Positions 1 through 64,000 of a DNA stretch of 64,000 nt are shown here, piece after piece. A program made the translations under genes and the position numbers. The notes beneath the pieces were generated by a model, which saw nothing but the letters and a program-made list of their open reading frames with translations, did not search any database and was not told the DNA's origin. How positions within the stretch are numbered: the stretch's first letter is position 1; each line of letters starts with the position of its first letter. This DNA is from Bartonella sp. CM31XJBT. GTDB lineage: Bacteria; Pseudomonadota; Alphaproteobacteria; Rhizobiales; Rhizobiaceae. Location of the stretch: assembly GCF_028618555.1 (NCBI RefSeq), contig NZ_JAQITD010000002.1, positions 1 through 64,000 on the forward strand, given 5' to 3'.

Positions 1-282
1 AGCGTAGAAAACCTCCTCAACTTCCCATGCTAATTGGTCAACAAAGCGTGCACCATCTTCACATGTCGCATAACATTCAACATCTAGCGTTAAAACACGC
101 CGCCTTATTCCATAATCATAGCCATCTTCAATCGTTTCACTTTGTGTGAAAATGTTAATTGCAGGCGTGTTTTCAGGGGAGAAGTTGAAATCACGCATAT
201 TGAAAACATTGTCACCAGCTGCTGTTTTTGCTGCCTTTATCAAAGCAACAAAGCTTTCCCTTATCGTTTCTCTCGGATGCAT
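1..282 (-). CDS. Phage minor tail protein, gpU-like (partial, cut by window edge)
   Basis: The minus strand is open from an ATG at 282 to the left edge (94 codons, no stop). The product starts MHPRETIRESFVALIKAAKT and continues with a mixed alpha/beta pattern (FNFSPENTPAINIFTQSE, then RRRVLTLDVECYA), typical of lambda gpU-type tail terminator proteins that cap the tail tube. This is a fold-style resemblance rather than a firm motif match. It lies downstream of the head genes on the same strand, where lambda-like phages keep tail genes. HicAB diverges from it on the plus strand. Confidence 0.5.
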   Translation of the reverse strand, partial: MHPRETIRESFVALIKAAKTAAGDNVFNMRDFNFSPENTPAINIFTQSETIEDGYDYGIRRRVLTLDVECYATCEDGARFVDQLAWEVEEVFYA

Positions 283-315
283 GGGGGCTCCTGTTCAATT
301 AAGTGCATAAAATGA

Positions 316-344
316 TTGACTAGGATTAATAATGATACTATCAT
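316..344 (+). promoter_or_regulatory. Candidate sigma70-type promoter of the first hicAB pair
   Basis: TTGACT at 316-321, a 17-nt spacer and TATCAT at 339-344, just upstream of the HicA-like gene. The predicted transcription start falls very close to the ATG at 350, so a leaderless message or a later start codon (383) is possible. Confidence 0.4.
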
Positions 345-349
345 TGGTT

Positions 350-604
350 ATGAGTAATAAAGTTGAAAAAATAATCAGCTTGATGAAAGCGTCACCAAAG
401 AACATCAAGTTTTCAGATTTGTTGGCTGTATGTGTCTATTTCTTTGGAGAACCGCGGAACAATGGTACAAGCCACTTTGTTTTTAAAACACCGTGGCTTG
501 GTGATCCTCGTGTGAATATTCAAAAAGATTCTGGTAACAAAGCAAAAGCTTATCAAGTCAAACAAGTCTTACAAGCGATAGAAAGGATGAAACATGAACA
601 ATAA
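350..604 (+). CDS. hicA: HicA-like toxin (mRNA interferase)
   Basis: 84-residue basic protein with the HicA dsRBD-like pattern: GEPRNNGTSHFVFKTPW around the catalytic-type histidine (GSSH/GTSH motif), then a short C-terminal helix (AYQVKQVLQAIERM). HicA toxins cleave mRNA. The ATG at 350 is preferred over the one at 332, which lies inside the promoter. The gene overlaps the start of hicB by 11 nt, the usual toxin-antitoxin coupling. It sits in a prophage, in reverse orientation to the structural genes, as the first TA module facing an antirepressor gene. Confidence 0.75.
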   Translation: MSNKVEKIISLMKASPKNIKFSDLLAVCVYFFGEPRNNGTSHFVFKTPWLGDPRVNIQKDSGNKAKAYQVKQVLQAIERMKHEQ

Positions 605-911
605 TCATTATACATATCGTGTTTTGTGGTCGCAAGAAGATGAGGAATATGTCGGATTGTGTGCAGAATTCCCATCCCTTTCATGGTTAGATGCTCAAGC
701 AGAGAAAGCTTTAAAAGGTATTATGGACCTTGTTTCAGAAGTTGTTGAGGACATGCAACATAATGGAGAAGAAGTTCCTGTGCCTTTGTCACATGGTAAA
801 TACAGTGGTAAGTTTCAATTAAGAATACCACCAGAACTCCATAGAAAACTTGCAATACAAGCCGCTGAAAATGGTGTGAGTTTAAACAGATACATTTCTT
901 CTAAACTTTGA
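594..911 (+). CDS. hicB: HicB-like antitoxin
   Basis: 105 residues. The N-terminal half is the HicB partial RNase-H-like fold (YTYRVLWSQEDEEYVGLCAEFPSL in part). The C-terminal half (about residues 72-105, FQLRIPPELHRKLAIQAAENG) is a ribbon-helix-helix DNA-binding segment, so it should both neutralise HicA and autoregulate. An AAGGA ribosome site lies inside the end of hicA. Length is normal for a HicB with an RHH tail. Confidence 0.78.
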   Translation: MNNNHYTYRVLWSQEDEEYVGLCAEFPSLSWLDAQAEKALKGIMDLVSEVVEDMQHNGEEVPVPLSHGKYSGKFQLRIPPELHRKLAIQAAENGVSLNRYISSKL

Positions 912-953
912 ATCTTTTAAAATTCTATACACATCAAAAGAAATTTAATTTTT

Positions 954-1100
954 ATGAAAACCTCTAAATTAAAACAAATGCCTGTTTTTAAGACGGATGA
1001 AGAAGCAGAAAACTTTGTTGATACTGCCGATCTTACGGATTATGATTTAACTGGTTTTAAACCCGTTCATTTTGAGTTCTTACCTAAAGAAGCCTCTTGA
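954..1100 (+). pseudogene. Truncated CopG/BrnA-type antitoxin stub
   Basis: 48-codon ORF. The segment FKTDEEAENFVDTADLTDYD followed by LTGFKPVHFEF is the N-terminal signature of the CopG-type antitoxin family that partners BrnT-like toxins. The family continues into a ribbon-helix-helix of about 30 residues, which is missing: the ORF stops right before a hairpin shared with the other cassettes. No toxin partner is adjacent. It may be a remnant of a second TA pair, or a short protein still made; the ribosome site is weak. Confidence 0.55.
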
Positions 1101-1103
1101 CCA

Positions 1104-1131
1104 CTCCCCATTTTAAGAACAGGGAGGGGAG
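1104..1131. terminator. GC-rich bidirectional terminator hairpin (cassette 1)
   Basis: CTCCCC at 1104-1109 pairs with GGGGAG at 1126-1131, followed by a T-rich stretch on the plus strand. It lies between convergent genes. Close relatives are at 11718, 13007 and 17197, always between a TA module and an antirepressor gene. Confidence 0.6.
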
Positions 1132-1144
1132 TTGTGTTTTTAAG

Positions 1145-1423
1145 TTAAGCAGCTTTTACAACAGGACTTTCCAAAGTAGGAGCATAAGCTTGCAATAACG
1201 GATTCATGCTATGCGGTAGTTCTGAAGTTCCAAAACCTGTAAGAACTGCTAGAATCTTTGTAATATTCGGCACTTCATCTTGAAGTTTTACAATCAAAGC
1301 TTTTTCTACCACCCCCATGATGTCAACCAGAGCACTACAATTTTTATCATCTACATATTCACAATTGACAAACTGAAACAACGTTATCCACAAATCGCAT
1401 AAGAAGTTAGTATCTACCTTCAT
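1145..1423 (-). CDS. Small phage protein translationally coupled to the Rha/KilAC antirepressor
   Basis: 92 residues from an ATG at 1423 that overlaps the stop of the upstream antirepressor gene (ATGA). No known domain recognised. The last residues, SPVVKAA, match the C-terminal tail of the AntA-type proteins at 11760, 13051 and 17234 (RSVVKAA or RSVTKAA), so the 3' end of the locus is shared among cassettes although the rest differs. A role as partner or modulator of the antirepressor is inferred from coupling only. Confidence 0.55.
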
Positions 1424-2148
1424 TGCACACCCCCAAAGATTTGTTCTCTCAAACATGCCAATCCTCTAGATGTGATTTTCGTTGAAGGCAGCACCTTTTC
1501 TGTTCCATCCGGTCTTTGAATGGTAATAGCAGGGCAATCCATGAATCCTTTCTTGATCTTATCCTGATAAGGTAACAATGGCGCCCCTGGAGCACGTCGA
1601 TACACCCAATCATTTTGTCGCAAGTAATCCGTTAAATCCTTAGGTCGTACTTCCAACATCTTCGCGGCTTCAATTAAACCAAACAAACCATCAGAGCGTT
1701 TTAGACCTTCCAAAGCCTCTGCTTTTGGTGCTAATTCAGCAATGGTGTTATCCTTTTGCTCAATTTGGTTTTGTAAATGTGTCAAAAAGCCAATCATTGC
1801 TTGAGGACTTGAGTAGTCTATCTGTGGAACAGCTACCTGCTTTTCCAACTTTTGCCAGCGGTCAATAATCTTTGCTCGTAAAGCAGTACTGTAACCAGAA
1901 ACAAGAATTAAACATTCGCGCTTAGGTAAGTTATAACAAGGGCGGCTTTCACCTTTTGCATCAACGTAAGTACCGATAAAATCAACCAATCCAAATTTGG
2001 AGCCGTTAAGTTCTTCAAGCATCTTCTTGATATCACGCATAATATGTGCGTGCTGCTTTTTACACAAATCAGCAATTTCACGACTAGACATAGTTTGATG
2101 GATAGCACTATTAGCAGTGTTTCCTTTAATTTCTATAAGAGTGTTCAT
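1420..2148 (-). CDS. Rha/KilAC phage antirepressor
   Basis: 242 residues with two modules. Residues about 15-105 are a Rha-type regulatory domain ([20 protein letters not shown], then [20 protein letters not shown]). Residues about 150-240 are a KilA-C domain ([45 protein letters not shown]). Such proteins bind DNA or repressor and influence lysogeny. A paralogue with the same architecture is at 23792. It is preceded by a family-A leader and a strong minus-strand promoter. Confidence 0.8.
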
Positions 2149-2184
2149 GATGAACTCCTATTGGTTAGACGTTTTTGATTGACA

Positions 2185-2395
2185 CTTTTATAAATAAAGT
2201 GCCGGGTGCTCAAAAACACGGCCAATAGTCCGTCGTTATGCTTTTCCCATCAAGAGTATTGTATAGCATAACCACACCCGACGAGATCATTATATGCGTG
2301 TAACATACAATGAGTCAAAGCCTTTAATGTGCGGAAAAGAGATTGTTTCGGCAATCTATCCGCTATTGGTTTAAGGTGTTTTTGAGGCACCTGAT
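2185..2395 (-). ncRNA. Structured leader RNA, family A, copy 1
   Basis: About 210 nt upstream of the Rha/KilAC gene, strongly conserved with copies at 12530 and 13680. Shared pairings: AGGTG/CACCT at the promoter-proximal end, GCGGA/TCCGC, GTTATGC/GCATAAC, and GCCG/CGGC with GGGTG/CACCC near the gene. One stem shows a compensatory change between copies 1 and 3. A leader that controls the downstream antirepressor, or an independent small RNA, is inferred. Genus-specific Bartonella RNAs upstream of DNA-binding protein genes (Brt RNAs) have been described; whether this is the same family cannot be decided here. Confidence 0.6.
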
Positions 2396-2398
2396 TCG

Positions 2399-2426
2399 AT
2401 TATTCATATTGTTGCCACAATGTCAA
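2399..2426 (-). promoter_or_regulatory. Promoter of family-A leader copy 1
   Basis: On the minus strand, TTGACA (2426-2421) and AATAAT (2404-2399) with a 16-nt spacer, immediately before the conserved leader. The same arrangement precedes copies 2 and 3. Confidence 0.55.
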
Positions 2427-2534
2427 TAAGTAATACTACTTTTTTCTAAATTATATAAGTACGTCTTTACTTTATTTGTCGACTCACTTTAAATTTCCCA
2501 CTTTACTTTCTTGTTTATAGCGGAGGGGGAGGTA

Positions 2535-3608
2535 ATGCTGGATACCCTTGATACAATTGCAATGATCGTATGTTTGTTATCATTGCCAGTGATGATTGTC
2601 GGACTTGTTTTAGTATGTATAAAGAAATGGCGGAAAAACGGACTGAAAACTCTTGGTATTGGAGCTTTATTATTTATCGGCTCTGCGATAGTAGGTGGTT
2701 TTGTATACAAAGATAAGTCAGATCAAGTTGCATACAATAATGAAATTGTTACCTCCTCCTCGACTTCCTCAATAGATGTTGCTACTCAAAACGAAAGCGT
2801 GTCTCAAGCACCAGCTGAGAATACCGATAAGCAAGTTACCCCCACTCAAGTTAACAAACCAGACAAAGATGATGGATTAGGCTTTTGGGGATGGTTTTGG
2901 TTAATTTTCTTTGCGTTTTTTGCGTTTTCCATTTTCGCTTATTGGCAAGATAAACGCAAAAAACGTTTTGAAGAGAAAGTTCCAGAACAGGCTTCAAGGT
3001 CGCTCCCTCCTGCACATCCTTCTTCTGATTTCTCAGTCGTTAATAAAACATCTCCAGCACTTAAAAAGGAACAACTGGAAAAGGGAATAAAGAGCTTTCT
3101 CCTTTGTGCTCTATTGATTGGAGGCATTGTAGCAATAATAAATGTTCCTTGGTTATTATTGCCTTTTCTTATTGTTTTACTTTGTGTTCTCATTGTTTAT
3201 CATGAAACAAAAAAGGAAAAAAGCTTTGAACAAGAAGTTGCGATGTTACAACCAGATATCCCTCCCTTTGATTTTTTTGAAGCATGTGAAATGTTTCAAG
3301 AGCTTGATGCGAGTGAGTATGATTATCGTTTAGCACGCAATGAAAAACTTTTGGGAGTTCAAGAAAATACCAGATTCATTGACGGTAGAAAGAACAAGTG
3401 GGATGGACGTCTTTTGGTAACAAATCAGGCTATTGTGTTTGAAAGCTCTGAAAAGAATGAACGAACCACTTGGACACGAATTGCATCAGTAGCTATAACA
3501 TATCAAGGATGCCAAATCAGTCGCCGTACCGGCGTACCATGGAATTATGAATTTACTGCTAATCCCGGATTTGCTGCAGTGGTTAGAGCTCTTGGGCGCC
3601 CTTATTGA
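2535..3608 (+). CDS. Multispanning membrane protein with C-terminal PH-like domain (prophage accessory gene)
   Basis: 357 residues from an ATG with an excellent ribosome site (GGGGGAGG). Two hydrophobic helices lie at the N-terminus (residues about 6-55), one near 118-140 and a hairpin pair near 185-225. A soluble C-terminal domain (LLVTNQAIVFESSEKNERTT, then WTRIASVAITYQG) resembles bacterial PH-like domains. It points opposite to the phage late genes and sits between head and tail genes, the usual position of a lysogenic conversion (moron) gene. A role in the host envelope or superinfection exclusion is inference. Confidence 0.6.
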   Translation: MLDTLDTIAMIVCLLSLPVMIVGLVLVCIKKWRKNGLKTLGIGALLFIGSAIVGGFVYKDKSDQVAYNNEIVTSSSTSSIDVATQNESVSQAPAENTDKQVTPTQVNKPDKDDGLGFWGWFWLIFFAFFAFSIFAYWQDKRKKRFEEKVPEQASRSLPPAHPSSDFSVVNKTSPALKKEQLEKGIKSFLLCALLIGGIVAIINVPWLLLPFLIVLLCVLIVYHETKKEKSFEQEVAMLQPDIPPFDFFEACEMFQELDASEYDYRLARNEKLLGVQENTRFIDGRKNKWDGRLLVTNQAIVFESSEKNERTTWTRIASVAITYQGCQISRRTGVPWNYEFTANPGFAAVVRALGRPY

Positions 3609-3641
3609 TTTTTAAGTAGTATATCGTATAAATGTACATCA

Positions 3642-3995
3642 CTATTTTATCTCCCGCAAGATAAGTTTATACATACCGGATTCTGAGGCTTGGACATCTG
3701 TGATCACGAAGTGCTCTTGAGAAGAGGGGGCTTTGTTGTTTTCAGGAGAAATGATTACAACACTATCTTGAGGGTTTGGTGGTATTCCCCCGATGTCATT
3801 GATACAAAGATCAAGTTCCTTTCTTGGAATTGTGGTGGGGATTCTGCCACCGGCGTCCGATTCTGAATGCTTAATGCCGTAAATCGCTGTGATACGAAAA
3901 GATTGCTGGCTGTCTTTTCGCGTGTAGATGATGGGCTGCCCAAAAGTGTTGCGTACATCTTTAACCATTTGGTTTAGCAGCCCGTGCCATCGCAT
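3642..3995 (-). CDS. Phage head-tail joining protein, gpFII-like
   Basis: 117 residues from an ATG at 3995, two bases after the capsid stop, with GGAG spaced 9 nt upstream. Small beta-rich protein (GKQ-type strands such as QSFRITAIYGIKH and SSQEHFVITDVQ) immediately downstream of the major capsid gene, where lambda-like phages encode FII/head completion proteins that connect head and tail. Assigned mostly by position and size. Confidence 0.5.
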   Translation of the reverse strand: MRWHGLLNQMVKDVRNTFGQPIIYTRKDSQQSFRITAIYGIKHSESDAGGRIPTTIPRKELDLCINDIGGIPPNPQDSVVIISPENNKAPSSQEHFVITDVQASESGMYKLILREIK

Positions 3996-3996
3996 G

Positions 3997-5073
3997 TTAT
4001 TTCGCTCCAATCACGGCTTTAAACAGCATTTCAGGGCGTGTGCAAATGTAAAGCGGATAGCTATAGACCTCCGGTTTTACCCATGCATTACGGTCGTGGT
4101 CGACGATAAGCATCGTGTAGAGAGGTCTTCCAACCGTGTTGGCAAAATCCAAGCTTTCACCAGGAGCAAAGGTTTTTTGGAAGACACCAGGCGCATCAAC
4201 AGGAAAGAATTGACATTCATCAGGCTTAATGCCTATGGCGCGCTTTGTTCCAGCCTTCGCACTCACATTATAGTTGTGAATACTCCGGTAATTAATGAAA
4301 GTCACACCCGCAAAGTCAAAACTACCAAAGCTCCCAGAGCCAATCGAACTTGGTGTTGCAACACCTCCGGCGCTATTGAGTGTCTGTGCTAAGGCTGTGT
4401 TTAAATAGGTCTCACGAATTGTTTTATGGTTTTTCAACTTGGAAAAGAATTCATTTCCACAAAGCCCAATAATGCGTGAACGATCAGAAAAAGCTCCCTT
4501 TGAAGCTTCAATCATCCTCATAATGACTTGATCAACATGGTCCGCAACATTGGTTGTCTCATTATTTAATTTAAAATCAATCGGCTTTGGTGGTGCGATT
4601 TCCCATTCTTTGTACCAATCGACAATTACGGAACCATCAGCATCAAGGACAACACCTTGAACAGCGCCAAGCTGCATATTTTCCCATGTCAATTCGATTT
4701 CAGAAATCAGTTTCTTTTGTTTTCTGGCAATATATTTCATTGCTGTCTCTAACTGATCTTCTGCGCCAAATTCACGACGGTTTTGGATTTCTTCTGATTT
4801 CACCGTATCACTTTTGGCAATCCGTGTTGTTTTGAAAAACCGAAGATTACGACCCTCTCTATCACCTTCTGTCAAAGGTGCGCCACGTTCACTGGTTTGA
4901 ATAAGCGAAAATGTATTATCACGCCGTTCAATCCCAACCACTGTGGTACTGGTTTCAACTTCTTCAAAGAGATTAAGAGAACTTACAAGACCAGGTTGAA
5001 ACTCATAGTTTTCGATGGCTTTCATCATTGTGATGCTTGAGAAAGCATCATGTTTAAAAAAGTTCATATCCAT
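3997..5073 (-). CDS. Phage major capsid protein, lambda gpE family
   Basis: 358 residues, usual length for the family. The start MDMNFFKHDAFSSITMMKAI, the segment VGIERRDNTFSLIQTSERG and the C-terminal YTMLIVDHDRNAWVKPEVYS fit the gpE-type HK97-fold capsid subunit that builds the icosahedral shell. It lies between the decoration protein and the head-tail joining gene in lambda order. Confidence 0.88.
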   Translation of the reverse strand: MDMNFFKHDAFSSITMMKAIENYEFQPGLVSSLNLFEEVETSTTVVGIERRDNTFSLIQTSERGAPLTEGDREGRNLRFFKTTRIAKSDTVKSEEIQNRREFGAEDQLETAMKYIARKQKKLISEIELTWENMQLGAVQGVVLDADGSVIVDWYKEWEIAPPKPIDFKLNNETTNVADHVDQVIMRMIEASKGAFSDRSRIIGLCGNEFFSKLKNHKTIRETYLNTALAQTLNSAGGVATPSSIGSGSFGSFDFAGVTFINYRSIHNYNVSAKAGTKRAIGIKPDECQFFPVDAPGVFQKTFAPGESLDFANTVGRPLYTMLIVDHDRNAWVKPEVYSYPLYICTRPEMLFKAVIGAK

Positions 5074-5085
5074 GTGCGCATTCTC

Positions 5086-5454
5086 CTATCGCAATAGAAT
5101 GTTGTTTTTGTCTTCTAAAGACTGAATGGCTGCTTTCTTTTTCTCATCCGTGATGGCATCTGGCCATAGCAGTTCAGAAGCTTTTACAGTGCATAAGCGT
5201 GCTGTAATCACAGCGCGTTGATCGGCGCCTGTTGCGTCAACAGTAGCAAAAGAAATCCCTGCCGGTGTTTGACTGCCATCTGTTGCTGCTGGATTAAGGG
5301 GGACATAGTATTCCGTTGTGGTTATCTTTCCCATGACAGTTCCCGCTTCAATGAATGCTCCTGATGCAAACACCACTTCTTCGTTTGACATATCGGGGTC
5401 GTAGGGTCCAAGATAAGCGCCATTGCGTACGTCGTCATAAATAATATTCGTCAT
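5086..5454 (-). CDS. Head decoration protein, lambda gpD-like
   Basis: 122 residues from the ATG at 5454, which overlaps the stop of the upstream gene (ATGA). The pattern GTVMGKITTTEYYVPLNPAA followed by VITARLCTVKASELLWP is typical of HDPD proteins that stabilise the expanded capsid. Located directly before the major capsid gene. Confidence 0.82.
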   Translation of the reverse strand: MTNIIYDDVRNGAYLGPYDPDMSNEEVVFASGAFIEAGTVMGKITTTEYYVPLNPAATDGSQTPAGISFATVDATGADQRAVITARLCTVKASELLWPDAITDEKKKAAIQSLEDKNNILLR

Positions 5455-5891
5455 TTCACTGCCCTCCAAGCTGCTTCCCATTTTGTATGAATCTTTGCCT
5501 TGCTCGTCCCATCACTATGAGGGGTATAAGGCGAGACTTTTAAAGACGCGCTTTGAGAGCTAGCAGCCGTCAACACACACTGGCGTGCTTTCTCGATACT
5601 CATACCTTTTTGAATAGCTTTTGCTGCGTCAAAAGAAACGCCTAAGTGCTTTGCTTGCCTTTCAAGGGTTGTTAGTGCTTTTGCGCGCTTTCTTTCTTTT
5701 TCAAGAGCAGCTTTTATGTTTTCCTGCTTGTCTTCGTTGTCTTCATCCTCATCTTCGTTTTCTTCTTCATCGTCGAAGTCTTCGGCGTTTTTGTCGATGT
5801 CGCTATCGCCTTCGTCCTCTTCCTCGTCATTGATGATGTCGACGATCTTTTCGTCATCATCTTCTTCAGCGCGGTATTGTGTGCGTGCCAT
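5451..5891 (-). CDS. Acidic scaffold-like protein nested out of frame in the protease gene
   Basis: 146 residues. The first 55 are extremely acidic (runs of D and E), followed by a helical part (AALEKERKRAKALTTLERQA) and a C-terminal tail seen at the end of many S49-type capsid proteases. It has its own ATG with AAGGA about 8 nt upstream. It overlaps the 3' end of the protease gene by 178 nt in another frame. In lambda the scaffold Nu3 is nested in frame inside gene C; here the frames differ, so either independent initiation, programmed frameshifting or an indel separates the two parts. Confidence 0.7.
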   Translation of the reverse strand: MARTQYRAEEDDDEKIVDIINDEEEDEGDSDIDKNAEDFDDEEENEDEDEDNEDKQENIKAALEKERKRAKALTTLERQAKHLGVSFDAAKAIQKGMSIEKARQCVLTAASSQSASLKVSPYTPHSDGTSKAKIHTKWEAAWRAVK

Positions 5892-6787
5892 GTGTTTTGT
5901 CCTTCTTTTTCTGTTGATGTTGGGTTTTGTGATATGGAATCCGTTAAGGCTTCCAAAGCTTGCGCAAGGGTGCCTTGCGCATCTGCTAATCCAAGCGTGA
6001 TCGCTTGGGTGCCTATAAAAGTTTCTGCTTTTGTGTCACGAATTGCAGCAGCATTTAAGCGTCTGTTTTGCGCCACCAAATCGACAAACATCTCGTAGAG
6101 CAGGGCGCAATCGGTTTGCATTTTTATCTGTGCTGTATCGCTCAAGGGTTCGTGAGGGTTGCCATGGGTTTTGTGATCACCTTCAAAGACAAAGGTCCAT
6201 TTATACCCGTGTTTTTCATCTGCACGGGACTGGTCAAGATGAGCACAAACAACTCCAATCGAGCCTACAACACCCGTGCGAGCAACCCATATTTGAGAAG
6301 CAGAACAAGCAATGGCATAAGCTGCAGAACAGGCAAACTCATTGGCATGTGCCCAAATGGGTTTATTGTATTGTTTTGAGAGTGTTTGAAACTCTTCAAC
6401 CAAATCAAACACACCACCGGCTTCTCCACCGCCGCTGTCAATATCAAGTAAGACAGCACGAACATCAGGTTGTGCAATGGCTTCACGAAAAGAAGCGCTT
6501 AAACCTTCATAAGAGGTTAGCCCCGATAAAGCCCCAAGCCATGCACCACGGCGCACAAGCGTGCCATGAACCGGTAGGATAGCAACATTGTTTTGTACTA
6601 CATAAGTTTCAGGGGGTCTTAAAGCCGTTGTATCCCCTTGCGCAAAAGCCCCAGGGGCAAACTTTTCTCCCTCAAAAAGACGCGGTGCAAGAGCATTCAA
6701 AATGACATCAAGTTTTGTCGAGGCAAGCATATGTGGAACCCCAAAAAGCCGTGATGCCAAGAACGGCATATCAAGATTATTCACCAT
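5714..6787 (-). CDS. Capsid maturation protease, S49/SppA family (lambda gpC-like)
   Basis: 357 residues from the ATG at 6787, overlapping the portal stop. S49 features are clear: VRAVLLDIDSGGGEAGGVFD, then the nucleophile region ANEFACSAAYAIACSA and the lysine-bearing segment with GVVGSIGVVCAHLDQ. It processes the portal or scaffold during head assembly. The last about 60 residues are a lysine/threonine-rich tail that is simply the alternate-frame reading of the acidic scaffold sequence, so the functional protein probably ends or shifts frame near 5891. Confidence 0.82.
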   Translation of the reverse strand: MVNNLDMPFLASRLFGVPHMLASTKLDVILNALAPRLFEGEKFAPGAFAQGDTTALRPPETYVVQNNVAILPVHGTLVRRGAWLGALSGLTSYEGLSASFREAIAQPDVRAVLLDIDSGGGEAGGVFDLVEEFQTLSKQYNKPIWAHANEFACSAAYAIACSASQIWVARTGVVGSIGVVCAHLDQSRADEKHGYKWTFVFEGDHKTHGNPHEPLSDTAQIKMQTDCALLYEMFVDLVAQNRRLNAAAIRDTKAETFIGTQAITLGLADAQGTLAQALEALTDSISQNPTSTEKEGQNTWHAHNTALKKMMTKRSSTSSMTRKRTKAIATSTKTPKTSTMKKKTKMRMKTTKTSRKT

Positions 6788-8321
6788 TTTTATGTGCCTC
6801 ACTGCCTTGGTTACTTTCATAAGTCTCAGAAGGTTCTGAATCTGCTGTATCAATCGCTTGATTTTCACCAGAAGGCGCTGCCATATCCGTGTCAAAAGAT
6901 AAGCCGCGCGCACGAGCGTCTGTGTGCTCTTCTTCAAGTTCGGCATGAATGCTGTCGATATCAAAGCCACGCTCGGCAAGTGCCATGCGTCGTGTTTTCA
7001 AGCCTGCACGAATTTCTTCTTTTTCCGCTGAGATATCCTTGTTTGGATCAATCATTTCAAGCGGGGGTGCAAAGCTTTCACATTGAAGCCATGGCAAGGA
7101 ATTTTCTTCCCACCCTGGCAAATTGACGCATCCAGCAAGCACTGCCATTTCAACAAAACGCTCCCAAACAATGCGGTTAAACTGAAAGGCAATAATATGT
7201 TCACGCCATTGTTTGACGTGCCGTCTAAACTGAATGATGGAGGTGCGTACATTTGAAAAATTCCCCCGCGTAACGTCTCCAGTCACAACGGCATAAGGCA
7301 TATTAAGTGCTGCACAAATTTTCAAGATATTGCGAAATTGAAAAGCCTCATAAGAGCCACCAACCTCAACAGGATTTGAGAATGTAACTTCTTTATTCTC
7401 TCCTAAATAAAGAGATGCACCGGGCGCAATGACAGGTGCTTTGTATTCTTCTTCAACGTTGTTTTTATCACGATTATCGGATAATTTTTCGACGTTTGGT
7501 GAATTGTCCTTGACAAACGCCGCGAAAAGAGCCGCCGTCCTTTTTCTATCGAGTTCTGCGTCGTCATAGGATTCGAGTTGAAAGATCTTTGTCATACAGC
7601 GCGTTATTTTGGGAGAACCGCGCAATTGTCCTGCGATACGGCGCTCTTTGATGTGCAGGATCATTTCAGCGGGGACACGCACGCGCTCTTGGCTCTCAAA
7701 TGCCATATTTGCAGGGACATCATCATAGGGGTGATGTTCCCAGAAATGATAAGCAACGCGCTTGCCACTGGCATTAAATTCAATTCCCATACGAATGTAA
7801 TTGCCTTCAATCTCAGCCGGTCCATTGTAGGAAAGGTCCAACATTTCCGTGGGATAAACTTGTAATTGAAGCGGTACACCAGAGCGTCCGTAGAGATCAA
7901 CATAATGCAATCTTACAAAGCACTCTCCGGTTAAAAAGACCTCTCGTGCAATGGTTGCTTGCAGCCCATAAAAGCTGGTATCTTCATCATAATCTGCTTC
8001 ATCAACCCATTGCCACCATAAGTCTAAAAGCTTTTTCTTTTCTTCTTGAAAGCCTTCAATACGAGGATAAGGTTTAATCCCATCACTTACAGCCGCAGAG
8101 ACCCATTCCTCCGTTGCAGAACCATAAAGAGCTTCATTGTCATAAAGCCATCTTGAACGGGCAACAATGGTATCACCGCATTCTTCAATCGCTTTATTGA
8201 TATGTTTTTTTGCGGGGTCAAAACCACCCATACGGCGGCTTTTGCTTGCCGCTTCAAAATGGGGATTGTGTTGACGAGAAATTGTAAAAAAGCCCGTGAG
8301 TTTATTGAAAAAACCAGCCAT
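6777..8321 (-). CDS. Phage portal protein, lambda gpB family
   Basis: 514 residues, full length. Family signatures include the N-terminal RSRWLYDNEALYGSATEEWV, EVFLTGECFVRLHYVD and the C-terminal NLPGWEENSLPWLQCESFAP. The dodecameric portal occupies one capsid vertex and is the DNA channel. It overlaps gpW by one base and the protease gene by 11, indicating a tightly packed late operon. Confidence 0.9.
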   Translation of the reverse strand: MAGFFNKLTGFFTISRQHNPHFEAASKSRRMGGFDPAKKHINKAIEECGDTIVARSRWLYDNEALYGSATEEWVSAAVSDGIKPYPRIEGFQEEKKKLLDLWWQWVDEADYDEDTSFYGLQATIAREVFLTGECFVRLHYVDLYGRSGVPLQLQVYPTEMLDLSYNGPAEIEGNYIRMGIEFNASGKRVAYHFWEHHPYDDVPANMAFESQERVRVPAEMILHIKERRIAGQLRGSPKITRCMTKIFQLESYDDAELDRKRTAALFAAFVKDNSPNVEKLSDNRDKNNVEEEYKAPVIAPGASLYLGENKEVTFSNPVEVGGSYEAFQFRNILKICAALNMPYAVVTGDVTRGNFSNVRTSIIQFRRHVKQWREHIIAFQFNRIVWERFVEMAVLAGCVNLPGWEENSLPWLQCESFAPPLEMIDPNKDISAEKEEIRAGLKTRRMALAERGFDIDSIHAELEEEHTDARARGLSFDTDMAAPSGENQAIDTADSEPSETYESNQGSEAHKNGE

Positions 8322-8569
8322 TAATAGCCTCGTGATATATTAAAATAGAAAACGCGTGAACGCTTGCGTCCTTCAAGGTTGGCTATTTGTGTGTTCAGCA
8401 TCTCAAGCGCTCTGCGCAGTTCCTCAACAGAACGGTTGCTGACTTGCTTATCGCCATGGCGCACCGATTGTGCTCCCGAATAAAGAGCTTCTTCAATTTG
8501 TTCACGCCGCTTTTTTAAACTTTCCAGTCTGTCAGTTTTGCTGTTTACTTGGTTCAAGTCTGTATCCAT
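8321..8569 (-). CDS. Head-tail joining protein gpW
   Basis: 82 residues. Repeated basic helices (SLKKRREQIEEALYSGAQSV, then VEELRRALEMLNTQIANLEG) are typical of gpW, which plugs the portal after DNA packaging. Located between terminase large subunit and portal as in lambda. Confidence 0.75.
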   Translation of the reverse strand: MDTDLNQVNSKTDRLESLKKRREQIEEALYSGAQSVRHGDKQVSNRSVEELRRALEMLNTQIANLEGRKRSRVFYFNISRGY

Positions 8570-8572
8570 AAA

Positions 8573-10501
8573 TTACCTCCAATCCCCTTGCATATAAGGA
8601 TTCATCACCGTTCTGGATTGTTTCCTTTGAGGTTGTGCTGTCTGAGATCTTCTTGGAGAAGGAGAGGGCACATGTTCTGATGTTGGCTGCTCTAAAGAGC
8701 CTTCAATTTTAAGTTTTTCCAGACGCTCTTCTAAGATATCGACTTCTCGATTAAGGTTTATTCCTGCCGAAATCAGACCTTGTAAAGCAGCATAAGCATA
8801 GACCCTACAGTCCAAGGCTTCGTTTCTTGCCTTTTCACTTTTTTGCCATTCAATACGCTTGAAGCCTTTAAAATATTTGATGACTTTTCTTTCAGCGGTC
8901 AGTTGGTCAAAATATTCCCGATCAAGGTTTTTGTGAAAGTGTGTTGCACCAGCACCCGATGCTTCAGGACCGGATTTTTTAAACCGTGCCGTGATAATAT
9001 CTTTTGCTGCATCAACCCCAACAATATAGAGATTAATCTGTCCTTTGTTGTTTCTACTTGGACGGCGTGGCCATACCGCACGCCATCCCGCTTGCCCCTT
9101 AATTCCCCAGATACGTCGTCCCTCACGGGGGCGCACGTAATTATAAACCGCTTGTGTGTGTCCACCACCGGTATCAATACAAGCAGCTGTTATCCTAATT
9201 CCCTCTTTATAGCCTGTATGTGGCCAGCGTTTTGTAAGGTATTCATCCAGCTGGTCCCATACTTCAAAAGAAGAGGGATCACCAAGGATAACTTGATAAT
9301 CAATATGCCAACTTTCTTCACTGCGTCCCCATCCCACCACTTCAAGTTCTAAGCGGTCATTTTGCACATCAATACCCGCTGTTAACAACACGGCTTGTTC
9401 TGGTGCAAGGGGATAATCTTCGCGTTTTGCATAGAGGCTATCTGGGTCAACAACTTCGCCTGTTCTGTCCTCCCATGGCTCTCCAAGCACTGTATTGACA
9501 AAAGGCTGTAGAAGAGCTGGATCATCCTTGGCATTTAAAAACTCTCTTGCGCATTCCCCCCAAGTAAGCCAAGGGGAATAGAGTGCCGAAATATGATAAG
9601 AACGCAAATTGGGTCTGCTTGATTCACTGGTTGGTACCCAACATGCTCCTCGTTCTTCACTCATGAGATCTGTTTTTCTGTGCTCGGCATGTTCATGACC
9701 ACAATGGGCACAAACAAACACAGCTTTTTCGGGGGCGCCTTTTGGCCACTTAATTTGTGACCAAACAATGGGCTGTAGAACACCACATGCATCACAAGGC
9801 ACGTTGTAATATCGCTGGTCTCCTAGCACAAAATCCTTGGCAATACGGCTTGTGTCACGGTGGGTGGGTGTGGACAATTTAAAGATCTTTCGTTGTACAA
9901 AGGTTGAGGTCCGCTTTTCGGCAATCATCACCGGATCACCTTCGTTATCCACACTGAGAGGATAGGCATCCACCTCATCTAAAATCAGATAACGAATAGG
10001 CATGGAACGCAAACCAGCAGCACTGTTTGCCCCTGTAAGCATCAGTGCACCACCATCAAACTCTTTCGAAAACATTGTATTACCACTGTCGCGTGCCCGC
10101 GCTGGGGCAATGCGTTTGCTTAAAGCAGGGCTTGCCATAATCATAGGATCAAGCCGCGTCTTTGAAAGCTTTTTGGCTGTCTCAACCGTTGGCATCACAT
10201 AAAGAGCAGGTCCTGGACTATAATGAATAGCATAACCGCAGAAATTTAATCCTGCCTCTGACATGCCAACTTGCGCCCCTTTCATGACAATAGTTGTTTC
10301 AATTGGTTTGTGAGAGGAAAGGTTATCCATGATTTCGCGCAAATAGGGGGTCCGCTTTGTTCTCCACAATCCAGGTTCAGCACTTGCTACCGTGCTAAGG
10401 TATCTATTCTTATCCGCCCATTGCGAAACCGTATACGGTGGGTCCGGTTGTCTTGCATTATTGGCATTGGCGAAAAATTCTTCGACTGCATTGTCATCCA
10501 T
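8573..10501 (-). CDS. Terminase large subunit, lambda GpA family
   Basis: 642 residues, usual length. ATPase domain: deviant Walker A MKGAQVGMSE (about residue 75) and Walker B YLILDEVDAYP (about 170). A zinc-finger-like pair follows (CDACG and CAHCGHEH). The C-terminal nuclease domain begins at AGIDVQNDRLELEVVGWG. It packages and cuts concatemeric phage DNA with the small subunit encoded just upstream (8-nt overlap). Confidence 0.92.
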   Translation of the reverse strand: MDDNAVEEFFANANNARQPDPPYTVSQWADKNRYLSTVASAEPGLWRTKRTPYLREIMDNLSSHKPIETTIVMKGAQVGMSEAGLNFCGYAIHYSPGPALYVMPTVETAKKLSKTRLDPMIMASPALSKRIAPARARDSGNTMFSKEFDGGALMLTGANSAAGLRSMPIRYLILDEVDAYPLSVDNEGDPVMIAEKRTSTFVQRKIFKLSTPTHRDTSRIAKDFVLGDQRYYNVPCDACGVLQPIVWSQIKWPKGAPEKAVFVCAHCGHEHAEHRKTDLMSEERGACWVPTSESSRPNLRSYHISALYSPWLTWGECAREFLNAKDDPALLQPFVNTVLGEPWEDRTGEVVDPDSLYAKREDYPLAPEQAVLLTAGIDVQNDRLELEVVGWGRSEESWHIDYQVILGDPSSFEVWDQLDEYLTKRWPHTGYKEGIRITAACIDTGGGHTQAVYNYVRPREGRRIWGIKGQAGWRAVWPRRPSRNNKGQINLYIVGVDAAKDIITARFKKSGPEASGAGATHFHKNLDREYFDQLTAERKVIKYFKGFKRIEWQKSEKARNEALDCRVYAYAALQGLISAGINLNREVDILEERLEKLKIEGSLEQPTSEHVPSPSPRRSQTAQPQRKQSRTVMNPYMQGDWR

Positions 10502-11075
10502 TATTCGTTTCTTGCAAGTTCTCTAACTCTGGAGAATGAGGATCATGAAAAGGCACTGGAATATTAACCGCCTCAAGCAAAGCGGTTCTCATAGTGTAAT
10601 CAATAGCACCAATAAGGCTGGCCGCATCACATCCAACTTGTGCAGCAATGCTTGCACCAAAACGATGAGGAAAATTCAACATAGCATCACGGTGCGCTCT
10701 TCCAAACTCACGCGCTGCTCTCTTGACTTCTTCACGGTCAACGGTTGTTTCACGTAAGCGTTCAAGGGCAATCTTTTCGCTTTCAAGCGCAACTTGCATT
10801 CGCTCCAGTTTTATCTTGTATTCATTGGCTCCATCTGTAGAGGCTTGTTTGATCTTTGTCCGCGGTTGACCATCAGGCGCTAAAAATGGAGCAGGGCGCT
10901 TTGTTGGATTCTCATTCCAGATGCTTGTGGCAAGGGCTTCATTGACAGAACCATCTTCAAAAAGAGCCGCATCAAATTTACCTGTCTTTATCCGTGAAAC
11001 CACCGCATTATGTGAAACACCCATCTTCTTCGCAAACGCACGAATCGATATCCCCTCACGATTCTTCTTATTCAT
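10494..11075 (-). CDS. Terminase small subunit, Nu1-like
   Basis: 193 residues. An N-terminal helix-turn-helix (SIRAFAKKMGVSHNAVVSRI) is followed by a helical oligomerisation region (LERMQVALESEKIALERLRE). It recognises the packaging site and feeds DNA to GpA. First gene of the head operon; BrnTA diverges from it. Confidence 0.75.
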   Translation of the reverse strand: MNKKNREGISIRAFAKKMGVSHNAVVSRIKTGKFDAALFEDGSVNEALATSIWNENPTKRPAPFLAPDGQPRTKIKQASTDGANEYKIKLERMQVALESEKIALERLRETTVDREEVKRAAREFGRAHRDAMLNFPHRFGASIAAQVGCDAASLIGAIDYTMRTALLEAVNIPVPFHDPHSPELENLQETNNG

Positions 11076-11109
11076 AGTTGCTCCATTTTGAATGGTATAT
11101 ACGAATTAT

Positions 11110-11153
11110 TGTACACTTTAATTATTGACAAGGTTTTATTTTTCGTGTACATA
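11110..11153 (+). promoter_or_regulatory. brnTA promoter with flanking TGTACAC/GTGTACA operator
   Basis: TTGACA at 11125-11130, 17-nt spacer, TACATA at 11148-11153. The promoter is bracketed by a perfect 7-bp inverted repeat, TGTACAC at 11110-11116 and GTGTACA at 11145-11151, the second overlapping the -10. BrnA antitoxins repress their own operon, so this is a plausible BrnA operator. The same hexamer TGTACA occurs four times at 12798-12858. Confidence 0.55.
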
Positions 11154-11159
11154 AAATAT

Positions 11160-11426
11160 ATGAAGATAGTGTGGGATGAACCAAAAAGAGCTTTAAACAT
11201 TGTTAAACATAAGCTTGATTTTGCTGATGTTATTTACTTTGACTGGGAACATGCTCTTATTGATGCAACACATTCAAACCGCATGAAGGCTATTGGACAT
11301 TTTGCGAATGGCACAACAGTTATTGTTTTTGCAAAGCTTGGCAATGAAGCGATATCCATTATCAGTTTTCGTCAAGCGAATAAAAAAGAAAGAGAGGTTT
11401 TCAATGACTATCAAAAAAACCTTTGA
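11160..11426 (+). CDS. brnT: BrnT-family toxin
   Basis: 88 residues from the ATG at 11160. The start MKIVWDEPKRALNIVKHKLD and the end IISFRQANKKEREVF are diagnostic for BrnT ribonuclease toxins. The upstream in-frame ATG at 11088 would cover the promoter and is rejected. The gene overlaps brnA by 23 nt. Confidence 0.88.
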   Translation: MKIVWDEPKRALNIVKHKLDFADVIYFDWEHALIDATHSNRMKAIGHFANGTTVIVFAKLGNEAISIISFRQANKKEREVFNDYQKNL

Positions 11427-11709
11427 AGCAGGATGTGATTATACAAAAGAAGATTGGGACGCTGTGGATTCCCCACCACTAACAGATGAAGAACTTGCAC
11501 GCTTAAAGCCAGCTAAAGATGTTTTACCACCTTCCTTTTTTAAATATGTAACAGAAGAACGCCGTAAACGTGGGCGTCCACCCGTTGAATCTCCCAAACA
11601 AGCGGTTACTCTACGCCTTGACCCAAACGTTATTGCTTCTTTTAAAAAACAAGGAAAAGACTGGCGAACACGTATGGGTGAAGTCTTAAAAAAAGCAAGT
11701 GGCAGCTAA
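11404..11709 (+). CDS. brnA: BrnA-family antitoxin
   Basis: 101 residues. The C-terminal ribbon-helix-helix (KQAVTLRLDPNVIASFKKQG, then WRTRMGEVLKKA) is the BrnA DNA-binding and dimerisation part; the acidic N-terminal part binds the toxin. The start lies inside brnT, giving coupled translation. Confidence 0.85.
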   Translation: MTIKKTFEAGCDYTKEDWDAVDSPPLTDEELARLKPAKDVLPPSFFKYVTEERRKRGRPPVESPKQAVTLRLDPNVIASFKKQGKDWRTRMGEVLKKASGS

Positions 11710-11717
11710 ACCAACCA

Positions 11718-11742
11718 CCTCCCCATTTTGAGAACGGGGAGG
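11718..11742. terminator. Bidirectional terminator hairpin (cassette 2)
   Basis: CCTCCCC at 11718-11724 pairs with GGGGAGG at 11736-11742 (7 bp). It separates brnA from the convergent antirepressor gene. Confidence 0.65.
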
Positions 11743-11759
11743 GGAGATGTGTTTTAAAT

Positions 11760-12272
11760 CTAAGCAGCTTTTACGACAGATCTTGCTAAAACGCGCTTAG
11801 CTTCTTTTGTAACTGATTTGTAATGATCAAGCTCTTTTTCGAGGTCATTTGCATCCAACAAACGCCTCATCATCAATCCTAAGATTTCTCCAATACCTGC
11901 AGGTTTTTTAAAACACTCATAAGAAAATAATTCATAATCAACAGCTTGGTTTCTCAGTTTCTTCTCACACTCAATAAAGTAACGGCGTGCTTGACGTCCT
12001 TTCTCGTTACGTTCAACCATGGAAAGCTCTTTTGCCATGTCTAAAGTGAGATGGTACTCTGTACTTGGACGACCGCCTTGGAGGTTTTCGCCAAAATTGG
12101 TGAAAACTATATAATCCTGATTTTTGAGAAAGCTGTATTTGTTAATACGGTCTTTAATCCAATTGGAAAAGTCTCGTTTTACTTCCAAAAACACATGTAA
12201 TTCACGCGCATTAACGGTTTGAATAATTTCTTGTCCAACAGCTTGTTCTGATATTTTAATTAGAGTGTTCAT
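11760..12272 (-). CDS. AntA/AntB-type antirepressor, paralogue 1
   Basis: 170 residues. The N-terminal domain (VNARELHVFLEVKRDFSNWI) and the core STEYHLTLDMAKELSMVERN plus KGRQARRYFIECEKKLRNQ define the AntA/AntB family that inactivates phage repressors. The C-terminal tail RVLARSVVKAA is shared with paralogues at 13051 and 17234, but the middle of the C-terminal part differs. Preceded by a family-B leader. An internal palindrome lies at 12084-12107. Confidence 0.82.
   Translation of the reverse strand: MNTLIKISEQAVGQEIIQTVNARELHVFLEVKRDFSNWIKDRINKYSFLKNQDYIVFTNFGENLQGGRPSTEYHLTLDMAKELSMVERNEKGRQARRYFIECEKKLRNQAVDYELFSYECFKKPAGIGEILGLMMRRLLDANDLEKELDHYKSVTKEAKRVLARSVVKAA
12084..12107. repeat. 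24-nt intragenic palindrome in antA paralogue 1
   Basis: Arms of 11 nt (GTTTTCGCCAA and TTGGTGAAAAC) around a 2-nt centre, 10 of 11 positions paired. It lies just before the GGRPSTEYH segment, the same place as in the other AntA genes. Confidence 0.6.
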
Positions 12273-12466
12273 CTTATTAGTCCTTTGTTTTATAAGTTAA
12301 AGTATCCAGGGCTAAAACAACCGAACTAATACAGCCCTTCGTATCTTTAGGTTACCCTTGGACATACACACGAAGACCCTGGACAAAAATTCTTATGATG
12401 GGCAACAGATCTTTCGGGATACTGTTGAACCGATTAGTTACGAGGTGTTTTAAGCCTGCCAATCAG
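12273..12466 (-). ncRNA. Structured leader RNA, family B, copy 1
   Basis: About 190 nt between promoter and antA paralogue 1. It is nearly identical to the leader at 17783-17973. Conserved pairings include GTCCAGGG with CCCTGGAT and a hairpin around the CATACACACGAAG segment; ACCTAAAG and CCGAAAGATCTGTTGCC are invariant. The leader probably controls expression of the antirepressor. Confidence 0.55.
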
Positions 12467-12493
12467 ACTATAGCTGTTCACAGAAACTGTCAA
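12467..12493 (-). promoter_or_regulatory. Promoter of family-B leader copy 1
   Basis: Minus strand TTGACA (12493-12488) and TATAGT (12472-12467) with a 15-nt spacer. Confidence 0.5.
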
Positions 12494-12529
12494 TTATTTT
12501 TTGAAAAATCCTAAAAGTATTGACGTCCT

Positions 12530-12734
12530 AAGAGGATGCCGGGTGCTAGAAAACACGGCACATAGCCCGTCGTTATGCTTTCCCCACAAGGGTATTGTAT
12601 AGCATAACTACACCCGACAAAGTTATTATATGCGCCTAACATACAATGAGTCAAAGTCTTTAATGTGCGGAAGACTGATTATTTCGGCAACCAATCCGCT
12701 ATGTGTTTAAGGTGTTTTCTAGGCACCTGATTCG
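12530..12734 (-). ncRNA. Structured leader RNA, family A, copy 2
   Basis: Copy of the family-A element, here upstream of a family-B leader rather than directly before a gene. It keeps the AGGTG/CACCT hairpin, GCGGA/TCCGC, GTTATGC/GCATAAC and the terminal GCCGGGTG region. Because no ORF follows before the next promoter, this copy favours an independent small RNA or a vestige of a lost antirepressor gene. Confidence 0.55.
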
Positions 12735-12762
12735 AAAATAGACATTGACGCAACAATGTCAA
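12735..12762 (-). promoter_or_regulatory. Promoter of family-A leader copy 2
   Basis: Minus strand TTGACA (12762-12757), 16-nt spacer, TATTTT (12740-12735). Confidence 0.5.
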
Positions 12763-12797
12763 GAATAAAAATAATTTTTATCTAAAAATAATCACAT

Positions 12798-12858
12798 ACT
12801 GTACAGTGTACATATTGAAATTGTTATTTATCAATGTGTTGTGTGTACAATGTACAGT
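12798..12858. repeat. Paired TGTACA operator-like inverted repeat without an adjacent gene
   Basis: Arms of 15 nt at 12798-12812 and 12844-12858, 14 of 15 complementary, each holding two TGTACA-type hexamers, with a 31-bp spacer. It resembles a doubled version of the operator flanking the brnTA promoter. No TA gene follows; the next elements are a hairpin and an antirepressor, as in complete cassettes. Confidence 0.6.
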
Positions 12859-12877
12859 CAAATTGAAAATTCTGTCG

Positions 12878-12979
12878 CTAGCGATAGTTCGCGCTCGTCC
12901 GCCCCGCAACAGACCCAACCCGCTGGGAAGTACCTTTTGCATTGATTTTATTGTATTTTTTCTGGAAAAAGCGAAGCAT
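12878..12979 (-). CDS. Possible 33-residue basic peptide
   Basis: ATG at 12979 with AAAGGAG about 10 nt upstream. The product (MLRFFQKKYNKINAKGTSQR then VGSVAGRTSANYR) is basic. The local sequence is more GC-rich than its surroundings. No family recognised. It occupies the position where a TA module stands in the other cassettes but is on the opposite strand. Confidence 0.3.
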   Translation of the reverse strand: MLRFFQKKYNKINAKGTSQRVGSVAGRTSANYR

Positions 12980-13006
12980 TATCGATAATCTCCTTTGAAT
13001 TAATAT

Positions 13007-13031
13007 CCTCCCCACTTTGCAAGCAGGGAAG
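13007..13031. terminator. Terminator-like hairpin (cassette 3)
   Basis: CTCCCC near 13008 pairs imperfectly with the GGGAAG near 13026 (one G-U). Weaker than its relatives at 11718 and 17197 but in the same relative position. Confidence 0.45.
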
Positions 13032-13050
13032 ATGAGATCATATTTTAAAT

Positions 13051-13641
13051 TTAAGCAGCTTTTGTGACAGATCTAGCTAACACCTGTTTTGCTTCTTTAA
13101 TGAGGGCTTTATATTTTCTGTTCTCTTCATCTACTCTGAAGGCATCAAGAAGACGCATATGAATAGGACCTAAAAGATATAAAACTTTTTCGCCAGCGTT
13201 CATACCTTCCCAATAACTTGGCAAATCAAAGCGCGTATCACGATCATAATCAACAGATTGGTTTCTCAGTTTCTTTTCACACTCAATAAAGTAACGGCGT
13301 GCTTGACGTCCTTTCTCGTTACGTTCCACCATTGAGAGCTCTTTCGCCATGTCTAAAGTGATGTGATATTCTGTACTTGGACGACCGCCTTTAGGTTTTA
13401 CTCTTTTTTGAGTAAAACTCACAAAGTCCTGATTTTCTTGGGAGGCATTGGGTTTCGCTAAAATTTTAGCGAAACTTATAAAGTCCTTATTTTCTAGGAA
13501 GCCGTATTCTTTAATACGGTTTTTTATCCAATCTCTAAAATTAGAATTGACTTCCAAAAATGTATATAATTCGCGTGCGTTGACGGCTTGAACTGTTTCT
13601 TGATCAATCGTTTGTTCTGTAATTTTAATAAGAGTGTTCAT
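13051..13641 (-). CDS. AntA/AntB-type antirepressor, paralogue 2
   Basis: 196 residues, the longest of the set. The AntA N-terminal domain (VNARELYTFLEVNSNFRDWI) and the core STEYHITLDMAKELSMVERN are present. The linker is duplicated: KDFISFAKILAKPNASQ is followed by NQDFVSFTQKRVKPKGG, each carrying its own palindrome. From KGRQARRYFIECEKKLRNQS to the end it is almost identical to the paralogue at 17234, while the N-terminal half differs. Family-A leader upstream. Confidence 0.82.
   Translation of the reverse strand: MNTLIKITEQTIDQETVQAVNARELYTFLEVNSNFRDWIKNRIKEYGFLENKDFISFAKILAKPNASQENQDFVSFTQKRVKPKGGRPSTEYHITLDMAKELSMVERNEKGRQARRYFIECEKKLRNQSVDYDRDTRFDLPSYWEGMNAGEKVLYLLGPIHMRLLDAFRVDEENRKYKALIKEAKQVLARSVTKAA
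13395..13418. repeat. 24-nt intragenic hairpin in antA paralogue 2 (distal copy)
   Basis: Perfect 9-bp stem GTTTTACTC/GAGTAAAAC with a TTTTTT loop, in the GGRPSTEYH-proximal linker unit. Confidence 0.6.
13452..13475. repeat. 24-nt perfect palindrome in antA paralogue 2 (proximal copy)
   Basis: Fully self-complementary over 24 bp (half-site GTTTCGCTAAAA), encoding the SFAKILAKP part of the duplicated linker. Confidence 0.65.
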
Positions 13642-13679
13642 AATGAACTCCTATGCAGTTAAAGGTTTTCTATTGACAC

Positions 13680-13890
13680 TCCACAAAGAATGCCGGGTGC
13701 TAGAAAACACGGTGCATAGTCCGTCGTCACGCTTTTCCCATAAAGGGTATTGTATAGCGTAACTACACCCGACAGATCTATTATACGCATGTAGCATATA
13801 ATGAGTCAAAGCCTTTAGTATGCGGAAAATAAACTGTTTCGGCAATCTATCCGCTATGCATCTAAGGTGTTTTCTAGGCACCTAATTTAA
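13680..13890 (-). ncRNA. Structured leader RNA, family A, copy 3
   Basis: About 210 nt upstream of antA paralogue 2. In the central stem the pair that is T-A in copy 1 (GTTATGC/GCATAAC) is C-G here (GTCACGC/GCGTAAC), a compensatory change that supports RNA pairing. The same AGGTG/CACCT and GCGGA/TCCGC stems are kept. Confidence 0.6.
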
Positions 13891-13891
13891 C

Positions 13892-13919
13892 GATATACGT
13901 TTTCCGTGAATCTTGTCAA
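13892..13919 (-). promoter_or_regulatory. Promoter of family-A leader copy 3
   Basis: Minus strand TTGACA (13919-13914), 16-nt spacer, TATATC (13897-13892). Confidence 0.55.
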
Positions 13920-13964
13920 GAAAGAAAATCTCAGTGTATAGCAAACATAGCTTGAGAACATGAT

Positions 13965-14543
13965 CTAGCCTTTCTTATTAGCAGCGTATTCTTGACGAGA
14001 AAGTTGTCTCTGTATGTTTTTGGTTAATCTTTCATTGGCATATTGTGCAATAGCACTAGCAATCTCTGGCTTGGACATCACTTTAGCAATTGATGGTCCT
14101 TCTTGTTTTGCAATAGGGAATTGATCTCCATCCGCTCTTTGAAACACATTCCCTCCCATTTTTAAATCAACACGCTTTGGAAAACTGCCTCCCTTGATAA
14201 AAGCATGGGGTAAGATTTCTTTCTTTCCAAACAGTGTGTAAGTTACGCCGCGTTTTGTTTCGTTTACTTTAAAAAATTTAAGAGGTATTGGTGTTCCAGA
14301 ACCAATGATATCTGTCTCAAGAAACCTTGCTGTCGCCTTTTCTTTAATATAAACACCTCTTCTTATACGCTTTATTTGGGCTGATGAGATGTCTGCAACT
14401 TGCTTTTCAGTAAAGCGTTCAACTTGTTTTGCTGCAGTGTTTAGAGCATTACGCAGAGCCCAATTAAGGCGTGGTGCTTGAAGACTGGTGAAGGTATCCT
14501 TCACCTGTTGAAGATACCATTTTTGGTGGATGATTAACTTCAA
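13965..14543 (-). CDS. Phage minor tail protein, gpZ-like
   Basis: 192 residues. The pattern LNWALRNALNTAAKQVERFT near the N-terminus, then the basic region IRRGVYIKEKATARF and KVNETKRGVTYTLFGKKEI fits the gpZ/minor tail family that joins tail to head. It lies upstream of the terminase genes, far from the gpU-like gene at 1, so the tail genes are split by the head operon relative to lambda order. Confidence 0.68.
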   Translation of the reverse strand: MKLIIHQKWYLQQVKDTFTSLQAPRLNWALRNALNTAAKQVERFTEKQVADISSAQIKRIRRGVYIKEKATARFLETDIIGSGTPIPLKFFKVNETKRGVTYTLFGKKEILPHAFIKGGSFPKRVDLKMGGNVFQRADGDQFPIAKQEGPSIAKVMSKPEIASAIAQYANERLTKNIQRQLSRQEYAANKKG

Positions 14544-14546
14544 CTT

Positions 14547-14903
14547 CTAAGCCTTTTTTGGGGTAGGTGACTTGGAAGCTTTAGATGCTTTTGGCTGTTC
14601 GAGTGGAATTTCCTCTGTCACTGGTTCAGACGATGTTTGTACGGCTTCTTGTTCTATCTGTTTAATTTGTTCAATTGCCTTATCTGTTTTTGCTGTTGTC
14701 TTGACGTCAACAAAAAGTTTTGCAGCATTGGCGCGCTTGAGACGTGCGTAGACTTGATTAGAAACTTCAACAAATGGATTATTGGGTGTTGATGGTTCAA
14801 AGCGAACAGTGCTTTTATTGTCTCCAACAACACACATTGGCTTAGTGATGACAGCTTTCATCATTGCTCCTTTTGCGTCATAATTAATGACATCATTAGT
14901 CAA
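14547..14903 (-). CDS. Phage protein with lysine/alanine-rich tail, unknown
   Basis: 118 residues, ending 3 nt before gpZ, so probably cotranscribed with it. Residues about 15-75 (VVGDNKSTVRFEPSTPNNPF, then VEVSNQVYARLKRANAAKLF) look like a small structural fold; the last 50 residues are a low-complexity charged tail (PKASKASKSPTPKKA). Possibly a head-tail connector-type protein by position; function not recognised. Confidence 0.55.
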   Translation of the reverse strand: MTNDVINYDAKGAMMKAVITKPMCVVGDNKSTVRFEPSTPNNPFVEVSNQVYARLKRANAAKLFVDVKTTAKTDKAIEQIKQIEQEAVQTSSEPVTEEIPLEQPKASKASKSPTPKKA

Positions 14904-15188
14904 TTATTGATTTTTGTTATTTGAAAAATAGATTAGTCAGAATTACCCAGAAAACAGGGCTTTCTAGCCACGTTTCAAGATCACATTTTACTAAATTTTT
15001 AGAGGATATTTTTGAATTTTGGACGCAATTCGACCAGTACAGCAGCGTCATTAAATACGACTTTTCACATATTGTCAACAAAAAAATCAATATATTGTGT
15101 TTTTTTTATTTTTTTACCTAAATATGCTGCTTTACAAACAAATGATGCAAATATTCCGTTCCCAAAAATCGTTTATACGTTAAAGCAT

Positions 15189-15737
15189 TTACCATTTATT
15201 TTTTGGATAAAAATACTTCTGGAGAGCATTTAGAGCAATACGCAAAGAACTAACAAGATGTGGTAATGTTTGGTTTTCTATAACAAGATGTTGTATCGCG
15301 GCATAAAGATTATACTGTCTATAGAGGTGTTGTGCTTCTTTGATAGCCTCTTGCATGTTTGAAAACTGTTCTGTTGCAAATTTAATCCATTTTTCTTTTG
15401 CTGTCTCATCAGAAGATGAGGGCATTTTATCATAAACAGCACTTGGCAAACCTTTTGCACACGAATAGTCATTTTTCACTTCAAGATATTTTTGCGCAGC
15501 ATCATATTGGTCTTGATTTATTTCGCCTTGCAAATAAAGCCGCCCGATATAGGTGCCGGAAAGCGGATTTTTAGCCTCTTCTATGGTCAAGTCAAAGCGT
15601 TTGGCACGCATTTCAATTGCCAATTTATCCATGGGTTCATGCGGTGTTTTTGCTCGTGAGATACGTCCATTTGGTTCTCTGATACATCCTTTAATCCGTG
15701 GACGACCGCGTTTTGCACGTTTTTTTCTTTTTGTCAT
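15189..15737 (-). CDS. Phage protein with basic N-terminus, unknown
   Basis: 182 residues. The N-terminus KRKKRAKRGRPRIKG resembles an AT-hook-like or terminase-small-like basic arm; the rest is helical (YLQGEINQDQYDAAQKYLEV, EQFSNMQEAIKEAQHLYRQY). It lies 11 nt from ssb on the same strand. DNA binding is inferred from the basic arm only. Confidence 0.5.
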   Translation of the reverse strand: MTKRKKRAKRGRPRIKGCIREPNGRISRAKTPHEPMDKLAIEMRAKRFDLTIEEAKNPLSGTYIGRLYLQGEINQDQYDAAQKYLEVKNDYSCAKGLPSAVYDKMPSSSDETAKEKWIKFATEQFSNMQEAIKEAQHLYRQYNLYAAIQHLVIENQTLPHLVSSLRIALNALQKYFYPKNKW

Positions 15738-15748
15738 ATTTTTTTCAA

Positions 15749-16204
15749 TCAGAATGGTATGCTATCATTATTAATGAGTGCACTATGATCAGCAGCCCCT
15801 GAAGCGATAGCATAATTTTGAGAAGTAATAGGTGAAGGGGTAGGGGATGCCGATTGATCTTTTTTGGCATCAAGCAAATACAACTCGCCTTTGAATTGTG
15901 GTAAGACAATCTCTGTTGTATAACGGTCATGCCCATTTTTATCTTGCCATTTGCGTGTCTGTAATTTGCCTTCTACGTAAACCTTTGAACCTTTGTTTAG
16001 ATATTGAAGTGCAATTTTTGCTAAATGCGGATTAAAAATCACAACTGAATGCCATTCTGTTTTCTCTACTTTTTGATTGGTTTTTTTATCTGTATAGCTC
16101 TCAGAAGTCGCTATACTAAAATTGACTATTTCTGCTCCAGAATTCATTGTTTTGCTTTCGGGATCAGCACCAAGGCGCCCGATTAACGTCACTTTATTTA
16201 GCAT
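15749..16204 (-). CDS. ssb: Single-stranded DNA-binding protein
   Basis: 151 residues. OB-fold starts MLNKVTLIGRLGADPESKTM, continues with TEWHSVVIFNPHLAKIALQY and GSKVYVEGKLQTRKWQDKNG, and ends in the acidic tip NDSIPF typical of SSB. Prophage copy, likely used with the ERF/YqaJ recombination genes. A SPTPSP linker lies before the tip. Confidence 0.93.
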   Translation of the reverse strand: MLNKVTLIGRLGADPESKTMNSGAEIVNFSIATSESYTDKKTNQKVEKTEWHSVVIFNPHLAKIALQYLNKGSKVYVEGKLQTRKWQDKNGHDRYTTEIVLPQFKGELYLLDAKKDQSASPTPSPITSQNYAIASGAADHSALINNDSIPF

Positions 16205-16422
16205 ATTTGTAGCCCCATTAGATTTGCAATTTATACATGAAAAATCTTAGCATAATTTGCATATTTATTCAATTATTTCAGTTTATTAATAACAGTTTTT
16301 TAAGTATTACATTATAATATTATTTGACAAATTATTCATCAAAAAAACATGTCACACAAATGGCATGGCTTTCTTATTTCTGCTTTTAACTTTTCAATAA
16401 ATATCCTTTCATTAAGAGTCTG

Positions 16423-16478
16423 TATCAAACTTTTTTGTTCGATTTATTGTTGACTATCGAACCTTTTTGTGCGATATT
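16423..16478 (+). promoter_or_regulatory. hicAB promoter with tandem 21-bp palindromic operators
   Basis: TTGACT at 16450-16455, 17-nt spacer, GATATT at 16473-16478. Two 21-bp repeats (16423-16443 and 16455-16475, 18 of 21 identical, 32 bp apart) each have the form ATCRAAC-N6/7-GTKCGAT, an inverted repeat. The second covers the core promoter, the right place for HicB autorepression. Confidence 0.55.
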
Positions 16479-16504
16479 CATTTTATGAAAAAAGGGGAGG
16501 CTAA

Positions 16505-16696
16505 ATGAAACGAGAAGCACTGCTTAGAGAATTACGTAAAGAAGCCAGAAAAAGAGGCATTCATTACAGTGAAGCTCCTGATGCAGGCAAAGGGTCACAT
16601 TATTTGGTAACTTTTGGAGACAAGACAACCGTTATAAAATCTGGTGAATTGACCCCACTTTACGTGAAAATAATAAAAAAGCAGTTGGGGGTATGA
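16505..16696 (+). CDS. hicA: HicA-like toxin, second pair
   Basis: 63 residues, normal HicA size. The GKGSHYLVTFGDKTTVIKSG segment holds the catalytic-type histidine. Ribosome site AGGGGAGG sits just before the ATG. hicB follows after 67 nt, an unusually wide gap for the pair. Confidence 0.85.
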   Translation: MKREALLRELRKEARKRGIHYSEAPDAGKGSHYLVTFGDKTTVIKSGELTPLYVKIIKKQLGV

Positions 16697-16763
16697 GTTA
16701 CTCTCTCAACGGCTTTAATTTTTCGTTTCAAAAGCATTTTGATCATGGCGAGGAGACCTAAAC

Positions 16764-17192
16764 ATGGAATACACGTATCAAGCAAAACTGGAATCTGATC
16801 CAGATGGTGGTTTTATTGTAACCTTTCCAGATGTACCAGAAGCAATAACAGCTGGAGAAAATAGAGCAGAGGCATTAGAGAATGCTGTTGAAGCTTTAGG
16901 GTTAGCATTACGGAGCTATCCTATGCGTGGTTTGCCTTTACCAATGCGACAACAGTATAAAGACCTTGTAGAGGTTACGGTAGATGCGTGGAATGCTCTT
17001 AAGCTCGCAGTGGTAGAAGCCTTTAATGAAGCGAATATCACAAAAACAGAATTGGCACATCGTTTGGGTAAAAAAGAAACAGAAGCAAGACGCATTCTTG
17101 ATCCAAATTATCCAACTAAGCTTCAAACACTAGAGCAAGCACTGAGTGTTCTTGGCAAGCAAGTCGTTATTACAATCAAAAACGCGGCTTAA
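16764..17192 (+). CDS. hicB: HicB-like antitoxin with C-terminal helix-turn-helix
   Basis: 142 residues. The N-terminal HicB domain (KLESDPDGGFIVTFPDVPEA, AGENRAEALENAVEALGLAL) is followed by an XRE-type HTH (FNEANITKTELAHRLGKKET). It neutralises HicA and should bind the tandem palindromes upstream. Differs from the RHH-type HicB at 594, so the two TA modules were acquired independently. Confidence 0.85.
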   Translation: MEYTYQAKLESDPDGGFIVTFPDVPEAITAGENRAEALENAVEALGLALRSYPMRGLPLPMRQQYKDLVEVTVDAWNALKLAVVEAFNEANITKTELAHRLGKKETEARRILDPNYPTKLQTLEQALSVLGKQVVITIKNAA

Positions 17193-17196
17193 CTTC

Positions 17197-17219
17197 CTCC
17201 CCACTTTTAAAATGGGGAG
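17197..17219. terminator. Bidirectional terminator hairpin (cassette 4)
   Basis: CTCCCCA (17197-17203) and TGGGGAG (17213-17219) form a perfect 7-bp stem with a 9-nt loop; a T-rich tail follows on the plus strand. Confidence 0.7.
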
Positions 17220-17233
17220 TTATGTTTTTAAAT

Positions 17234-17782
17234 CTAAGCAGCTTTTACGACAGATCTTGCTAGAACCTGTTTTGCTTCTTTAATAAGGGCTTTGTATTTT
17301 CTGTTCTCTTCATCTACTCTGAAAGCATCAAGAAGACGCATATGAATTGGACCAAGAAGATACAAAACTTTTTCACCAGCGTTCATTCCCTCCCAATAGC
17401 TTGGCAAATCAAAACGGGTATCACGATCATAATCAACAGATTGGTTTCTCAGTTTCTTCTCACACTCAATAAAGTAACGACGTGCTTGACGTCCTTTCTC
17501 ATTGCGTTCAACCATTGAGAGCTCTTTTGCCATGTCTAGAGTGAGATGATATTCTATTGCTGTAACAGCTCTAGATTTTGCGCTTCCCAATTTTGGGAAC
17601 CGCAAATCTTGTGTTTTTATGAAGTCTTTACCTTCTTCAAATGTATATTGATTAATACGATCCGTAATCCAAGTAGCGAAACGTTTTCCTATTTCCATGA
17701 ATGCGTGTAACTCACGCGCATTGACCGTTTGCACAATTTCTTGTTCAATAATTTTTTCTGATATTTTAATAAGAGTGTTCAT
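17234..17782 (-). CDS. AntA/AntB-type antirepressor, paralogue 3
   Basis: 182 residues. The N-terminal domain (VNARELHAFMEIGKRFATWI) and core (IEYHLTLDMAKELSMVERNE) define AntA/AntB. The C-terminal half is almost identical to paralogue 2 (13051), indicating recent recombination or gene conversion. Family-B leader upstream; internal palindrome at 17580-17603. Confidence 0.82.
   Translation of the reverse strand: MNTLIKISEKIIEQEIVQTVNARELHAFMEIGKRFATWITDRINQYTFEEGKDFIKTQDLRFPKLGSAKSRAVTAIEYHLTLDMAKELSMVERNEKGRQARRYFIECEKKLRNQSVDYDRDTRFDLPSYWEGMNAGEKVLYLLGPIHMRLLDAFRVDEENRKYKALIKEAKQVLARSVVKAA
17580..17603. repeat. 24-nt intragenic palindrome in antA paralogue 3
   Basis: Arms GCGCTTCCCAA and TTGGGAACCGC around a TT centre, 10 of 11 paired, encoding the RFPKLGSAK linker. 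Confidence 0.6.
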
Positions 17783-17973
17783 AATATTGGTTCCTTTGTT
17801 TTAAAAGTTTAAGTATCCAGGGCTAAAACAACCGAACCAATTCAGTCCTTCACATCTTTAGGTTACCCTTGGACATACATGTGAAGACCCTGGACAAAAT
17901 TTCTTATGATGGGCAACAGATCTTTCGGGATACTATTGAACCGATTGGTTACAGGTGTTTTAAGCCTGCTTCG
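17783..17973 (-). ncRNA. Structured leader RNA, family B, copy 2
   Basis: Nearly identical over its length to 12273-12466, including the TCCAGGG/CCCTGGA pairing. Differences cluster in loops and near the ribosome site. Confidence 0.55.
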
Positions 17974-17974
17974 T

Positions 17975-18002
17975 AACCTAATGGCTTTTAAAAATTTGTC
18001 AA
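17975..18002 (-). promoter_or_regulatory. Promoter of family-B leader copy 2
   Basis: Minus strand TTGACA (18002-17997), 16-nt spacer, TAGGTT (17980-17975). Confidence 0.4.
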
Positions 18003-18019
18003 GTTGTTCCTGATATGAG

Positions 18020-18367
18020 TTAGCATCTAATCATTGTTTTTTCAGAAGCTTCTGATAATTTTTTGATCTCTTTATTGATCTCGTCTATAAGAGGTTCGTA
18101 ATTGAGAACGCTTTTCGGAATAGCACCACCGTAAACCCATGCTTTCACTTGCGCTTTGGTACTAAAATCCGCATTTTCTGGTGTGGTATAATACTGGCCG
18201 CCATCAAACTTTTCACACTCTCTTGTACCGTCTTCATATTCGTAGAGGTTGTAAAAATACTCCTCTGCTCCGTCCCCCCAAGGAACATAACCAACAGCTG
18301 TTGCAACAAACTCTTTTTGCATGGGTTGTTTACGGATTGTTAAGAATAAATGTTTAAAAATGAACAT
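18020..18367 (-). CDS. Small phage protein, unknown
   Basis: 115 residues from the ATG at 18367, which has AGGA 7 nt upstream; an internal ATG at 18322 would give 100 residues. Aromatic-rich centre (YFYNLYEYEDGTRECEKFDG) and a helical C-terminus. No family recognised. It lies between an antirepressor cassette and the replication-like genes. Confidence 0.5.
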   Translation of the reverse strand: MFIFKHLFLTIRKQPMQKEFVATAVGYVPWGDGAEEYFYNLYEYEDGTRECEKFDGGQYYTTPENADFSTKAQVKAWVYGGAIPKSVLNYEPLIDEINKEIKKLSEASEKTMIRC

Positions 18368-18521
18368 GCTTTAATCCTAATTTTACCAATTGGTCTATTT
18401 GCCTCAAATTTGATCATACAGAGCGTTTTATATTGCAGATGTTGATTCTATCATAAAATCTTTAAATCGCTTTGTAAGGTGCTTTTTTGTCGATTTAAAT
18501 GCATGTCTAATCGTAAAACGA

Positions 18522-19070
18522 TCAGCACTTTTCACTAGTTTGCTGTGGACCAAAGCGTTTCATTATCCCACCAATGCCATTTAAAGTTTCTTCAAGCTCT
18601 TGCTTGTGAACAAGCGTTAGTGGTCTAAAATGCTCTTTCGCTGTTTTTTCTTTGAGTGTTTTCTCACATGTGTTTTCAATTGCTCTACGTACAGTTTCGG
18701 CTTTTGAAAGAAGGGTATTTTCTAGTGTCTGGCAATAAGTTAAAAGCTCTCCACAAGTTGGCATAAATGTTTTTGATATCCCAATTGCTTGACCAGTTAC
18801 GATATCTTCGACGCCTTTTTTCAAAGCATATGCTGAAATCCGTTCCAGCATCATGCTATAGGATAGAACAACGGCTTTGGAATCTGTGTTCGCAGGGACT
18901 CTCATGCTTGAGAGTAGGAAAGAAGCTTGCTCAATTTGCTTAACTGAAGCTTTCACAGAGAGCAACGCTTGTAGAAGATTGCAAGCATCTAAGGTTTGCT
19001 CTTCCTCCTGTTTCGTCAATGTATTCCCAGCTTTCAGCGTCAATGGATACCCCGGACTGATCATTTCCAT
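18522..19070 (-). CDS. Phage early protein, unknown, overlapping the DUF1376 gene
   Basis: 182 residues from the ATG at 19070, chosen because GGAG lies exactly 6 nt upstream; a start at 19157 (211 residues) is possible. Helical protein (EQTLDACNLLQALLSVKASV, then ISAYALKKGVEDIVTGQAIG). No family recognised. Its 5' end overlaps the 3' end of the upstream gene by 131 nt in another frame. Confidence 0.6.
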   Translation of the reverse strand: MEMISPGYPLTLKAGNTLTKQEEEQTLDACNLLQALLSVKASVKQIEQASFLLSSMRVPANTDSKAVVLSYSMMLERISAYALKKGVEDIVTGQAIGISKTFMPTCGELLTYCQTLENTLLSKAETVRRAIENTCEKTLKEKTAKEHFRPLTLVHKQELEETLNGIGGIMKRFGPQQTSEKC

Positions 19071-20109
19071 AATCTTCTCCAGATGAGAGATGATCTCTGA
19101 GTTCGTTGAAGCCTTCTGCAAGCTGTTCTGTGAAAGTTTTCTGAGTGAATTTTCCATGATAACCACCTAACCGTTTTTCCTGTTCTAATCTTGCTTTTTT
19201 CTTTGCTAGCGTTCCGATAGGGCTTGTGACCCAATTGTACCAAGTCCTTTGCCAATCTCGTTTGTTTGCATTTTTACCTGGGTTTGCTATCCAGTAATTT
19301 GTGAACCGTTCGGTTTCTAACAGCGCCTCATCATGGGTTAATCCTTGATCGATTGCGTATTGCAAATTAGGTTTGAAATCCTCTGGCAATCGACAACCGC
19401 GATTAGCTTGCGCTCGTTTTGCTTTTTTGGGAACGTTCTCTTGCTCGTGAATGGGAGGTTGGTTGTCTGATGAGGTTGTGATTTGCTCTGATGTGGCTTC
19501 AACAGCAGCAACCTCTGTTGGTTCGTCAACCAAATCGATTGTTGCTAAACTTTCAGAACCAATTTCTTTTTTTGCTAAAACGATAGTTTTAGTTTTTTTA
19601 TTATATATGTTATTGTTATTGTTAATGGCATCATTAAGCATTTCTTGTGCATTGCTAAAATCCCCACAAGCATCATGCTTAGCATCCTTAAGCATACCGT
19701 TAGCATCATGCTTAGCATTTTTAGCATCTTGATCATCACTCATTGTTTTTGCTTTATGATGTTTTGCCCATTTTGCCTGCGCTGCTTTCTTTGCTCTCTC
19801 TGAAAACTTATTTAAATTTTCATTTGAGTTATTGAGTTCTTCTTCAACATCTAAACTCCACAAGCGTCCATCTTCTAAACAAATGATGTGTCCAGATCTA
19901 AATAAATAATTTAATGCCTTTTCAAATCTTTTTACTGAACAACAAGTAAAATGAGATAATATTCGTGCATCATTCAAAAGAGGCTCACGCGTGTGTAACA
20001 TTCTTATCCGCAACTTCACATAAACATTGACTTCCATAGGTGGTAAATCAGAGAGTTTAAATAGCCACTGGTCTGTATTAAGTCTCGTCCAAGCCAATTT
20101 AGTTGACAT
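18940..20109 (-). CDS. DUF1376-like phage replication protein
   Basis: 389 residues. The N-terminal part (residues about 1-95, LPPMEVNVYVKLRIRMLHTR, then FEKALNYLFRSGHIICLEDG) is a winged-helix DUF1376/YdaU-type domain. The middle is a low-complexity linker with repeated KHDA motifs. The C-terminal part (LPEDFKPNLQYAIDQGLTHD, then WQRTWYNWV) resembles primosomal DnaT/replication-accessory modules. Likely helps load the replication machinery on phage DNA. It overlaps the upstream DUF1376 gene by 11 nt. Confidence 0.7.
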   Translation of the reverse strand: MSTKLAWTRLNTDQWLFKLSDLPPMEVNVYVKLRIRMLHTREPLLNDARILSHFTCCSVKRFEKALNYLFRSGHIICLEDGRLWSLDVEEELNNSNENLNKFSERAKKAAQAKWAKHHKAKTMSDDQDAKNAKHDANGMLKDAKHDACGDFSNAQEMLNDAINNNNNIYNKKTKTIVLAKKEIGSESLATIDLVDEPTEVAAVEATSEQITTSSDNQPPIHEQENVPKKAKRAQANRGCRLPEDFKPNLQYAIDQGLTHDEALLETERFTNYWIANPGKNANKRDWQRTWYNWVTSPIGTLAKKKARLEQEKRLGGYHGKFTQKTFTEQLAEGFNELRDHLSSGEDYGNDQSGVSIDAESWEYIDETGGRANLRCLQSSTSVALCESFS

Positions 20110-20446
20110 ATTTTACCTCCTTTTCTTCATTATTATTAAAGGTAAAATTATCTAGCTCTTCACTGAGGTTATTGAGTTCTTCTTCAACGCGCGTATTCCA
20201 CAATCCATTATCTGTCTCAACAAGTTTATTATTTCTCATGAGATATTCGACAATAGTCGCAAACTTTTTTTGTGAACAATTGCAAACACGTGCAAGCGTT
20301 TCAAAATCTTCTTTAATTGGTGCTTTTTTATCGTACATGCGAACGAGAAGCGTCATATAAGCGCCCCTTTGCTCTAACGTCATTCCATCTGTACCACTTA
20401 TCCAGTCATACAAATGGAATCTTATCCATGGCATTGCATTAGACAT
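20099..20446 (-). CDS. DUF1376 (YdaU-like) phage protein
   Basis: 115 residues. MPWIRFHLYDWISGTDGMTL and EQRGAYMTLLVRMYDKKAP are diagnostic of DUF1376 proteins found in prophage replication modules. Only the winged-helix domain is present; the longer relative downstream supplies the C-terminal module. Confidence 0.8.
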   Translation of the reverse strand: MSNAMPWIRFHLYDWISGTDGMTLEQRGAYMTLLVRMYDKKAPIKEDFETLARVCNCSQKKFATIVEYLMRNNKLVETDNGLWNTRVEEELNNLSEELDNFTFNNNEEKEVKYVN

Positions 20447-20615
20447 GCGCGCCCCCTTCTTTTATTAAATATAAATGAGTGATCATAATCCCCCCCTTAA
20501 GGCTCTACGTATTTATATGTGTGTTATGACAGAGCGTGTTGTGATTGCCTGTCTTGAAAAAATGTTTATGAAAAAGTATCCTCCCAACGATTCTAAAAAA
20601 GTGGGGAGGGGAAAG

Positions 20616-21389
20616 ATGCAAGAATGGATAAAGATATTTCTTACGGGTTTCCTGTCATTTATCGGATCACTTTCAGTAGCGCTTATTTTAAGATGCAAAG
20701 ACCGTAAAGAAGCAGCCAAAATCCGGAAAGATGATTTAGAAAAAGCTGCAAAAAAACGAGAAGAAGATAGAGAATGGATAAGCAAGCAATTTGCAGAAAG
20801 CCAGGAACAAACGATAGCCCTTAAAGAGCAAGCGATATCGACAAAAGATCTTGCCAAATGGTCAGAAGAACATATTAAAATTTTGTTAGATAACAAAAGA
20901 GTACAGGATTTAGGACCGCCACTTTCCATATATGCAACTGGACCGCATCTTCCAACAAAGGACAAGTGGACGCTTCTTTTCTTAAAGGTAGAAAATAATG
21001 CACAAACTGTCGTCCATATTTTAAATATAAAGCTAAAAGATAGTTCTCGCTTTATTCTTGGATATGGCATCATATACAAACCTAGGCAAAAAACTTGGCA
21101 AATACAATCACCATATGTTAATCCTGACGCGGTTGCAGAATCGCGAGTATTCCCTGGCTTCTGTGATAAAGCAAAGAATTTTCGAACGGGACCAGAAATC
21201 GATGTTAATATTTCTGTAGCTCCCTCAGAAGGCAAACCTTCAAAAATCCTTATTTTTGTAGCAGCACGTGAAGAAGATATAAAAGACCAAGTTACTTTAA
21301 TCATTACCCATACATCCCCACTGCAACCAGAAACAAAAATGACTGTAACAACACAAACCAGCCTCATAGACTTTAAAAAAGTGGATTAA
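20616..21389 (+). CDS. Membrane-anchored coiled-coil protein, unknown
   Basis: 257 residues from the ATG at 20616, preceded by GGGGAGGGG. One N-terminal membrane helix (IFLTGFLSFIGSLSVALIL), then a coiled coil (residues about 30-85) and a beta-rich C-terminal domain (LSIYATGPHLPTKDKWTLLF onward). The in-frame ATG at 20475 would add 47 residues that read across a CCTCCC/GGGGAGG hairpin, so it is not preferred. It stands alone against minus-strand neighbours, as a phage accessory gene would. Confidence 0.55.
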   Translation: MQEWIKIFLTGFLSFIGSLSVALILRCKDRKEAAKIRKDDLEKAAKKREEDREWISKQFAESQEQTIALKEQAISTKDLAKWSEEHIKILLDNKRVQDLGPPLSIYATGPHLPTKDKWTLLFLKVENNAQTVVHILNIKLKDSSRFILGYGIIYKPRQKTWQIQSPYVNPDAVAESRVFPGFCDKAKNFRTGPEIDVNISVAPSEGKPSKILIFVAAREEDIKDQVTLIITHTSPLQPETKMTVTTQTSLIDFKKVD

Positions 21390-21390
21390 C

Positions 21391-21828
21391 TCAATTCAGA
21401 CGCACACTACACGCATCATTTATTAATTTGATTTCTTCTTCTCTTTTTTTGATGAGGTCATCCCTTAAGAAGCCAAGATTACTTTCGACTAAAGCTGTAA
21501 ACAAAAGTAGCTTACTTAAGCGATAAAAAGATGATAACTCTTGAGAAAAATGATTATCAAACCAAGCAGTAAAAGCTTGCGTAAACACAGATGAAAACCA
21601 TTGATTAAAATCATCGTACGGCAATAACGGAAAATAATTTCTATCATCACGCGCAAAGATACTATGTAGCATACAAACAATAAAACCTGTTGATGGGGGC
21701 TTCATGCTTGTTTCAAGACATGCATCTTGAGGCGAACGGACACCATAATATATGTCTTTCTGTCCAATCTTATTAACAAGGTCGATCAACTGGACTTTAC
21801 TTATAGTGATCTGTGGGACATCTATCAT
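21391..21828 (-). CDS. Phage protein, unknown
   Basis: 145 residues from the ATG at 21828, beginning MIDVPQITISKVQLIDLVNK; longer starts overlap the XRE gene. Aromatic-rich helical middle (WFSSVFTQAFTAWFDNHFSQ). No family recognised. It is transcribed with the XRE regulator. Confidence 0.5.
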   Translation of the reverse strand: MIDVPQITISKVQLIDLVNKIGQKDIYYGVRSPQDACLETSMKPPSTGFIVCMLHSIFARDDRNYFPLLPYDDFNQWFSSVFTQAFTAWFDNHFSQELSSFYRLSKLLLFTALVESNLGFLRDDLIKKREEEIKLINDACSVRLN

Positions 21829-21844
21829 CTCTGATCTTTCTTCT

Positions 21845-22096
21845 TTAAGAATGTGAAGGCTGCTGTTGATGTTCATTACTATCTGTAGGAGCAGCAATAA
21901 AAGCAGAACTAGAGCTAGAACTATCCTTCAACTTTTGCAGCTTGAGATAATTTATTACGGAGATAGATCCTCTTTTTTCCCACTTGCAAACAGCTGCTTG
22001 AGTTACACCAAGCATTTTCGCCATTTCTGATTGAGTCCAATTAAATTTGCCCCGTATTGACTTAGTCAAATTCTTAAAATCTTCTCGTTGATCCAT
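21845..22096 (-). CDS. XRE-family (Cro-like) regulator
   Basis: 83 residues. HTH at residues about 20-42 (WTQSEMAKMLGVTQAAVCKW), followed by a serine-rich tail. Divergent from the CI-like repressor at 22206, so it occupies the Cro position of the lysogeny switch. Confidence 0.75.
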   Translation of the reverse strand: MDQREDFKNLTKSIRGKFNWTQSEMAKMLGVTQAAVCKWEKRGSISVINYLKLQKLKDSSSSSSAFIAAPTDSNEHQQQPSHS

Positions 22097-22134
22097 TTAC
22101 AAGCTCCAATTACAGCTCTGCCTTATTTTATTCA

Positions 22135-22153
22135 TATAATTATAGTTATATAA
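22135..22153. promoter_or_regulatory. Candidate repressor operator, copy 1
   Basis: 19-bp sequence built around ATAATTATAGTTAT, an imperfect palindrome, located between the divergent regulators. An identical 19-bp copy lies at 22905. Confidence 0.6.
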
Positions 22154-22205
22154 AGTCAATGAAATTTATCTTTATCAATGATAAAAAAATAAGGTAAGCA
22201 GAAGT

Positions 22206-22823
22206 ATGAGTAATAAATCTAATATCATAAGCACATTAAAAAAGATTTTGACCGAATTTAACTTAACGCAAGAAGATGTAGCCAAACGGCTAAACGTAAC
22301 ACAAGCTTCAGTGTCTAAGTGGTTAAAAGATTCTGATCCACGCGGCTCTAATCGAGATGCCATTTTAGAATTATATAAAGAACTAAAAGGGGACAATCAC
22401 TTAATAACTTTTGTTCCTCTTATGGGGTATATTGGAGCAGGAACACAGATAGATCCAAGTTTTGAACAAATCCCTGAAGATGGTCTTGAACAAGTAGAAA
22501 TTCCTTTTGTTTTACCTGATGATATGGTTGCTTTTGAAGTTAAAGGAGATTCTATGATACCAGCCTATAAAGATGGAGATATGGTTATCGTAAGACGGCG
22601 CCAAATTAAAACAATAGAATCCTTTTTTGGCAAAGAAGCCGTTATTTTAACACATGATAATAAAAGATATATAAAGCAGATTAGCAGGGGAATGAATGGT
22701 GAAATAGATCTGCTTTCTTGGAATGCCTTACCTATTAAGAATGTTAAAATTGTGTGGGTTGGAGAGATATTTGCTATTTTGCCAATAAGTTCTTACAGCA
22801 AGATGATTCGGACTTATCGCTAA
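22206..22823 (+). CDS. CI/LexA-like phage repressor (S24 peptidase)
   Basis: 205 residues. N-terminal HTH (LTQEDVAKRLNVTQASVSKW) and C-terminal S24 domain with the catalytic serine in VKGDSMIPAYKDGDMVIV and the lysine region near LTHDNKRYIKQI. It should maintain lysogeny and be cleaved after SOS induction. Divergent from the Cro-like gene. Confidence 0.9.
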   Translation: MSNKSNIISTLKKILTEFNLTQEDVAKRLNVTQASVSKWLKDSDPRGSNRDAILELYKELKGDNHLITFVPLMGYIGAGTQIDPSFEQIPEDGLEQVEIPFVLPDDMVAFEVKGDSMIPAYKDGDMVIVRRRQIKTIESFFGKEAVILTHDNKRYIKQISRGMNGEIDLLSWNALPIKNVKIVWVGEIFAILPISSYSKMIRTYR

Positions 22824-22904
22824 TTATCCTCCCCTCTTATTCAGCAAGATATTATAATATTTTTTATAAAAATATAACTTTTTATAATTTTTTGCTTGCT
22901 ATTT

Positions 22905-22923
22905 TATAATTATAGTTATATAA
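22905..22923. promoter_or_regulatory. Candidate repressor operator, copy 2
   Basis: Identical over 19 bp to 22135-22153, placed 57 nt before the first gene of the early operon, the right distance for repression of an early promoter. Confidence 0.6.
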
Positions 22924-22979
22924 GTAATTATATAAACCACGCACAAACAATCGCCAAGAGGCGTTAGGGAGGAGAAATT

Positions 22980-23354
22980 ATGGAAAATCCAATTCTTATA
23001 AATTCTGATGAAATTTTATTAGTTGTCTATGATGATGATCAAAACATTGGTCGGTCGGGACCACTGGATGAAAGCCAAGTTCTAAAAATTATTGACGAGG
23101 CAGATGATGCAATCCAAATCTTTCGCATCAATCCTTCTGAGAATAATTGTGAAGATATCTCTGAAGAAATTGCAGAAGTATATGTAAAAGAAAATATCGA
23201 ACATCTCCATGAGGATAGTGAGGTTCATGACTTTGTACGCGAAAGTGATGCTTACCAAGAACTTTTAGACGAGATCGCAGACGAAAAATATAATGATGAG
23301 ATTTACGGTACTTACGAACAACAACACCGTTTGCGTCCTTGTGATGTGCTTTAA
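22980..23354 (+). CDS. Acidic phage early protein, unknown
   Basis: 124 residues, very rich in D and E (LHEDSEVHDFVRESDAYQEL). Strong ribosome site GGGAGGAG. First gene after the second operator, followed by a clear terminator, so it is an individually controlled early gene. Acidity suggests a DNA-mimic or an inhibitor of a host DNA-binding protein, but this is inference. Confidence 0.65.
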   Translation: MENPILINSDEILLVVYDDDQNIGRSGPLDESQVLKIIDEADDAIQIFRINPSENNCEDISEEIAEVYVKENIEHLHEDSEVHDFVRESDAYQELLDEIADEKYNDEIYGTYEQQHRLRPCDVL

Positions 23355-23362
23355 ATTCTGAA

Positions 23363-23389
23363 GGGCGCTTTTAAAAGCGCCCCCTTTTT
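23363..23389 (+). terminator. Rho-independent terminator
   Basis: GGGCGCTTTT/AAAAGCGCCC stem (23363-23382) followed by CCTTTTT. Confidence 0.85.
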
Positions 23390-23417
23390 CCCATCAATAA
23401 TTGATTAGAGTAAACTT

Positions 23418-23780
23418 ATGACCACACATGATACTCATATTCATAGTGAAGGATATCTCACGCCTGAAAACGAGGTAGACAACAAAATCGGTTATGTCCA
23501 AATGGTCAATGCCCATGTAATGCATAGGTACTTACATTTGAAACAAGATTTTTTCACTTGGTTTAATGATTGTGTTGAAAAGCTTGATCTAAAAGAAGGC
23601 GTGGATTTTGTTTTTACAAAACAAGAATGGAACAGACAGAAGATTTGTCCAAAATCTGAAATAGAAACAGATAAAACTGATAATCATTACTTCAAAATTC
23701 ACGCAGCAAAGAAAATCGCTAAAGCAGAGCGCCATAGAAACTATGGCAGAATATTATACCAAAACTTATGTTTTTCTTAA
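23418..23780 (+). CDS. Divergent AntA-like antirepressor domain
   Basis: 120 residues. [20 protein letters not shown] corresponds to the AntA N-terminal domain and [20 protein letters not shown] to the DMAKELSMVERN core in altered form. No C-terminal tail. It is immediately followed by a Rha/KilAC gene, so antirepressor-type genes also occur in tandem in the early operon. It carries a small palindrome at the same relative site as the other AntA genes. Confidence 0.6.
23606..23626. repeat. Intragenic hairpin in the divergent AntA gene
   Basis: TTGTTTT (23608-23614) and AAAACAA (23618-23624) with a TAC loop, extendable by two pairs. It encodes VFTKQ right after the DF motif, matching the location of palindromes in the other four AntA units. 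Confidence 0.5.
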
Positions 23781-23791
23781 TTAAGGGGGTG

Positions 23792-24523
23792 ATGATGCGA
23801 AACTTTATTACAATACCTGAAAACAATTTTCAAAACACAACTGTTCCAACCATGTCTAGTCGTGAAATTGCAGAGTTATGCGGTAAGCAACATGCGCATA
23901 TTATGCGTGATATTCGACAAATGTTAGGAGAATTATATCCTGAAGGGGGTCAATCCAAATTTGGATCCACCTATTTAGATAAACAGGGTAAGCCCCAGAA
24001 CTGTTACAACCTCCCTAAGCGTGAATGCCTTATCTTAGTTTCCGGTTACAGCATGACATTACGTGCTAGGATTATAGACCGTTGGCAAGAATTGGAAAAG
24101 CAAGCAGTAATACCACAAATCGACTACTCAAGCCCTCAAGTTATGCTTGGTGTTTTAACGTATCTCAAAAATGAAAATGAACAAAAAGATAACATTATTG
24201 CAAATTTAAAACCAAAGGCAATGGCTCTTGAAAGCTTACAGCGCCATAATGGACTCTTCGGTCTTACAGAAGCCGCTAAAATACTCGAGATGCAACCAAA
24301 ACAGTTCATTCTCTTCTTACAGAAAAAAGGTTGGGTTTACAGACGAGCAGCAGGTGGAAATTTGCTTCCTTATCAAGACAAAATCCAAAAGAAACTTATG
24401 GATTGTCCAACCATCACACTTCAAACCGCAAGTGGAATAGAAAAAGTCATTCCTTGCGCAAAAATCACAGCAAAAGGAATTGGTGTGCTGTCTCAAGAGC
24501 TTAAAAGACAAACCATGCATTAA
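23792..24523 (+). CDS. Rha/KilAC phage antirepressor, early-operon paralogue
   Basis: 243 residues, starting at either of two adjacent ATGs (23792, 23795) after AAGGGGG. Rha domain ([40 protein letters not shown]) plus KilA-C domain ([37 protein letters not shown]). Same architecture as the gene at 1420 but with differences throughout, including a [14 protein letters not shown] insertion. Confidence 0.8.
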
Positions 24524-24535
24524 GAGGAGGTTATT

Positions 24536-24940
24536 ATGATAAAAAAGAAGTACGAACTTACTGATGAGAAAGCTGAGTTTAAAGGGGTAACTCTTCACCG
24601 TATCCGCGCTTTAAGAGACTTTGGAGTTATTAAAAAAGGTAATTTAGGCGGCTTTATAGAACATGAAAACAACCTATCGCATCATGGTAATTGCTGGGTA
24701 GGTGGTAATGCATTCGTCTTATCTTGTGCTTGCGTTTACGATAATGCTCAAGTTTATGATGATGCTGAAGTTTATGGTAGTGCACGAATTAAACATAATG
24801 CACATGTTTACGGTTTTGCCGAAGTTTATGGAATGGCAACAGTTTCCGGTAATGCACGTATTTATGGCGACGCAAAAATTTATCGTGATGCGGATATTGA
24901 TGGCGATAACGTCATGTCCACTGGAGAAAAAGCATGGTGA
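24536..24940 (+). CDS. Left-handed beta-helix (YdcK-like) phage protein 1
   Basis: 134 residues. After an N-terminal cap (LHRIRALRDFGVIKKGNLGG) comes a run of hexapeptide-like repeats (VYDNAQVYDDAEVYGSARI, then VYGFAEVYGMATVSGNARIY) that predict a left-handed parallel beta-helix. Strong AGGAGG ribosome site. The paralogue starts inside its 3' end. Function unknown; such proteins are frequent in prophage early regions. Confidence 0.7.
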   Translation: MIKKKYELTDEKAEFKGVTLHRIRALRDFGVIKKGNLGGFIEHENNLSHHGNCWVGGNAFVLSCACVYDNAQVYDDAEVYGSARIKHNAHVYGFAEVYGMATVSGNARIYGDAKIYRDADIDGDNVMSTGEKAW

Positions 24941-25317
24941 AAAAATACGAATTGACTAATGAAACCACCGATATTGTAAGTTGCCATACATTGTACCGCA
25001 TTCGTGCTTTAAGAGATTTTGATGATGTTAAGGCTGGGGACCTTGGGGGCTTTATAGAAAATGAAAGCAATCTCTCTCATGATGGCAATTGCTGGGTCTA
25101 TGATAATGCTTGTGTTACTTGGGGTTCAAAAATTTATGACAATGCAAAAATTTATAATAACGCCCGAGTATATGGTGGTGGTCGCATTTTTGAAAACGCA
25201 CAGATTTACGGAAATGCAATTGTTTATCCCAATGCAAGAGTTTATGGCGACGCAAAAATTTACGGAGATTCAGAGATCTGCGGAGAAAGCCGTATCACAA
25301 CAAACGAGAAAAAATAA
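24934..25317 (+). CDS. Left-handed beta-helix (YdcK-like) phage protein 2
   Basis: 127 residues, tandem paralogue of the previous gene with the same cap (LYRIRALRDFDDVKAGDLGG) and repeats (KIYDNAKIYNNARVYGGGRI). It overlaps the first gene by 7 nt and has GGAG upstream of its ATG. Confidence 0.7.
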   Translation: MVKKYELTNETTDIVSCHTLYRIRALRDFDDVKAGDLGGFIENESNLSHDGNCWVYDNACVTWGSKIYDNAKIYNNARVYGGGRIFENAQIYGNAIVYPNARVYGDAKIYGDSEICGESRITTNEKK

Positions 25318-25320
25318 ATC

Positions 25321-25485
25321 ATGTATAAATATGGAATTAAACCTACCTTGTGTGCACAGTTAGTTGTGAGAAATACTCACAATCTAGGTGAACTTTGTAT
25401 CACTATCTCTGGGTATAAAGACGAGCCTTATGTAGATACCATAATTTCTGAAGACATAATGCAGCCTATAAAATCCAAACTCTAA
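25321..25485 (+). CDS. Small phage protein, unknown
   Basis: 54 residues starting MYKYGIKPTLCAQLVVRNTH, three bases after the preceding stop, so probably coupled to the beta-helix pair. Compact mixed alpha/beta pattern ending in a basic tail. No family recognised. Confidence 0.5.
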   Translation: MYKYGIKPTLCAQLVVRNTHNLGELCITISGYKDEPYVDTIISEDIMQPIKSKL

Positions 25486-25558
25486 CAACCAAACCAACTT
25501 TTAACACATGCGTGATTCACGCCACGGGTGAATTGCGCTCAAATAGGAGGAAATCAAG

Positions 25559-26368
25559 ATGAGTGAACTAAGTACCACACAAATGGAATTAGTGGAAAAA
25601 ACGAACGATTGTGAAATCAAACCTACAGCTATGGAGCTTATTTTAGAAAGAGCTTTAGAAAATGATGTCGATATGGATCGTCTCAAGCGTCTTCTTGAAT
25701 TGCGAGAAAAGGAGATAGAACGACAAGAGTGTCAAAACTTTGTCCGTGATCTTTCTGCTATACAAGTGGAATATAAAAATATCGAACAAAATGCCATTAA
25801 TACACATACTAAAAGCCTCTATACAACGCTTGATAAATATATTGATGCTATTAAAGAACCTCTTGCAAAACATCACTTTGCCTTGTTCTCTCGTATCAAA
25901 GACCAGAGTTCAAATGACATAACTGTAGAAATGACTTTAAAGCATATATCGGGCAATGAAATATCAACACAAGGAACATTTCCCATTGATGCTACGGGAA
26001 GCAAAAATAACACACAAGCGGTTGGTTCTACTATAAGCTACGCACGTAGATATCTCTTAGGCATGCTTCTTAATGTTGCAAGAAAAGAAGACGATACAGA
26101 TGGAATAACACTTCTTGCGGGTATCTCTTCTGAACAGATGAATGAAATCAAAGAATTAATTAAAAAAACACAATCTGAAGAAAGTAGGCTTCTCTCTTTC
26201 ATAGGAGTAAAAAATCTAAAAGATATGTCTTTTAAACAAGCACAAACCGCTTTGTTTGCTTTGAAAAAAAAGCAGCGAAAGCAAATGAATAAAGCACAAC
26301 AAGAGCAATTAGATGCACCTATACAAGATATTGAATATGCACCAACTCAACAACAAACGGCGGTGTGA
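25559..26368 (+). CDS. ERF-family single-strand annealing recombinase
   Basis: 269 residues. ERF signature: IEQNAINTHTKSLYTTLDKY, then GTFPIDATGSKNNTQAVGST and ISYARRYLLGMLLNVARKED. It anneals complementary strands during phage recombination. The exonuclease partner follows directly; ssb is elsewhere in the prophage. AGGAGG ribosome site. Confidence 0.92.
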   Translation: MSELSTTQMELVEKTNDCEIKPTAMELILERALENDVDMDRLKRLLELREKEIERQECQNFVRDLSAIQVEYKNIEQNAINTHTKSLYTTLDKYIDAIKEPLAKHHFALFSRIKDQSSNDITVEMTLKHISGNEISTQGTFPIDATGSKNNTQAVGSTISYARRYLLGMLLNVARKEDDTDGITLLAGISSEQMNEIKELIKKTQSEESRLLSFIGVKNLKDMSFKQAQTALFALKKKQRKQMNKAQQEQLDAPIQDIEYAPTQQQTAV

Positions 26369-26369
26369 A

Positions 26370-26993
26370 ATGGAACAAAGAACAGCACAATGGTTTCAGG
26401 CCCGCTTGGGAAAAGTCACCGCTTCAAACGTTTACAACCTACTGAGTAAAACAGCAAAGGGAATGCCGACAAACAAATATGAAGACTACAAAATCAAACT
26501 TATAACAGAACGTTTAACTGGTGAAGTAAGCCAATCTTATCCAACGCCGGCTATGCAATGGGGCATTGAACATGAAGAAGATGCCTTGAAAGAATATGCA
26601 TTTATTTATGATACAGAGATCATAGAGTGTGGTTTCATACAACACCCCACAATCAAAATGGCTGGTGCTAGTCCTGATGGGTTTGTTGGTGATGACGGTT
26701 TAGTTGAAGTCAAATGTCCACAATCACCAAACCATTTACGCTTCTTTATAGATGACACTATAAAGCCTGAATATAGCGCGCAAATACAATTCCAAATGGC
26801 TTGTACGGGACGAAAATGGTGTGATTTTATCAGTTATGACCCACGTTTTACGAGGCAATCAACATACTTACGCATGAAAATCAAACGCATTCACCGTGAT
26901 GAAGAACACATTGAACAGATTAATCAAGCGGTCGAAGCTTTTTTAGCAGAAATAGAACAAGAGATGCAAAAGATTTTGACAAAAGCCGCTTGA
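26370..26993 (+). CDS. YqaJ-like phage exonuclease
   Basis: 207 residues from the ATG at 26370, one base after the ERF stop. YqaJ motifs: RTAQWFQARLGKVTASNVYN, MQWGIEHEEDALKEY, the acidic catalytic centre GASPDGFVGDDGLVEVKCP and YSAQIQFQMACTGRKWCDF. It resects DNA ends to give substrate for ERF. Confidence 0.92.
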   Translation: MEQRTAQWFQARLGKVTASNVYNLLSKTAKGMPTNKYEDYKIKLITERLTGEVSQSYPTPAMQWGIEHEEDALKEYAFIYDTEIIECGFIQHPTIKMAGASPDGFVGDDGLVEVKCPQSPNHLRFFIDDTIKPEYSAQIQFQMACTGRKWCDFISYDPRFTRQSTYLRMKIKRIHRDEEHIEQINQAVEAFLAEIEQEMQKILTKAA

Positions 26994-26999
26994 CGTTAT

Positions 27000-27027
27000 G
27001 GGGGTGCTCTCTCCTCCCAGCACCCCC
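27000..27027 (+). terminator. GC-rich hairpin before the DUF488 gene
   Basis: GGGGGTGCT (27000-27008) and AGCACCCCC (27019-27027), 9-bp perfect stem, followed by ACCCATTTA. A related hairpin with the same flank precedes the excisionase gene. No T-run, so it may be a processing or attenuation signal rather than a full terminator. Confidence 0.55.
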
Positions 27028-27051
27028 ACCCATTTACCAAGGAAATTAAAC

Positions 27052-27540
27052 GTGTGTAACACCAAACATATTATCATACAGCCTGCTAAAGATGAGGAAT
27101 TTTGTTTTTTTACCATTGGCTATGAAGGTAAGTCCCTTGAGAATTATCTTAGTTGTCTCATAGAAAACAATATCAAAACTTTATGTGATGTTCGTAAAAA
27201 TCCAATAAGTAGAAAACACGGATTTTCGAAAAGACAATTAGAGAAAGCTGTGAGCAATATTGATATTGAATATATGCATATGCCTGAACTTGGAATTGCT
27301 TCTGAAAAACGAAGAAATTTGAAAACACAAAAAGATTATGACCGCCTTTTTGAAGATTATCAAAATACAACTCTCAAGAATAATTCTTGTGCAATAAACA
27401 AATTATATCAAATGTTTTTAAACAAAAAGCGCGTTGCAATCACCTGTTTTGAAGCCAATGTATGCATGTGTCATAGAGGACAACTCGCATTAGCTCTTAC
27501 TCAATTTCCTGATTGGAAATATGAAATTAAGCACATCTAA
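27052..27540 (+). CDS. DUF488-family protein
   Basis: 162 residues from a GTG at 27052 with AAGGA 8 nt upstream; the ATG at 26998 would translate the hairpin. Family motifs: FTIGYEGKSLENYLSCLIEN, LCDVRKNPISRKHGFSKRQL and CFEANVCMCHRGQLA. DUF488 proteins are of uncertain biochemical role. Its presence in a phage early operon is not usual core phage content. Confidence 0.8.
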   Translation: MCNTKHIIIQPAKDEEFCFFTIGYEGKSLENYLSCLIENNIKTLCDVRKNPISRKHGFSKRQLEKAVSNIDIEYMHMPELGIASEKRRNLKTQKDYDRLFEDYQNTTLKNNSCAINKLYQMFLNKKRVAITCFEANVCMCHRGQLALALTQFPDWKYEIKHI

Positions 27541-27568
27541 AAAATAAACTTGCAAATTTTTAAAAGTT

Positions 27569-27597
27569 GGAGTGCTTCACATGCCTTCCAGCACTCC
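27569..27597 (+). terminator. Hairpin before the excisionase gene
   Basis: GGAGTGCT (27569-27576) and AGCACTCC (27590-27597), 8-bp stem, followed by CACCCATTTA as at 27027. Confidence 0.5.
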
Positions 27598-27636
27598 CAC
27601 CCATTTAATTAATATAAAAAAGAGAAAGGTAATGAG

Positions 27637-27840
27637 ATGATATTTGATGATGGAGATAGATATGTAACGACACGTGAGTGTGCACAGCTTTTTAGTGTAT
27701 CCACAACAACGATTCGCAATTGGGTGCTTCAGGGGTTGTTTCCGGAGCCATATAAGCTAGGGAGAGCAGTGAGATGGAGAAAAAAAGAGATCTTAGACTT
27801 CACTCCAAAGAAAAATAAGGAGCAAATAAGAACAAATTAG
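27637..27840 (+). CDS. AlpA/MerR-type excisionase-like DNA-binding protein
   Basis: 67 residues. Winged HTH of the excisionase type (YVTTRECAQLFSVSTTTIRN, then LGRAVRWRKKEILDF). Located at the prophage edge between the early operon and tRNA-Phe, the position of a recombination directionality factor. No integrase is visible in this window. Confidence 0.75.
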   Translation: MIFDDGDRYVTTRECAQLFSVSTTTIRNWVLQGLFPEPYKLGRAVRWRKKEILDFTPKKNKEQIRTN

Positions 27841-27861
27841 GTAAAATTATATAAACTGTAG

Positions 27862-27883
27862 AAGGTGGTCTAAAAGGTGGTCT
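27862..27883. repeat. Tandem AGGTGGTCT repeats beside the excisionase gene
   Basis: AAGGTGGTCT occurs at 27862-27871 and 27874-27883, a 12-bp period close to one helical turn, between xis and the tRNA. Candidate excisionase or integrase arm sites. Confidence 0.4.
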
Positions 27884-27939
27884 GAAAATAGCTATTTAAA
27901 GAAAAAATCTATATATTTCAATATGTTAAAAACAAAAAG

Positions 27940-28015
<76 letters not shown>

Positions 28016-28412
28016 ATGCTTCATAAAAAACATAAAGCGTTTGCGGTTATAACATTAAAATTTTCTCTGTCCAGTCATCAAAAGAAAAATAATTGATTTT
28101 TTAATAAGTTTATCTCCCTATTCTAGAGCGTTATCAATGAATCTTTATCATAAAATAAATTTGATAGGTATATTGGACACTTTAGTGTATTGTTATCAGA
28201 ATGCTGTCTTATCGTGGTGGTGATACGAAAAAAATTAAAAGAATCAATCGAGAAGCATGATTAAGAAAGATTTTTTTATAAAGTTTCCGTGAATTTTAAG
28301 CATACGAAATAATAGACAACATTTTTGACTTTTTCTAAAAAGATTGTTGATTAGTCTTTATAATAATTTGTTTTTCTTTATAAAGAAAAAAACATCTAAA
28401 AGGGGAGAAATA

Positions 28413-29576
28413 ATGATAATGTTACAAAAACCAAGTAGTCGTCCCAATAATACTAATTTTTCTTCAGGCCCTTGTAGTAAACGGCCTGGTTGGACTCTTG
28501 ATGTTCTTAAAAATGCAGTAGTTGGGCGTTCACATAGATCTAGAGAAGCAGAATTAAAACTTGCTGAAGTTGTTAATTTAACCCGTGAGATTCTTGAGGT
28601 TCCTTCTGATCATCGTATAGGAATTATGCCCGGTTCAGATACCGGTGCTGTTGAGGCTGCTCTATGGTCTCTATTAGGTGAGCGTGGCATTGATATGGCG
28701 GCGTGGGAAAGTTTTGGATTTGGGTGGAATAAAGATGTTGTCGAGCAATTAAAGCTTTCTGATGTGCGTCGTTTTGAAGCTCCTTATGGTGAAATACCAG
28801 ATTTAACACAACTTGACTTTGATCGGGATGTTGTTTTTACATGGAATGGGACAACTTCTGGTGTGCGTATTCCTAATGCGGATTTCATTCCGCATAAACG
28901 GGCTGGATTGACCATTTGTGATGCAACATCGGCAGCTTTTGCGCAATATCTTGATTTTTCAAAATTAGATGTTGTTACTTTTTCATGGCAGAAAGTTTTG
29001 GGAGGTGAGGCTGCACATGGTATGGTGATTTTAAGTCCTCGTGCTGTTGAGAGGCTTGAGAATCATGTTCCAGCTTGGCCTATGCCTCAACTTTTCTATA
29101 TGACAAAAAATGGAAAATTGAACGAAGATATTTTTAAAGGAAAGATAATCAATACACCTTCTATGCTTTGTGTTGAGGATTTTCTTGATGGGTTGAAGTG
29201 GGCAAAGTCTCTAGGAGGTGCAGCGGCATTAAGAGCACGGGTTGAGAAAAACTTTTCTGTACTTGATGCTTTTGTTCGCAAAACGCCATGGTTAGAATAT
29301 TTGGCAAAAGATCCTGAAGTGCGTTCTAACACCGCTATTTGTTTAGATATTGTGGATCCAGTGATTACTGCTTTGGATACGGAAAAGCGAGTATCTTTTA
29401 TAAAAGCGGTTGTGAAACGTCTTGATGAGGAAGGGGTTGCTTATGATATCGGTTCGTATCGCGATGCTCCTCCTGGGCTTAGAATTTGGGCGGGTATAAC
29501 AATTGAGGCTTCCGATCTTGAAATTTTGACACAATGGCTTGAGTGGGCGTTCCAAGTTGAAAAAGCACAGCTTTAA
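28413..29576 (+). CDS. serC: Phosphoserine aminotransferase
   Basis: 387 residues from the ATG at 28413 (GGGGAG upstream). Class V aminotransferase of the proteobacterial SerC type: NFSSGPCSKRPGW at the N-terminus, IGIMPGSDTGAVEAALWSLL, and PLP lysine in TFSWQKVLGGEAAHGMV. It makes 3-phosphoserine from 3-phosphohydroxypyruvate in serine synthesis. serA does not follow here. Confidence 0.93.
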   Translation: MIMLQKPSSRPNNTNFSSGPCSKRPGWTLDVLKNAVVGRSHRSREAELKLAEVVNLTREILEVPSDHRIGIMPGSDTGAVEAALWSLLGERGIDMAAWESFGFGWNKDVVEQLKLSDVRRFEAPYGEIPDLTQLDFDRDVVFTWNGTTSGVRIPNADFIPHKRAGLTICDATSAAFAQYLDFSKLDVVTFSWQKVLGGEAAHGMVILSPRAVERLENHVPAWPMPQLFYMTKNGKLNEDIFKGKIINTPSMLCVEDFLDGLKWAKSLGGAAALRARVEKNFSVLDAFVRKTPWLEYLAKDPEVRSNTAICLDIVDPVITALDTEKRVSFIKAVVKRLDEEGVAYDIGSYRDAPPGLRIWAGITIEASDLEILTQWLEWAFQVEKAQL

Positions 29577-29960
29577 ATAATTACTGGTGATTTTCACAAC
29601 GTATTTTAAAACAAAAAAGGATACGAGAGATTATGATGATCTTTCGTATTCTTGTATCAGACAGACAGCATCTAAATATTACGTGAATTGTAAAAGATTA
29701 AGAGAGAGAATGAATGCTCTGTCAGGTGTTGGATACGCACAAATTAAAATCTCTATTTTTTTTACTTTGTTGTAGCAAAAATAACAGATTTAAAATATTT
29801 TGGTATTTGCTTATCTTTATTATCATAAATTTGAAAATTTAATCACTTGAAGATTGAGAAAAATCTGAAATGAGGAGTCGCACTTGCTCTAAGGTTTCGT
29901 TATAAAGAAGTGTTTGTTTTTGAATGCTGGTTTTTTTAACCAAACACGACGGAGAAAGTT
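29577..29960. other. serC-purA intergenic space
   Basis: 384 nt. An imperfect 13-bp stem-loop lies at 29619-29653 (GATACGAGAGAT against ATCTTTCGTATTC) and may end serC transcription, though no T-run follows. A 62-codon ORF inside is not convincing. No other structure seen. Confidence 0.4.
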
Positions 29961-31250
29961 ATGGCCAATGTAGTTGTTGTCGGTACACAATGGGGTGATG
30001 AAGGCAAAGGTAAAATTGTAGATTGGTTATCTGAGCGAGCAGATATCGTGGTGAGGTATCAGGGGGGGCATAATGCTGGCCACACATTGGTTGTTGATGG
30101 AGTCAGTTATAAATTATCACTTTTACCGTCTGGTTTAGTGCGTGGCAAGTTATCAATTATAGGCAATGGTGTTGTTGTTGACCCTCATCATTTTGTTGCA
30201 GAAGTAAAAAAACTATGTGATCAGGGTGTAAAAATCACACCAGAAATTTTGCGTATTGCTGAAAATGCTCCTTTGATTCTTTCTTTGCATCGTGATCTTG
30301 ATGCAATTCGAGAAAGCGGTTTATCTGGTTTAAAGATTGGTACAACAAAGCGCGGTATTGGACCGGCTTATGAAGATAAGGTGGGACGTCGTGCTATCCG
30401 AGTGATGGATTTAGCAGAAAAAGATACACTTATGGCTAAGATTGAGCGGCTTTTGAGGCATCATAATGCTTTGCGTCGTGGGATGGGTGTTGCAGAGATT
30501 GATTCTCGAGCACTTTATGATGAATTGATGCAAGTTGCGGATAAAATTTTGCCCTTTATGGATTGTACGTGGCGTCTTTTAGATGAAGGTTATCGAGGAG
30601 GGAAACACATTCTTTTTGAAGGTGCGCAAGGTGCTTTATTAGATAATGATTTTGGAACTTATCCTTATGTAACGTCATCTAATACAGTTGCTGGGCAAGC
30701 ATGTACAGGTTCGGGGATGGGACCTGATGCAATTCATTATGTTTTGGGTATTGCAAAAGCTTATACTACACGCGTTGGAGAAGGGCCGTTCCCGACAGAG
30801 CAGATAAATGATATTGGTGAATTTCTGGGAGTGCGTGGACATGAATTTGGTGTTGTAACGGGTCGAAAGCGTCGATGTGGTTGGTTTGATGCTGTCTTAG
30901 TACGTCAGATGGTAACAATTTGCGGTGTTCAAGGTATAGCATTGACAAAACTTGATGTTTTAGATGGTTTGGATGAAATAAAAATTTGTATTGGTTATGA
31001 GCTTGATGGTAAAAGAATTGATTATTTACCTTCTTCCATGGGAGCTCAGGATCGGGTGAAGCCTGTTTATGCAACATTAGAAGGTTGGAAGGAAGAAACA
31101 GCACATGCATTGAGGTGGGAAGATTTACCAGTGCAGGCTATTAAATATATACGCTATATTGAAGAACTGATTAATACAAAAGTGGCTTTATTATCCACAA
31201 GTCCAGAGCGTGAAGATACTATTCTTATTACGGATCCCTTTGTTAATTGA
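29961..31250 (+). CDS. purA: Adenylosuccinate synthetase
   Basis: 429 residues, usual length. GTP-binding start [23 protein letters not shown]/Asp sites [50 protein letters not shown] and [18 protein letters not shown]. It converts IMP to adenylosuccinate. Ribosome site GGAGAAAG before the ATG. Confidence 0.97.
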
Positions 31251-31486
31251 TTATTATTTTTAGATTTCTATATATGTTCTCTGTGCGTTTTTGTCTCTTT
31301 TTACAAAAAAGTTTTTAAGAGCATGTGAGAGAAAGGTGCAAAATAGCATTGTTTATTTTTCATATTCATTTTACATTATTGCGATAGTTGTACCAATATT
31401 AAATGGCAATCAATTTAGAAGGCTAAAATAAAGTTTTTTGGCTTTACTATTGATTTTTTCTCAATTTAAGAGAGATTATAGAGGAA

Positions 31487-32908
31487 ATGGTAGATTTCGT
31501 TGGAATCTTAAAAAAGACAATTAATGCACAAAATAATATTACACCACAAGTGCGTAAGCGGATTTATAAGCGTGCTACCGAAACACTAGAACATCAATTT
31601 TTAACAGCAAAAATACCACAAGCAATAGCGGATGAACAGAGAAAGGTTCTTCAAAGTTCTATTGCAACTGTTGAAGGAGAATATTTAGCAGTTGAAAAGA
31701 AGCGGCTTTCTTCAGTTATTGGGTGGAATCCCACAAATATAAATGAAGATAAGAAATATACAAAAAAAACTATATTACCAAAGAATAATGAATTTTCAGA
31801 GGTAAATATAAAAAGAAAACAGGATTTTGTTACGCGTTCAAAGGATAACAAGGTATTTGATGAGCTTTGTGTATCAGATATACCAGATGCAGAGCCTGTT
31901 AATATGGAGGCTGATGTGCCTTCTCAGCATGTTAATAGCAGTGTGTTAAAGATTTCTCCTTCGCAGGAAGATAATCCGCATATTGTTTCGCACATTTTTT
32001 CTCAGGCTTTACGTCGTGCTAATAAATCGTTAGTGCAAAGGCGTATTGTAATAAGTGCTGTTTCTGTTGTTAGTTTTGTTGTTTTAATTGTTGGTATTTT
32101 TTTTGTTGGTGAGCGTGTATTTGTATCAAATGATCATCAGTTTTTAGAAGAAAATCTTCAAGCTTCTCACAGAGTACCAAAGGCATTTCCAATTAAGAGA
32201 AAGTTAACACAACGCTTATTAGAGGATGGAAGTGAAATTGATGTTGGTTTAAAACAAGCGATAGATTTTTCGGATGAAGAAGTACTCTCAACAGTTGTTG
32301 ATAGCAATTTGCAATCGCTTGAAAAATCAGGTGAAGCTGTTTTCTATCAAGCACGTACAAATTATGATGCAGAAAAGATAGCAACGGGAAGTGCTCGCTG
32401 GACGCTTATAAAAGAATCTCAAGTGAAGGGGGCTCCAGAAGAAACAACTATACAAGGTGATATAACAATTCCTGATGAAGGGGTATCATTACGGTTAATT
32501 TTACGTCGTAATACCGATCAGTCATTTCCTGCTGCATATATTATGGACCTTGTTTTTATTCTTTCTGATAAATTTTCAGGTAAAGCTATAAGCAATGTTC
32601 AAGCATTAACCTTTAAAGCAAGTGAACAATCCATTGGACAGGCTTTAACAAGAACCATTGCTGCAAAGATTAACGATGACTTTTTTCTTGTCGCATTGAG
32701 TGGTAATCATCCATTTCTTGATCGAAATTTACAATTGATGCGAGAATTAGATTGGATGCGTTTGGTGTTAACGGATAAAAACGGGCGTATAAGTGAATTA
32801 ACCTTTGCAAAAGGACCAACAGGTAAGTCTATTTTTAATGAAGTTATTGGACAATGGCTTGCACAACAAGATAAGTTAACAGTTTTTGGTCAAAAAAATA
32901 AAACATAG
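31487..32908 (+). CDS. Conserved single-pass membrane protein, unknown
   Basis: 473 residues. Cytoplasmic N-terminal part (about 180 residues, polar, with a helical start ILKKTINAQNNITPQVRKRI), one membrane helix near 187-210 (AVSVVSFVVLIVGIFFVGE) and a C-terminal periplasmic-type domain with beta pattern (GDITIPDEGVSLRLILRRNT). It looks like a rhizobial-type conserved protein, but no function is known to me. Located downstream of purA after 236 nt. Confidence 0.7.
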   Translation: MVDFVGILKKTINAQNNITPQVRKRIYKRATETLEHQFLTAKIPQAIADEQRKVLQSSIATVEGEYLAVEKKRLSSVIGWNPTNINEDKKYTKKTILPKNNEFSEVNIKRKQDFVTRSKDNKVFDELCVSDIPDAEPVNMEADVPSQHVNSSVLKISPSQEDNPHIVSHIFSQALRRANKSLVQRRIVISAVSVVSFVVLIVGIFFVGERVFVSNDHQFLEENLQASHRVPKAFPIKRKLTQRLLEDGSEIDVGLKQAIDFSDEEVLSTVVDSNLQSLEKSGEAVFYQARTNYDAEKIATGSARWTLIKESQVKGAPEETTIQGDITIPDEGVSLRLILRRNTDQSFPAAYIMDLVFILSDKFSGKAISNVQALTFKASEQSIGQALTRTIAAKINDDFFLVALSGNHPFLDRNLQLMRELDWMRLVLTDKNGRISELTFAKGPTGKSIFNEVIGQWLAQQDKLTVFGQKNKT

Positions 32909-33028
32909 ATGCAAAAAAATAAACGGCTGTGAAGAATTTTCTACGACCGTCTTTATCAATTATATACCAAATATATTCAATAAAGCTTTACATATCAATA
33001 ACTTAAAGAATTCGATAGGCTAATTTAC

Positions 33029-33100
33029 AAGTATAAAGCCAAGGCATGCTTTTTTTCATTTTCACATTTAAAGAATGTGCAAACCATTGGCTTTATACTT
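33029..33100. repeat. 14-bp perfect inverted repeat at the rpoH 3' end
   Basis: AAGTATAAAGCCAA (33029-33042) and TTGGCTTTATACTT (33087-33100) with a 44-nt spacer; a third related copy, GGTTTTATACTTGACT, overlaps the rpoH stop. It lies between convergent genes and may act as a terminator or 3'-end stabiliser. Confidence 0.5.
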
Positions 33101-33111
33101 AACTCTAGGTT

Positions 33112-33996
33112 TTATACTTGACTTTGAGATAAAGTAGAATCTTTGATAGAGTTTTGCACTTTTTCAAATGCACGCATTTCAATTTGTCTTACTCGTTCTC
33201 GACTAATATTAAATTCACCAGAGAGTTCTTCTAGGGTTAGTGGTACATCGTTTAAACGACGCGCTTTAAATATACGCTTTTCGCGTTCATTGAGATTGTC
33301 CATGGCATTTATGAGCATGGAACGGCGATTTTCTAATTCACTTTTTTCAATTAAAATTTGTTCTTGATCGTTAGATTCATCCACCAACCAATCTTGCAAC
33401 TCACTGTTTTCCCCTTCTTTTGTTCGAATTGGTGCGTTGAGTGAAGTATCACCACCAAGCCTACGATTCATTGATACAACTTCATCTTCTGTGACATTCA
33501 ACTGGATTGCAATTTTTTTCACTTGTTCTGCATTGAGATCGCCACTATCAAGTGCTTGAAGTTTACTTTTTAACTTACGAAGGTTGAAAAACAAACGCTT
33601 TTGATTAGCTGTTGTCCCCATTTTCACCAAACTCCAAGAGCGCAATACATATTCTTGGATTGATGCTTTAATCCACCATATTGCATAGGTTGCAAGACGA
33701 AAACCCCGCTCTGGTTCGAAACGTTTAACAGCTTGCATGAGTCCAACATTGCCTTCTGAAATGACTTCCCCAATGGGAAGTCCGTAGCCCCGATATCCCA
33801 TCGCGATTTTAGCTACGAGACGCAAATGGCTGGTTACTAGCCTATGCGCAGCTTTTAGATCATTATGCTCACGGTAACGCTGAGCTAACATATATTCTTC
33901 TTTTGGCTCAAGCATTGGAAAACGACGCACTTCTTCCAAGTAACGGTTTAAACCACCATCACCTGTCATTACTGATAATAAATTCATATGGGCCAT
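33112..33996 (-). CDS. rpoH: RNA polymerase sigma-32 factor
   Basis: 294 residues from the ATG at 33996, which has GGAGGG upstream. Region 2 GLMQAVKRFEPERGFRLATY and AIWWIKASIQEYVLRSWSLV, the RpoH box NQKRLFFNLRKLKSKL, and region 4.2 LTLEELSGEFNISRERVRQI are all present. It directs heat-shock transcription. Alphaproteobacteria often have two rpoH copies; only one is visible here. Confidence 0.95.
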   Translation of the reverse strand: MAHMNLLSVMTGDGGLNRYLEEVRRFPMLEPKEEYMLAQRYREHNDLKAAHRLVTSHLRLVAKIAMGYRGYGLPIGEVISEGNVGLMQAVKRFEPERGFRLATYAIWWIKASIQEYVLRSWSLVKMGTTANQKRLFFNLRKLKSKLQALDSGDLNAEQVKKIAIQLNVTEDEVVSMNRRLGGDTSLNAPIRTKEGENSELQDWLVDESNDQEQILIEKSELENRRSMLINAMDNLNEREKRIFKARRLNDVPLTLEELSGEFNISRERVRQIEMRAFEKVQNSIKDSTLSQSQV

Positions 33997-34073
33997 ATAG
34001 CACCCTCCTTTTGTTTGAATTCCCTGATAAGGCAAATTCTATGTTTTAGATAGCTAACTATCCTCATAACCTC

Positions 34074-34102
34074 ACTCTAGCATATTTTTCAATTTTGTTC
34101 AA
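34074..34102 (-). promoter_or_regulatory. Candidate rpoH promoter
   Basis: Minus strand TTGAAC (34102-34097), 17-nt spacer, TAGAGT (34079-34074), about 75 nt before the start codon. Confidence 0.4.
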
Positions 34103-34144
34103 AAAAAGATATTTTATTGTGAAATCTTGAGAAGGGGAAAAGTT

Positions 34145-35149
34145 TCAATTCATTTTTTTAAAAAGTTTAATAAGTTTAGCCATATCTTGAGGCAGTGGTG
34201 CGGAAAACGACATAACTTTACCGGTAGAAGGATGTTCAAAAGTAAGACTTGCAGCATGGAGTGCATGTCGGTTGAATTGATCGATTGCATTTCTAATAGT
34301 GGGGTTGAATGTGTTTGATTTTGTTTTAAAAGCGTTTCCATAAACTGTATCGCCTATGAGTGGATGCCCAATATGAGTCATATGAACACGGATTTGATGG
34401 GTGCGTCCAGTTTCCAAGCGACATTCCAGAAGGCTAGCAAAAGATGTTGAGTCTGCATGAGAGCCATATTTTTCAAGCAGAGAAACATGTGTAACAGCAT
34501 GACGAGCATAAGGGTTTTGGTTATGGATGACAGCTTGCTTTGTCCGGTTATGGGGCGAACGGCCAAGTGATGCATCAATTGTCCAGACATTGCGCTGAGG
34601 TGTTCCCCAAATCAAGGCATGGTAGCGTCGATCTAATGCGCAGGTACGTCCATGATCAGAAAATTGAGCACTGAGACTTTTATGAGCTAGATCATTTTTT
34701 GCAACAACCATAACACCGCTTGTATTTTTATCAAGACGATGGACAATGCCAGGGCGTTTAACACCACCTATACCAGATAAACTATTCCCACAGTGGTAAA
34801 TAAGGGCATTAACCAATGTACCGGTCCAATTGCCATTCCCAGGATGAACAACAAGACCAGCTGGTTTGTTAATAACAATGACATGATCATCTTCAAAAAG
34901 AATGTCCAATGCAATGGCTTCAGCGCTAGGTTCTGCATCACGAAGGTCAGGCATTTCCAATTCAATTATTTGGTTAGGTTTTAATTTTGTTTTTGGTTCC
35001 TTTATGAATTGACCATCAATTTTAAGACAGCCTTCACGGATGAGGGTTTGCAAACGCGAACGCGAGAGCACATCATGATATTGTTTTGCGAGCCACTGAT
35101 CAAGACGTTGCCCAAGAGCACCTTCATCCGTTATTTTCTGTATTACCAT
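34145..35149 (-). CDS. rluD: 23S rRNA pseudouridine synthase
   Basis: 334 residues. N-terminal S4 domain (RLDQWLAKQYHDVLSRSRLQ) and RluA-family catalytic motif GIVHRLDKNTSGVMVVAKND with the active-site aspartate; TGRTHQIRVHMTHIGHPLIG follows. RluD-type enzymes modify helix 69 of 23S rRNA. It is next to rpoH, a common alphaproteobacterial neighbour pair. Confidence 0.88.
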   Translation of the reverse strand: MVIQKITDEGALGQRLDQWLAKQYHDVLSRSRLQTLIREGCLKIDGQFIKEPKTKLKPNQIIELEMPDLRDAEPSAEAIALDILFEDDHVIVINKPAGLVVHPGNGNWTGTLVNALIYHCGNSLSGIGGVKRPGIVHRLDKNTSGVMVVAKNDLAHKSLSAQFSDHGRTCALDRRYHALIWGTPQRNVWTIDASLGRSPHNRTKQAVIHNQNPYARHAVTHVSLLEKYGSHADSTSFASLLECRLETGRTHQIRVHMTHIGHPLIGDTVYGNAFKTKSNTFNPTIRNAIDQFNRHALHAASLTFEHPSTGKVMSFSAPLPQDMAKLIKLFKKMN

Positions 35150-35178
35150 ACGATTCCTATTAAGTTTTTAATAAGATT

Positions 35179-36609
35179 TTACCAGTACGAAATTGCTTTA
35201 CTATCGAGAAATTCTTTAATTCCCCAATGTCCTCCTTCACGAGCGCGCCCAGAAAATTTTACACCTCCAAAGTAGCTTCCACTGGGTAATCCATGTCCAT
35301 TAACTTCTACCATACCAGAGCGTACTTGTGCCGCAATACGACGACATTTGTTGCGATCTTGCGATTGAATATAGTTTGTAAGACCATACTCAGTCTCATT
35401 CGCTAAAGCGACGGCTTCTTCTTCTGTACTAAAAGAAAGAATCGAGAGAACTGGACCAAAGATTTCTTCTTTAAAAATACGCATATGAGGTTTTACATCA
35501 GCAAAGACTGTTGGACGGACATAATAACCGCGTTCCATTCCTTTTGGTAAACCAGTCCCGCCTGCAACAAGAGTTGCACCTTCATCAATTCCCGATTGGA
35601 TAAGATCTTGAATTTTATCATATTGTTTTTTTGAAACGACAGGTCCAATATGATTTCCTTCTTGGCAGTTTGGTCCTACTTTTGTTGTTTCTGCAATATC
35701 TTTGGCTATTTTTATGGCTTTGTCATAGATGCTCTGTTCCACAAGCATACGAGTCGGTGCATTACAACTTTGTCCACTATTATAAAAGCAATGTCGTGCA
35801 CCACGTTGAATAGCATCTGAGTCGGCATCAGCAAAGATAATATTCGCTCCTTTTCCACCAAGTTCCAGACAGACTCTTTTTAAAGTAGCGCTGGCATTTT
35901 TAGAAATATCTTTTCCTGCTCTAGTTGAACCAGTAAAGCTGATCATTTCTAAATCTGGATGTGCAGAGAGGTAAGAGCCGACAGTCGCACCATCACCATT
36001 GATTAAATTAAAAACACCGGCTGGAAGTGCGGCTTCATCTAAAAATTCAGCAAAAAGCATAGCAGAAAGAGGCGCAATTTCAGAGGGCTTTAACACCATG
36101 GTACAGCCAGCCAAGAGAGCAGGAATAACTTTAAGAGTTACTTGATTCATGGGCCAATTCCATGGCGTAATTAATCCTACGACGCCGATAGGATCGTAGT
36201 GAAGGATTGCTTGCTCATTTCCCTTTATTAAAGTTTCTTGGAACGAAAACTCTTTATAAGCTTCGATAAAATTGCGAATATGGGAACTTCCGGTTGCAGT
36301 TTGCGCATTAAGCGCCATATCAATCGGTGCTCCCATTTCCATTGAAATGGTTTTTGCCATGTCTTTGGAACGTTTTTCGTAGATCTCTAGAATTTTTTCA
36401 ACAAATCCAAGACGCTCATTTGGTGACGTTGTTTTCCATTTTTGAAACGCTTCTTTAGCCGCATTAATTGCTTTATCGGCATCTTTTGTACTTCCAAGGC
36501 TAATGACAGCACAAGCCTCCTCTGTTGATGGATTAATGACGTCAAAATCGTGAGGAATGCTTGGCTCATCCCATAGACCATTGATATAAAATTTCCGTTT
36601 ATTAAACAT
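35179..36609 (-). CDS. NAD(P)-dependent aldehyde dehydrogenase
   Basis: 476 residues, usual length. PWNWPMNQVTLKVIPALLAG, the NAD site SFTGSTRAGKDISKNA, the general base in LELGGKGANIIFADAD, and catalytic cysteine in YNSGQSCNAPTRM. Substrate cannot be deduced. It follows rluD on the same strand with a 29-nt gap. Confidence 0.9.
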   Translation of the reverse strand: MFNKRKFYINGLWDEPSIPHDFDVINPSTEEACAVISLGSTKDADKAINAAKEAFQKWKTTSPNERLGFVEKILEIYEKRSKDMAKTISMEMGAPIDMALNAQTATGSSHIRNFIEAYKEFSFQETLIKGNEQAILHYDPIGVVGLITPWNWPMNQVTLKVIPALLAGCTMVLKPSEIAPLSAMLFAEFLDEAALPAGVFNLINGDGATVGSYLSAHPDLEMISFTGSTRAGKDISKNASATLKRVCLELGGKGANIIFADADSDAIQRGARHCFYNSGQSCNAPTRMLVEQSIYDKAIKIAKDIAETTKVGPNCQEGNHIGPVVSKKQYDKIQDLIQSGIDEGATLVAGGTGLPKGMERGYYVRPTVFADVKPHMRIFKEEIFGPVLSILSFSTEEEAVALANETEYGLTNYIQSQDRNKCRRIAAQVRSGMVEVNGHGLPSGSYFGGVKFSGRAREGGHWGIKEFLDSKAISYW

Positions 36610-37069
36610 AATTCACTCCCTTTTTTCTATTTGTATTTATGTAATTATGATTGTCTTAGTCTAAGCCTTTTTAAACGAGGATAACAAGGGTAATCTTATA
36701 AAAACGCGAGAAATTAGATTATATCGTGATAATTGAGCATGGAGAATTCAATAGAGCAATGCTCATTGTATTATTGAGACTAGTTTCTCTTATGAAAAGG
36801 GAGAGAAAGAGAGGTATAGACAATTTTCTTGAATCTTTTTTATCATGAAGTTTTCTTCAAAACAAATGAAATACGAGCTCTATGACACCATAAACTGAGC
36901 AATTTATATCGTAAATATGCAAAAGGCAGATTATGAATATGCATTATGGCATTATTTTTTTCATTAAAAAATAACCATCAGCAAAAGGTTATTAACCTTC
37001 GTATGATAGTTTCTACGAATTCTTTTTGAAAAGGTTATTTTTCTCATTGCTATAAATTTGTTGGGTGCC
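36610..37069. other. Intergenic region between divergent aldehyde dehydrogenase and ftsK
   Basis: 460 nt of AT-rich sequence. It should hold both divergent promoters; I see no RNA gene or convincing ORF. Confidence 0.4.
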
Positions 37070-39643
37070 ATGCATAATTCGAAAACAAAATCTATTTCTA
37101 CGTCTTCTTTTTCTGATGATAGTACGGAAGGTGCATCAAGAGAAGATTTATCTGTTAAGATTACTGAGATATTTCCTTATCCGGAAGTGTGGAAAAAGGC
37201 ATTTGCCCTCGGAAAAAACGTCCGTTTCACGAGAACCCCAGAAGTTGAGATTTTGCGTCGTCGTATAGAAACAGATCCAGTTTTTGCAAAACAGTTTAAA
37301 ATTTTTACGAAGCAAGATCAAAAAAAAATTACAGATACAGATATTGTACGTTGTAACAAGAAAACAACCAATATTCTTTCGACAAAAAAAGTCATTAATC
37401 CTCAATCAATAGAGAATAAAACATCAGTTTGTCATTCAACGGTTCTGAAGCAGTTGTCACGACAAGCTATTCATATGCCGTCAGCAAATATTCCACTTGA
37501 GGAGGATGAACAAGAACGTAAATTACAAGTGGAAAATGTGCTACAAAAAATAAAACCTGCTTTGCATCTTTCCGATGATGCATTTTTTGAGTGTGAATCT
37601 TTGATATTTGAACATGTGGAGACTCAAACTTCAAAAGAGGATGGAATATCAATTGATACGACAAATGAAATTACACCGGATATTCCCACAGCCTTTGATG
37701 AGTCAATAACGGCTCTTTACCGTGTTCTTGAATACCGCTTTCCACAACTCTATGATTCAATTACATCAGAATCTCCAGCGGAAAGGATGCGAGGCGTTGA
37801 GAAAATTTCTGATTTAATGCATACAAATAATGATACTACTAAAGAGAGTCATTCTAAGCTTTCTGTTGAAGATTCTGCTCATACGTTAAGTAATACAGGG
37901 GCGTTAAGCGATGCAGGGGCGAGTATAGAGACTGAAAATAGCAATAATACTGTCGCCAATAATACTGTTGATTGTATAAACAAAGCCGTCACAAAGAATT
38001 CAAAAGATTTTTCTGTGATGCAAGCAAACAGTAAAACTAAAACATTACAATCTACTCGTATGCCATTAGGTAATTATGATTCTGCTTTTATGCAAAATAT
38101 TCAATCTATTGACTGTGATGTTTATGAATTTCCTCCGATCAACTTATTACAGGAACCTGTTTTTCATGAAGGTACGATGATTCCTCAAGAAACATTAGAA
38201 CGTGGTGCTGGACTTTTGGAAAGTGTTTTGGAAGATTTTGGCATTAAGGGTGAAGTTATCCATGTTCATCCAGGGCCAGTGGTAACAATGTATGAATTTG
38301 AACCCGCCGCGGGCGTAAAGTCATCGCGCGTTATTAATCTTTCTGATGATATTGCGCGTTCTATGTCTGCTATTTCTACACGCGTTGCTGTAATTCCTGG
38401 ACGTAATGTTATCGGGATTGAGTTACCCAATGCGGTTCGTGAAACCGTTTATTTACGCGAATTAATCCAAACACGTTCTTTTCGTGAAAGTGAATTTAAA
38501 CTTGCTCTTGCTTTGGGGAAGGGGATTAATGGTGAACCGGTCATTGCAGAATTAGCAAAAATGCCTCATTTATTGGTTGCAGGAACAACAGGATCAGGCA
38601 AGTCTGTTGCAATTAATACAATGATTTTGTCGATTCTTTATCGTATGACACCAAAGCAGTGTCGTTTGATTATGGTTGATCCTAAAATGTTAGAGCTTTC
38701 TGTTTATGATGGCATTCCACATCTTTTAACACCCGTTGTCACAGATCCCAAAAAAGCAGTAACAGCTTTAAAATGGGCGGTTCGTGAAATGGAAGAGCGT
38801 TATCGCAAAATGGCTAAGTTGGGTGTGCGTAATATTGATGGTTTTAATGCACGCGTTGCACTTGCAGCTCAAAAAGGCGAAACGATCATGTGTACTGTTC
38901 AGTCGGGTTTTGATAAGGAAACAGGGGAAATGCTTTATCATGAAGAAGCCATGGATCTCACGCAGCTTCCTTATATTGTTGTGATTGTTGATGAGATGGC
39001 TGATCTTATGATGGTGGCAGGGAAAGAGATAGAGAATGCCATTCAGCGCTTAGCGCAAATGGCGCGTGCGGCAGGTATTCATCTTATTATGGCAACGCAA
39101 CGTCCTTCTGTTGATGTTATCACCGGTACAATTAAAGCAAACTTTCCTACCCGCATTTCTTTTCAAGTAACGTCAAAAATTGATAGTCGTACGATCTTGG
39201 GTGAACAAGGTGCTGAAACGCTTTTAGGTCAGGGGGATATGCTTCATATGGCTGGTGGTGGACGCATTGTGCGCGTTCATGGACCTTTTGTCTCAGATGA
39301 AGAAGTTGAATCCATCGTTGCACATCTTAAAATGCAAGGAAAACCTGATTATTTGGCAACGGTAACGGATAATGAAGACGATAACAAAGAGGATACTTCT
39401 GCTGATTCAGCGGCTGAAATTTCTGAGGAAGAAAATTTTGATGAAGAGGGTGAGGAACTTTATAACCAAGCTGTAAAAATTGTTATGCGTGATAAAAAAT
39501 GTTCAACATCTTATATTCAGCGCCGACTTTCAATCGGCTATAATAAAGCAGCTTCTCTCGTCGAGCGGATGGAAGAAAAAGGCATTGTTGGAGCCGCTAA
39601 TCATGTTGGAAAACGTGAAATTTTACTCAATGAAGGAAAATAA
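37070..39643 (+). CDS. ftsK: DNA translocase FtsK/SpoIIIE family, without membrane domain
   Basis: 857 residues from the ATG at 37070. The N-terminal 360 residues are polar and low-complexity with no membrane helices. The motor follows: [20 protein letters not shown], Walker [19 protein letters not shown], Walker [15 protein letters not shown], and [20 protein letters not shown]. The C-terminal gamma domain ([20 protein letters not shown]) binds KOPS-type sequences. It moves DNA during chromosome dimer resolution; with no membrane anchor, a second full-length FtsK elsewhere is likely. Confidence 0.9.
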
Positions 39644-40470
39644 ACAAACGCATTTAAAAATATGCAATTTTTTAAATATCTGACAGTTATTATTTAAATG
39701 TGCTTGTTTTATTTTTTTATATAATATTAAAAATTTAAATGGAGAGTAATAAAGCAAAAGCGATCTTTTGTATTAAGGCTTCTGATGAGGTAAACAAGCT
39801 GATATCAAAGGAGGTTATGAGATATTTTAACATTTCTAAATGATCTGGAATATAAAGAAATTAAACAAATCTTTATATGAAGACAGATAATTTGTGTTCT
39901 CTTTTTTACAGAGAAAATTTTTAATAAAATAGTGCGGTGGTATATTTTTTGTTTGTTCTTTTGTAGCGATTCTAATGAAAGAAAGATCTTTGTATGAATG
40001 CCTTCAAATGCCAAGAACTATTGGTAACATTAGGGGCTGAAATTAGTATAATGATGGTGCTAACCAGCTCTTTTATAAGTATAAAAATGGTAATGCACAA
40101 TGCCTTGATATCCTCTATAGGGACTTTTACATTACACCATTTACAGATGACGTCGTAAAATAAGCTTGGGGATCTTGGGAGATATCTTTTCAAAAAAGGC
40201 GCATGAATGTGTAAAATAAGTGTATTCTTTTTGAGTACTATTTATGCGAGGGAGATGTTACCATTATTGTAACAAGATTTATTACATAATGGGTGAATAA
40301 GCAACAAGAGCTGGAAGCTTCTTTTTATTTTTGTTTTGTTGATGAAACAGTCAAAATTTTGCTACAGACAATTTATATGAGATATCAAGTTATTTTAACT
40401 AGAACAGATAATTGTAAACAAATTAGCATTATTCATTTGAGAGTAAATCCAACACTTTTTAGTTTTAGTT
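39644..40470. other. Long intergenic stretch, probably decayed
   Basis: 827 nt between ftsK and the histidine kinase. Only short, poorly supported ORFs; one plus-strand reading from 39994 (MNAFKCQELLVTLGAEISIM) looks protein-like but has no ribosome site or family match. Confidence 0.35.
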
Positions 40471-42177
40471 ATGCCATTAAAAGCAGATGAGTTAAAGTTA
40501 AATACAAATGAATTAAAATCGCAGCAAGAAGCTTTTCGTTTTACACCAGAGCTTTTGCCACGGCCTTTTACGTGGGAAATCGATCACAATGGTTTGTTTT
40601 GTGAAGTCTCAAAAGAGCTAGCTGAAGTTGTTGGCCCTCTCTCTTCCTCTATTTTAGGGTGTAGTTTTCATGAACTTGCTCATCAATTTAATGATGATCG
40701 ATATCTGGTTCTCAGTCGTTTTATTGAAGCGGCTATGCCTTGGAGTAAAGAGATTGTTCAATGGCCTGTTGATGGTTGCTTACAATGGCTTGATGTTGAA
40801 TTGTCGGCTTTGCCAATTTTTGATGTTACAAAGCAGCTTAAAGGGTTTCGTGGCTTTGGTGTTTTAAAAATACAAAAAAAAGTCCAAGAAAAAAGAAATG
40901 AAAAGCTAGCAACAGAAATACCATGTCTTACGGAGATAGAACGCTCAGCTTTTCATGAAATTGCAGAGCAATTGCGTGATGAATTGAATTCATCGGTAAA
41001 AGAAGAAAATTTAGTTGAAGAAACAGCTATTCAGTTACCATATGCACAAACATTGCCGGTAAATGCTATAGAACAAGCTCTCGTAAAAGAGCCCGCTGCA
41101 GTTTTATCATTGTTGGATACAGCAACAGATGGTGTTTTATGGTTGGATGAAGAAGGCTTTATTCAATCAGCGAGTAGGGCAGCCTTAGCATTAATGGGTT
41201 ATGAAATAAATGAACTGCGAGGACAGCCACTCTCTTCATTATTTACTTTTCAAAGCCGACTTTTGGTTGAAAAATATTTTAAATCAATCCGCATGGAGGG
41301 AAAAAATCAGGTTTTAAATCGCAGAGAAACAGCTGATTTAATGACGAAAAATCATAAAAATATAACCGTTTTGATAACGATTGTATTTTTGGCAAAGCAA
41401 GGAAATTATGCTGTTATGTTGCGTGATAGGACACAAACAGTTCCATCAGGAGAAAAAAAAGCAGAAGAGGATAAAATCGTTGGAGTTGTTCATGAAATAC
41501 GAACACCTTTGAATGCTCTTATTGGTTTTGCAGAAATTATGAGAGAAGGCCGTTTTGGTTTGATAGAAAATGAGCGCTATCATGGATATTTACGCGATAT
41601 TATTTCCTCTGGAAAACATATATTATTGCTGATTAATCAATTACTAGAGTGCTCGAAGATAAATTATTCTGGTTCCGATAACCAGATTGATTCTTCCCTT
41701 ATTTCTGAAACATTTGATGTGATATCTTGTTTACGTGCGACGATAGCTTTTCTTGAGACACAAGCCAATCAGAACGGCATTATCATGCGTATTGTTGCTC
41801 CACCTCATGTTCCATTTATTCCTGTATCACAACAAGTGTTTCGCCAGATTATATGGAATCTTCTTTCCAATGCTATTCGTTTTACACCTTTGGGTGGACA
41901 GATTATTGTTCACGTTTCTTATAGAAAAGAACGTGTAAAAATTTCAGTGAGTGATAATGGTATAGGGATGAACGAAGAAGAGATTATACAGGCACTGCAA
42001 CCTTATGGTCAAGTAGAGCGCAAGGATGGCCGATCTGGTGATAGCGCTTTTATGGGAACAGGTTTAGGGCTCCCAATGTGTAAAGCAATGGTGGAAGAAA
42101 GAGGGGGACAATTTTTACTGTTCTCCAAACCCAATTACGGAACAACTGTGGAAATGTTTTTTCCTCGTGTTCCATGA
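40471..42177 (+). CDS. PAS-domain sensor histidine kinase
   Basis: 568 residues. Two PAS-like regions (residues about 25-135 and 210-320, the second ATDGVLWLDEEGFIQSASRA), then HisKA with phospho-histidine in VVHEIRTPLNALIGFAEIM and HATPase with NLLSNAIRFTPLGG, SVSDNGIGMNEEE and GTGLGLPMCKAMVEE. No membrane helix, so probably cytoplasmic. It resembles the PleC/DivJ-type cell-cycle kinases of alphaproteobacteria in general form, but no response regulator is adjacent. Confidence 0.85.
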   Translation: MPLKADELKLNTNELKSQQEAFRFTPELLPRPFTWEIDHNGLFCEVSKELAEVVGPLSSSILGCSFHELAHQFNDDRYLVLSRFIEAAMPWSKEIVQWPVDGCLQWLDVELSALPIFDVTKQLKGFRGFGVLKIQKKVQEKRNEKLATEIPCLTEIERSAFHEIAEQLRDELNSSVKEENLVEETAIQLPYAQTLPVNAIEQALVKEPAAVLSLLDTATDGVLWLDEEGFIQSASRAALALMGYEINELRGQPLSSLFTFQSRLLVEKYFKSIRMEGKNQVLNRRETADLMTKNHKNITVLITIVFLAKQGNYAVMLRDRTQTVPSGEKKAEEDKIVGVVHEIRTPLNALIGFAEIMREGRFGLIENERYHGYLRDIISSGKHILLLINQLLECSKINYSGSDNQIDSSLISETFDVISCLRATIAFLETQANQNGIIMRIVAPPHVPFIPVSQQVFRQIIWNLLSNAIRFTPLGGQIIVHVSYRKERVKISVSDNGIGMNEEEIIQALQPYGQVERKDGRSGDSAFMGTGLGLPMCKAMVEERGGQFLLFSKPNYGTTVEMFFPRVP

Positions 42178-42195
42178 TGTAAATCTTGCATAAAA

Positions 42196-42603
42196 TTATT
42201 TTTTCTTAGCCAAAAGATCTCTAATTTCTGTTAACAGTTGTTCTTCTGAAGACGTTTTTTGGGGGCTTTCTTCTTCTTTTCTACGGATTTTGTTCATAGC
42301 TTTAACGAATAAAAAAAGCACCCAAGCAATAATGAGAAAATTGATAAGTAAAGTAATAAAGTGTCCATAGCTAATGGTTGCTCCAGTTGCTTTGGCGGCA
42401 CTCAATGTTGCTTGTTTTTCGCCAGCAAGTTGAATAAACATATTAGAAAAATCAATTCCACCTGTAATCAATCCAATGATTGGCATAAAAATATCATTGA
42501 CAATTGAGTTGACCAAGCTACCAAAAGCACCCCCTATAATCACACCGATAGCAAGATCAATCATATTACCTTTTAGGGCAAATTCTTTGAATTCTTTAAG
42601 CAT
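42196..42603 (-). CDS. mscL: Large-conductance mechanosensitive channel
   Basis: 135 residues. N-terminal amphipathic helix and TM1 ([20 protein letters not shown], then [18 protein letters not shown]), TM2 ([20 protein letters not shown]) and a charged C-terminal helix. It releases solutes upon hypo-osmotic shock. Confidence 0.95.
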
Positions 42604-43809
42604 TGCATTTTCCCCTTTATGTAAGTGATATACGGTAATTTACTTACCGCTTTTGATGAAAAAGGAAAGGGCAGATTTTGTTTTTATGATTATATTACAA
42701 TATTAATATTATTTTCAAAGACTTTATAAGGTTTAATAAAGAGCTTTAGGGTTCTATTTGGATTTTAGGGCTCTATTTGAATTTACATAGAACCTTTCCT
42801 AGAAAAAAGCTTTTTTAATAAAAACTATATCTGCTTTTTCAACAGAAAGTAGAAAACTGTAGCTTAATTTATATAATTGCCTCAAGATTTTTATGTTAAC
42901 ATTAAAAAGAGAGATTTTTACACAATACCACAGTAAAACTTATAATTTAATTCCTCTTAATTTAGTAAGCGATAATAGAAATTAGGAGGGCATTATGGCT
43001 TATCTAAAAGCTATTTGTACTGGGTTTCATGAGCTAAAATGGAGATAATTCCGATGGAAGAAACACATTTCATCTGCTGGAAGATTGTATCAGTTTATAA
43101 ATAGCAGAGCTCTAGGGTTTGCAAGATCATTTTGGTTTGGAAGTCGTTGGTATGATAGGTGTGAGTTCAACAATCAACTGTCATTACTTAAAATATATGT
43201 TAGACAGAGCACTTAATAGATGCAAAATTGTATTTAACGCATCAGAAATGGCAAAGGAAACAACGCAGATTCTTCAAAATTCTATCAATAGAGTACAAAT
43301 TGATTGAACATTCTGTTGCTAATAAATGGTGCAACAATAGTATGAATTTAGATGTTTTTATGAACCATGTATTCTATAAATGCTAGGAAAAAAATAGCTT
43401 TATAGAACAAGCTCTGTTTCTATTGGAAACAATATTACACAGAGGAACTTTGGGAATAGAGGGCATTTGCATGCATATTAAGAGAATTATGAGCTTGCCT
43501 GCATAAGATGCCACAAAACCATGACTATGGTAAAGAGCCATTGATGTTTCAATTCATGCTGCATTTTATAAGATTAGGATTCATATTTTAATCTTTAAAA
43601 AAATGTCGAAAAAGAGAAACGTTTTTTAAGAATAAAAAGTTCTTTACACAGTATATATCAATATAAACATGTATGGCTATTATATGATGATTTTTCTTCT
43701 AGAAGGGGAATATTATTTGGATAATATGCTCTCTTTGATTGGAAATCTTTTGTGTTAAAAGATATAGGTGAGGTGCGATGGATCATTTTTATGTTGTGGA
43801 GAAGGATTA
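42604..43809. other. Long intergenic region, decayed
   Basis: About 1.2 kb with only short ORFs (for example 43119-43307) broken by stops in all frames. I recognise no gene. Probably remnants of lost genes upstream of pyrD. Confidence 0.4.
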
Positions 43810-44892
43810 ATGAGTTTTTTTCGTTGTATTGGCCGTTCTGCCTTATTTATGTTGGATCCAGAGCAAGCACACGGTTTAGCGATTCTCGGGCTGAAAAGTG
43901 GATTAAATGGTTGTCAAAAGGTTATCGACAAACGTTTGTGTGTAACTGTTGCTGGTCTTGAGTTTGAAAATTTTATTGGTCTTGCAGCGGGGTTTGATAA
44001 AAATGCAGAGGTTGTAGATGGTATTTTTCGTTTAGGATTTGGTTTTACTGAAATTGGGACAGTGACACCAAAGCCTCAGATTGGAAATCCTAAACCACGG
44101 CTTTTCCGTTTAAAAGAAGATGAAGCGATTATTAATAGAATGGGCTTTAATAATGACGGACATCAAGTTGTTTACAATAGATTGCGTGCGTGTAAAAAAA
44201 CTGGTGTTATAGGAGTCAACATTGGAGCCAATAAGGATACGTTCGATAAGATTGATGATTATACTGTTGGTATTGTTCATTTTTATGATGTTGCTGATTA
44301 TTTTACGGTTAATATTTCTTCTCCTAATACACCAGGTTTACGTGATTTACAGGCCCGTGACAGTTTGCATCTTTTGTTGAGTGCAGTTTCGAAAGCGCGA
44401 AATGAGCAAGAGAACAAGCATGGATTCTCCATTCCTATTTTTTTAAAAATTGCTCCCGATTTATCAGAGAAAGAATTAGATGATGTTGCTGAAGAAATAA
44501 AACTTTCTGATTTTAATGGACTGATTGTTTCTAACACAACTCTTTCACGCCAGGGGCTTAGCAATAGTCACTTCAGTAATGAACAGGGTGGGCTTTCTGG
44601 ACGTCCACTTTTTGAGCGTTCTACTATTGTGCTTGCAAAAATGCGTCAAAAATTAGGGAAGGAGATTGCAATTATTGGTGTTGGCGGTGTAAAGGACGCA
44701 CAAACCGCTTTGGAAAAAGTAAAAGCTGGTGCAGATTTAATTCAATTATATAGTGGGATGGTTTATGAAGGTCCAGATCTTGTCATAACTATTCTGCAAG
44801 AGATTTTGCAGATGATGCAACAAGATGGAGTTGATAACATAAAAAGCTATCGTGATCATAGTCTTGAACATTGGGCAAAATTTCCTTTGTAA
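43810..44892 (+). CDS. pyrD: Dihydroorotate dehydrogenase (quinone), class 2
   Basis: 360 residues from the ATG at 43810 (GGAGAAGG upstream). N-terminal membrane-association helices, then [39 protein letters not shown], the serine-bearing [14 protein letters not shown] and the FMN site [32 protein letters not shown]. It makes orotate in pyrimidine synthesis using quinone. Confidence 0.95.
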
Positions 44893-45032
44893 AAAAACGC
44901 TTTTTTCTTCACAAAAAATTGCGAGATTTTTTTAAAGGGGCTTGCAAACTTTGTTGATTTTCCTTATGTCACATAAGCGTAAGAATAAATGTTTACGAAA
45001 TCGTGAACATTTATGATACATTTTCTTTTTAT

Positions 45033-45109
45033 GCGGTTGTAGCTCAGTTGGTTAGAGCGCTGGTTTGTGGCACCAGAGGTCGTAGGTTCAAATCCCACCA
45101 ACCGTACCA
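45033..45109 (+). tRNA. tRNA-His (GTG)
   Basis: Cloverleaf with anticodon loop TTTGTGGC (GTG), D arm AGCTCAGTTGGTTAGAGC, T arm GTAGGTTCAAATCCCAC and encoded CCA at 45107-45109. The first acceptor pair is G-T. The acquired island starts immediately after its 3' end. Confidence 0.93.
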
Positions 45110-45596
45110 AGAGAGACGTCATTTCTGCACTAATCGGTGGATTTTGTGCTACTGGTCTCGCGCATATAGGAGCCTGCAAATATGCTGCCATGCGACTTTC
45201 TAGTGTCCTCCATGAGATTGAAATCGAGAATCTTGAGGTGGCGGTAACGCATTATTGCAAAGACAAACCCTGGCTAGGGTTTGGTCATCCGATTATGCAA
45301 CGGGATGTCTGGGTTGATTTCTTTTTTTTACGCTTTCAGGCGCTATGCGCCCCTTCAGTTCGCTTGCGCGATCTATTTCGGACAATACAGGACAGCAACC
45401 CAATGTCGATTTTCTAATTGCAAGCATCATGAGCAAACATCGGGCTGCTCCTGAGCTGGGATTGTTGGCTTTTTTCGTTTGTCGTATGCCGATACTTCTC
45501 GCGCACTATCAAGCGCGGTTTAGCTCTCATTCCTTCGGTTTATCATCAAAGGCTTTAAGAGAAAAATATAAAAAGGTCCCCCAATCATGGCTATAA
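45110..45596 (+). pseudogene. Truncated, frameshifted citrate-synthase-like gene
   Basis: Starts in mid-protein at the end of tRNA-His: DVISALIGGFCATGLAHIGA, then WLGFGHPIMQRD matches the citrate synthase GFGHP segment. After a run of seven T's (near 45325) the frame shifts and continues as DNTGQQPNVDFLIASIMSKH, then AFFVCRMPILLAHYQ, the C-terminal part of citrate synthase-like enzymes. The N-terminal half, with catalytic histidines, is absent. It could be a citrate synthase, citryl-CoA lyase or related specialised enzyme. Confidence 0.65.
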
Positions 45597-46384
45597 AGCA
45601 TCGCACCGAGCCAAATTTCTTGGGTATATGTCAGAGTATCACCTTAACCACACCGATGCGTGCTTGCGGGCAAATCGATATTTCTCACTGGGATTTAGCG
45701 CATAACTATTTGAAGCAGGGCTTGTTACTCGAAGCCTTGCATCAGTTTTCAGTTCGATTCGCCACCGTGGTGGCTAAAAACTCGGATCTCACTTATCGCT
45801 ATCTCCCTGTTATGGTTGAACAGTTTTTCTCTACCGTCCATTTTGATAGCGATCGGTTGCGCGTTGAAGGACATATTGAACGCATTAATGAGGACTGCCG
45901 TATTCACTGTAAGTCCAGCCCATGCGACAATGGCAGGGCCGTTATTGCGCAGGCAATCATCATTGTCAGTAAGGTCTGCTTCCCTAGCTCGTGTTCTGAG
46001 AAAGCCGCTCTTCCATTACTAGGCGATTTATGTAAGATTTCCTCTGTAACCGGAGATTCTTGTACTTTTTCCTTTAATGCGCATCACCCGCTTTTTGAGG
46101 AACATTTTCCCTCCCGCGCCGTATGTCCTGGTTCACTATTGATTGAGATGGTTCTGGCTTTGTCCACGCAGGGTAGGGCGAAAAATATCGCATCTGTTGC
46201 GCTGAAAAAAGTAAAGTTCATTGAAGCAGTTTATCCGGGAGATACCTATCAGTTGACCATTAAACAGGATACAGAGTATGAACCGGATGGCGTTTTTTAT
46301 ATTCATACGGAAACTAAAAAACGAAGCACTTGCAGTAAGTTTTCTATCAAATATAAAAAGGAGGATGCGCCATGTTTAACATAA
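45587..46384 (+). CDS. Double-hotdog FabZ/FabA-like protein
   Basis: 265 residues. The C-terminal half is a hotdog dehydratase domain: HPLFEEHFPSRAVCPGSLLI has the FabZ-type histidine (HF) and the PGxLxxE glutamate (E of IEM). The N-terminal half looks like a second, degenerate hotdog. It probably acts on an acyl thioester. Coupled to the membrane gene downstream (13-nt overlap). Codon and base use differ from core genes nearby, fitting horizontal transfer. Confidence 0.7.
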   Translation: MAIKHRTEPNFLGICQSITLTTPMRACGQIDISHWDLAHNYLKQGLLLEALHQFSVRFATVVAKNSDLTYRYLPVMVEQFFSTVHFDSDRLRVEGHIERINEDCRIHCKSSPCDNGRAVIAQAIIIVSKVCFPSSCSEKAALPLLGDLCKISSVTGDSCTFSFNAHHPLFEEHFPSRAVCPGSLLIEMVLALSTQGRAKNIASVALKKVKFIEAVYPGDTYQLTIKQDTEYEPDGVFYIHTETKKRSTCSKFSIKYKKEDAPCLT

Positions 46385-46929
46385 TAATCTCTTTTATTCC
46401 GTGGAGTATTTACTCCTGGGTTATCAATGGAAACTTTTTAACTCTGGTCGAACGCTCTCTCATCTTAACTGTGATTTTATTGTTCATTATTGCTGTGAAT
46501 ATTAAAATTGTCCGGCAGGGAGAACCCGTGATGATTACTAACATTCTGACAGTTATTGTCCTGTTTGTTAATTATTTCGCTGGATGGTCTACACTTTTAC
46601 TGAACTACCCCACAGTTTTTTGCTATCTGTCACTTGCTCTGGTTTCATTGATTAGCTTGCTGGTAAAGAAACCCTTTACCATTTTTTATGTCAGTGCTGG
46701 TGTTTCTGAAGAAAAACGCAAACATATCCTATTTTATCTCATCAATAAATATATTACATGGATTTGGGTAATCATCTTTTTTGCCAATGGCCTTCTAGTG
46801 GCTTTTTTTACATGGACCCCGCAGATTTGGTTGGTCACTATGGGTTTAATTTGTACTGGTATTCTTTTTTCTAAATATCTTCCTAACATCATGCAATATT
46901 TTTATCGCATCAAACATCATGGAGCATAA
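46372..46929 (+). CDS. Polytopic membrane protein, unknown
   Basis: 185 residues with five or six membrane helices. The motif LLVKKPFTIFYVSAGV followed by FYLINKYITWIWVIIFFANG resembles a family of small bacterial membrane proteins with a KPFTxxYA signature. GGAGG ribosome site inside the previous gene. Function unknown; an operon role with the hotdog protein is likely. Confidence 0.6.
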   Translation: MFNIIISFIPWSIYSWVINGNFLTLVERSLILTVILLFIIAVNIKIVRQGEPVMITNILTVIVLFVNYFAGWSTLLLNYPTVFCYLSLALVSLISLLVKKPFTIFYVSAGVSEEKRKHILFYLINKYITWIWVIIFFANGLLVAFFTWTPQIWLVTMGLICTGILFSKYLPNIMQYFYRIKHHGA

Positions 46930-46930
46930 T

Positions 46931-47434
46931 ATGTCATTGTTTAACATTCTGACCGGAACCCCTTTATGGGCTTGGATTTTGCTTATTTTTCTCATTGCGA
47001 GGGGAATAATCGCATTGAAAGATAGGGAAACGAAGGTTTACCGCCTTTTTCTCTTGCCGTTAGTCTTTCTTTTTTTGGGCGCAAGCGATGTGATTAACCA
47101 GCTGGCCTTCCCACGCTGGGGAGCAATCGCAATGTTGGCAGGGCTGATGATCGGCTTTGGCGTTGGCTGGTTGCTCTGGCGTGCTACTGCGCGTTTAAAA
47201 ATCAAAGAGGGAACGGATTTAATTATTCGGCATGGTACGCCGTTGACGCTGATATTTATTCTTATCGCTTTTGTCATCAAATTCACATTGATTGTTTTTC
47301 TCAATATTGAACCTGATTTGAAATATGCATTTGATTTTAATCTTCTTTTTGGTCTTTTAAGTGGGTTCACTGATGGTGTGTTTTGGGGCGGCACATTAAA
47401 TTTATATATAGCATTTCGAAAGAATCCAAATTAG
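46931..47434 (+). CDS. DUF6622-like membrane protein, unknown
   Basis: 167 residues from the ATG at 46931 (GGAG upstream), two bases after the previous stop. Five membrane helices; the start FNILTGTPLWAWILLIFLIA and the segment FPRWGAIAMLAGLMIGFGVG are typical of this small family. Third gene of the operon. Confidence 0.6.
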   Translation: MSLFNILTGTPLWAWILLIFLIARGIIALKDRETKVYRLFLLPLVFLFLGASDVINQLAFPRWGAIAMLAGLMIGFGVGWLLWRATARLKIKEGTDLIIRHGTPLTLIFILIAFVIKFTLIVFLNIEPDLKYAFDFNLLFGLLSGFTDGVFWGGTLNLYIAFRKNPN

Positions 47435-47454
47435 TTCCTATATCCTTAGCTGTT

Positions 47455-47489
47455 GATGCTTCTGTCAAGTATTATGATACAGAAGCGTC
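47455..47489 (+). terminator. Stem-loop after the hotdog/membrane operon
   Basis: GATGCTTCTGT (47455-47465) and ACAGAAGCGTC (47479-47489), 11 bp with one G-U pair. The T-run is weak. Confidence 0.55.
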
Positions 47490-49149
47490 CGCTATTTTAC
47501 GTTGAAACTGCGGCTGCTATACGACTAAGTGGCCTTACGCCTGAGTATGCAAGAGCGGCAGAGTTTGTACAGTCTACGCCATAATATGTGGAGCACTCTT
47601 GCGGGAATGAGTGCATTATTATTGCGATATACATGTAACCCTCTAGCTAATATTATATTAGTAAGGCTGTTTTTTGAAGCCGCTTGTAATTACGGTGTGT
47701 TTTTAAAGAGAACGTTCTAACCGATGTATCGCTTGCAGTACCATTTCTCTTTATAAGACTATTATCATTTCTTTTAGAAATCTGCACTTCTCACCTTTTT
47801 TTGCGTATGATCGATAACGTAGTTAAGATCCTTGAGATAGTGAATTTTTATCTCTTTTGCTAAAAATGCCCAAACCATCTTATTTAGTCGAGACTTTGTT
47901 TAAGAAGGGATCTTCTAAATTTATTTTTTCAATAGGATATAAATTTCTCGTTTTGGGTGCGCGGTAAACTTATAGCAGCAATAAGCTTAGGTTTATTGGT
48001 TCTAAGCGTGGAGGGAGTTGAGCTATCCAATGCAAAAGAATAAATTGCACTTTGGTCTGACTTTGTGAACACACACTATTTTTTGGACTAATCGAGGAAA
48101 TAGAACATTCATGTGTTGAGAGGATTAGACAATGAGTTGTAAACAATTAGAGCAAGAAATAGCCACAGTAAAGTATACGTCAATGTAGGAGCCCAAAGCC
48201 TTATGGCACACTTATTTCAGTGACGATTATTTAGGACAAACGCATCATGTGCTTGTGGTGCCAAAAGGCTATCAATGAGGGCAAGATTTACAAAAGCTTG
48301 AAAGTTATTGCCAAGCATATTACCGGCATCAATTGGAATAGCCATTTGTTTTTTGGCCTTGTAAGGCGGGGATGAGAGGATGACAGGGGACAAGAAAGGT
48401 GCTTAAACAAGCGATAAAACCAATACGCGGCGCTATATATAGACGTAAAACCGAAGAAGGTTTAAAGCAAGAGTTTAACTAACGGGACGACAAAAAGAAG
48501 CAGACGAAAGCTTTGTTAAAGCTTACCGTCATGAAGGTTGGCAATTAATACCAACGTTGCTGATAATGTAAAAATCATGCCGCAATATATTTAAGGAGCG
48601 AGTGCAAGAGATTAATACATTCCTATGGCAGATTGTAAAAGCATGGTTTGTACATGAGCCTAATTATATGATTGATAAGGCAATACAAATCACTCAGGGA
48701 CAAAATGATAAGAGCTATATTTTATTATGAATCTGACACACAGTATAAAACCTATAAAGGCAAAGCGTTTTATGGCATGGGAAGGATTTTCAGCCTGCTG
48801 GTGGGCGTTTGAGGGTGTTTTTATTTTACCTTCCGTAAAAGGTATTTTAGCAAATCTTGCTTGTGCGGACAAGGGAAAACTAGAAGTGGATGCTGACATA
48901 ATCCCTTGTGAAATGGTTTTTATTGCGTCGAAATAAATGATGAAGAAATTTATGTTTTCGTTGGCAGTGATAGTACTTGGATGTGCTTGTGCCAATTGAT
49001 AAGCTTATTGATAATATTTGTAAGTGCCATAATAGCACACAAGAAAAAATATAAAATCGCTGTCTTTATTATGCCAAACAGCGGCTAATTTAGAGCGCGA
49101 AATTATTGCTTTTGCAAAGTAAATCAAAGAAAAGCAAAATGATCAAAAT
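47490..49149. other. Decayed region before the type III restriction system
   Basis: About 1.66 kb of broken reading frames on the plus strand. Protein-like fragments such as LWHTYFSDDYLGQTHHVLVV (near 48205) and TGRQKEADESFVKAYRHEGW (near 48485) are interrupted by stops and frame changes. I cannot name the original genes. A 69-codon ORF at 48727-48936 is open but unsupported. Confidence 0.45.
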
Positions 49150-49344
49150 GTGGTAATGCGAATTTATTTAGCTGACTTGCGTAAGCAAAAAGAAATAAAA
49201 CAAGCACAAGAAACTTTAAAAAATAAAGAGAACAGCTTATACGACATTTTTCATGAAAGTAAATTTGCAGAGGATATAGAAATAAATAGGATAAAAGGAA
49301 TTGCGACGTACAAAAGAAATATTCATAGACATATTTTATACTAA
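49150..49344 (+). CDS. Small helical protein upstream of mod, uncertain
   Basis: 64 codons; charged helical product (ADLRKQKEIKQAQETLKNKE). It ends 21 nt before mod. It could be the tail of a decayed gene rather than an intact one. No family recognised. Confidence 0.3.
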   Translation: MVMRIYLADLRKQKEIKQAQETLKNKENSLYDIFHESKFAEDIEINRIKGIATYKRNIHRHILY

Positions 49345-49365
49345 GCGTAACGGAGAAGCGCAAAG

Positions 49366-51234
49366 ATGAGTATAATAGCGGGTGAAGATAAAATAGAGGG
49401 CATGAGTCAAAGCCCTATTAATCCAGACATAGAAAAGTTAAAAGCAGTCTTTCCGCAATGTTTTGCTGAGGGAAAGCTGGATATAGATCAGCTTCTTAAT
49501 CTATGCGGCGAATATATTGATAATGATTTTGAGAAGTTCAAATTTGAATGGAAGGGCAAAGGAGCAAGTTTAAAGCTTGCGCAAAAGCCTTCACTTGCGA
49601 CATTGCGCCCGAAGCGCGAGGAGAGCGTAAACTTTGATAATACACATAATCTTTATATTAAGGGCGATAATCTTGAAGTGTTAAAACTTATCCAGCGGGC
49701 TTATTTTGGCCAAGTGAAGATGATCTATATAGACCCGCCCTATAATACGGGTAATGATTTTATCTATGATGATGATTTTAAAGACCCATTGGCGCGATAT
49801 AAGGAAGTGACGAGCCAAACGACAAAATCGAACCCTGAGACAATGGGGCGGTTTCACACGGCTTGGCTCAATATGATTTATCCGCGCTTGCGTTTGGCAC
49901 AGACCTTATTGCGTGACGATGGGGTGATTTTTATCTCAATAGATGATCATGAAGTTCATAATTTGCGCAAAGTATGTGATGAAGTGTTTGGCGAAGAGAA
50001 TTTTGTTGCGCAGCTGGTGTGGAGGAAACGCACTGGTGCTAATGATGCGCAAAACAATGTAAGTACAGACCATGATTACATTTTGTGTTATAGTCGCAGG
50101 CACACTGTTTTTAGTGGAGTACAAAAGAGTTTTGCAAATTATACCAACCCCGATAATGACCCGCGCGGGCCTTGGATGGCTGATAATTTGACATGCAATA
50201 AAACAGCATCAGAGCGGCCAAATCTTAATTACCCGATTACTGATCCACAAACGGGTGTAGTTTACCAGTGTAATCCCAATCGTGTATGGGCTTATGAAAA
50301 AGGACGAATGGCAAACATCATCAAAGAAGGCAAGGTGATCTTCCCAAAAAACGGACAAGGTACGCCTACTTATAAACGTCATCAAACAGAAGTTAAATCT
50401 CAAACTAAACCATTTAGTACAATGCTTGAAACAGATATGAATTTTATAGCGACCAAACAATTACGAGAACTTTTAGGCGGCCAATTTTTTGATCATCCCA
50501 AGGGTGTGAGTCTTATAAAGCAATTGATTGAACAGACGACCAGTGACAACGACATCATTTTCGATTTTTTTGCTGGTTCTAGTACAACGGCGCATGCAGT
50601 GATGGCTTTGAATGCTGAAGATGGTGGTAATCGCAAATTCATCATGGTGCAATTGCCTGAATTATGTGATGAAAAGAGCGAAGCCTATAAAACTGGTTAT
50701 AAAACTATCTGCGATATAGGTATTGAACGTATTCGCCGCGCTGGTGCACAAATCAAGCAAAAGCATGAAGCAGAACTCACAAGTGAGCAGCCTCTAGACA
50801 CCGGATTTCGCGTTCTAGAGCTCGATAGTTCCAACTTTTCCATATGGGACGATAGCCCGATTGATCCGAATGCACTTGATGTTAAAGAACAATTGCAAAT
50901 GCGCTTGGATCATATTTTGCAGGGGGTGATTCCCGAGCGCTCTCATCAAGATATTATCTTCGAAATCATACTTAAATATGGTTGGCCACTGGATTTAAAA
51001 ATTTACCCTTTACCAATCAATGGCAAAAAATTCTATTATATAGGCGAGAGCGAAGGCGATGTCTTGGTAATTATAGCCATAGACCCGCCCTTTGAACCCG
51101 AAGATGCGGAAGAGATGATAAAGTATTTGCCCGTAAAAATCGTAGCGCTTGATGCGGCCTTTAAAAGTGATGAGGCGCTTATTAATTGCGACTTTATCTT
51201 TAAAGACAATGAAGTAAGTTTTGATAAAATTTAA
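49366..51234 (+). CDS. mod: Type III restriction-modification methyltransferase (Mod)
   Basis: 622 residues. Beta-class N6-adenine methyltransferase: catalytic motif IV IYIDPPYNTGNDFIYDDDF (about residue 120) and SAM motif I DFFAGSSTTAHAVMAL (about 400). The region between is the target recognition domain. Mod both methylates and provides specificity to the restriction complex. GGAG about 10 nt before the ATG. Confidence 0.93.
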   Translation: MSIIAGEDKIEGMSQSPINPDIEKLKAVFPQCFAEGKLDIDQLLNLCGEYIDNDFEKFKFEWKGKGASLKLAQKPSLATLRPKREESVNFDNTHNLYIKGDNLEVLKLIQRAYFGQVKMIYIDPPYNTGNDFIYDDDFKDPLARYKEVTSQTTKSNPETMGRFHTAWLNMIYPRLRLAQTLLRDDGVIFISIDDHEVHNLRKVCDEVFGEENFVAQLVWRKRTGANDAQNNVSTDHDYILCYSRRHTVFSGVQKSFANYTNPDNDPRGPWMADNLTCNKTASERPNLNYPITDPQTGVVYQCNPNRVWAYEKGRMANIIKEGKVIFPKNGQGTPTYKRHQTEVKSQTKPFSTMLETDMNFIATKQLRELLGGQFFDHPKGVSLIKQLIEQTTSDNDIIFDFFAGSSTTAHAVMALNAEDGGNRKFIMVQLPELCDEKSEAYKTGYKTICDIGIERIRRAGAQIKQKHEAELTSEQPLDTGFRVLELDSSNFSIWDDSPIDPNALDVKEQLQMRLDHILQGVIPERSHQDIIFEIILKYGWPLDLKIYPLPINGKKFYYIGESEGDVLVIIAIDPPFEPEDAEEMIKYLPVKIVALDAAFKSDEALINCDFIFKDNEVSFDKI

Positions 51235-51262
51235 ACTATAGAGAGACGATTGGGGCGGCGAT

Positions 51263-54200
51263 ATGAAACTTAAATTTAAACAACAAGAATTTCAAAATGA
51301 TGCGGTTAAAAGCGTCATTGATTTATTTAAAGGCCAACCACGACGGAATTCTTCTATTTTCTTGCATTCAGAACAAGGACAATTAGCGTTAAATGAATTT
51401 GGTTATGGTAATCAATTATTGATCAGTGATGAAAGCATATTAGCAAATTTACAAGAGGTGCAACAGAACAATAAACTCTTGGCGAGTAAGACGCTAGAGC
51501 AAAAGCAGTTTTCTATTGAGATGGAAACGGGAACAGGCAAAACTTATGTCTATAGCAAGACGATTTTTGAGTTAAATCAACGCTATGGCTTTACCAAATT
51601 TATTATCGTCGTACCAAGTGTTGCTATTCGCGAAGGGGTGTATAAATCACTTCAGGTAACAAGGGAGCATTTTCAAGCAGAGTTTGATAATCTGCCCTAT
51701 CGTTATTTTATTTATAATTCAAAAGATCTTTCGCAAATTCGCCAATTTGCAAGCTCTACCAATATTGAAATTATGATTATCAATATTGATGCATTTAAAA
51801 AAGCAGAAAATATTATCAACCTTCCGCAAGATAAACTGAATGGCGAAAGTGCTATGCGCTATATCCAAGATACAAATCCGATTGTGATCATAGATGAACC
51901 GCAATCGGTGGATAATACAGCAAAAGCGAAGGAGGCTATTGCGAGCCTTAATCCGCTTTGTATTTTCCGCTATAGTGCCACGCATAAAGATGAGATTAAT
52001 CTTTTATATCGTTTAACACCTGTTGATGCTTATAAAAAAGGACTGGTAAAGCAAATTTGTGTTTCTTCTAATCAGATAGAGCAAAATTTTAACCGTCCCT
52101 ATATTGCCTTGAAATCCGTATCTCACAAACATGGCTTTAAGGCGCGCTTAGAGTTGGATATTGCGGGAAAGAATGGCACTGTGAGCCGCAAAACAGTTAC
52201 AGTGAGACAAGGCGATGATCTGTATCGCGTTACGGGCGGGCGTGAGCTTTATAGGGGTTATATTGTTTCGGGTATCAATTGCATGGCGGGGGATGAAGCT
52301 GTTGAGTTTTCTGATACTGAAATTGTCAAATTTGGCCACGCCCTTGGTGATGTGAATACAATAGAGCTTAAACGCGCGCAAATTTATCGCACTATAGAAA
52401 CACATTTAGATAAAGAATTGCGGCTTGCGCCTTTAGGGATTAAAGTTTTATCACTTTTTTTTATTGATGAGGTGGCTAAATATCGTAGCTCTGATGAAGA
52501 GCCAGCACTTTATGAGCGTATGTTTGAAGAATGTTATGAAGAGCTGTTGGCGAAAAAGAAATATGCCTCCTTGCGAACTAAGTTTGCACAAAATGTTCGA
52601 AACGTGCACGGCGGTTATTTCTCGCAAGACAAAAAAGGCGTCTATAAGGATACAAAGGGCGACAGCCAAGCTGATGATGACACTTATAACACGATTATGC
52701 GTGATAAGGAGTGGTTATTATCTTTTGCATGCCCCTTGCGTTTTATCTTTTCGCATTCGGCCTTGAGAGAAGGCTGGGATAATCCGAATGTGTTTCAAGT
52801 GTGTATGTTGATTGAGCAAAAATCGAATTTTACCGTACGGCAAAAGATTGGTCGCGGTTTGCGCTTGTGCGTAAACCAACACGGTGAACAGGTAGAAGAT
52901 AAAGATATAAATGTGCTGCATGTCATGGTGAATGAAAGCTTTGCTGAGTTTGTGAGTACATTGCAAAAAGAATTAGAGGCGGATATTGGTTATAAACTTG
53001 GTACATTGCAGATGGAGCATTTGGTTGGCCGTATTTATGAAGATGTAAAATATGTGGCCGCTAAAGTGGAAGTATCGCAAGCACAAAAAATTGTTAAAAT
53101 ACTTGTTGCAAAAGATTTTATTGATGAGGCAGGTGTCGTTAAAGTAGATCAAGATTTAGTAGCGAGCGAATTTGATGCTATAGGGGCGGAGGAAATGCCA
53201 CGCGAATTGCGTCAAGAAATTGTGAAAAAAACTGATGCGGGCGCGCTTATTAATGTTGAGACGCTGCAAGATCTGATTTATATGACAACTGTGACAGAAA
53301 CAAAAATTCTGTCTTCGCAAGAGGCTGCTGATATATTGGTTGAGTTGCGTGAAAAAGCCTTGCTTACATCAGCAGGAAAAATCACAGATACATTAAAAGC
53401 GCAATGGGCGACTGGGACGTTAGATTTAAGTGAACGTTTTAGTAAAGGGCAGAAGCAGGCTGTGCTGCAGGCGCTAGAAGCGAGCCAAGCCATGCCGATT
53501 ATTCGTAATGCTACGCGCGAGGTGCGGGTTAAGCTTAAAAAGCAAACAGTGGCTTCACCAGAGTTTTTGGCCTTGTGGGAAAAGATCAATAAAAAGACCA
53601 CTTATCGTGCAAAGCTTGATCGCACAGAGTTTGTTGCCAAAGCAGTGGATGCAGTGGAAAAAATGGCGCCAGTTGCGCCCGCGCATTTGGTTTATCAGAC
53701 AGCAGAGATAGAACTGGATAGTGCTGGTGTGACCTATGAAGAGCAGTTATTAAAGCAGAGTGCGCTTGATTATAGTTTTTGTGCACTGCCGAACATTGTA
53801 CATTATTTGACCTTAAAGCTGAAATTAACCACAAAGACAATTATTGGTATTTTGACCAAGAGTGGCCGTGAGCATGAGTTTGTAAAAAATCCACAAGCTT
53901 TTTTAGAGCGCATAGAAGAAATACTCAATAAAACCCATGTTAATCTTACAATTGATGGCATTAAATATTTAAAGCTGGTCGGGCAAGAATATAGTGTGCA
54001 AGAGCTTTTTACCAGTGAAGAGCTTGTGGCAAATTTAGAGCGTACAGCTGTTGTGAGTGAGAAGAGTGTGTATGATCATGTGGTTTATGAAAGCAGTGTG
54101 GAGAAAGAGTTTGCACAAAGTCTTGAAAATGATCCTGAAGTCAGATTGTTTTTTAAACTACCAAGAAGTTTTAAAATAGCCACTCCCATTGGTTCTTATA

Positions 54201-54460
54201 CGCCTGATTGGGCAGTTTTTTTAGAGCGAGATGGCGAACAAAAGCTTTACTTTGTGCTGGAGACAAAAGGGGCAAATAGCGAGTTTGATTTGCGACTTAA
54301 AGAAATACTGAAGATTAAATGCGGCAAAGCGCATTTTGCTGCACTGCAAACGAGCGTTGCGTTTAACGACCAGCCGGTGATAAATTGGCGTGAATATAAG
54401 CGTACTTTGCCCGAAGGGGCGCATGAGTTTCCAAGTGCTGCGGTGGTTGTTACAGAATGA
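51263..54460 (+). CDS. res: Type III restriction enzyme (Res)
   Basis: 1065 residues, full length. SF2 helicase motifs: Walker A METGTGKTYVYSKTIF, DEPQ box IVIIDEPQSVDN, LREGWDNPNVFQVCML and RQKIGRGLRLCVN. The C-terminal PD-ExK nuclease has TPDWAVFLERD and LYFVLETKGA. It cleaves DNA in complex with Mod after ATP-driven movement. It begins 28 nt after mod and looks intact. Confidence 0.93.
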   Translation: MKLKFKQQEFQNDAVKSVIDLFKGQPRRNSSIFLHSEQGQLALNEFGYGNQLLISDESILANLQEVQQNNKLLASKTLEQKQFSIEMETGTGKTYVYSKTIFELNQRYGFTKFIIVVPSVAIREGVYKSLQVTREHFQAEFDNLPYRYFIYNSKDLSQIRQFASSTNIEIMIINIDAFKKAENIINLPQDKLNGESAMRYIQDTNPIVIIDEPQSVDNTAKAKEAIASLNPLCIFRYSATHKDEINLLYRLTPVDAYKKGLVKQICVSSNQIEQNFNRPYIALKSVSHKHGFKARLELDIAGKNGTVSRKTVTVRQGDDLYRVTGGRELYRGYIVSGINCMAGDEAVEFSDTEIVKFGHALGDVNTIELKRAQIYRTIETHLDKELRLAPLGIKVLSLFFIDEVAKYRSSDEEPALYERMFEECYEELLAKKKYASLRTKFAQNVRNVHGGYFSQDKKGVYKDTKGDSQADDDTYNTIMRDKEWLLSFACPLRFIFSHSALREGWDNPNVFQVCMLIEQKSNFTVRQKIGRGLRLCVNQHGEQVEDKDINVLHVMVNESFAEFVSTLQKELEADIGYKLGTLQMEHLVGRIYEDVKYVAAKVEVSQAQKIVKILVAKDFIDEAGVVKVDQDLVASEFDAIGAEEMPRELRQEIVKKTDAGALINVETLQDLIYMTTVTETKILSSQEAADILVELREKALLTSAGKITDTLKAQWATGTLDLSERFSKGQKQAVLQALEASQAMPIIRNATREVRVKLKKQTVASPEFLALWEKINKKTTYRAKLDRTEFVAKAVDAVEKMAPVAPAHLVYQTAEIELDSAGVTYEEQLLKQSALDYSFCALPNIVHYLTLKLKLTTKTIIGILTKSGREHEFVKNPQAFLERIEEILNKTHVNLTIDGIKYLKLVGQEYSVQELFTSEELVANLERTAVVSEKSVYDHVVYESSVEKEFAQSLENDPEVRLFFKLPRSFKIATPIGSYTPDWAVFLERDGEQKLYFVLETKGANSEFDLRLKEILKIKCGKAHFAALQTSVAFNDQPVINWREYKRTLPEGAHEFPSAAVVVTE

Positions 54461-54592
54461 TTGGAGCATGAAATACTTAAGGGGGAGGGGAGAAAAGCTT
54501 TTTATATCAAAATAATAAATTGATAAAAGGTAGTTATAATGTACACTTCATGTTGAATTTAATTGTTTTCATTTAATACAGGAGGTAAAGTT

Positions 54593-54634
54593 ATGAAAAC
54601 TAAAGATATGTATAAACCACTGAAAAAAAATTAA
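54593..54634 (+). CDS. Tiny ORF with strong ribosome site; possible peptide precursor
   Basis: MKTKDMYKPLKKN, 13 residues ending in asparagine, with AGGAGG spaced 7 nt from the ATG, the best ribosome site in the island. It is followed by a 12-bp hairpin and an MFS exporter. Short Asn-ending peptides before a hairpin and an exporter are the layout of microcin C-type operons, but no mccB (ThiF-like) gene is visible. Alternatively, deletion of one A in the A8 run (54623-54630) would give a 32-residue protein ending KARASEQKMAA, so a frameshifted small gene is equally possible. Confidence 0.4.
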   Translation: MKTKDMYKPLKKN

Positions 54635-54722
54635 ACGGGTTGATGTTGCTGCGCTCAAAGCCCGAGCAAGTGAGCAGAAAATGGCTGCTTGAGGCGCTTC
54701 TATGAATTGAAGTTTTAAAATA

Positions 54723-54758
54723 TATAAAGCTGGCGGCAAAAAAGCTGCCAGCTTTATA
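54723..54758 (+). terminator. 12-bp perfect hairpin between the tiny ORF and the MFS gene
   Basis: TATAAAGCTGGC (54723-54734) and GCCAGCTTTATA (54747-54758), 12-nt loop, then GCTTTTGG. A likely terminator or attenuator that limits transcription into the exporter. Confidence 0.7.
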
Positions 54759-54774
54759 GCTTTTGGATATATTA

Positions 54775-56025
54775 ATGACGATAGATTATGAAGTTAAAAA
54801 GTTGCTCTATGGCTGTGGGGCAATGAGCGGGGTTCGGTTGATTACAGGTTCCTTCCATGCTTTTTTTTTCTTGTCTATGGGCGTTAGTATAGCACAGTTA
54901 GCCTTATTGCAAATTGTGTTTAGCGCGGCTATTTGTATTTTTGAAGTGCCTTGTGGGATTTTAGGAGATAAAATTGGCGTTAAAAAAAATGTTATCTTAT
55001 CATGTTTCTTTTTTTCGCTCTTTTTCTTTTTATGTATCTACGCGCCTAATCTTTCTGTCTTAATTCCGGCAGAAATTATTTATGCTTTAGGCTTTGCTTT
55101 ATGCTCTGGCGCTGATAGTACATGGATTAAAGGCTTAATCGATAGCGGTGGTTACAAGGGTAGTTTGATCTACCACCAAGTAAATGCCTATAAACGGGAA
55201 CTAACGGCATTCATGAATATGGTTGCTGGTGCGCTAGGTGTTCTTATTGTTTTGTGTATGGATAATTATCAGTCGGCATATTATTTTTGTTCTTTCGGGT
55301 TTCTCGTGCTTGTATTCTTGTTTAGTCGGGTGACGGGGATAGCTATTGCATCCGTTTCGGGTAGTCAGTCAATAGACTCGGGTTCTTTGTTGCATGCAAC
55401 AGAAGCTTTTACTTATTTAGTTACCTCAAAAATCGGATTATATTATATATTGATATGTGGTTTTATTGTTGCTGCATTGCAGCCAATATTTCATTTTTGG
55501 CAACCTTTTATTTTGGGACAAACAGGAGTATTAGACAATGCAACAGGAAAGACTAAAATTCTTATTCTTGGCCTGTGCTTTGTGTCTTATACTCTCGTAA
55601 AATACTTATTTAATCGCTTTGTAATTAAATATCTTATGCAAAAATATGCTCCTATGGCGATAACTTTGTGCTCACTCGTCCTAAGTGCTGTTGTTATGCT
55701 TGCTCTGCTTCTCGTTGCAAACAGTTGGGCTCCTATTATTTTATTCACCGTATTTCACAGTTTTTTTTCTGTTCCTATGACGCAGTTTGAAGCAGAGTTT
55801 TTTAAACATATTCAACAAAAGAATGCAAATACGGTTTTATCCATTGTTAGTTTTCTTGCGCGTATTTTTGGTATTTTAGCGCTTGTGCTGATTGGTTGGT
55901 TGGCAAATAATGTTTGTATAGAAGCAGCTTTTTGTTTTGCCTTGGTTTGTATATGTTTAATTATCCCGCTTAATTTGGCTTGGCTTTATACTGATAAAAA
56001 GTTAATAAAAGACGAGGAGGTTTGA
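54775..56025 (+). CDS. MFS exporter 1
   Basis: 416 residues from the ATG at 54775. Twelve hydrophobic helices; the MFS loop 2-3 signature is visible (FEVPCGILGDKIGVKKNVIL). Family members export drugs, siderophores or peptides. Weak ribosome site, and it lies 16 nt after the hairpin, so expression probably depends on read-through. Confidence 0.85.
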   Translation: MTIDYEVKKLLYGCGAMSGVRLITGSFHAFFFLSMGVSIAQLALLQIVFSAAICIFEVPCGILGDKIGVKKNVILSCFFFSLFFFLCIYAPNLSVLIPAEIIYALGFALCSGADSTWIKGLIDSGGYKGSLIYHQVNAYKRELTAFMNMVAGALGVLIVLCMDNYQSAYYFCSFGFLVLVFLFSRVTGIAIASVSGSQSIDSGSLLHATEAFTYLVTSKIGLYYILICGFIVAALQPIFHFWQPFILGQTGVLDNATGKTKILILGLCFVSYTLVKYLFNRFVIKYLMQKYAPMAITLCSLVLSAVVMLALLLVANSWAPIILFTVFHSFFSVPMTQFEAEFFKHIQQKNANTVLSIVSFLARIFGILALVLIGWLANNVCIEAAFCFALVCICLIIPLNLAWLYTDKKLIKDEEV

Positions 56026-56028
56026 AAG

Positions 56029-56450
56029 TGAAGATACAGTTGAACAGGGACTTGCCTGTGACTTACATAAAGACACAGGAAAAAATAGTGTGTGGGTCAT
56101 CTTATATGGATTGAGTCGAAATTAATAGCTGTCCATCGTTTTTAGTAGAGATGCTTATCGATTTGAATACACCAAATGATTGTGCGGCTATTAGCCAGAA
56201 ATATCGCGAACGAGCATATCAAGAGGATATGATATTGATGTGTTGTTAAATGAATACTTCAGATTGGATTCGGAGGTGGACAAAATTATTATTTTTGGAG
56301 AGGGCAATCATTCATATGAAGTCTCTATAGTTTTGTGATGTGGACATGGTGCGTATAGTTATAGAATGCTCTCCTAGTGAGTGCTAGATGGTGCTTTTGC
56401 GTCCGTAAAATATTGTGCGTTGGTTGTTGAAATAAAGTTTCATAATTTTA
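56029..56450 (+). pseudogene. Decayed gene coupled to MFS exporter 1
   Basis: GTG at 56029 with GAGGAGG upstream, three bases after the exporter stop. The reading frame KIQLNRDLPVTYIKTQEKIV breaks at 56113, then fragments resume in other frames (LIDLNTPNDCAAISQKYRER, then LLNEYFRLDSEVDKIIIFGE). The original protein is not recognised. It was probably the next gene of the exporter operon. Confidence 0.5.
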
Positions 56451-56711
56451 GATCGTAGAGCGGTGGGGCATCGAGGTGCCTTATGTATCATAAATGCTCT
56501 TTTTTAATTGGTGTATAGGCACAATGGATTGTAAAAATGCTAATGCCTGTGTTTTTTGACAACTTGGTCGGCTTTGTTTTTTTACGTATGTAAGCAGCGA
56601 GTAAGCAAAGGTTAGCACAGGTGTATTACTTGCAGTACCAAAAAGTTTGATTAAAAATACTAAAAATGGATATACAAGACGAACAAACGGTTCGCTGAGG
56701 ATCTTTTATCA

Positions 56712-56969
56712 ATGACTGTAGTTGCTTGGGGGCATAATATTGTACAAAAAAACGCATGGCATAAAGTCCAAAAAACCAATAAAGGTGCATTGCGCTTCTT
56801 TTTTAAGAACTGGGCATCTCCTCTTACCTTAATGCGTTCTCATTATGCATCCTTTACACAAGACTTGCGATGGAAAGACTTTACGGAAAAAATCAATGTG
56901 TTTTGTTTAAAAGATCCGAGCTTAATATGCCCTTCAATATGGAAAGATATTTCACAATGTTTGTTGTGA
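56712..56969 (+). CDS. Small protein coupled to the MATE gene, unknown
   Basis: 85 residues (ALRFFFKNWASPLTLMRSHY, then FCLKDPSLICPSIWKDISQ). Its stop overlaps the MATE start by one base (TGATG), which supports translation of both. No family recognised; it may be the 3' remnant of a larger gene. About 260 nt of decayed sequence precede it. Confidence 0.4.
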   Translation: MTVVAWGHNIVQKNAWHKVQKTNKGALRFFFKNWASPLTLMRSHYASFTQDLRWKDFTEKINVFCLKDPSLICPSIWKDISQCLL

Positions 56970-58297
56970 TGAAGCAATTGCTCTCTCTTGGCATGCCTCT
57001 GGCTGTTGGGTTTATCTTTCAGATGATGATTTCCTTCACAGATGCAGCGCTTGTAGCGCATTTAGGCGTGCAAGCCTTGAGTGGTACAATGTTAGCTCTG
57101 AGTATATTTAGTTTTGTTATGTTGTTTGGGCTAGGTATTATTACCGCGGTTGCACCAAAACTTGCGGAAAGTTTTCGTAGACAAGATAGATATGCATTAA
57201 AGGTATGGTTTGATCAAGGAATATGGCTTTCCCTTGTGATTGGAATGATGAGTGCGATCATTTTACTCAACACGAGGAATATTTTGTGTTTTCTCGGCCA
57301 AGATGAGACAATTGCCAATATAGCGCAGGAATATAATAGTGGTGCTGCTATAGGAGTGGTGTTTTTTTATCTTTATGTGAATAGCCGGGGATTACTGTCA
57401 GCAATTGGTAATCCAAAGCCCTTAACCTGGGTTATGCTTGCGGCTATCCTCGTAAATTTTCTTATCTCTTGGCTGCTTATTTTTGGTATAGGTTCTGCAA
57501 GCGGATTAGGTGTCTTTGGTGCAGGAATTGCGAGCAGTTTGATCCGTATTTTAATTGTTATTGCAGCAGCAATAATATTGTCCCGCAATTCTGCTTTTCA
57601 TTCTTTTCGCTTTAATTATTTGAGACCAAAGTTAGAGATTTCACGAATAATAAAATTGCTGCGAGTAGGGCTACCCATTGGTATACGTATTCTTATTGCG
57701 GAGGGTTTTCCTTCTGTTATTGCATTTATGATTACGGCTTATGGGGTCGAATCTTTGGCCGCGCATACGATAGGGATGCGTCTCGATATGCTTATTTCTG
57801 TGGTGGCTTTGGGGATTTCCAGCGCAGCTGCGACAATAGCAGCGTGGTATAGAGCAGATAGGAATAATATGGCTCTAAAACAGCTGCGTATGAGTGTCAC
57901 AGTTTTTGCTGTAGCTTATGTCTTATTTTTATCAGTGGTTGTTTATCTCTCTTATGAATTTATCCTTACAACCATCTTTAATATTTCTGAAGACAGCGTT
58001 GTTGTTTTCTCTTGGAAGTTGCTTCCGTTCATCTTATTGTCTTTTGCTTTTGGCACTTTAGGAGCTATGCTCAATGGCATACTTGTGGGCTTGCTTGATA
58101 CGTTTTGGTCAACAATTGTTGTAGCAATAAGTTATTGGGGGTTAGGCCTATTTGGGGGAGCGCTAATGGCGCATTTTTTTGAATATGGCTTTATTGGCTA
58201 TTGGCTTGGCATGATTGGTGCAAGCTTAATCGTTTCTCTCTTTAATTATATGCGCGTGGGTTATTTAATAAAATGCAATCCTATGGGGGCAGAGTGA
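56969..58297 (+). CDS. MATE-family multidrug exporter
   Basis: 442 residues from the ATG at 56969. Twelve helices in the MATE arrangement: QLLSLGMPLAVGFIFQMMIS, the loop TDAALVAHLGVQALSGTML and LLRVGLPIGIRILIAEGFPS. Cation-coupled export of drugs or metabolites. Upstream in-frame ATGs (56870, 56939) are less likely given the TGATG coupling. Confidence 0.87.
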   Translation: MKQLLSLGMPLAVGFIFQMMISFTDAALVAHLGVQALSGTMLALSIFSFVMLFGLGIITAVAPKLAESFRRQDRYALKVWFDQGIWLSLVIGMMSAIILLNTRNILCFLGQDETIANIAQEYNSGAAIGVVFFYLYVNSRGLLSAIGNPKPLTWVMLAAILVNFLISWLLIFGIGSASGLGVFGAGIASSLIRILIVIAAAIILSRNSAFHSFRFNYLRPKLEISRIIKLLRVGLPIGIRILIAEGFPSVIAFMITAYGVESLAAHTIGMRLDMLISVVALGISSAAATIAAWYRADRNNMALKQLRMSVTVFAVAYVLFLSVVVYLSYEFILTTIFNISEDSVVVFSWKLLPFILLSFAFGTLGAMLNGILVGLLDTFWSTIVVAISYWGLGLFGGALMAHFFEYGFIGYWLGMIGASLIVSLFNYMRVGYLIKCNPMGAE

Positions 58298-58559
58298 GTG
58301 TTATAAAAGCGCTTGTAAAGCACTAGCTGTGAAGGCTTAGCTACTCACCATCCATAGAGGCTGTTTTTACTTCTATGGAGATAACAATATAGGTTACAAA
58401 ACTTGCTTAATATTGAAAAGAAGTGTCTTTGATTGTAGCCTCAATATTATTTGTTGAGTTTTTAAAATAATATGGGTTTATTAAAATCATTCGGCTACAA
58501 TTTAAGAGTAAGTTCGGTAGATTGGAAGAGTTTAATACCTTAAAAAATGACGAGAAAAA

Positions 58560-59016
58560 ACGTGCTTATATTCATATGCTGTTGAGGAGGCATTTAAAAA
58601 AGTTGTTGTTTTTATAAGTCATTACCATTGTGATGCTAAAACGTATGCATTTGTCAAAACAATCGCAGACGCTAACGATGTTATTCTTGCAAGTCCTGTT
58701 TATCACGGGTCTTATTCAGGGGGATTGAAGAATGCTCTTGATAATTTAGAGTACAATGCTTTTGGAATAAAGTTTTTAGTCATCTCTCTCATGACAATAT
58801 AACCCAAAATGCGCACTGCCCTGTGTATATTTGGTACCAATTGTGCATACGCTTTATGGACAGGCGCTGCAATATCAAGTTGCTTCGGCTAAAGATGATT
58901 TTGCGTTTGAGAATGAAAACCGTACACGGAGACTTAGCAGCGTAAATGTACGGGCTTGCTGCGCACATCTTGCTGATAAAATGTACAATAAGGGTGGAGG
59001 ATATGATCAAAAATGA
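58560..59016 (+). pseudogene. NADPH-dependent FMN reductase pseudogene
   Basis: The frame through 58675-58800 reads DVILASPVYHGSYSGGLKNA, the FMN reductase flavin-binding motif. A stop follows (58800), then another frame gives VHTLYGQALQYQVASAKDDF, the C-terminal part. Start not identifiable. Confidence 0.65.
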
Positions 59017-59180
59017 TAGGAAATACCGTTATTTAGTCATTGGTGGTGCAGGAATATTGGCTCCCTTCGCCGGTTATTAGGGCTGAACAACGTGATTATC
59101 GCAGCGCGTTTTCGTTCTCATCAATCCAAAATTGAGTTATTTCAGACAAGGGCTAAATATATATTTTGGAGATTATTATA
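59003..59180 (+). pseudogene. Remnant of a Rossmann-fold dehydrogenase-like gene
   Basis: ATG at 59003 with GGAGG upstream. The product reads YLVIGGAGILAPFAGY before a stop at 59078, a nucleotide-binding glycine-rich motif; a second frame continues LNNVIIAARFRSHQSKIELF. Gene lost beyond this. It overlapped the FMN reductase end, so the two formed an operon. Confidence 0.45.
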
Positions 59181-59442
59181 AGCCATAGGCACAATTTTTA
59201 AAAGGGGTACCCCTATGGACGGGCTTGAAATATTGCATATTATGGGGGGCATTCGCCTGCACATGTATTTTCGTGTAGGTTGAGATTGAGCGGTTGGCCT
59301 TCTTACCGAAGCCTCTGCGTATTGTTCATGTTTTTGGTTTTAATGCAGAGGATAAAATAATCTCTGGATGTGCGCATCACAATAAGATTGATCCCATATC
59401 TGTAAAATTAGGTTGGAAAAGGCGATCATATGGCCGGCGGTG

Positions 59443-59792
59443 GTCAATGAGAAGAGTGTATATGATTATGTGGGGTTTATAAGAGTAATATTGAGAAAGA
59501 ATTTGCGCAAAATTAATGATAATGCCTCCGAAGTAAAATTATTTTTTAAATTGCCAAGGAGCTTTAAAATCGTGGCGCTCATAGGCTCTTACACGCCGGA
59601 TTGGGGGGTGTTTTAGAGTGAGATGGCGCGCAAAAGCTTTATTTTGTACTGAAAACAAAAGGAACGAATAGCGAGTTTGATTTGCGCCTTAAAGAAATGC
59701 TGAAGATTAAATGCGGCAAGGCGCATTTTACCGCCCTTGAGACTGGTGTGGTGTTTAACGAGGCACCGGTGATGAGTTGGCGCGATTCTAAG
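59443..59792 (+). pseudogene. Diverged duplicate of the res 3' end
   Basis: Matches the last about 115 codons of Res (51263-54460): NEKSVYDYV, FFKLPRSFKI, GSYTPDWGVF and, after a frameshift near 59615, EFDLRLKEMLKIKCGKAHF. Divergence is too high for a recent duplication, so it is probably the remains of a second type III system. Confidence 0.75.
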
Positions 59793-59797
59793 CGGGG

Positions 59798-59843
59798 GAT
59801 GGTGGTAGAAAGAGTGGGGGGATGGTGGTAGAAAGAGTGGGGG
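59798..59843. repeat. Two tandem copies of a 23-bp unit
   Basis: 59798-59820 and 59821-59843 are identical, a unit beginning GATGGTGGTAGAAAG. A partial third copy follows. It abuts the res fragment. Confidence 0.8.
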
Positions 59844-59914
59844 GCTGTGGTAGGAGTGGGCGGCACGAATGACGCTGTCTTTAATTGCGTACCGCCAAGC
59901 TAATTTTGTGCTTT

Positions 59915-60395
59915 GCGAAATTAGCCAAGGCTTTTGGACGTACCGCGTTTACCGCGTAGTAAAATCTTATGAATATCATGCAGAAGGCGCGCAGAAATGG
60001 GTGATTGCGTGTCTAGCATTCCCAATGCCGTAATTAAGTACAGCCACATAATGAGATAGCTCTTCAATATCATCAGTCGCACTAATACTTTTTCTTTATT
60101 TTCAAACAATAATAGGTCAGATGGTAACGATTATGTCCTTTCTATCTGAGAAAAGAGTAGCACCGCTTGCGTATATGCACGAGTAAAAGTCAATCAACAT
60201 TGGTCTGAGGTAAAAAACGCCAATTATTTCTAATACACCTAAGGATTTCATAGCTTGCTCTAACGGTTTATATAAAGCCACCCTTTTAAAAGGTGGATTG
60301 GGTGGAAAATTTATTGGGATATAGGCTTTATGAATCTCTCGAACTAAGCTTTCTACTATGCAGTCCCTAAGGCGTGATTGCATATATGGTCGCAT
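59915..60395 (-). pseudogene. N-terminal remnant of a Fic-family protein
   Basis: Minus-strand fragments: INFPPNPPF with LYKPLEQAMKSLGVLE (Fic N-terminal region), then ELSHYVAVLNYGI and, after a frameshift, PISARLLHDIHKILLRGKRG. These fit the part of Fic proteins before the HPFxxGNGR motif, which is missing. Fic enzymes AMPylate proteins; Bartonella uses several as effectors or toxins. This copy is broken and truncated. Confidence 0.65.
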
Positions 60396-60630
60396 CTGTT
60401 GCTGCGTTGTGTAGGCAGATATCCTAAATTAAGAAAGGAGGGCTGCTCTTTTAATTACAAAGGAAGAATACGGCGCGTAAGTGCAGCAAAATGTATTTTG
60501 AAGAGCAGTAAAGGGGTGAGGCATTTGATGTCCAGCGGGTGACGGATTAACTGGAGTATAAGTAGGCATTGCTAGGGCGGAGTTTTTAGTTAAGAATTGC
60601 ACTTCGTACGCTATAAGCTCTCTGCATCCT
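60396..60630. other. Non-coding or decayed stretch
   Basis: About 235 nt between the Fic remnant and the DprA-like fragment; no structure recognised. Confidence 0.3.
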
Positions 60631-60826
60631 TCATATAGGCGTTGAGATCATCGCCCAATCAACGTAAAGGGGCTGTTTTGTCTTTAGCGCTTGTTTGGCT
60701 GCTTCTATAGTGCCGCTGGCTCTATCAGCCATTATGGTGATAATTTTCTCGTCCAAAGAACAGATCAATCGATTGCGTAATAGGGTATGTGTGCCTTTTT
60801 TGACCGTGTCTTTTTTAAAGCAGCTG
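60631..60826 (-). pseudogene. DprA-like C-terminal fragment
   Basis: Minus-strand frame reads THTLLRNRLICSLDEKIITI then ADRASGTIEAAKQALKTKQP LYVDW in sequence, the RNR...SGT..A..AL pattern of DprA/Smf-type Rossmann domains. Only this portion remains, truncated where the MFS gene begins. The identification is tentative. Confidence 0.4.
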
Positions 60827-62047
60827 TTACCTCGTGGCAGGGTTGGGTATGTCTATATGATCAGCCTGCCAAAGAAAAGGAAGCGTTATCGCGATAGCCA
60901 CCAATAGTAGTCCAGCGATAAAGGCGGCAGCAAACTGCAATGATATAAAAGAACCAAGGACGCCGACCAAAAAGCTTCCGACCGGCATTCCAGCATAGCC
61001 TATCACCCGAAAAGCAGAATTAGCTCGCCCGAGAAGTTGCTTTGGTGTGAGGCGCTGCCTGAAGGCGGTAACACCAATAAACCATAAGCTTGCTCCAACG
61101 CCAGCGATAAAGGTGACGCCCCATACGACGACAGCACTTTTTGAAAAGGCTGGAATCAGCAGCAAGACAACCGTTCCTAAACCGTCAGTGAGAACAGCTA
61201 GGCGCACCGGTGCATAACGTATACGCGGCGCAAATAGGGCACCTGCCATTGTACCAAGCGCGTAGGCTGCAAACATTACGCCATATTGGCTGCTATGTAG
61301 GCCCAGATACCGACCGTCGGTAACGAAGAAGATGAACGAGGTTAGGAATGCTCCAAATACCACCGATAGAAAGAATGTGAGTAATGTAAGGGAGGTAAGA
61401 TGCCGATTTGAAAAAATGAAACGAAAGCCGGCAATAATATAACGGAAAGTGATGTTTTCTTTATCAAGTGTTGGCGATGTCGGAACAGCACGGCGAGCGG
61501 TAAAAATCAATGTGATAAAAAGCACGATTAACAAGCCAAGAAATAGCAGTGTGCCATGCCCTAAAATGCTGCTTGTTATGACAGGGGCAAGAAAATAGGA
61601 GACCCCGAAATCTAAAAACAAGACAATTGAGTAGAAGGTCATCAATCGCTCTCCCTCCATGATAAGTGGTGGAATCGTCATTATATAAGCTTCGGCAGAA
61701 ACGACGATGAATCCAGCAATGGTTGCATAGAAGAAAATTTGTTCGGCTGGAGCAATCTGTATCATGAGCAGTACGAACAGGACAATATGCAGTAGCATGA
61801 AGATGAGGAGAGCTGTGGTGGCAAGTTTTATTTTGTCGCAGCGATCAAGTAAAGCGCCTGCAAGGATGCCGAAAATTGGCCACGCTAATGAGAAGAGACC
61901 TTGCGCCCAACTTACTCCGACTACGCCATATCCAGATTGTCTTGCTAATAGCGGGATGGCAGTGCGCAAAGCACCGCTGAGTAAGGCGAGCAGACTAACG
62001 GTTAGGCAAAAATAGCGTATGTTCCTGTTGGTAAAAAGCGTGAACAT
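60827..62047 (-). CDS. MFS exporter 2
   Basis: 406 residues from the ATG at 62047, with AAGGAG overlapping the radical SAM stop. Twelve helices; FSLAWPIFGILAGALLDRCD carries the MFS A-like motif, and ITLPFLWQADHIDIPNPATR ends the protein. It resembles MFS efflux proteins of the EntS/macrolide type. Higher GC than the core genes. It forms one operon with the broken radical SAM gene. Confidence 0.87.
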   Translation of the reverse strand: MFTLFTNRNIRYFCLTVSLLALLSGALRTAIPLLARQSGYGVVGVSWAQGLFSLAWPIFGILAGALLDRCDKIKLATTALLIFMLLHIVLFVLLMIQIAPAEQIFFYATIAGFIVVSAEAYIMTIPPLIMEGERLMTFYSIVLFLDFGVSYFLAPVITSSILGHGTLLFLGLLIVLFITLIFTARRAVPTSPTLDKENITFRYIIAGFRFIFSNRHLTSLTLLTFFLSVVFGAFLTSFIFFVTDGRYLGLHSSQYGVMFAAYALGTMAGALFAPRIRYAPVRLAVLTDGLGTVVLLLIPAFSKSAVVVWGVTFIAGVGASLWFIGVTAFRQRLTPKQLLGRANSAFRVIGYAGMPVGSFLVGVLGSFISLQFAAAFIAGLLLVAIAITLPFLWQADHIDIPNPATR

Positions 62048-62057
62048 TCTTTTCTCC

Positions 62058-63481
62058 TTAAGATGCCATACAGGTTTCCGCTGTTCCATCAAGTACGGCG
62101 GTTGTATTCAGCATGTTTGCGACATAGCCGTCCAAGATATTCCTATCTGCCTGAGGTAGAAGAAAATACATAAGGTTGGAATACCATTGCCAACCACGCT
62201 GAGTCAGCTGGAGATCGTTATCACTTTCTACGATGAGACCTGCACCTATGAGCTGTTGTAGGTTATTGTATACGAAAGAGGGGAGTGCGGTCCAGTCAAT
62301 TCTTTCTTTTTTGGCATAACCGTTATAAGGTAGCCTCATACACAAAGCCTTGGAGGCTTGTTGCTCCGCTGATACCCAATTGTAGTATACTTTGGATTTG
62401 CCTTTAAGTTGTATGTCGGTAATGTATCCGCTTCGACTGGGATTGGCTCGTGTGACGAGTGAGCCGAGAATCGACATTGCTGACGCCCCGAAGCCAACCA
62501 CATAATCGTCATGATAACCATGCAAATATTTGTGATAGCGGAAATAATTAGCTGAACTCGTTTTAGCGAGCGTTAGAGGAGTGTTATTGGCAATTTTGAT
62601 ATAGGAATGCCCATTACACGGCGCATAGCCGCAGCTGCGCATAACGATATCGCTAAATAATCGAAGCATTTGTCGATGCTGTAGGCTGGACGGTTTTAGC
62701 CCTTTTTGTGCGTAAGACTTATGCAGTTGCGACGTGATAGCCAGATTGTTGATTGCATAGAGGTTGATGGTTTCAGGATGAAGCTCTCTGGCTTGCTTCA
62801 AATCGTATAATCGTTCTTCGGCTTGCTGGCTGTGCATGCCATATAGTAGGTCGAAACCGACATGTCCCAATTATCTCTTGTGACCAAGCCATGGTATTGT
62901 TGATTTGTTCACGTGTTGAGGTGAGGTTAAACAATGATCGGAAACGCTCAATGAAACTCTGTATACCGAAGCTGATCCGGTTAACGCCGATCTCACGGGC
63001 AGCATAAAGTTTATCACGTGTGACGCTCTTCGGTTTGCTTTCCAGTGTAAATTCGGCTAAGGAAGAGAGCTCAAATTCAGCATGCAATACTTTTCCGATG
63101 TGGCGGATATTATCTGCGGACAAGAGTGACGGTGTGCCGCCCCCCTATATAGATGCTGCGGATGGGCCCTCTAAGCGAGCGAATGAAATTTCCTTTGGTT
63201 CTGATCTCTGTGGTAAGCGCTGACATATAAGATTCGATTTGCTTAACGTGCTTGTAGGCCCCTTTCTGAAAGGGACAGAAGGAACAGATGGTTTCGCAAA
63301 AGGGAATATGCAAATAAAGAGAAATGGTACGCGCTTGTGGAATCTGCTTACTTTGCGCTAGTTTATTAAAGTCTAGGTAATCGTAAAATTCATTTGAAAT
63401 AGTGCGAAATAACGGATATGTGAAGTTGTAAATCGTCTTGAGTTGGTCGAACTTCACAAAAGGATGATCCACGAGTTGCAT
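62058..63481 (-). pseudogene. HemN/HutW-like radical SAM gene with two frameshifts
   Basis: ATG at 63481 after GGAGGT. The 4Fe-4S motif CETICSFC (CX3CX2C) sits in SLYLHIPFCETICSFCPF. The frame breaks in a C6 run at 63140-63145 (intact reading YIGGGTPSLLSADNIRHIG) and again near 62868 (intact reading GHVGFDLLYGMHSQQAEERL). The C-terminal part runs to 62058. Family members are oxygen-independent coproporphyrinogen oxidase-like enzymes, including haem-degrading ChuW/HutW. With two single-base insertions, it is likely inactive. Confidence 0.75.
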
Positions 63482-63597
63482 AGCTTACCTCCCCCAATTT
63501 CTTAATTCGCACTATATTATTGACGGGCGACTGGTGACCCAATCACCCGAGTGTATTACCAAAGATTTTCACGGAACATAATGAATCCCCCTTTTGT

Positions 63598-63628
63598 AGA
63601 AGTTATATGTATTATACATATAACTTCT
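63598..63628. promoter_or_regulatory. 14-bp perfect palindrome upstream of the radical SAM operon
   Basis: AGAAGTTATATGTA (63598-63611) and TACATATAACTTCT (63615-63628) with a TTA centre, about 115 nt before the radical SAM start. It looks like a regulator binding site or a stem-loop. Confidence 0.5.
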
Positions 63629-63783
63629 TATATGAACAGGCGAGCTTGTTTAAGAGGCAATGTAAAGATAAAAATATAAAAGAACTTTCTCTTGCAGCCT
63701 TATGGTCTGATATTGTAATTGGTATCCTGTTTTACGTGGTCGGGCTATGAATGCCTAGGGCGAGAAAAAGCAGGGTATTTTAA

Positions 63784-64000
63784 TGGACGTGCGGGGCATC
63801 ATTGTTATGTTGCTGGGACTTGGAATTTGCGTCTGGTTATGAAATATCATTAGTGCAAAAAGATGATTTTAAAGGTAGATATATATTTTTTGATATCCCT
63901 GTAAAACTTCGAGAAGAGATAGAATTATCTATTAGAAAACATATAAATGTCCAGTGTGATAATATTATCGAATTACATGACATCATCGCTCTTGCCCGCC
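63784..64000 (+). CDS. ORF running off the right edge, unknown
   Basis: Open frame from 63784 to the end with no clear start (GTG at 63853 is possible). The product contains KGRYIFFDIPVKLREEIELS. Upstream, another frame (RAGHHCYVAGTWNLRLVMKY) also looks protein-like, so this may be a frameshifted gene. Not recognised. Confidence 0.3.

Follow-up and report, generated by a model that had tools for sequence, protein, structure and literature searches.

Among the known systems closest to the arrangement studied here is the C4/ant system of phages P1 and P7, in which a structured RNA is described as preceding the antirepressor gene, with two segments complementary to the ant mRNA around its ribosome-binding site and with a specificity that differs between phages, i.e., heteroimmunity (PMC5320573, PMC12197685). 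In the account of PMC5320573, C4 is cut from its precursor by RNase P. Small RNAs are also described as acting on antirepressor synthesis or on the antirepressor operon in IsrK-anrP (Gifsy-1) and sar-ant (P22) (PMC12197685), and the Brt RNAs of Bartonella henselae are reported as repeated structured leaders of 194–203 nt before Trp (XRE) genes (PMC5387305). The title of Chen et al. 2011 presents the RNA family sRNA-Xcc1 (RF02221) as trans-acting, and it is described as a trans-acting and integron-borne RNA with predicted distant targets.

The window analysed here is a stretch of 64,000 nt from Bartonella sp. CM31XJBT (GCF_028618555.1, NZ_JAQITD010000002.1, positions 1–64,000, forward strand). 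The original prediction had placed in it four cassettes, each with a toxin-antitoxin (TA) module or its remnant, a hairpin, a convergent antirepressor gene, and a structured leader. Profile and covariance-model searches found the named elements close to where they had been predicted; the four cassettes (A to D) are real, and the same plan was found again elsewhere in the genus Bartonella. We consider it probable, on the comparisons given below, that the cassette is an antirepressor controlled by an antisense RNA with an exchangeable convergent TA module behind it, empty in cassette C. Its features are as follows.

332–604, plus strand: HicA-like small ORF of cassette A, named by its position beside HicB only
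594–911, plus strand: HicB antitoxin of cassette A (PF05534, E 1.6e-16)
954–1100, plus strand: CopG_antitoxin stub (PF12441, E 6.7e-11, profile positions 1–43 of 79)
1103–1132, no strand: junction hairpin A (repeat D7; stem computed)
1145–1456, minus strand: small ORF with a KAA end behind antirepressor A (relatives form cluster 4)
1420–2148, minus strand: Rha + ANT antirepressor A, ending GGVQ (PF09669, E 2.5e-18; PF03374, E 2.7e-21)
2156–2178, minus strand: target segments s (Shine–Dalgarno) and u of antirepressor A, complementary to 2222–2228 and 2210–2217
2193–2282, minus strand: sRNA-Xcc1 leader RNA A (RF02221, 40.4 bits, below the gathering threshold of 53)
2289–2318, minus strand: promoter-like site of sRNA A, TTGACT-18-TATAAT (read from sequence; recurrent leader pattern)
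11160–11426, plus strand: BrnT toxin of cassette B (PF04365, E 1.6e-15)
11404–11709, plus strand: BrnA antitoxin of cassette B (PF14384, E 2.4e-22)
11718–11742, no strand: junction hairpin B (repeat/stem analysis)
11760–12272, minus strand: AntA antirepressor B, KAA end (PF08346, E 1.1e-28)
12281–12441, minus strand: type-2 leader B (92% identity to leader D; segment complementary to the Shine–Dalgarno site)
12529–12619, minus strand: orphan sRNA-Xcc1 (RF02221, 55.1 bits, above gathering)
12625–12654, minus strand: promoter-like site of the orphan sRNA, TTGACT-18-TATAAT (11/12 matches)
12735–12762, minus strand: upstream TTGACA promoter-like site (motif scan)
12800–12856, no strand: four-TGTACA element ('orphan operator'), upstream of a leader (recurrence across genomes)
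13004–13034, no strand: junction hairpin C, TA gene absent alongside (repeat comparison)
13051–13641, minus strand: AntA antirepressor C, KAA end (PF08346, E 9.1e-30)
13683–13774, minus strand: sRNA-Xcc1 leader RNA C (RF02221, 48.3 bits, below gathering)
13780–13809, minus strand: promoter-like site of sRNA C, TTGACT-18-TATAAT (11/12 matches)
16505–16696, plus strand: HicA-like small ORF of cassette D, named by position (weak DUF3801 match only)
16764–17192, plus strand: HicB-like antitoxin (HicB_lk) of cassette D (PF15919, E 1e-5, 26.1 bits against a cut-off of 27)
17198–17219, no strand: junction hairpin D (repeat D8)
17234–17782, minus strand: AntA antirepressor D, KAA end (PF08346, E 4.8e-25)
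17792–17952, minus strand: type-2 leader D (repeat D5; ATTGGTTC against Shine–Dalgarno GGAACCAAT)

The antirepressors of B, C, and D have an AntA domain (100, 103.5, and 88.4 bits, respectively, against a cut-off of 27) and the expected KAA end. Locus A departs from the single plan proposed for all four loci: AntA was not found there, the antirepressor is of the Rha + ANT type, and the KAA end belongs to the separate ORF at 1145–1456, for which family searches gave no match. BrnTA in cassette B (11160–11709) and the CopG stub after HicB in cassette A were recovered as predicted. The HicAB modules proposed for A and D were borne out for the HicB part, with that of D 0.9 bit short of its cut-off (a relative scores 27.8 with PF15919), but not for the HicA partners, as neither ORF had a supporting Pfam or NCBIfam match. 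Antitoxin families over the cut-off in the window were HicB, BrnA, and the CopG stub, and the toxin family over it was BrnT; the TA-antirepressor arrangement occurs at three places, with three TA types.

Prophage moron or cargo sites with TA modules are places where accessory genes lie beside a terminator and are swapped between prophages. The Bartonella arrangement differs in that a single kind of repeated gene has several TA types at its 3′ end, and this more than once in a genome. Within Bartonella, TA modules and antirepressors were found together more often than expected, the association on which the original prediction had hinged: in the fetched stretches, a convergent TA lay within 1.5 kb behind 74 of 158 AntA genes (67 without counting Fic and CopG alone) and, for the same families, which had first been chosen from the 3′ side of AntA genes, in front of none. 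An unpreselected scan found TA families on the 5′ side too, and two further TA clusters on that side (HicA_toxin and HigB_toxin) were convergent once each. Seen from the TA side, a convergent antirepressor-type gene lay behind 19 of 30 BrnA and 17 of 30 HicB loci, in front of none, and behind 2 of 30 HigB loci among the matches listed. The position of the TA genes, like the leader complementarity presented below, is beyond chance. The 3′ convergent slot is filled in 32 of 43 genomes, with eight TA types plus Fic among them, and its occupancy by antirepressor tail was 47/54 for GVQ, 13/36 for KAA, 14/42 for other tails, and 0/26 for MH. Among the neighbours, Fic matched SoFic, and a 684-aa HATPase_c protein considered as a known defence gene had no PADLOC match.

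The original prediction that TA genes are swapped at a fixed site is supported, as alike antirepressor ends carry different TA types in 11 junction pairs. Two of these pairs share 300 identical bases (HigA versus RelB, and HI1420 versus YafQ), and HI1420 modules 96% identical to one another lie beside unlike antirepressor ends. Identical ends followed by different TAs support a modular swapping at the junction, which may have proceeded when prophages sharing a cell underwent homologous recombination at their repeated antirepressor-end/hairpin blocks. The proposed conserved hairpin was present at the four junctions, though alone it was only weakly above chance (median stem score 12 versus 8 when shuffled, with 2 of 68 exceeding the best shuffled stem). 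A run of T followed the stem on the TA side in 30 of 68 junctions and on the antirepressor side in only 5 of 68, so that a two-way terminator is unsupported.

Upstream of the leader, the 'orphan operator' had been taken for a TA remnant. The four-TGTACA pattern that defines it was located at 19 places, spread over 15 of 71 genomes, against 0 for a reversed control pattern. Within the fetched stretches, 8 of its 11 copies (cluster 37) adjoin a same-strand type-1 (sRNA-Xcc1) leader. Since it recurs beside antirepressor leaders, it is not a TA relic and is instead an element upstream of the antirepressor leader, with its likeness to BrnTA promoters remaining. A CI operator was rejected as its source, as the stretch between two repressor-like genes (22060–22240) contains no TGTACA.

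This likeness bears on whether the two halves of the cassette work together, such that TA derepression would alter antirepressor output and wire stress to induction, be it through antisense transcripts that read across the junction, through an antitoxin bound close to the leader, or through a toxin RNase acting on the leader RNA. GTGTACA half-sites stand at similar spacing in BrnTA promoters and in the leader upstream element, which would suit such coupling, but the four-TGTACA element is also found near HigB loci in two genomes (G022 and G070) and thus is not BrnTA-specific, and a shared operator is not expected of the antitoxins of eight TA types plus Fic filling one slot. Similarly, the convergent orientation and the filled slot behind most GVQ-tailed antirepressors favor coupling, as does the presence of a T run after the hairpin on the TA side in fewer than half of the junctions, which leaves read-through possible, yet for 84 of the 158 AntA genes no convergent TA from a modelled family lies within 1.5 kb. 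Overall, we regard coupling as unlikely and infer that the TAs are exchangeable cargo, which would stabilise or defend the prophage outside the switch. By sequence, modules of several families lie convergent to the antirepressor at its 3′ end, with the hairpin in between, and differ between near-identical antirepressor ends. A repeated genomic slot that exchanges several TA families offers a natural setting to ask what prophage TAs do.

Outside Bartonella, 32 AntA loci (14 from one Arsenophonus assembly, and four with less than 700 nt behind the gene) had 26 convergent ORFs and no TA family, and the slot behind antirepressors thus looks lineage-specific. Together with the origin of the loci from related species, this might be taken to mean that the pairing is simply the inherited neighbourhood of one prophage family, with no modular meaning; such a reading is improbable, as TA types differ at near-identical antirepressor ends and between the three places in the window.

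Turning from the cargo to the antisense control of the antirepressor, the single conserved leader of the original prediction resolved into two types, sRNA-Xcc1 in A and C and another in B and D. All three RF02221 matches in the window cover model positions 1–87, and at loci chosen for AntA the next same-strand gene within 600 nt was AntA for 135 of 153 type-1 and 7 of 7 type-2 leaders. By sequence, the leader is complementary to the start site of the antirepressor that follows it, a relation absent from the original prediction: two parts of each RF02221 leader, the loop of a hairpin and one other segment, show complementarity to the Shine–Dalgarno (SD) region and covary with it. Among 127 unique leaders, 39 were left out (31 unparsed and 8 without an SD by the rule used), and 86 of the 88 counted, which are not independent, had perfect 7-nt complementarity at a fixed SD site. 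These comprised 24 pair types, 22 of which were perfect over the five variable positions (against a mean of 0.99 and at most 6 among 10,000 shuffles). The pair sequence varies among loci with the pairing kept, so that there are many specificities. In 48 sequences, pairing was 100% in both antisense helices, in which 3 of 5 and 3 of 8 pairs had changed on both sides, and pairing fell to 36–51% when the whole structure was slid along. The covariation score was 0.274 versus 0.111 when shuffled, while two of five covariation measures did not clear the shuffles (both-sided-change pairs, 9 versus 8.1; further pair types, 29 versus 32.3). In the minimum-energy fold of the long RNA, both segments are bound to the region where the antirepressor starts, and sRNAs A and C folded alone leave both essentially open. 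Beyond the genus, 18 of the 30 loci had at least 7 contiguous complementary bases (in shuffled sequence, 15% and never more than 38%), and the other 12 were without leader-start complementarity. That the leader works in trans as an sRNA, or resembles a riboswitch in the way proposed for Brt RNAs, and matches the SD only incidentally, as the title of Chen et al. 2011, the predicted bacterial and plant targets given for Xylella homologues, and the orphan copy in the window might suggest, is very improbable against an exact, covarying cis match in nearly all parsed loci and complementarity at most of the outside ones, with which a trans role could coexist.

The logic of the sRNA-Xcc1 leaders, as far as sequence can tell, is that of the C4 antisense RNA: they lie upstream of an antirepressor gene, and two segments cover its ribosome-binding site. 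By sequence, the leader RNA forms a closed stem and two hairpins, and two of its segments, one in the P3 hairpin loop and one unpaired, are complementary to the SD site and to a stretch lying some 20 nt further upstream. A near-consensus promoter stands where the closing stem has its 5′ base, and a short RNA probably starts there. Either this RNA or the corresponding segment of the full-length transcript would pair with the start region and keep the antirepressor untranslated in the lysogen; were the RNA lost or mismatched, antirepressor would be made and induction could follow. Genes expected to switch the prophage on are preceded by an RNA that matches, and may block, their own start site. 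The TTGACA promoter originally assigned to the leader was partly right, with TTGACA boxes farther upstream but the best site, TTGACT-18-TATAAT, abutting the sRNA. In 93 of 143 leaders, a site of this kind ends 5–7 nt ahead of the P1 stem, though promoter-like sites overall were no commoner than in shuffles (23 versus 20.0).

Several differences set these leaders apart from the described systems. Unlike C4 (RF01695), the Bartonella short RNA seems to have a promoter of its own, placed at the P1 stem, from which it starts, and many specificities occur within one genus, with a TA slot behind the gene. The RF01695 model matched in 0 of 71 genomes at E 0.01, and control genomes likewise had no match, so that this count does not establish the absence of C4. 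The sRNA-Xcc1 family shares the covariance model (the orphan over gathering, the two leader copies below), but its described role is in trans, whereas the complementarity here is in cis to the SD of the next gene. Brt RNAs, compared by description only, are likewise repeated structured leaders of Bartonella, each ahead of a gene for a DNA-binding protein, but precede XRE rather than AntA/Rha genes and have their own length range; IsrK-anrP and sar-ant, by their descriptions, involve other RNAs and geometry. For RF02221, so far treated as trans-acting with distant, even host, targets, the SD site of the next gene becomes a testable target, which suggests that C4-type antisense immunity extends beyond the C4 family itself.

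RF02221 was detected in 55 of 398 Pseudomonadota genomes at E 1e-4 (own genome included), 40 of them over the cut-off, and the own genome has 11 copies with at least 9 different loops. Mutual exclusion of loops within a genome was dropped, with 7 same-loop pairs versus 5.9 expected once identical leaders had been merged; pairs sharing both loop and second segment within a genome numbered 0 versus 1.6 expected (fraction 0.19). The orphan sRNA at 12529–12619 has no gene of its own, a type-2 leader coming next instead, and its tag matches antirepressors elsewhere in Bartonella; in the genome that carries it, a target was sought by the start-site pattern used, with up to 3 mismatches, and none was found. 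We can speculate, with considerable doubt, that RF02221 represents a second C4-like class of antisense RNAs in phages, a widespread one, whose P3 loop is a variable tag for the cognate SD, that Bartonella genomes are tag collections in which gene-less copies such as this one confer immunity in trans against prophages that come in, and that the repeated ends let TAs shuttle from prophage to prophage.

The type-2 leader of B and D had no Rfam match: a miRNA-named hit over its SD-covering hairpin was far below gathering and was rejected, and C4 gave no match at E up to 10 in 12200–12900 and 17750–18020. Complementarity to the SD was nevertheless read in two variants of this leader.

The window makes up the left part of a contig of 161.5 kb, and its first 27 kb resemble a prophage as judged from their ORFs. 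The plan put forward in the original prediction, in which a toxin-antitoxin (TA) side, a hairpin, a convergent antirepressor gene and a leader RNA follow one another, is present in the four window cassettes:

Cassette A: HicAB and a CopG stub, then the hairpin, then a Rha-ANT antirepressor
Cassette B: BrnTA, then the hairpin, then AntA
Cassette C: TA absent; hairpin, then AntA
Cassette D: HicAB, then the hairpin, then AntA

The KAA ending expected of the antirepressors fails in cassette A, whose antirepressor ends in GGVQ and is followed by a separate 103-aa ORF carrying the KAA tail (window 1145-1456). This ORF matched no known family and recurs behind antirepressors with the GVQ tail (cluster 4, with 30 members among the fetched loci). 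The single conserved leader that had been proposed turned out to be two kinds: those of A and C match RF02221 (sRNA-Xcc1; type 1), scoring 40.4 and 48.3 bits, below the gathering score of 53, and those of B and D (type 2), 92% identical to each other, had no match of note in Rfam. A third RF02221 copy, scoring 55.1 bits, is gene-less and occupies 12529-12619, immediately ahead of the type-2 leader of B; such tandems occur in four of the seven type-2 loci found, the window's included, and one search pattern found no start site matching this copy in its own genome. Gene-less sRNA-Xcc1 upstream of a type-2 leader was also seen at L091, L140 and L096 (L numbers denote stretches taken around AntA matches or sRNA copies).

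Two leader segments vary together with the start region of the antirepressor. The first, the loop of hairpin P3 (CTATTGG in A), is complementary to the Shine-Dalgarno (SD) sequence (CCAATAG of CCAATAGGAG), and the second, an unpaired GTTT... stretch, to a site some 20 nt ahead of the SD. Among 127 unique leaders, 31 fell outside the parsing pattern and eight had no SD by rule (four orphans before a type-2 leader, three cut off and one off-pattern), which left 88. Loop and SD paired perfectly over 7 nt in 86 of these, the remaining two scoring 6.5 and 3, and 22 of the 24 distinct pair types matched perfectly over the five variable positions; 10,000 shuffles gave 0.99 on average and never more than 6. 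A covariation alignment took in 48 of the 50 leaders selected, with five SD-side and eight upstream pairs counted. Every cell of both antisense helices was paired (100%), and 3/5 SD-side and 3/8 upstream pairs showed changes on both sides; sliding the whole structure along the alignment lowered pairing to 36-51%. Three measures, the percentage paired, the cells with both-sided change and the covariation score, exceeded 500 shuffles; two others, the count of pair types and the count of pairs changed on both sides, did not.

Three sRNA stretches were folded alone: both segments were essentially open in those of A and C, and the loop was partly closed in the orphan, while the predicted fold of the long RNA of A pairs both segments with the start region. 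Of 143 leaders, 93 have a promoter-like TTGACT-18-TATAAT, or a close variant of it, whose end lies 5-7 nt ahead of the P1 stem. The two type-2 variants that we read follow the same logic (ATTGGTTC/GGAACCAAT and TATTAGTTC/GGACTAATA). In loci chosen for AntA, 135 of 153 type-1 matches had AntA as the closest gene on their strand within 600 nt. The genome itself holds 11 RF02221 copies with at least nine different loops, and by reading, nine of the ten gene-bearing copies are complementary to the start site of the gene they precede, L047 just in part. At L041 (contig C28 of this genome), the gene that follows the RF02221 RNA is of the KKYQLTN/RIKALRDF type and no antirepressor, yet the RNA's loop fits the SD of this gene too; similar proteins occur at window 24536-25317.

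From this sequence covariation, we read the leader as a C4-like antisense RNA that regulates translation of the antirepressor and comes in many specificities. The TA modules we read as exchangeable cargo at the antirepressor 3' end, and we consider this overall interpretation probable. The leader RNA would then exert repression, undergo processing and might act in trans. C4 RNA and its features are described in PMC5320573 and PMC12197685. The word antirepressor is absent from PMC12189769, which mentions sRNA-Xcc1, and none of the papers listed joined this RNA with the other topics of our search, which, for open-licence papers, is weak evidence.

RF02221 was detected in 55 of 398 Pseudomonadota genomes, our own included, 40 of them over the cut-off. 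At 18 of 30 fetched non-Bartonella loci, the hairpin-2 region had at least seven contiguous bases complementary to the next 110 nt, compared to 15% on average and 38% at most for shuffled pairings; by eye, most of these stretches lie just upstream of the start codon. The downstream ORFs are mixed, some being antirepressor-like by eye only.

Within the genus, AntA is found in 49 of 71 genomes, with at least 15 matches in one. We took 117 stretches around AntA matches, from among the matches listed, and three around sRNA copies in the window's genome, and searched these and the first 26 kb of the window mechanically for ORFs. Neighbour gene clusters behind antirepressors were annotated with Pfam and NCBIfam. 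Convergent to the antirepressor were HigA (TIGR02607)/HigB, HI1420/Gp49 (TIGR02684/TIGR02683), BrnTA, HicB, HicB_lk, RelB/YafQ, MazE-like/PemK, CopG and Fic; Phd/YefM was on the same strand only. Counting was restricted to AntA genes that reach 140 aa and are flanked by 1.5 kb each way. Of 184, 26 lay too near an edge; the remaining 158 encode 154 distinct proteins, 72 of them with TA. The proposed association of TA genes with antirepressors stands: modelled families were convergent on the 3' side of 74/158 genes (67 once Fic and CopG alone are excluded) and on the 5' side of none, and same-strand TA numbered 14 and 4, respectively. At least one AntA gene with 3' convergent TA was present in 32 of 43 genomes, although these loci come from related species and are not independent. 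By tail, the frequency was 47/54 for GVQ, 13/36 for KAA, 0/26 for MH and 14/42 for others.

Since the modelled families had been picked from the 3' side, a second, unpreselected scan was run on the 75 commonest clusters of 93 (5') and of 86 (3'), with the first 25 of 32 (5') and of 46 (3') families. TA families appear in both lists, among the families listed, and those traced on the 5' side were rare and on the same strand (HigA, HigB, YafQ and MazE-like once each, PemK twice). HicA_toxin and HigB_toxin clusters, absent from the profiles, were convergent on the 5' side once each and were not found in 20 other clusters rescanned; adding them raises the convergent 5' count to 2, versus 74 behind. 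From the TA side, among the matches listed (30 loci each), a convergent antirepressor-type gene lay behind BrnA in 19, HicB in 17 and HigB in 2, and in front of them in 0, 0 and 3 (same strand). Outside Bartonella, 32 AntA loci (14 from one Arsenophonus assembly, four with <700 nt behind the gene) yielded 26 convergent ORFs, with no TA family among them. No report of a TA slot behind antirepressors was found in the titles and abstract starts of the open-licence papers listed on Bartonella antirepressors, on TA with antirepressors, or on Bartonella prophages with TA, which is weak evidence.

A stem of the CTCCCC/GGGGAG kind was read just behind the stop of 42 KAA-tailed AntA ORFs (50- and 57-aa fragments included), and a stricter scripted pattern recovered it in 27. 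Its sequence is variable (e.g., CTCGTC/GACGAG), and that of genome G002 is quite different. Over 68 junctions, the median stem score was 12 versus 8 in shuffled sequence, two exceeding the best shuffled score; 30 have a T run after the stem in the TA direction, and 5 in the antirepressor direction. At part of the loci only, the stem is best read as a terminator serving the TA side.

Among 159 junction pairs with alike antirepressor sides (at least 88% over 200 nt), the TA side was without similarity in 131: 55 had no TA detected on either side, 65 had TA on one side only, and 11 carried different TA types, as anticipated for TA genes swapped at a fixed site. Within single genomes, HigA versus RelB (L049/L050) and HI1420 versus YafQ (L106/L107) adjoin 300 identical antirepressor-side bases, and Fic versus HigA (L103/L104) adjoin antirepressor sides at 93%. 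The reverse case, alike TA beside different antirepressor ends, comprised six pairs, four of them HI1420 modules with up to 96% identity to each other, one next to an AntA-KAA end and the other next to a GVQ-plus-small-ORF end. Most of the 12 pairs drawn lose identity at or within the hairpin block. Gene conversion homogenising the antirepressor side would give the same picture as TA exchange; by either route, the junction is a recombination boundary. Functional coupling of TA and antirepressor seems improbable to us.

Further genes were seen in these neighbourhoods. Some KAA antirepressors have behind them, in convergent orientation, a 684-aa HATPase_c protein with no PADLOC match (L156:3906-5960), and 684-aa ORFs also occur in L089, L143 and L160. 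Among the 75 clusters scanned on each side, one 5'-side cluster matches Enterotoxin_a (PF01375) and one 3'-side cluster YopJ acetyltransferase (PF03421). The early region of the window holds a second antirepressor-type gene pair (23418-24523), consisting of an AntA-like gene scoring over the cut-off (23418-23780) and a Rha/ANT-like gene assigned by eye (23768-24523). Finally, a 57-bp element with four TGTACA motifs (window 12800-12856), which occurs 19 times, spread over 15 of the 71 genomes of the genus, resembles BrnTA promoters in its half-sites and spacing.
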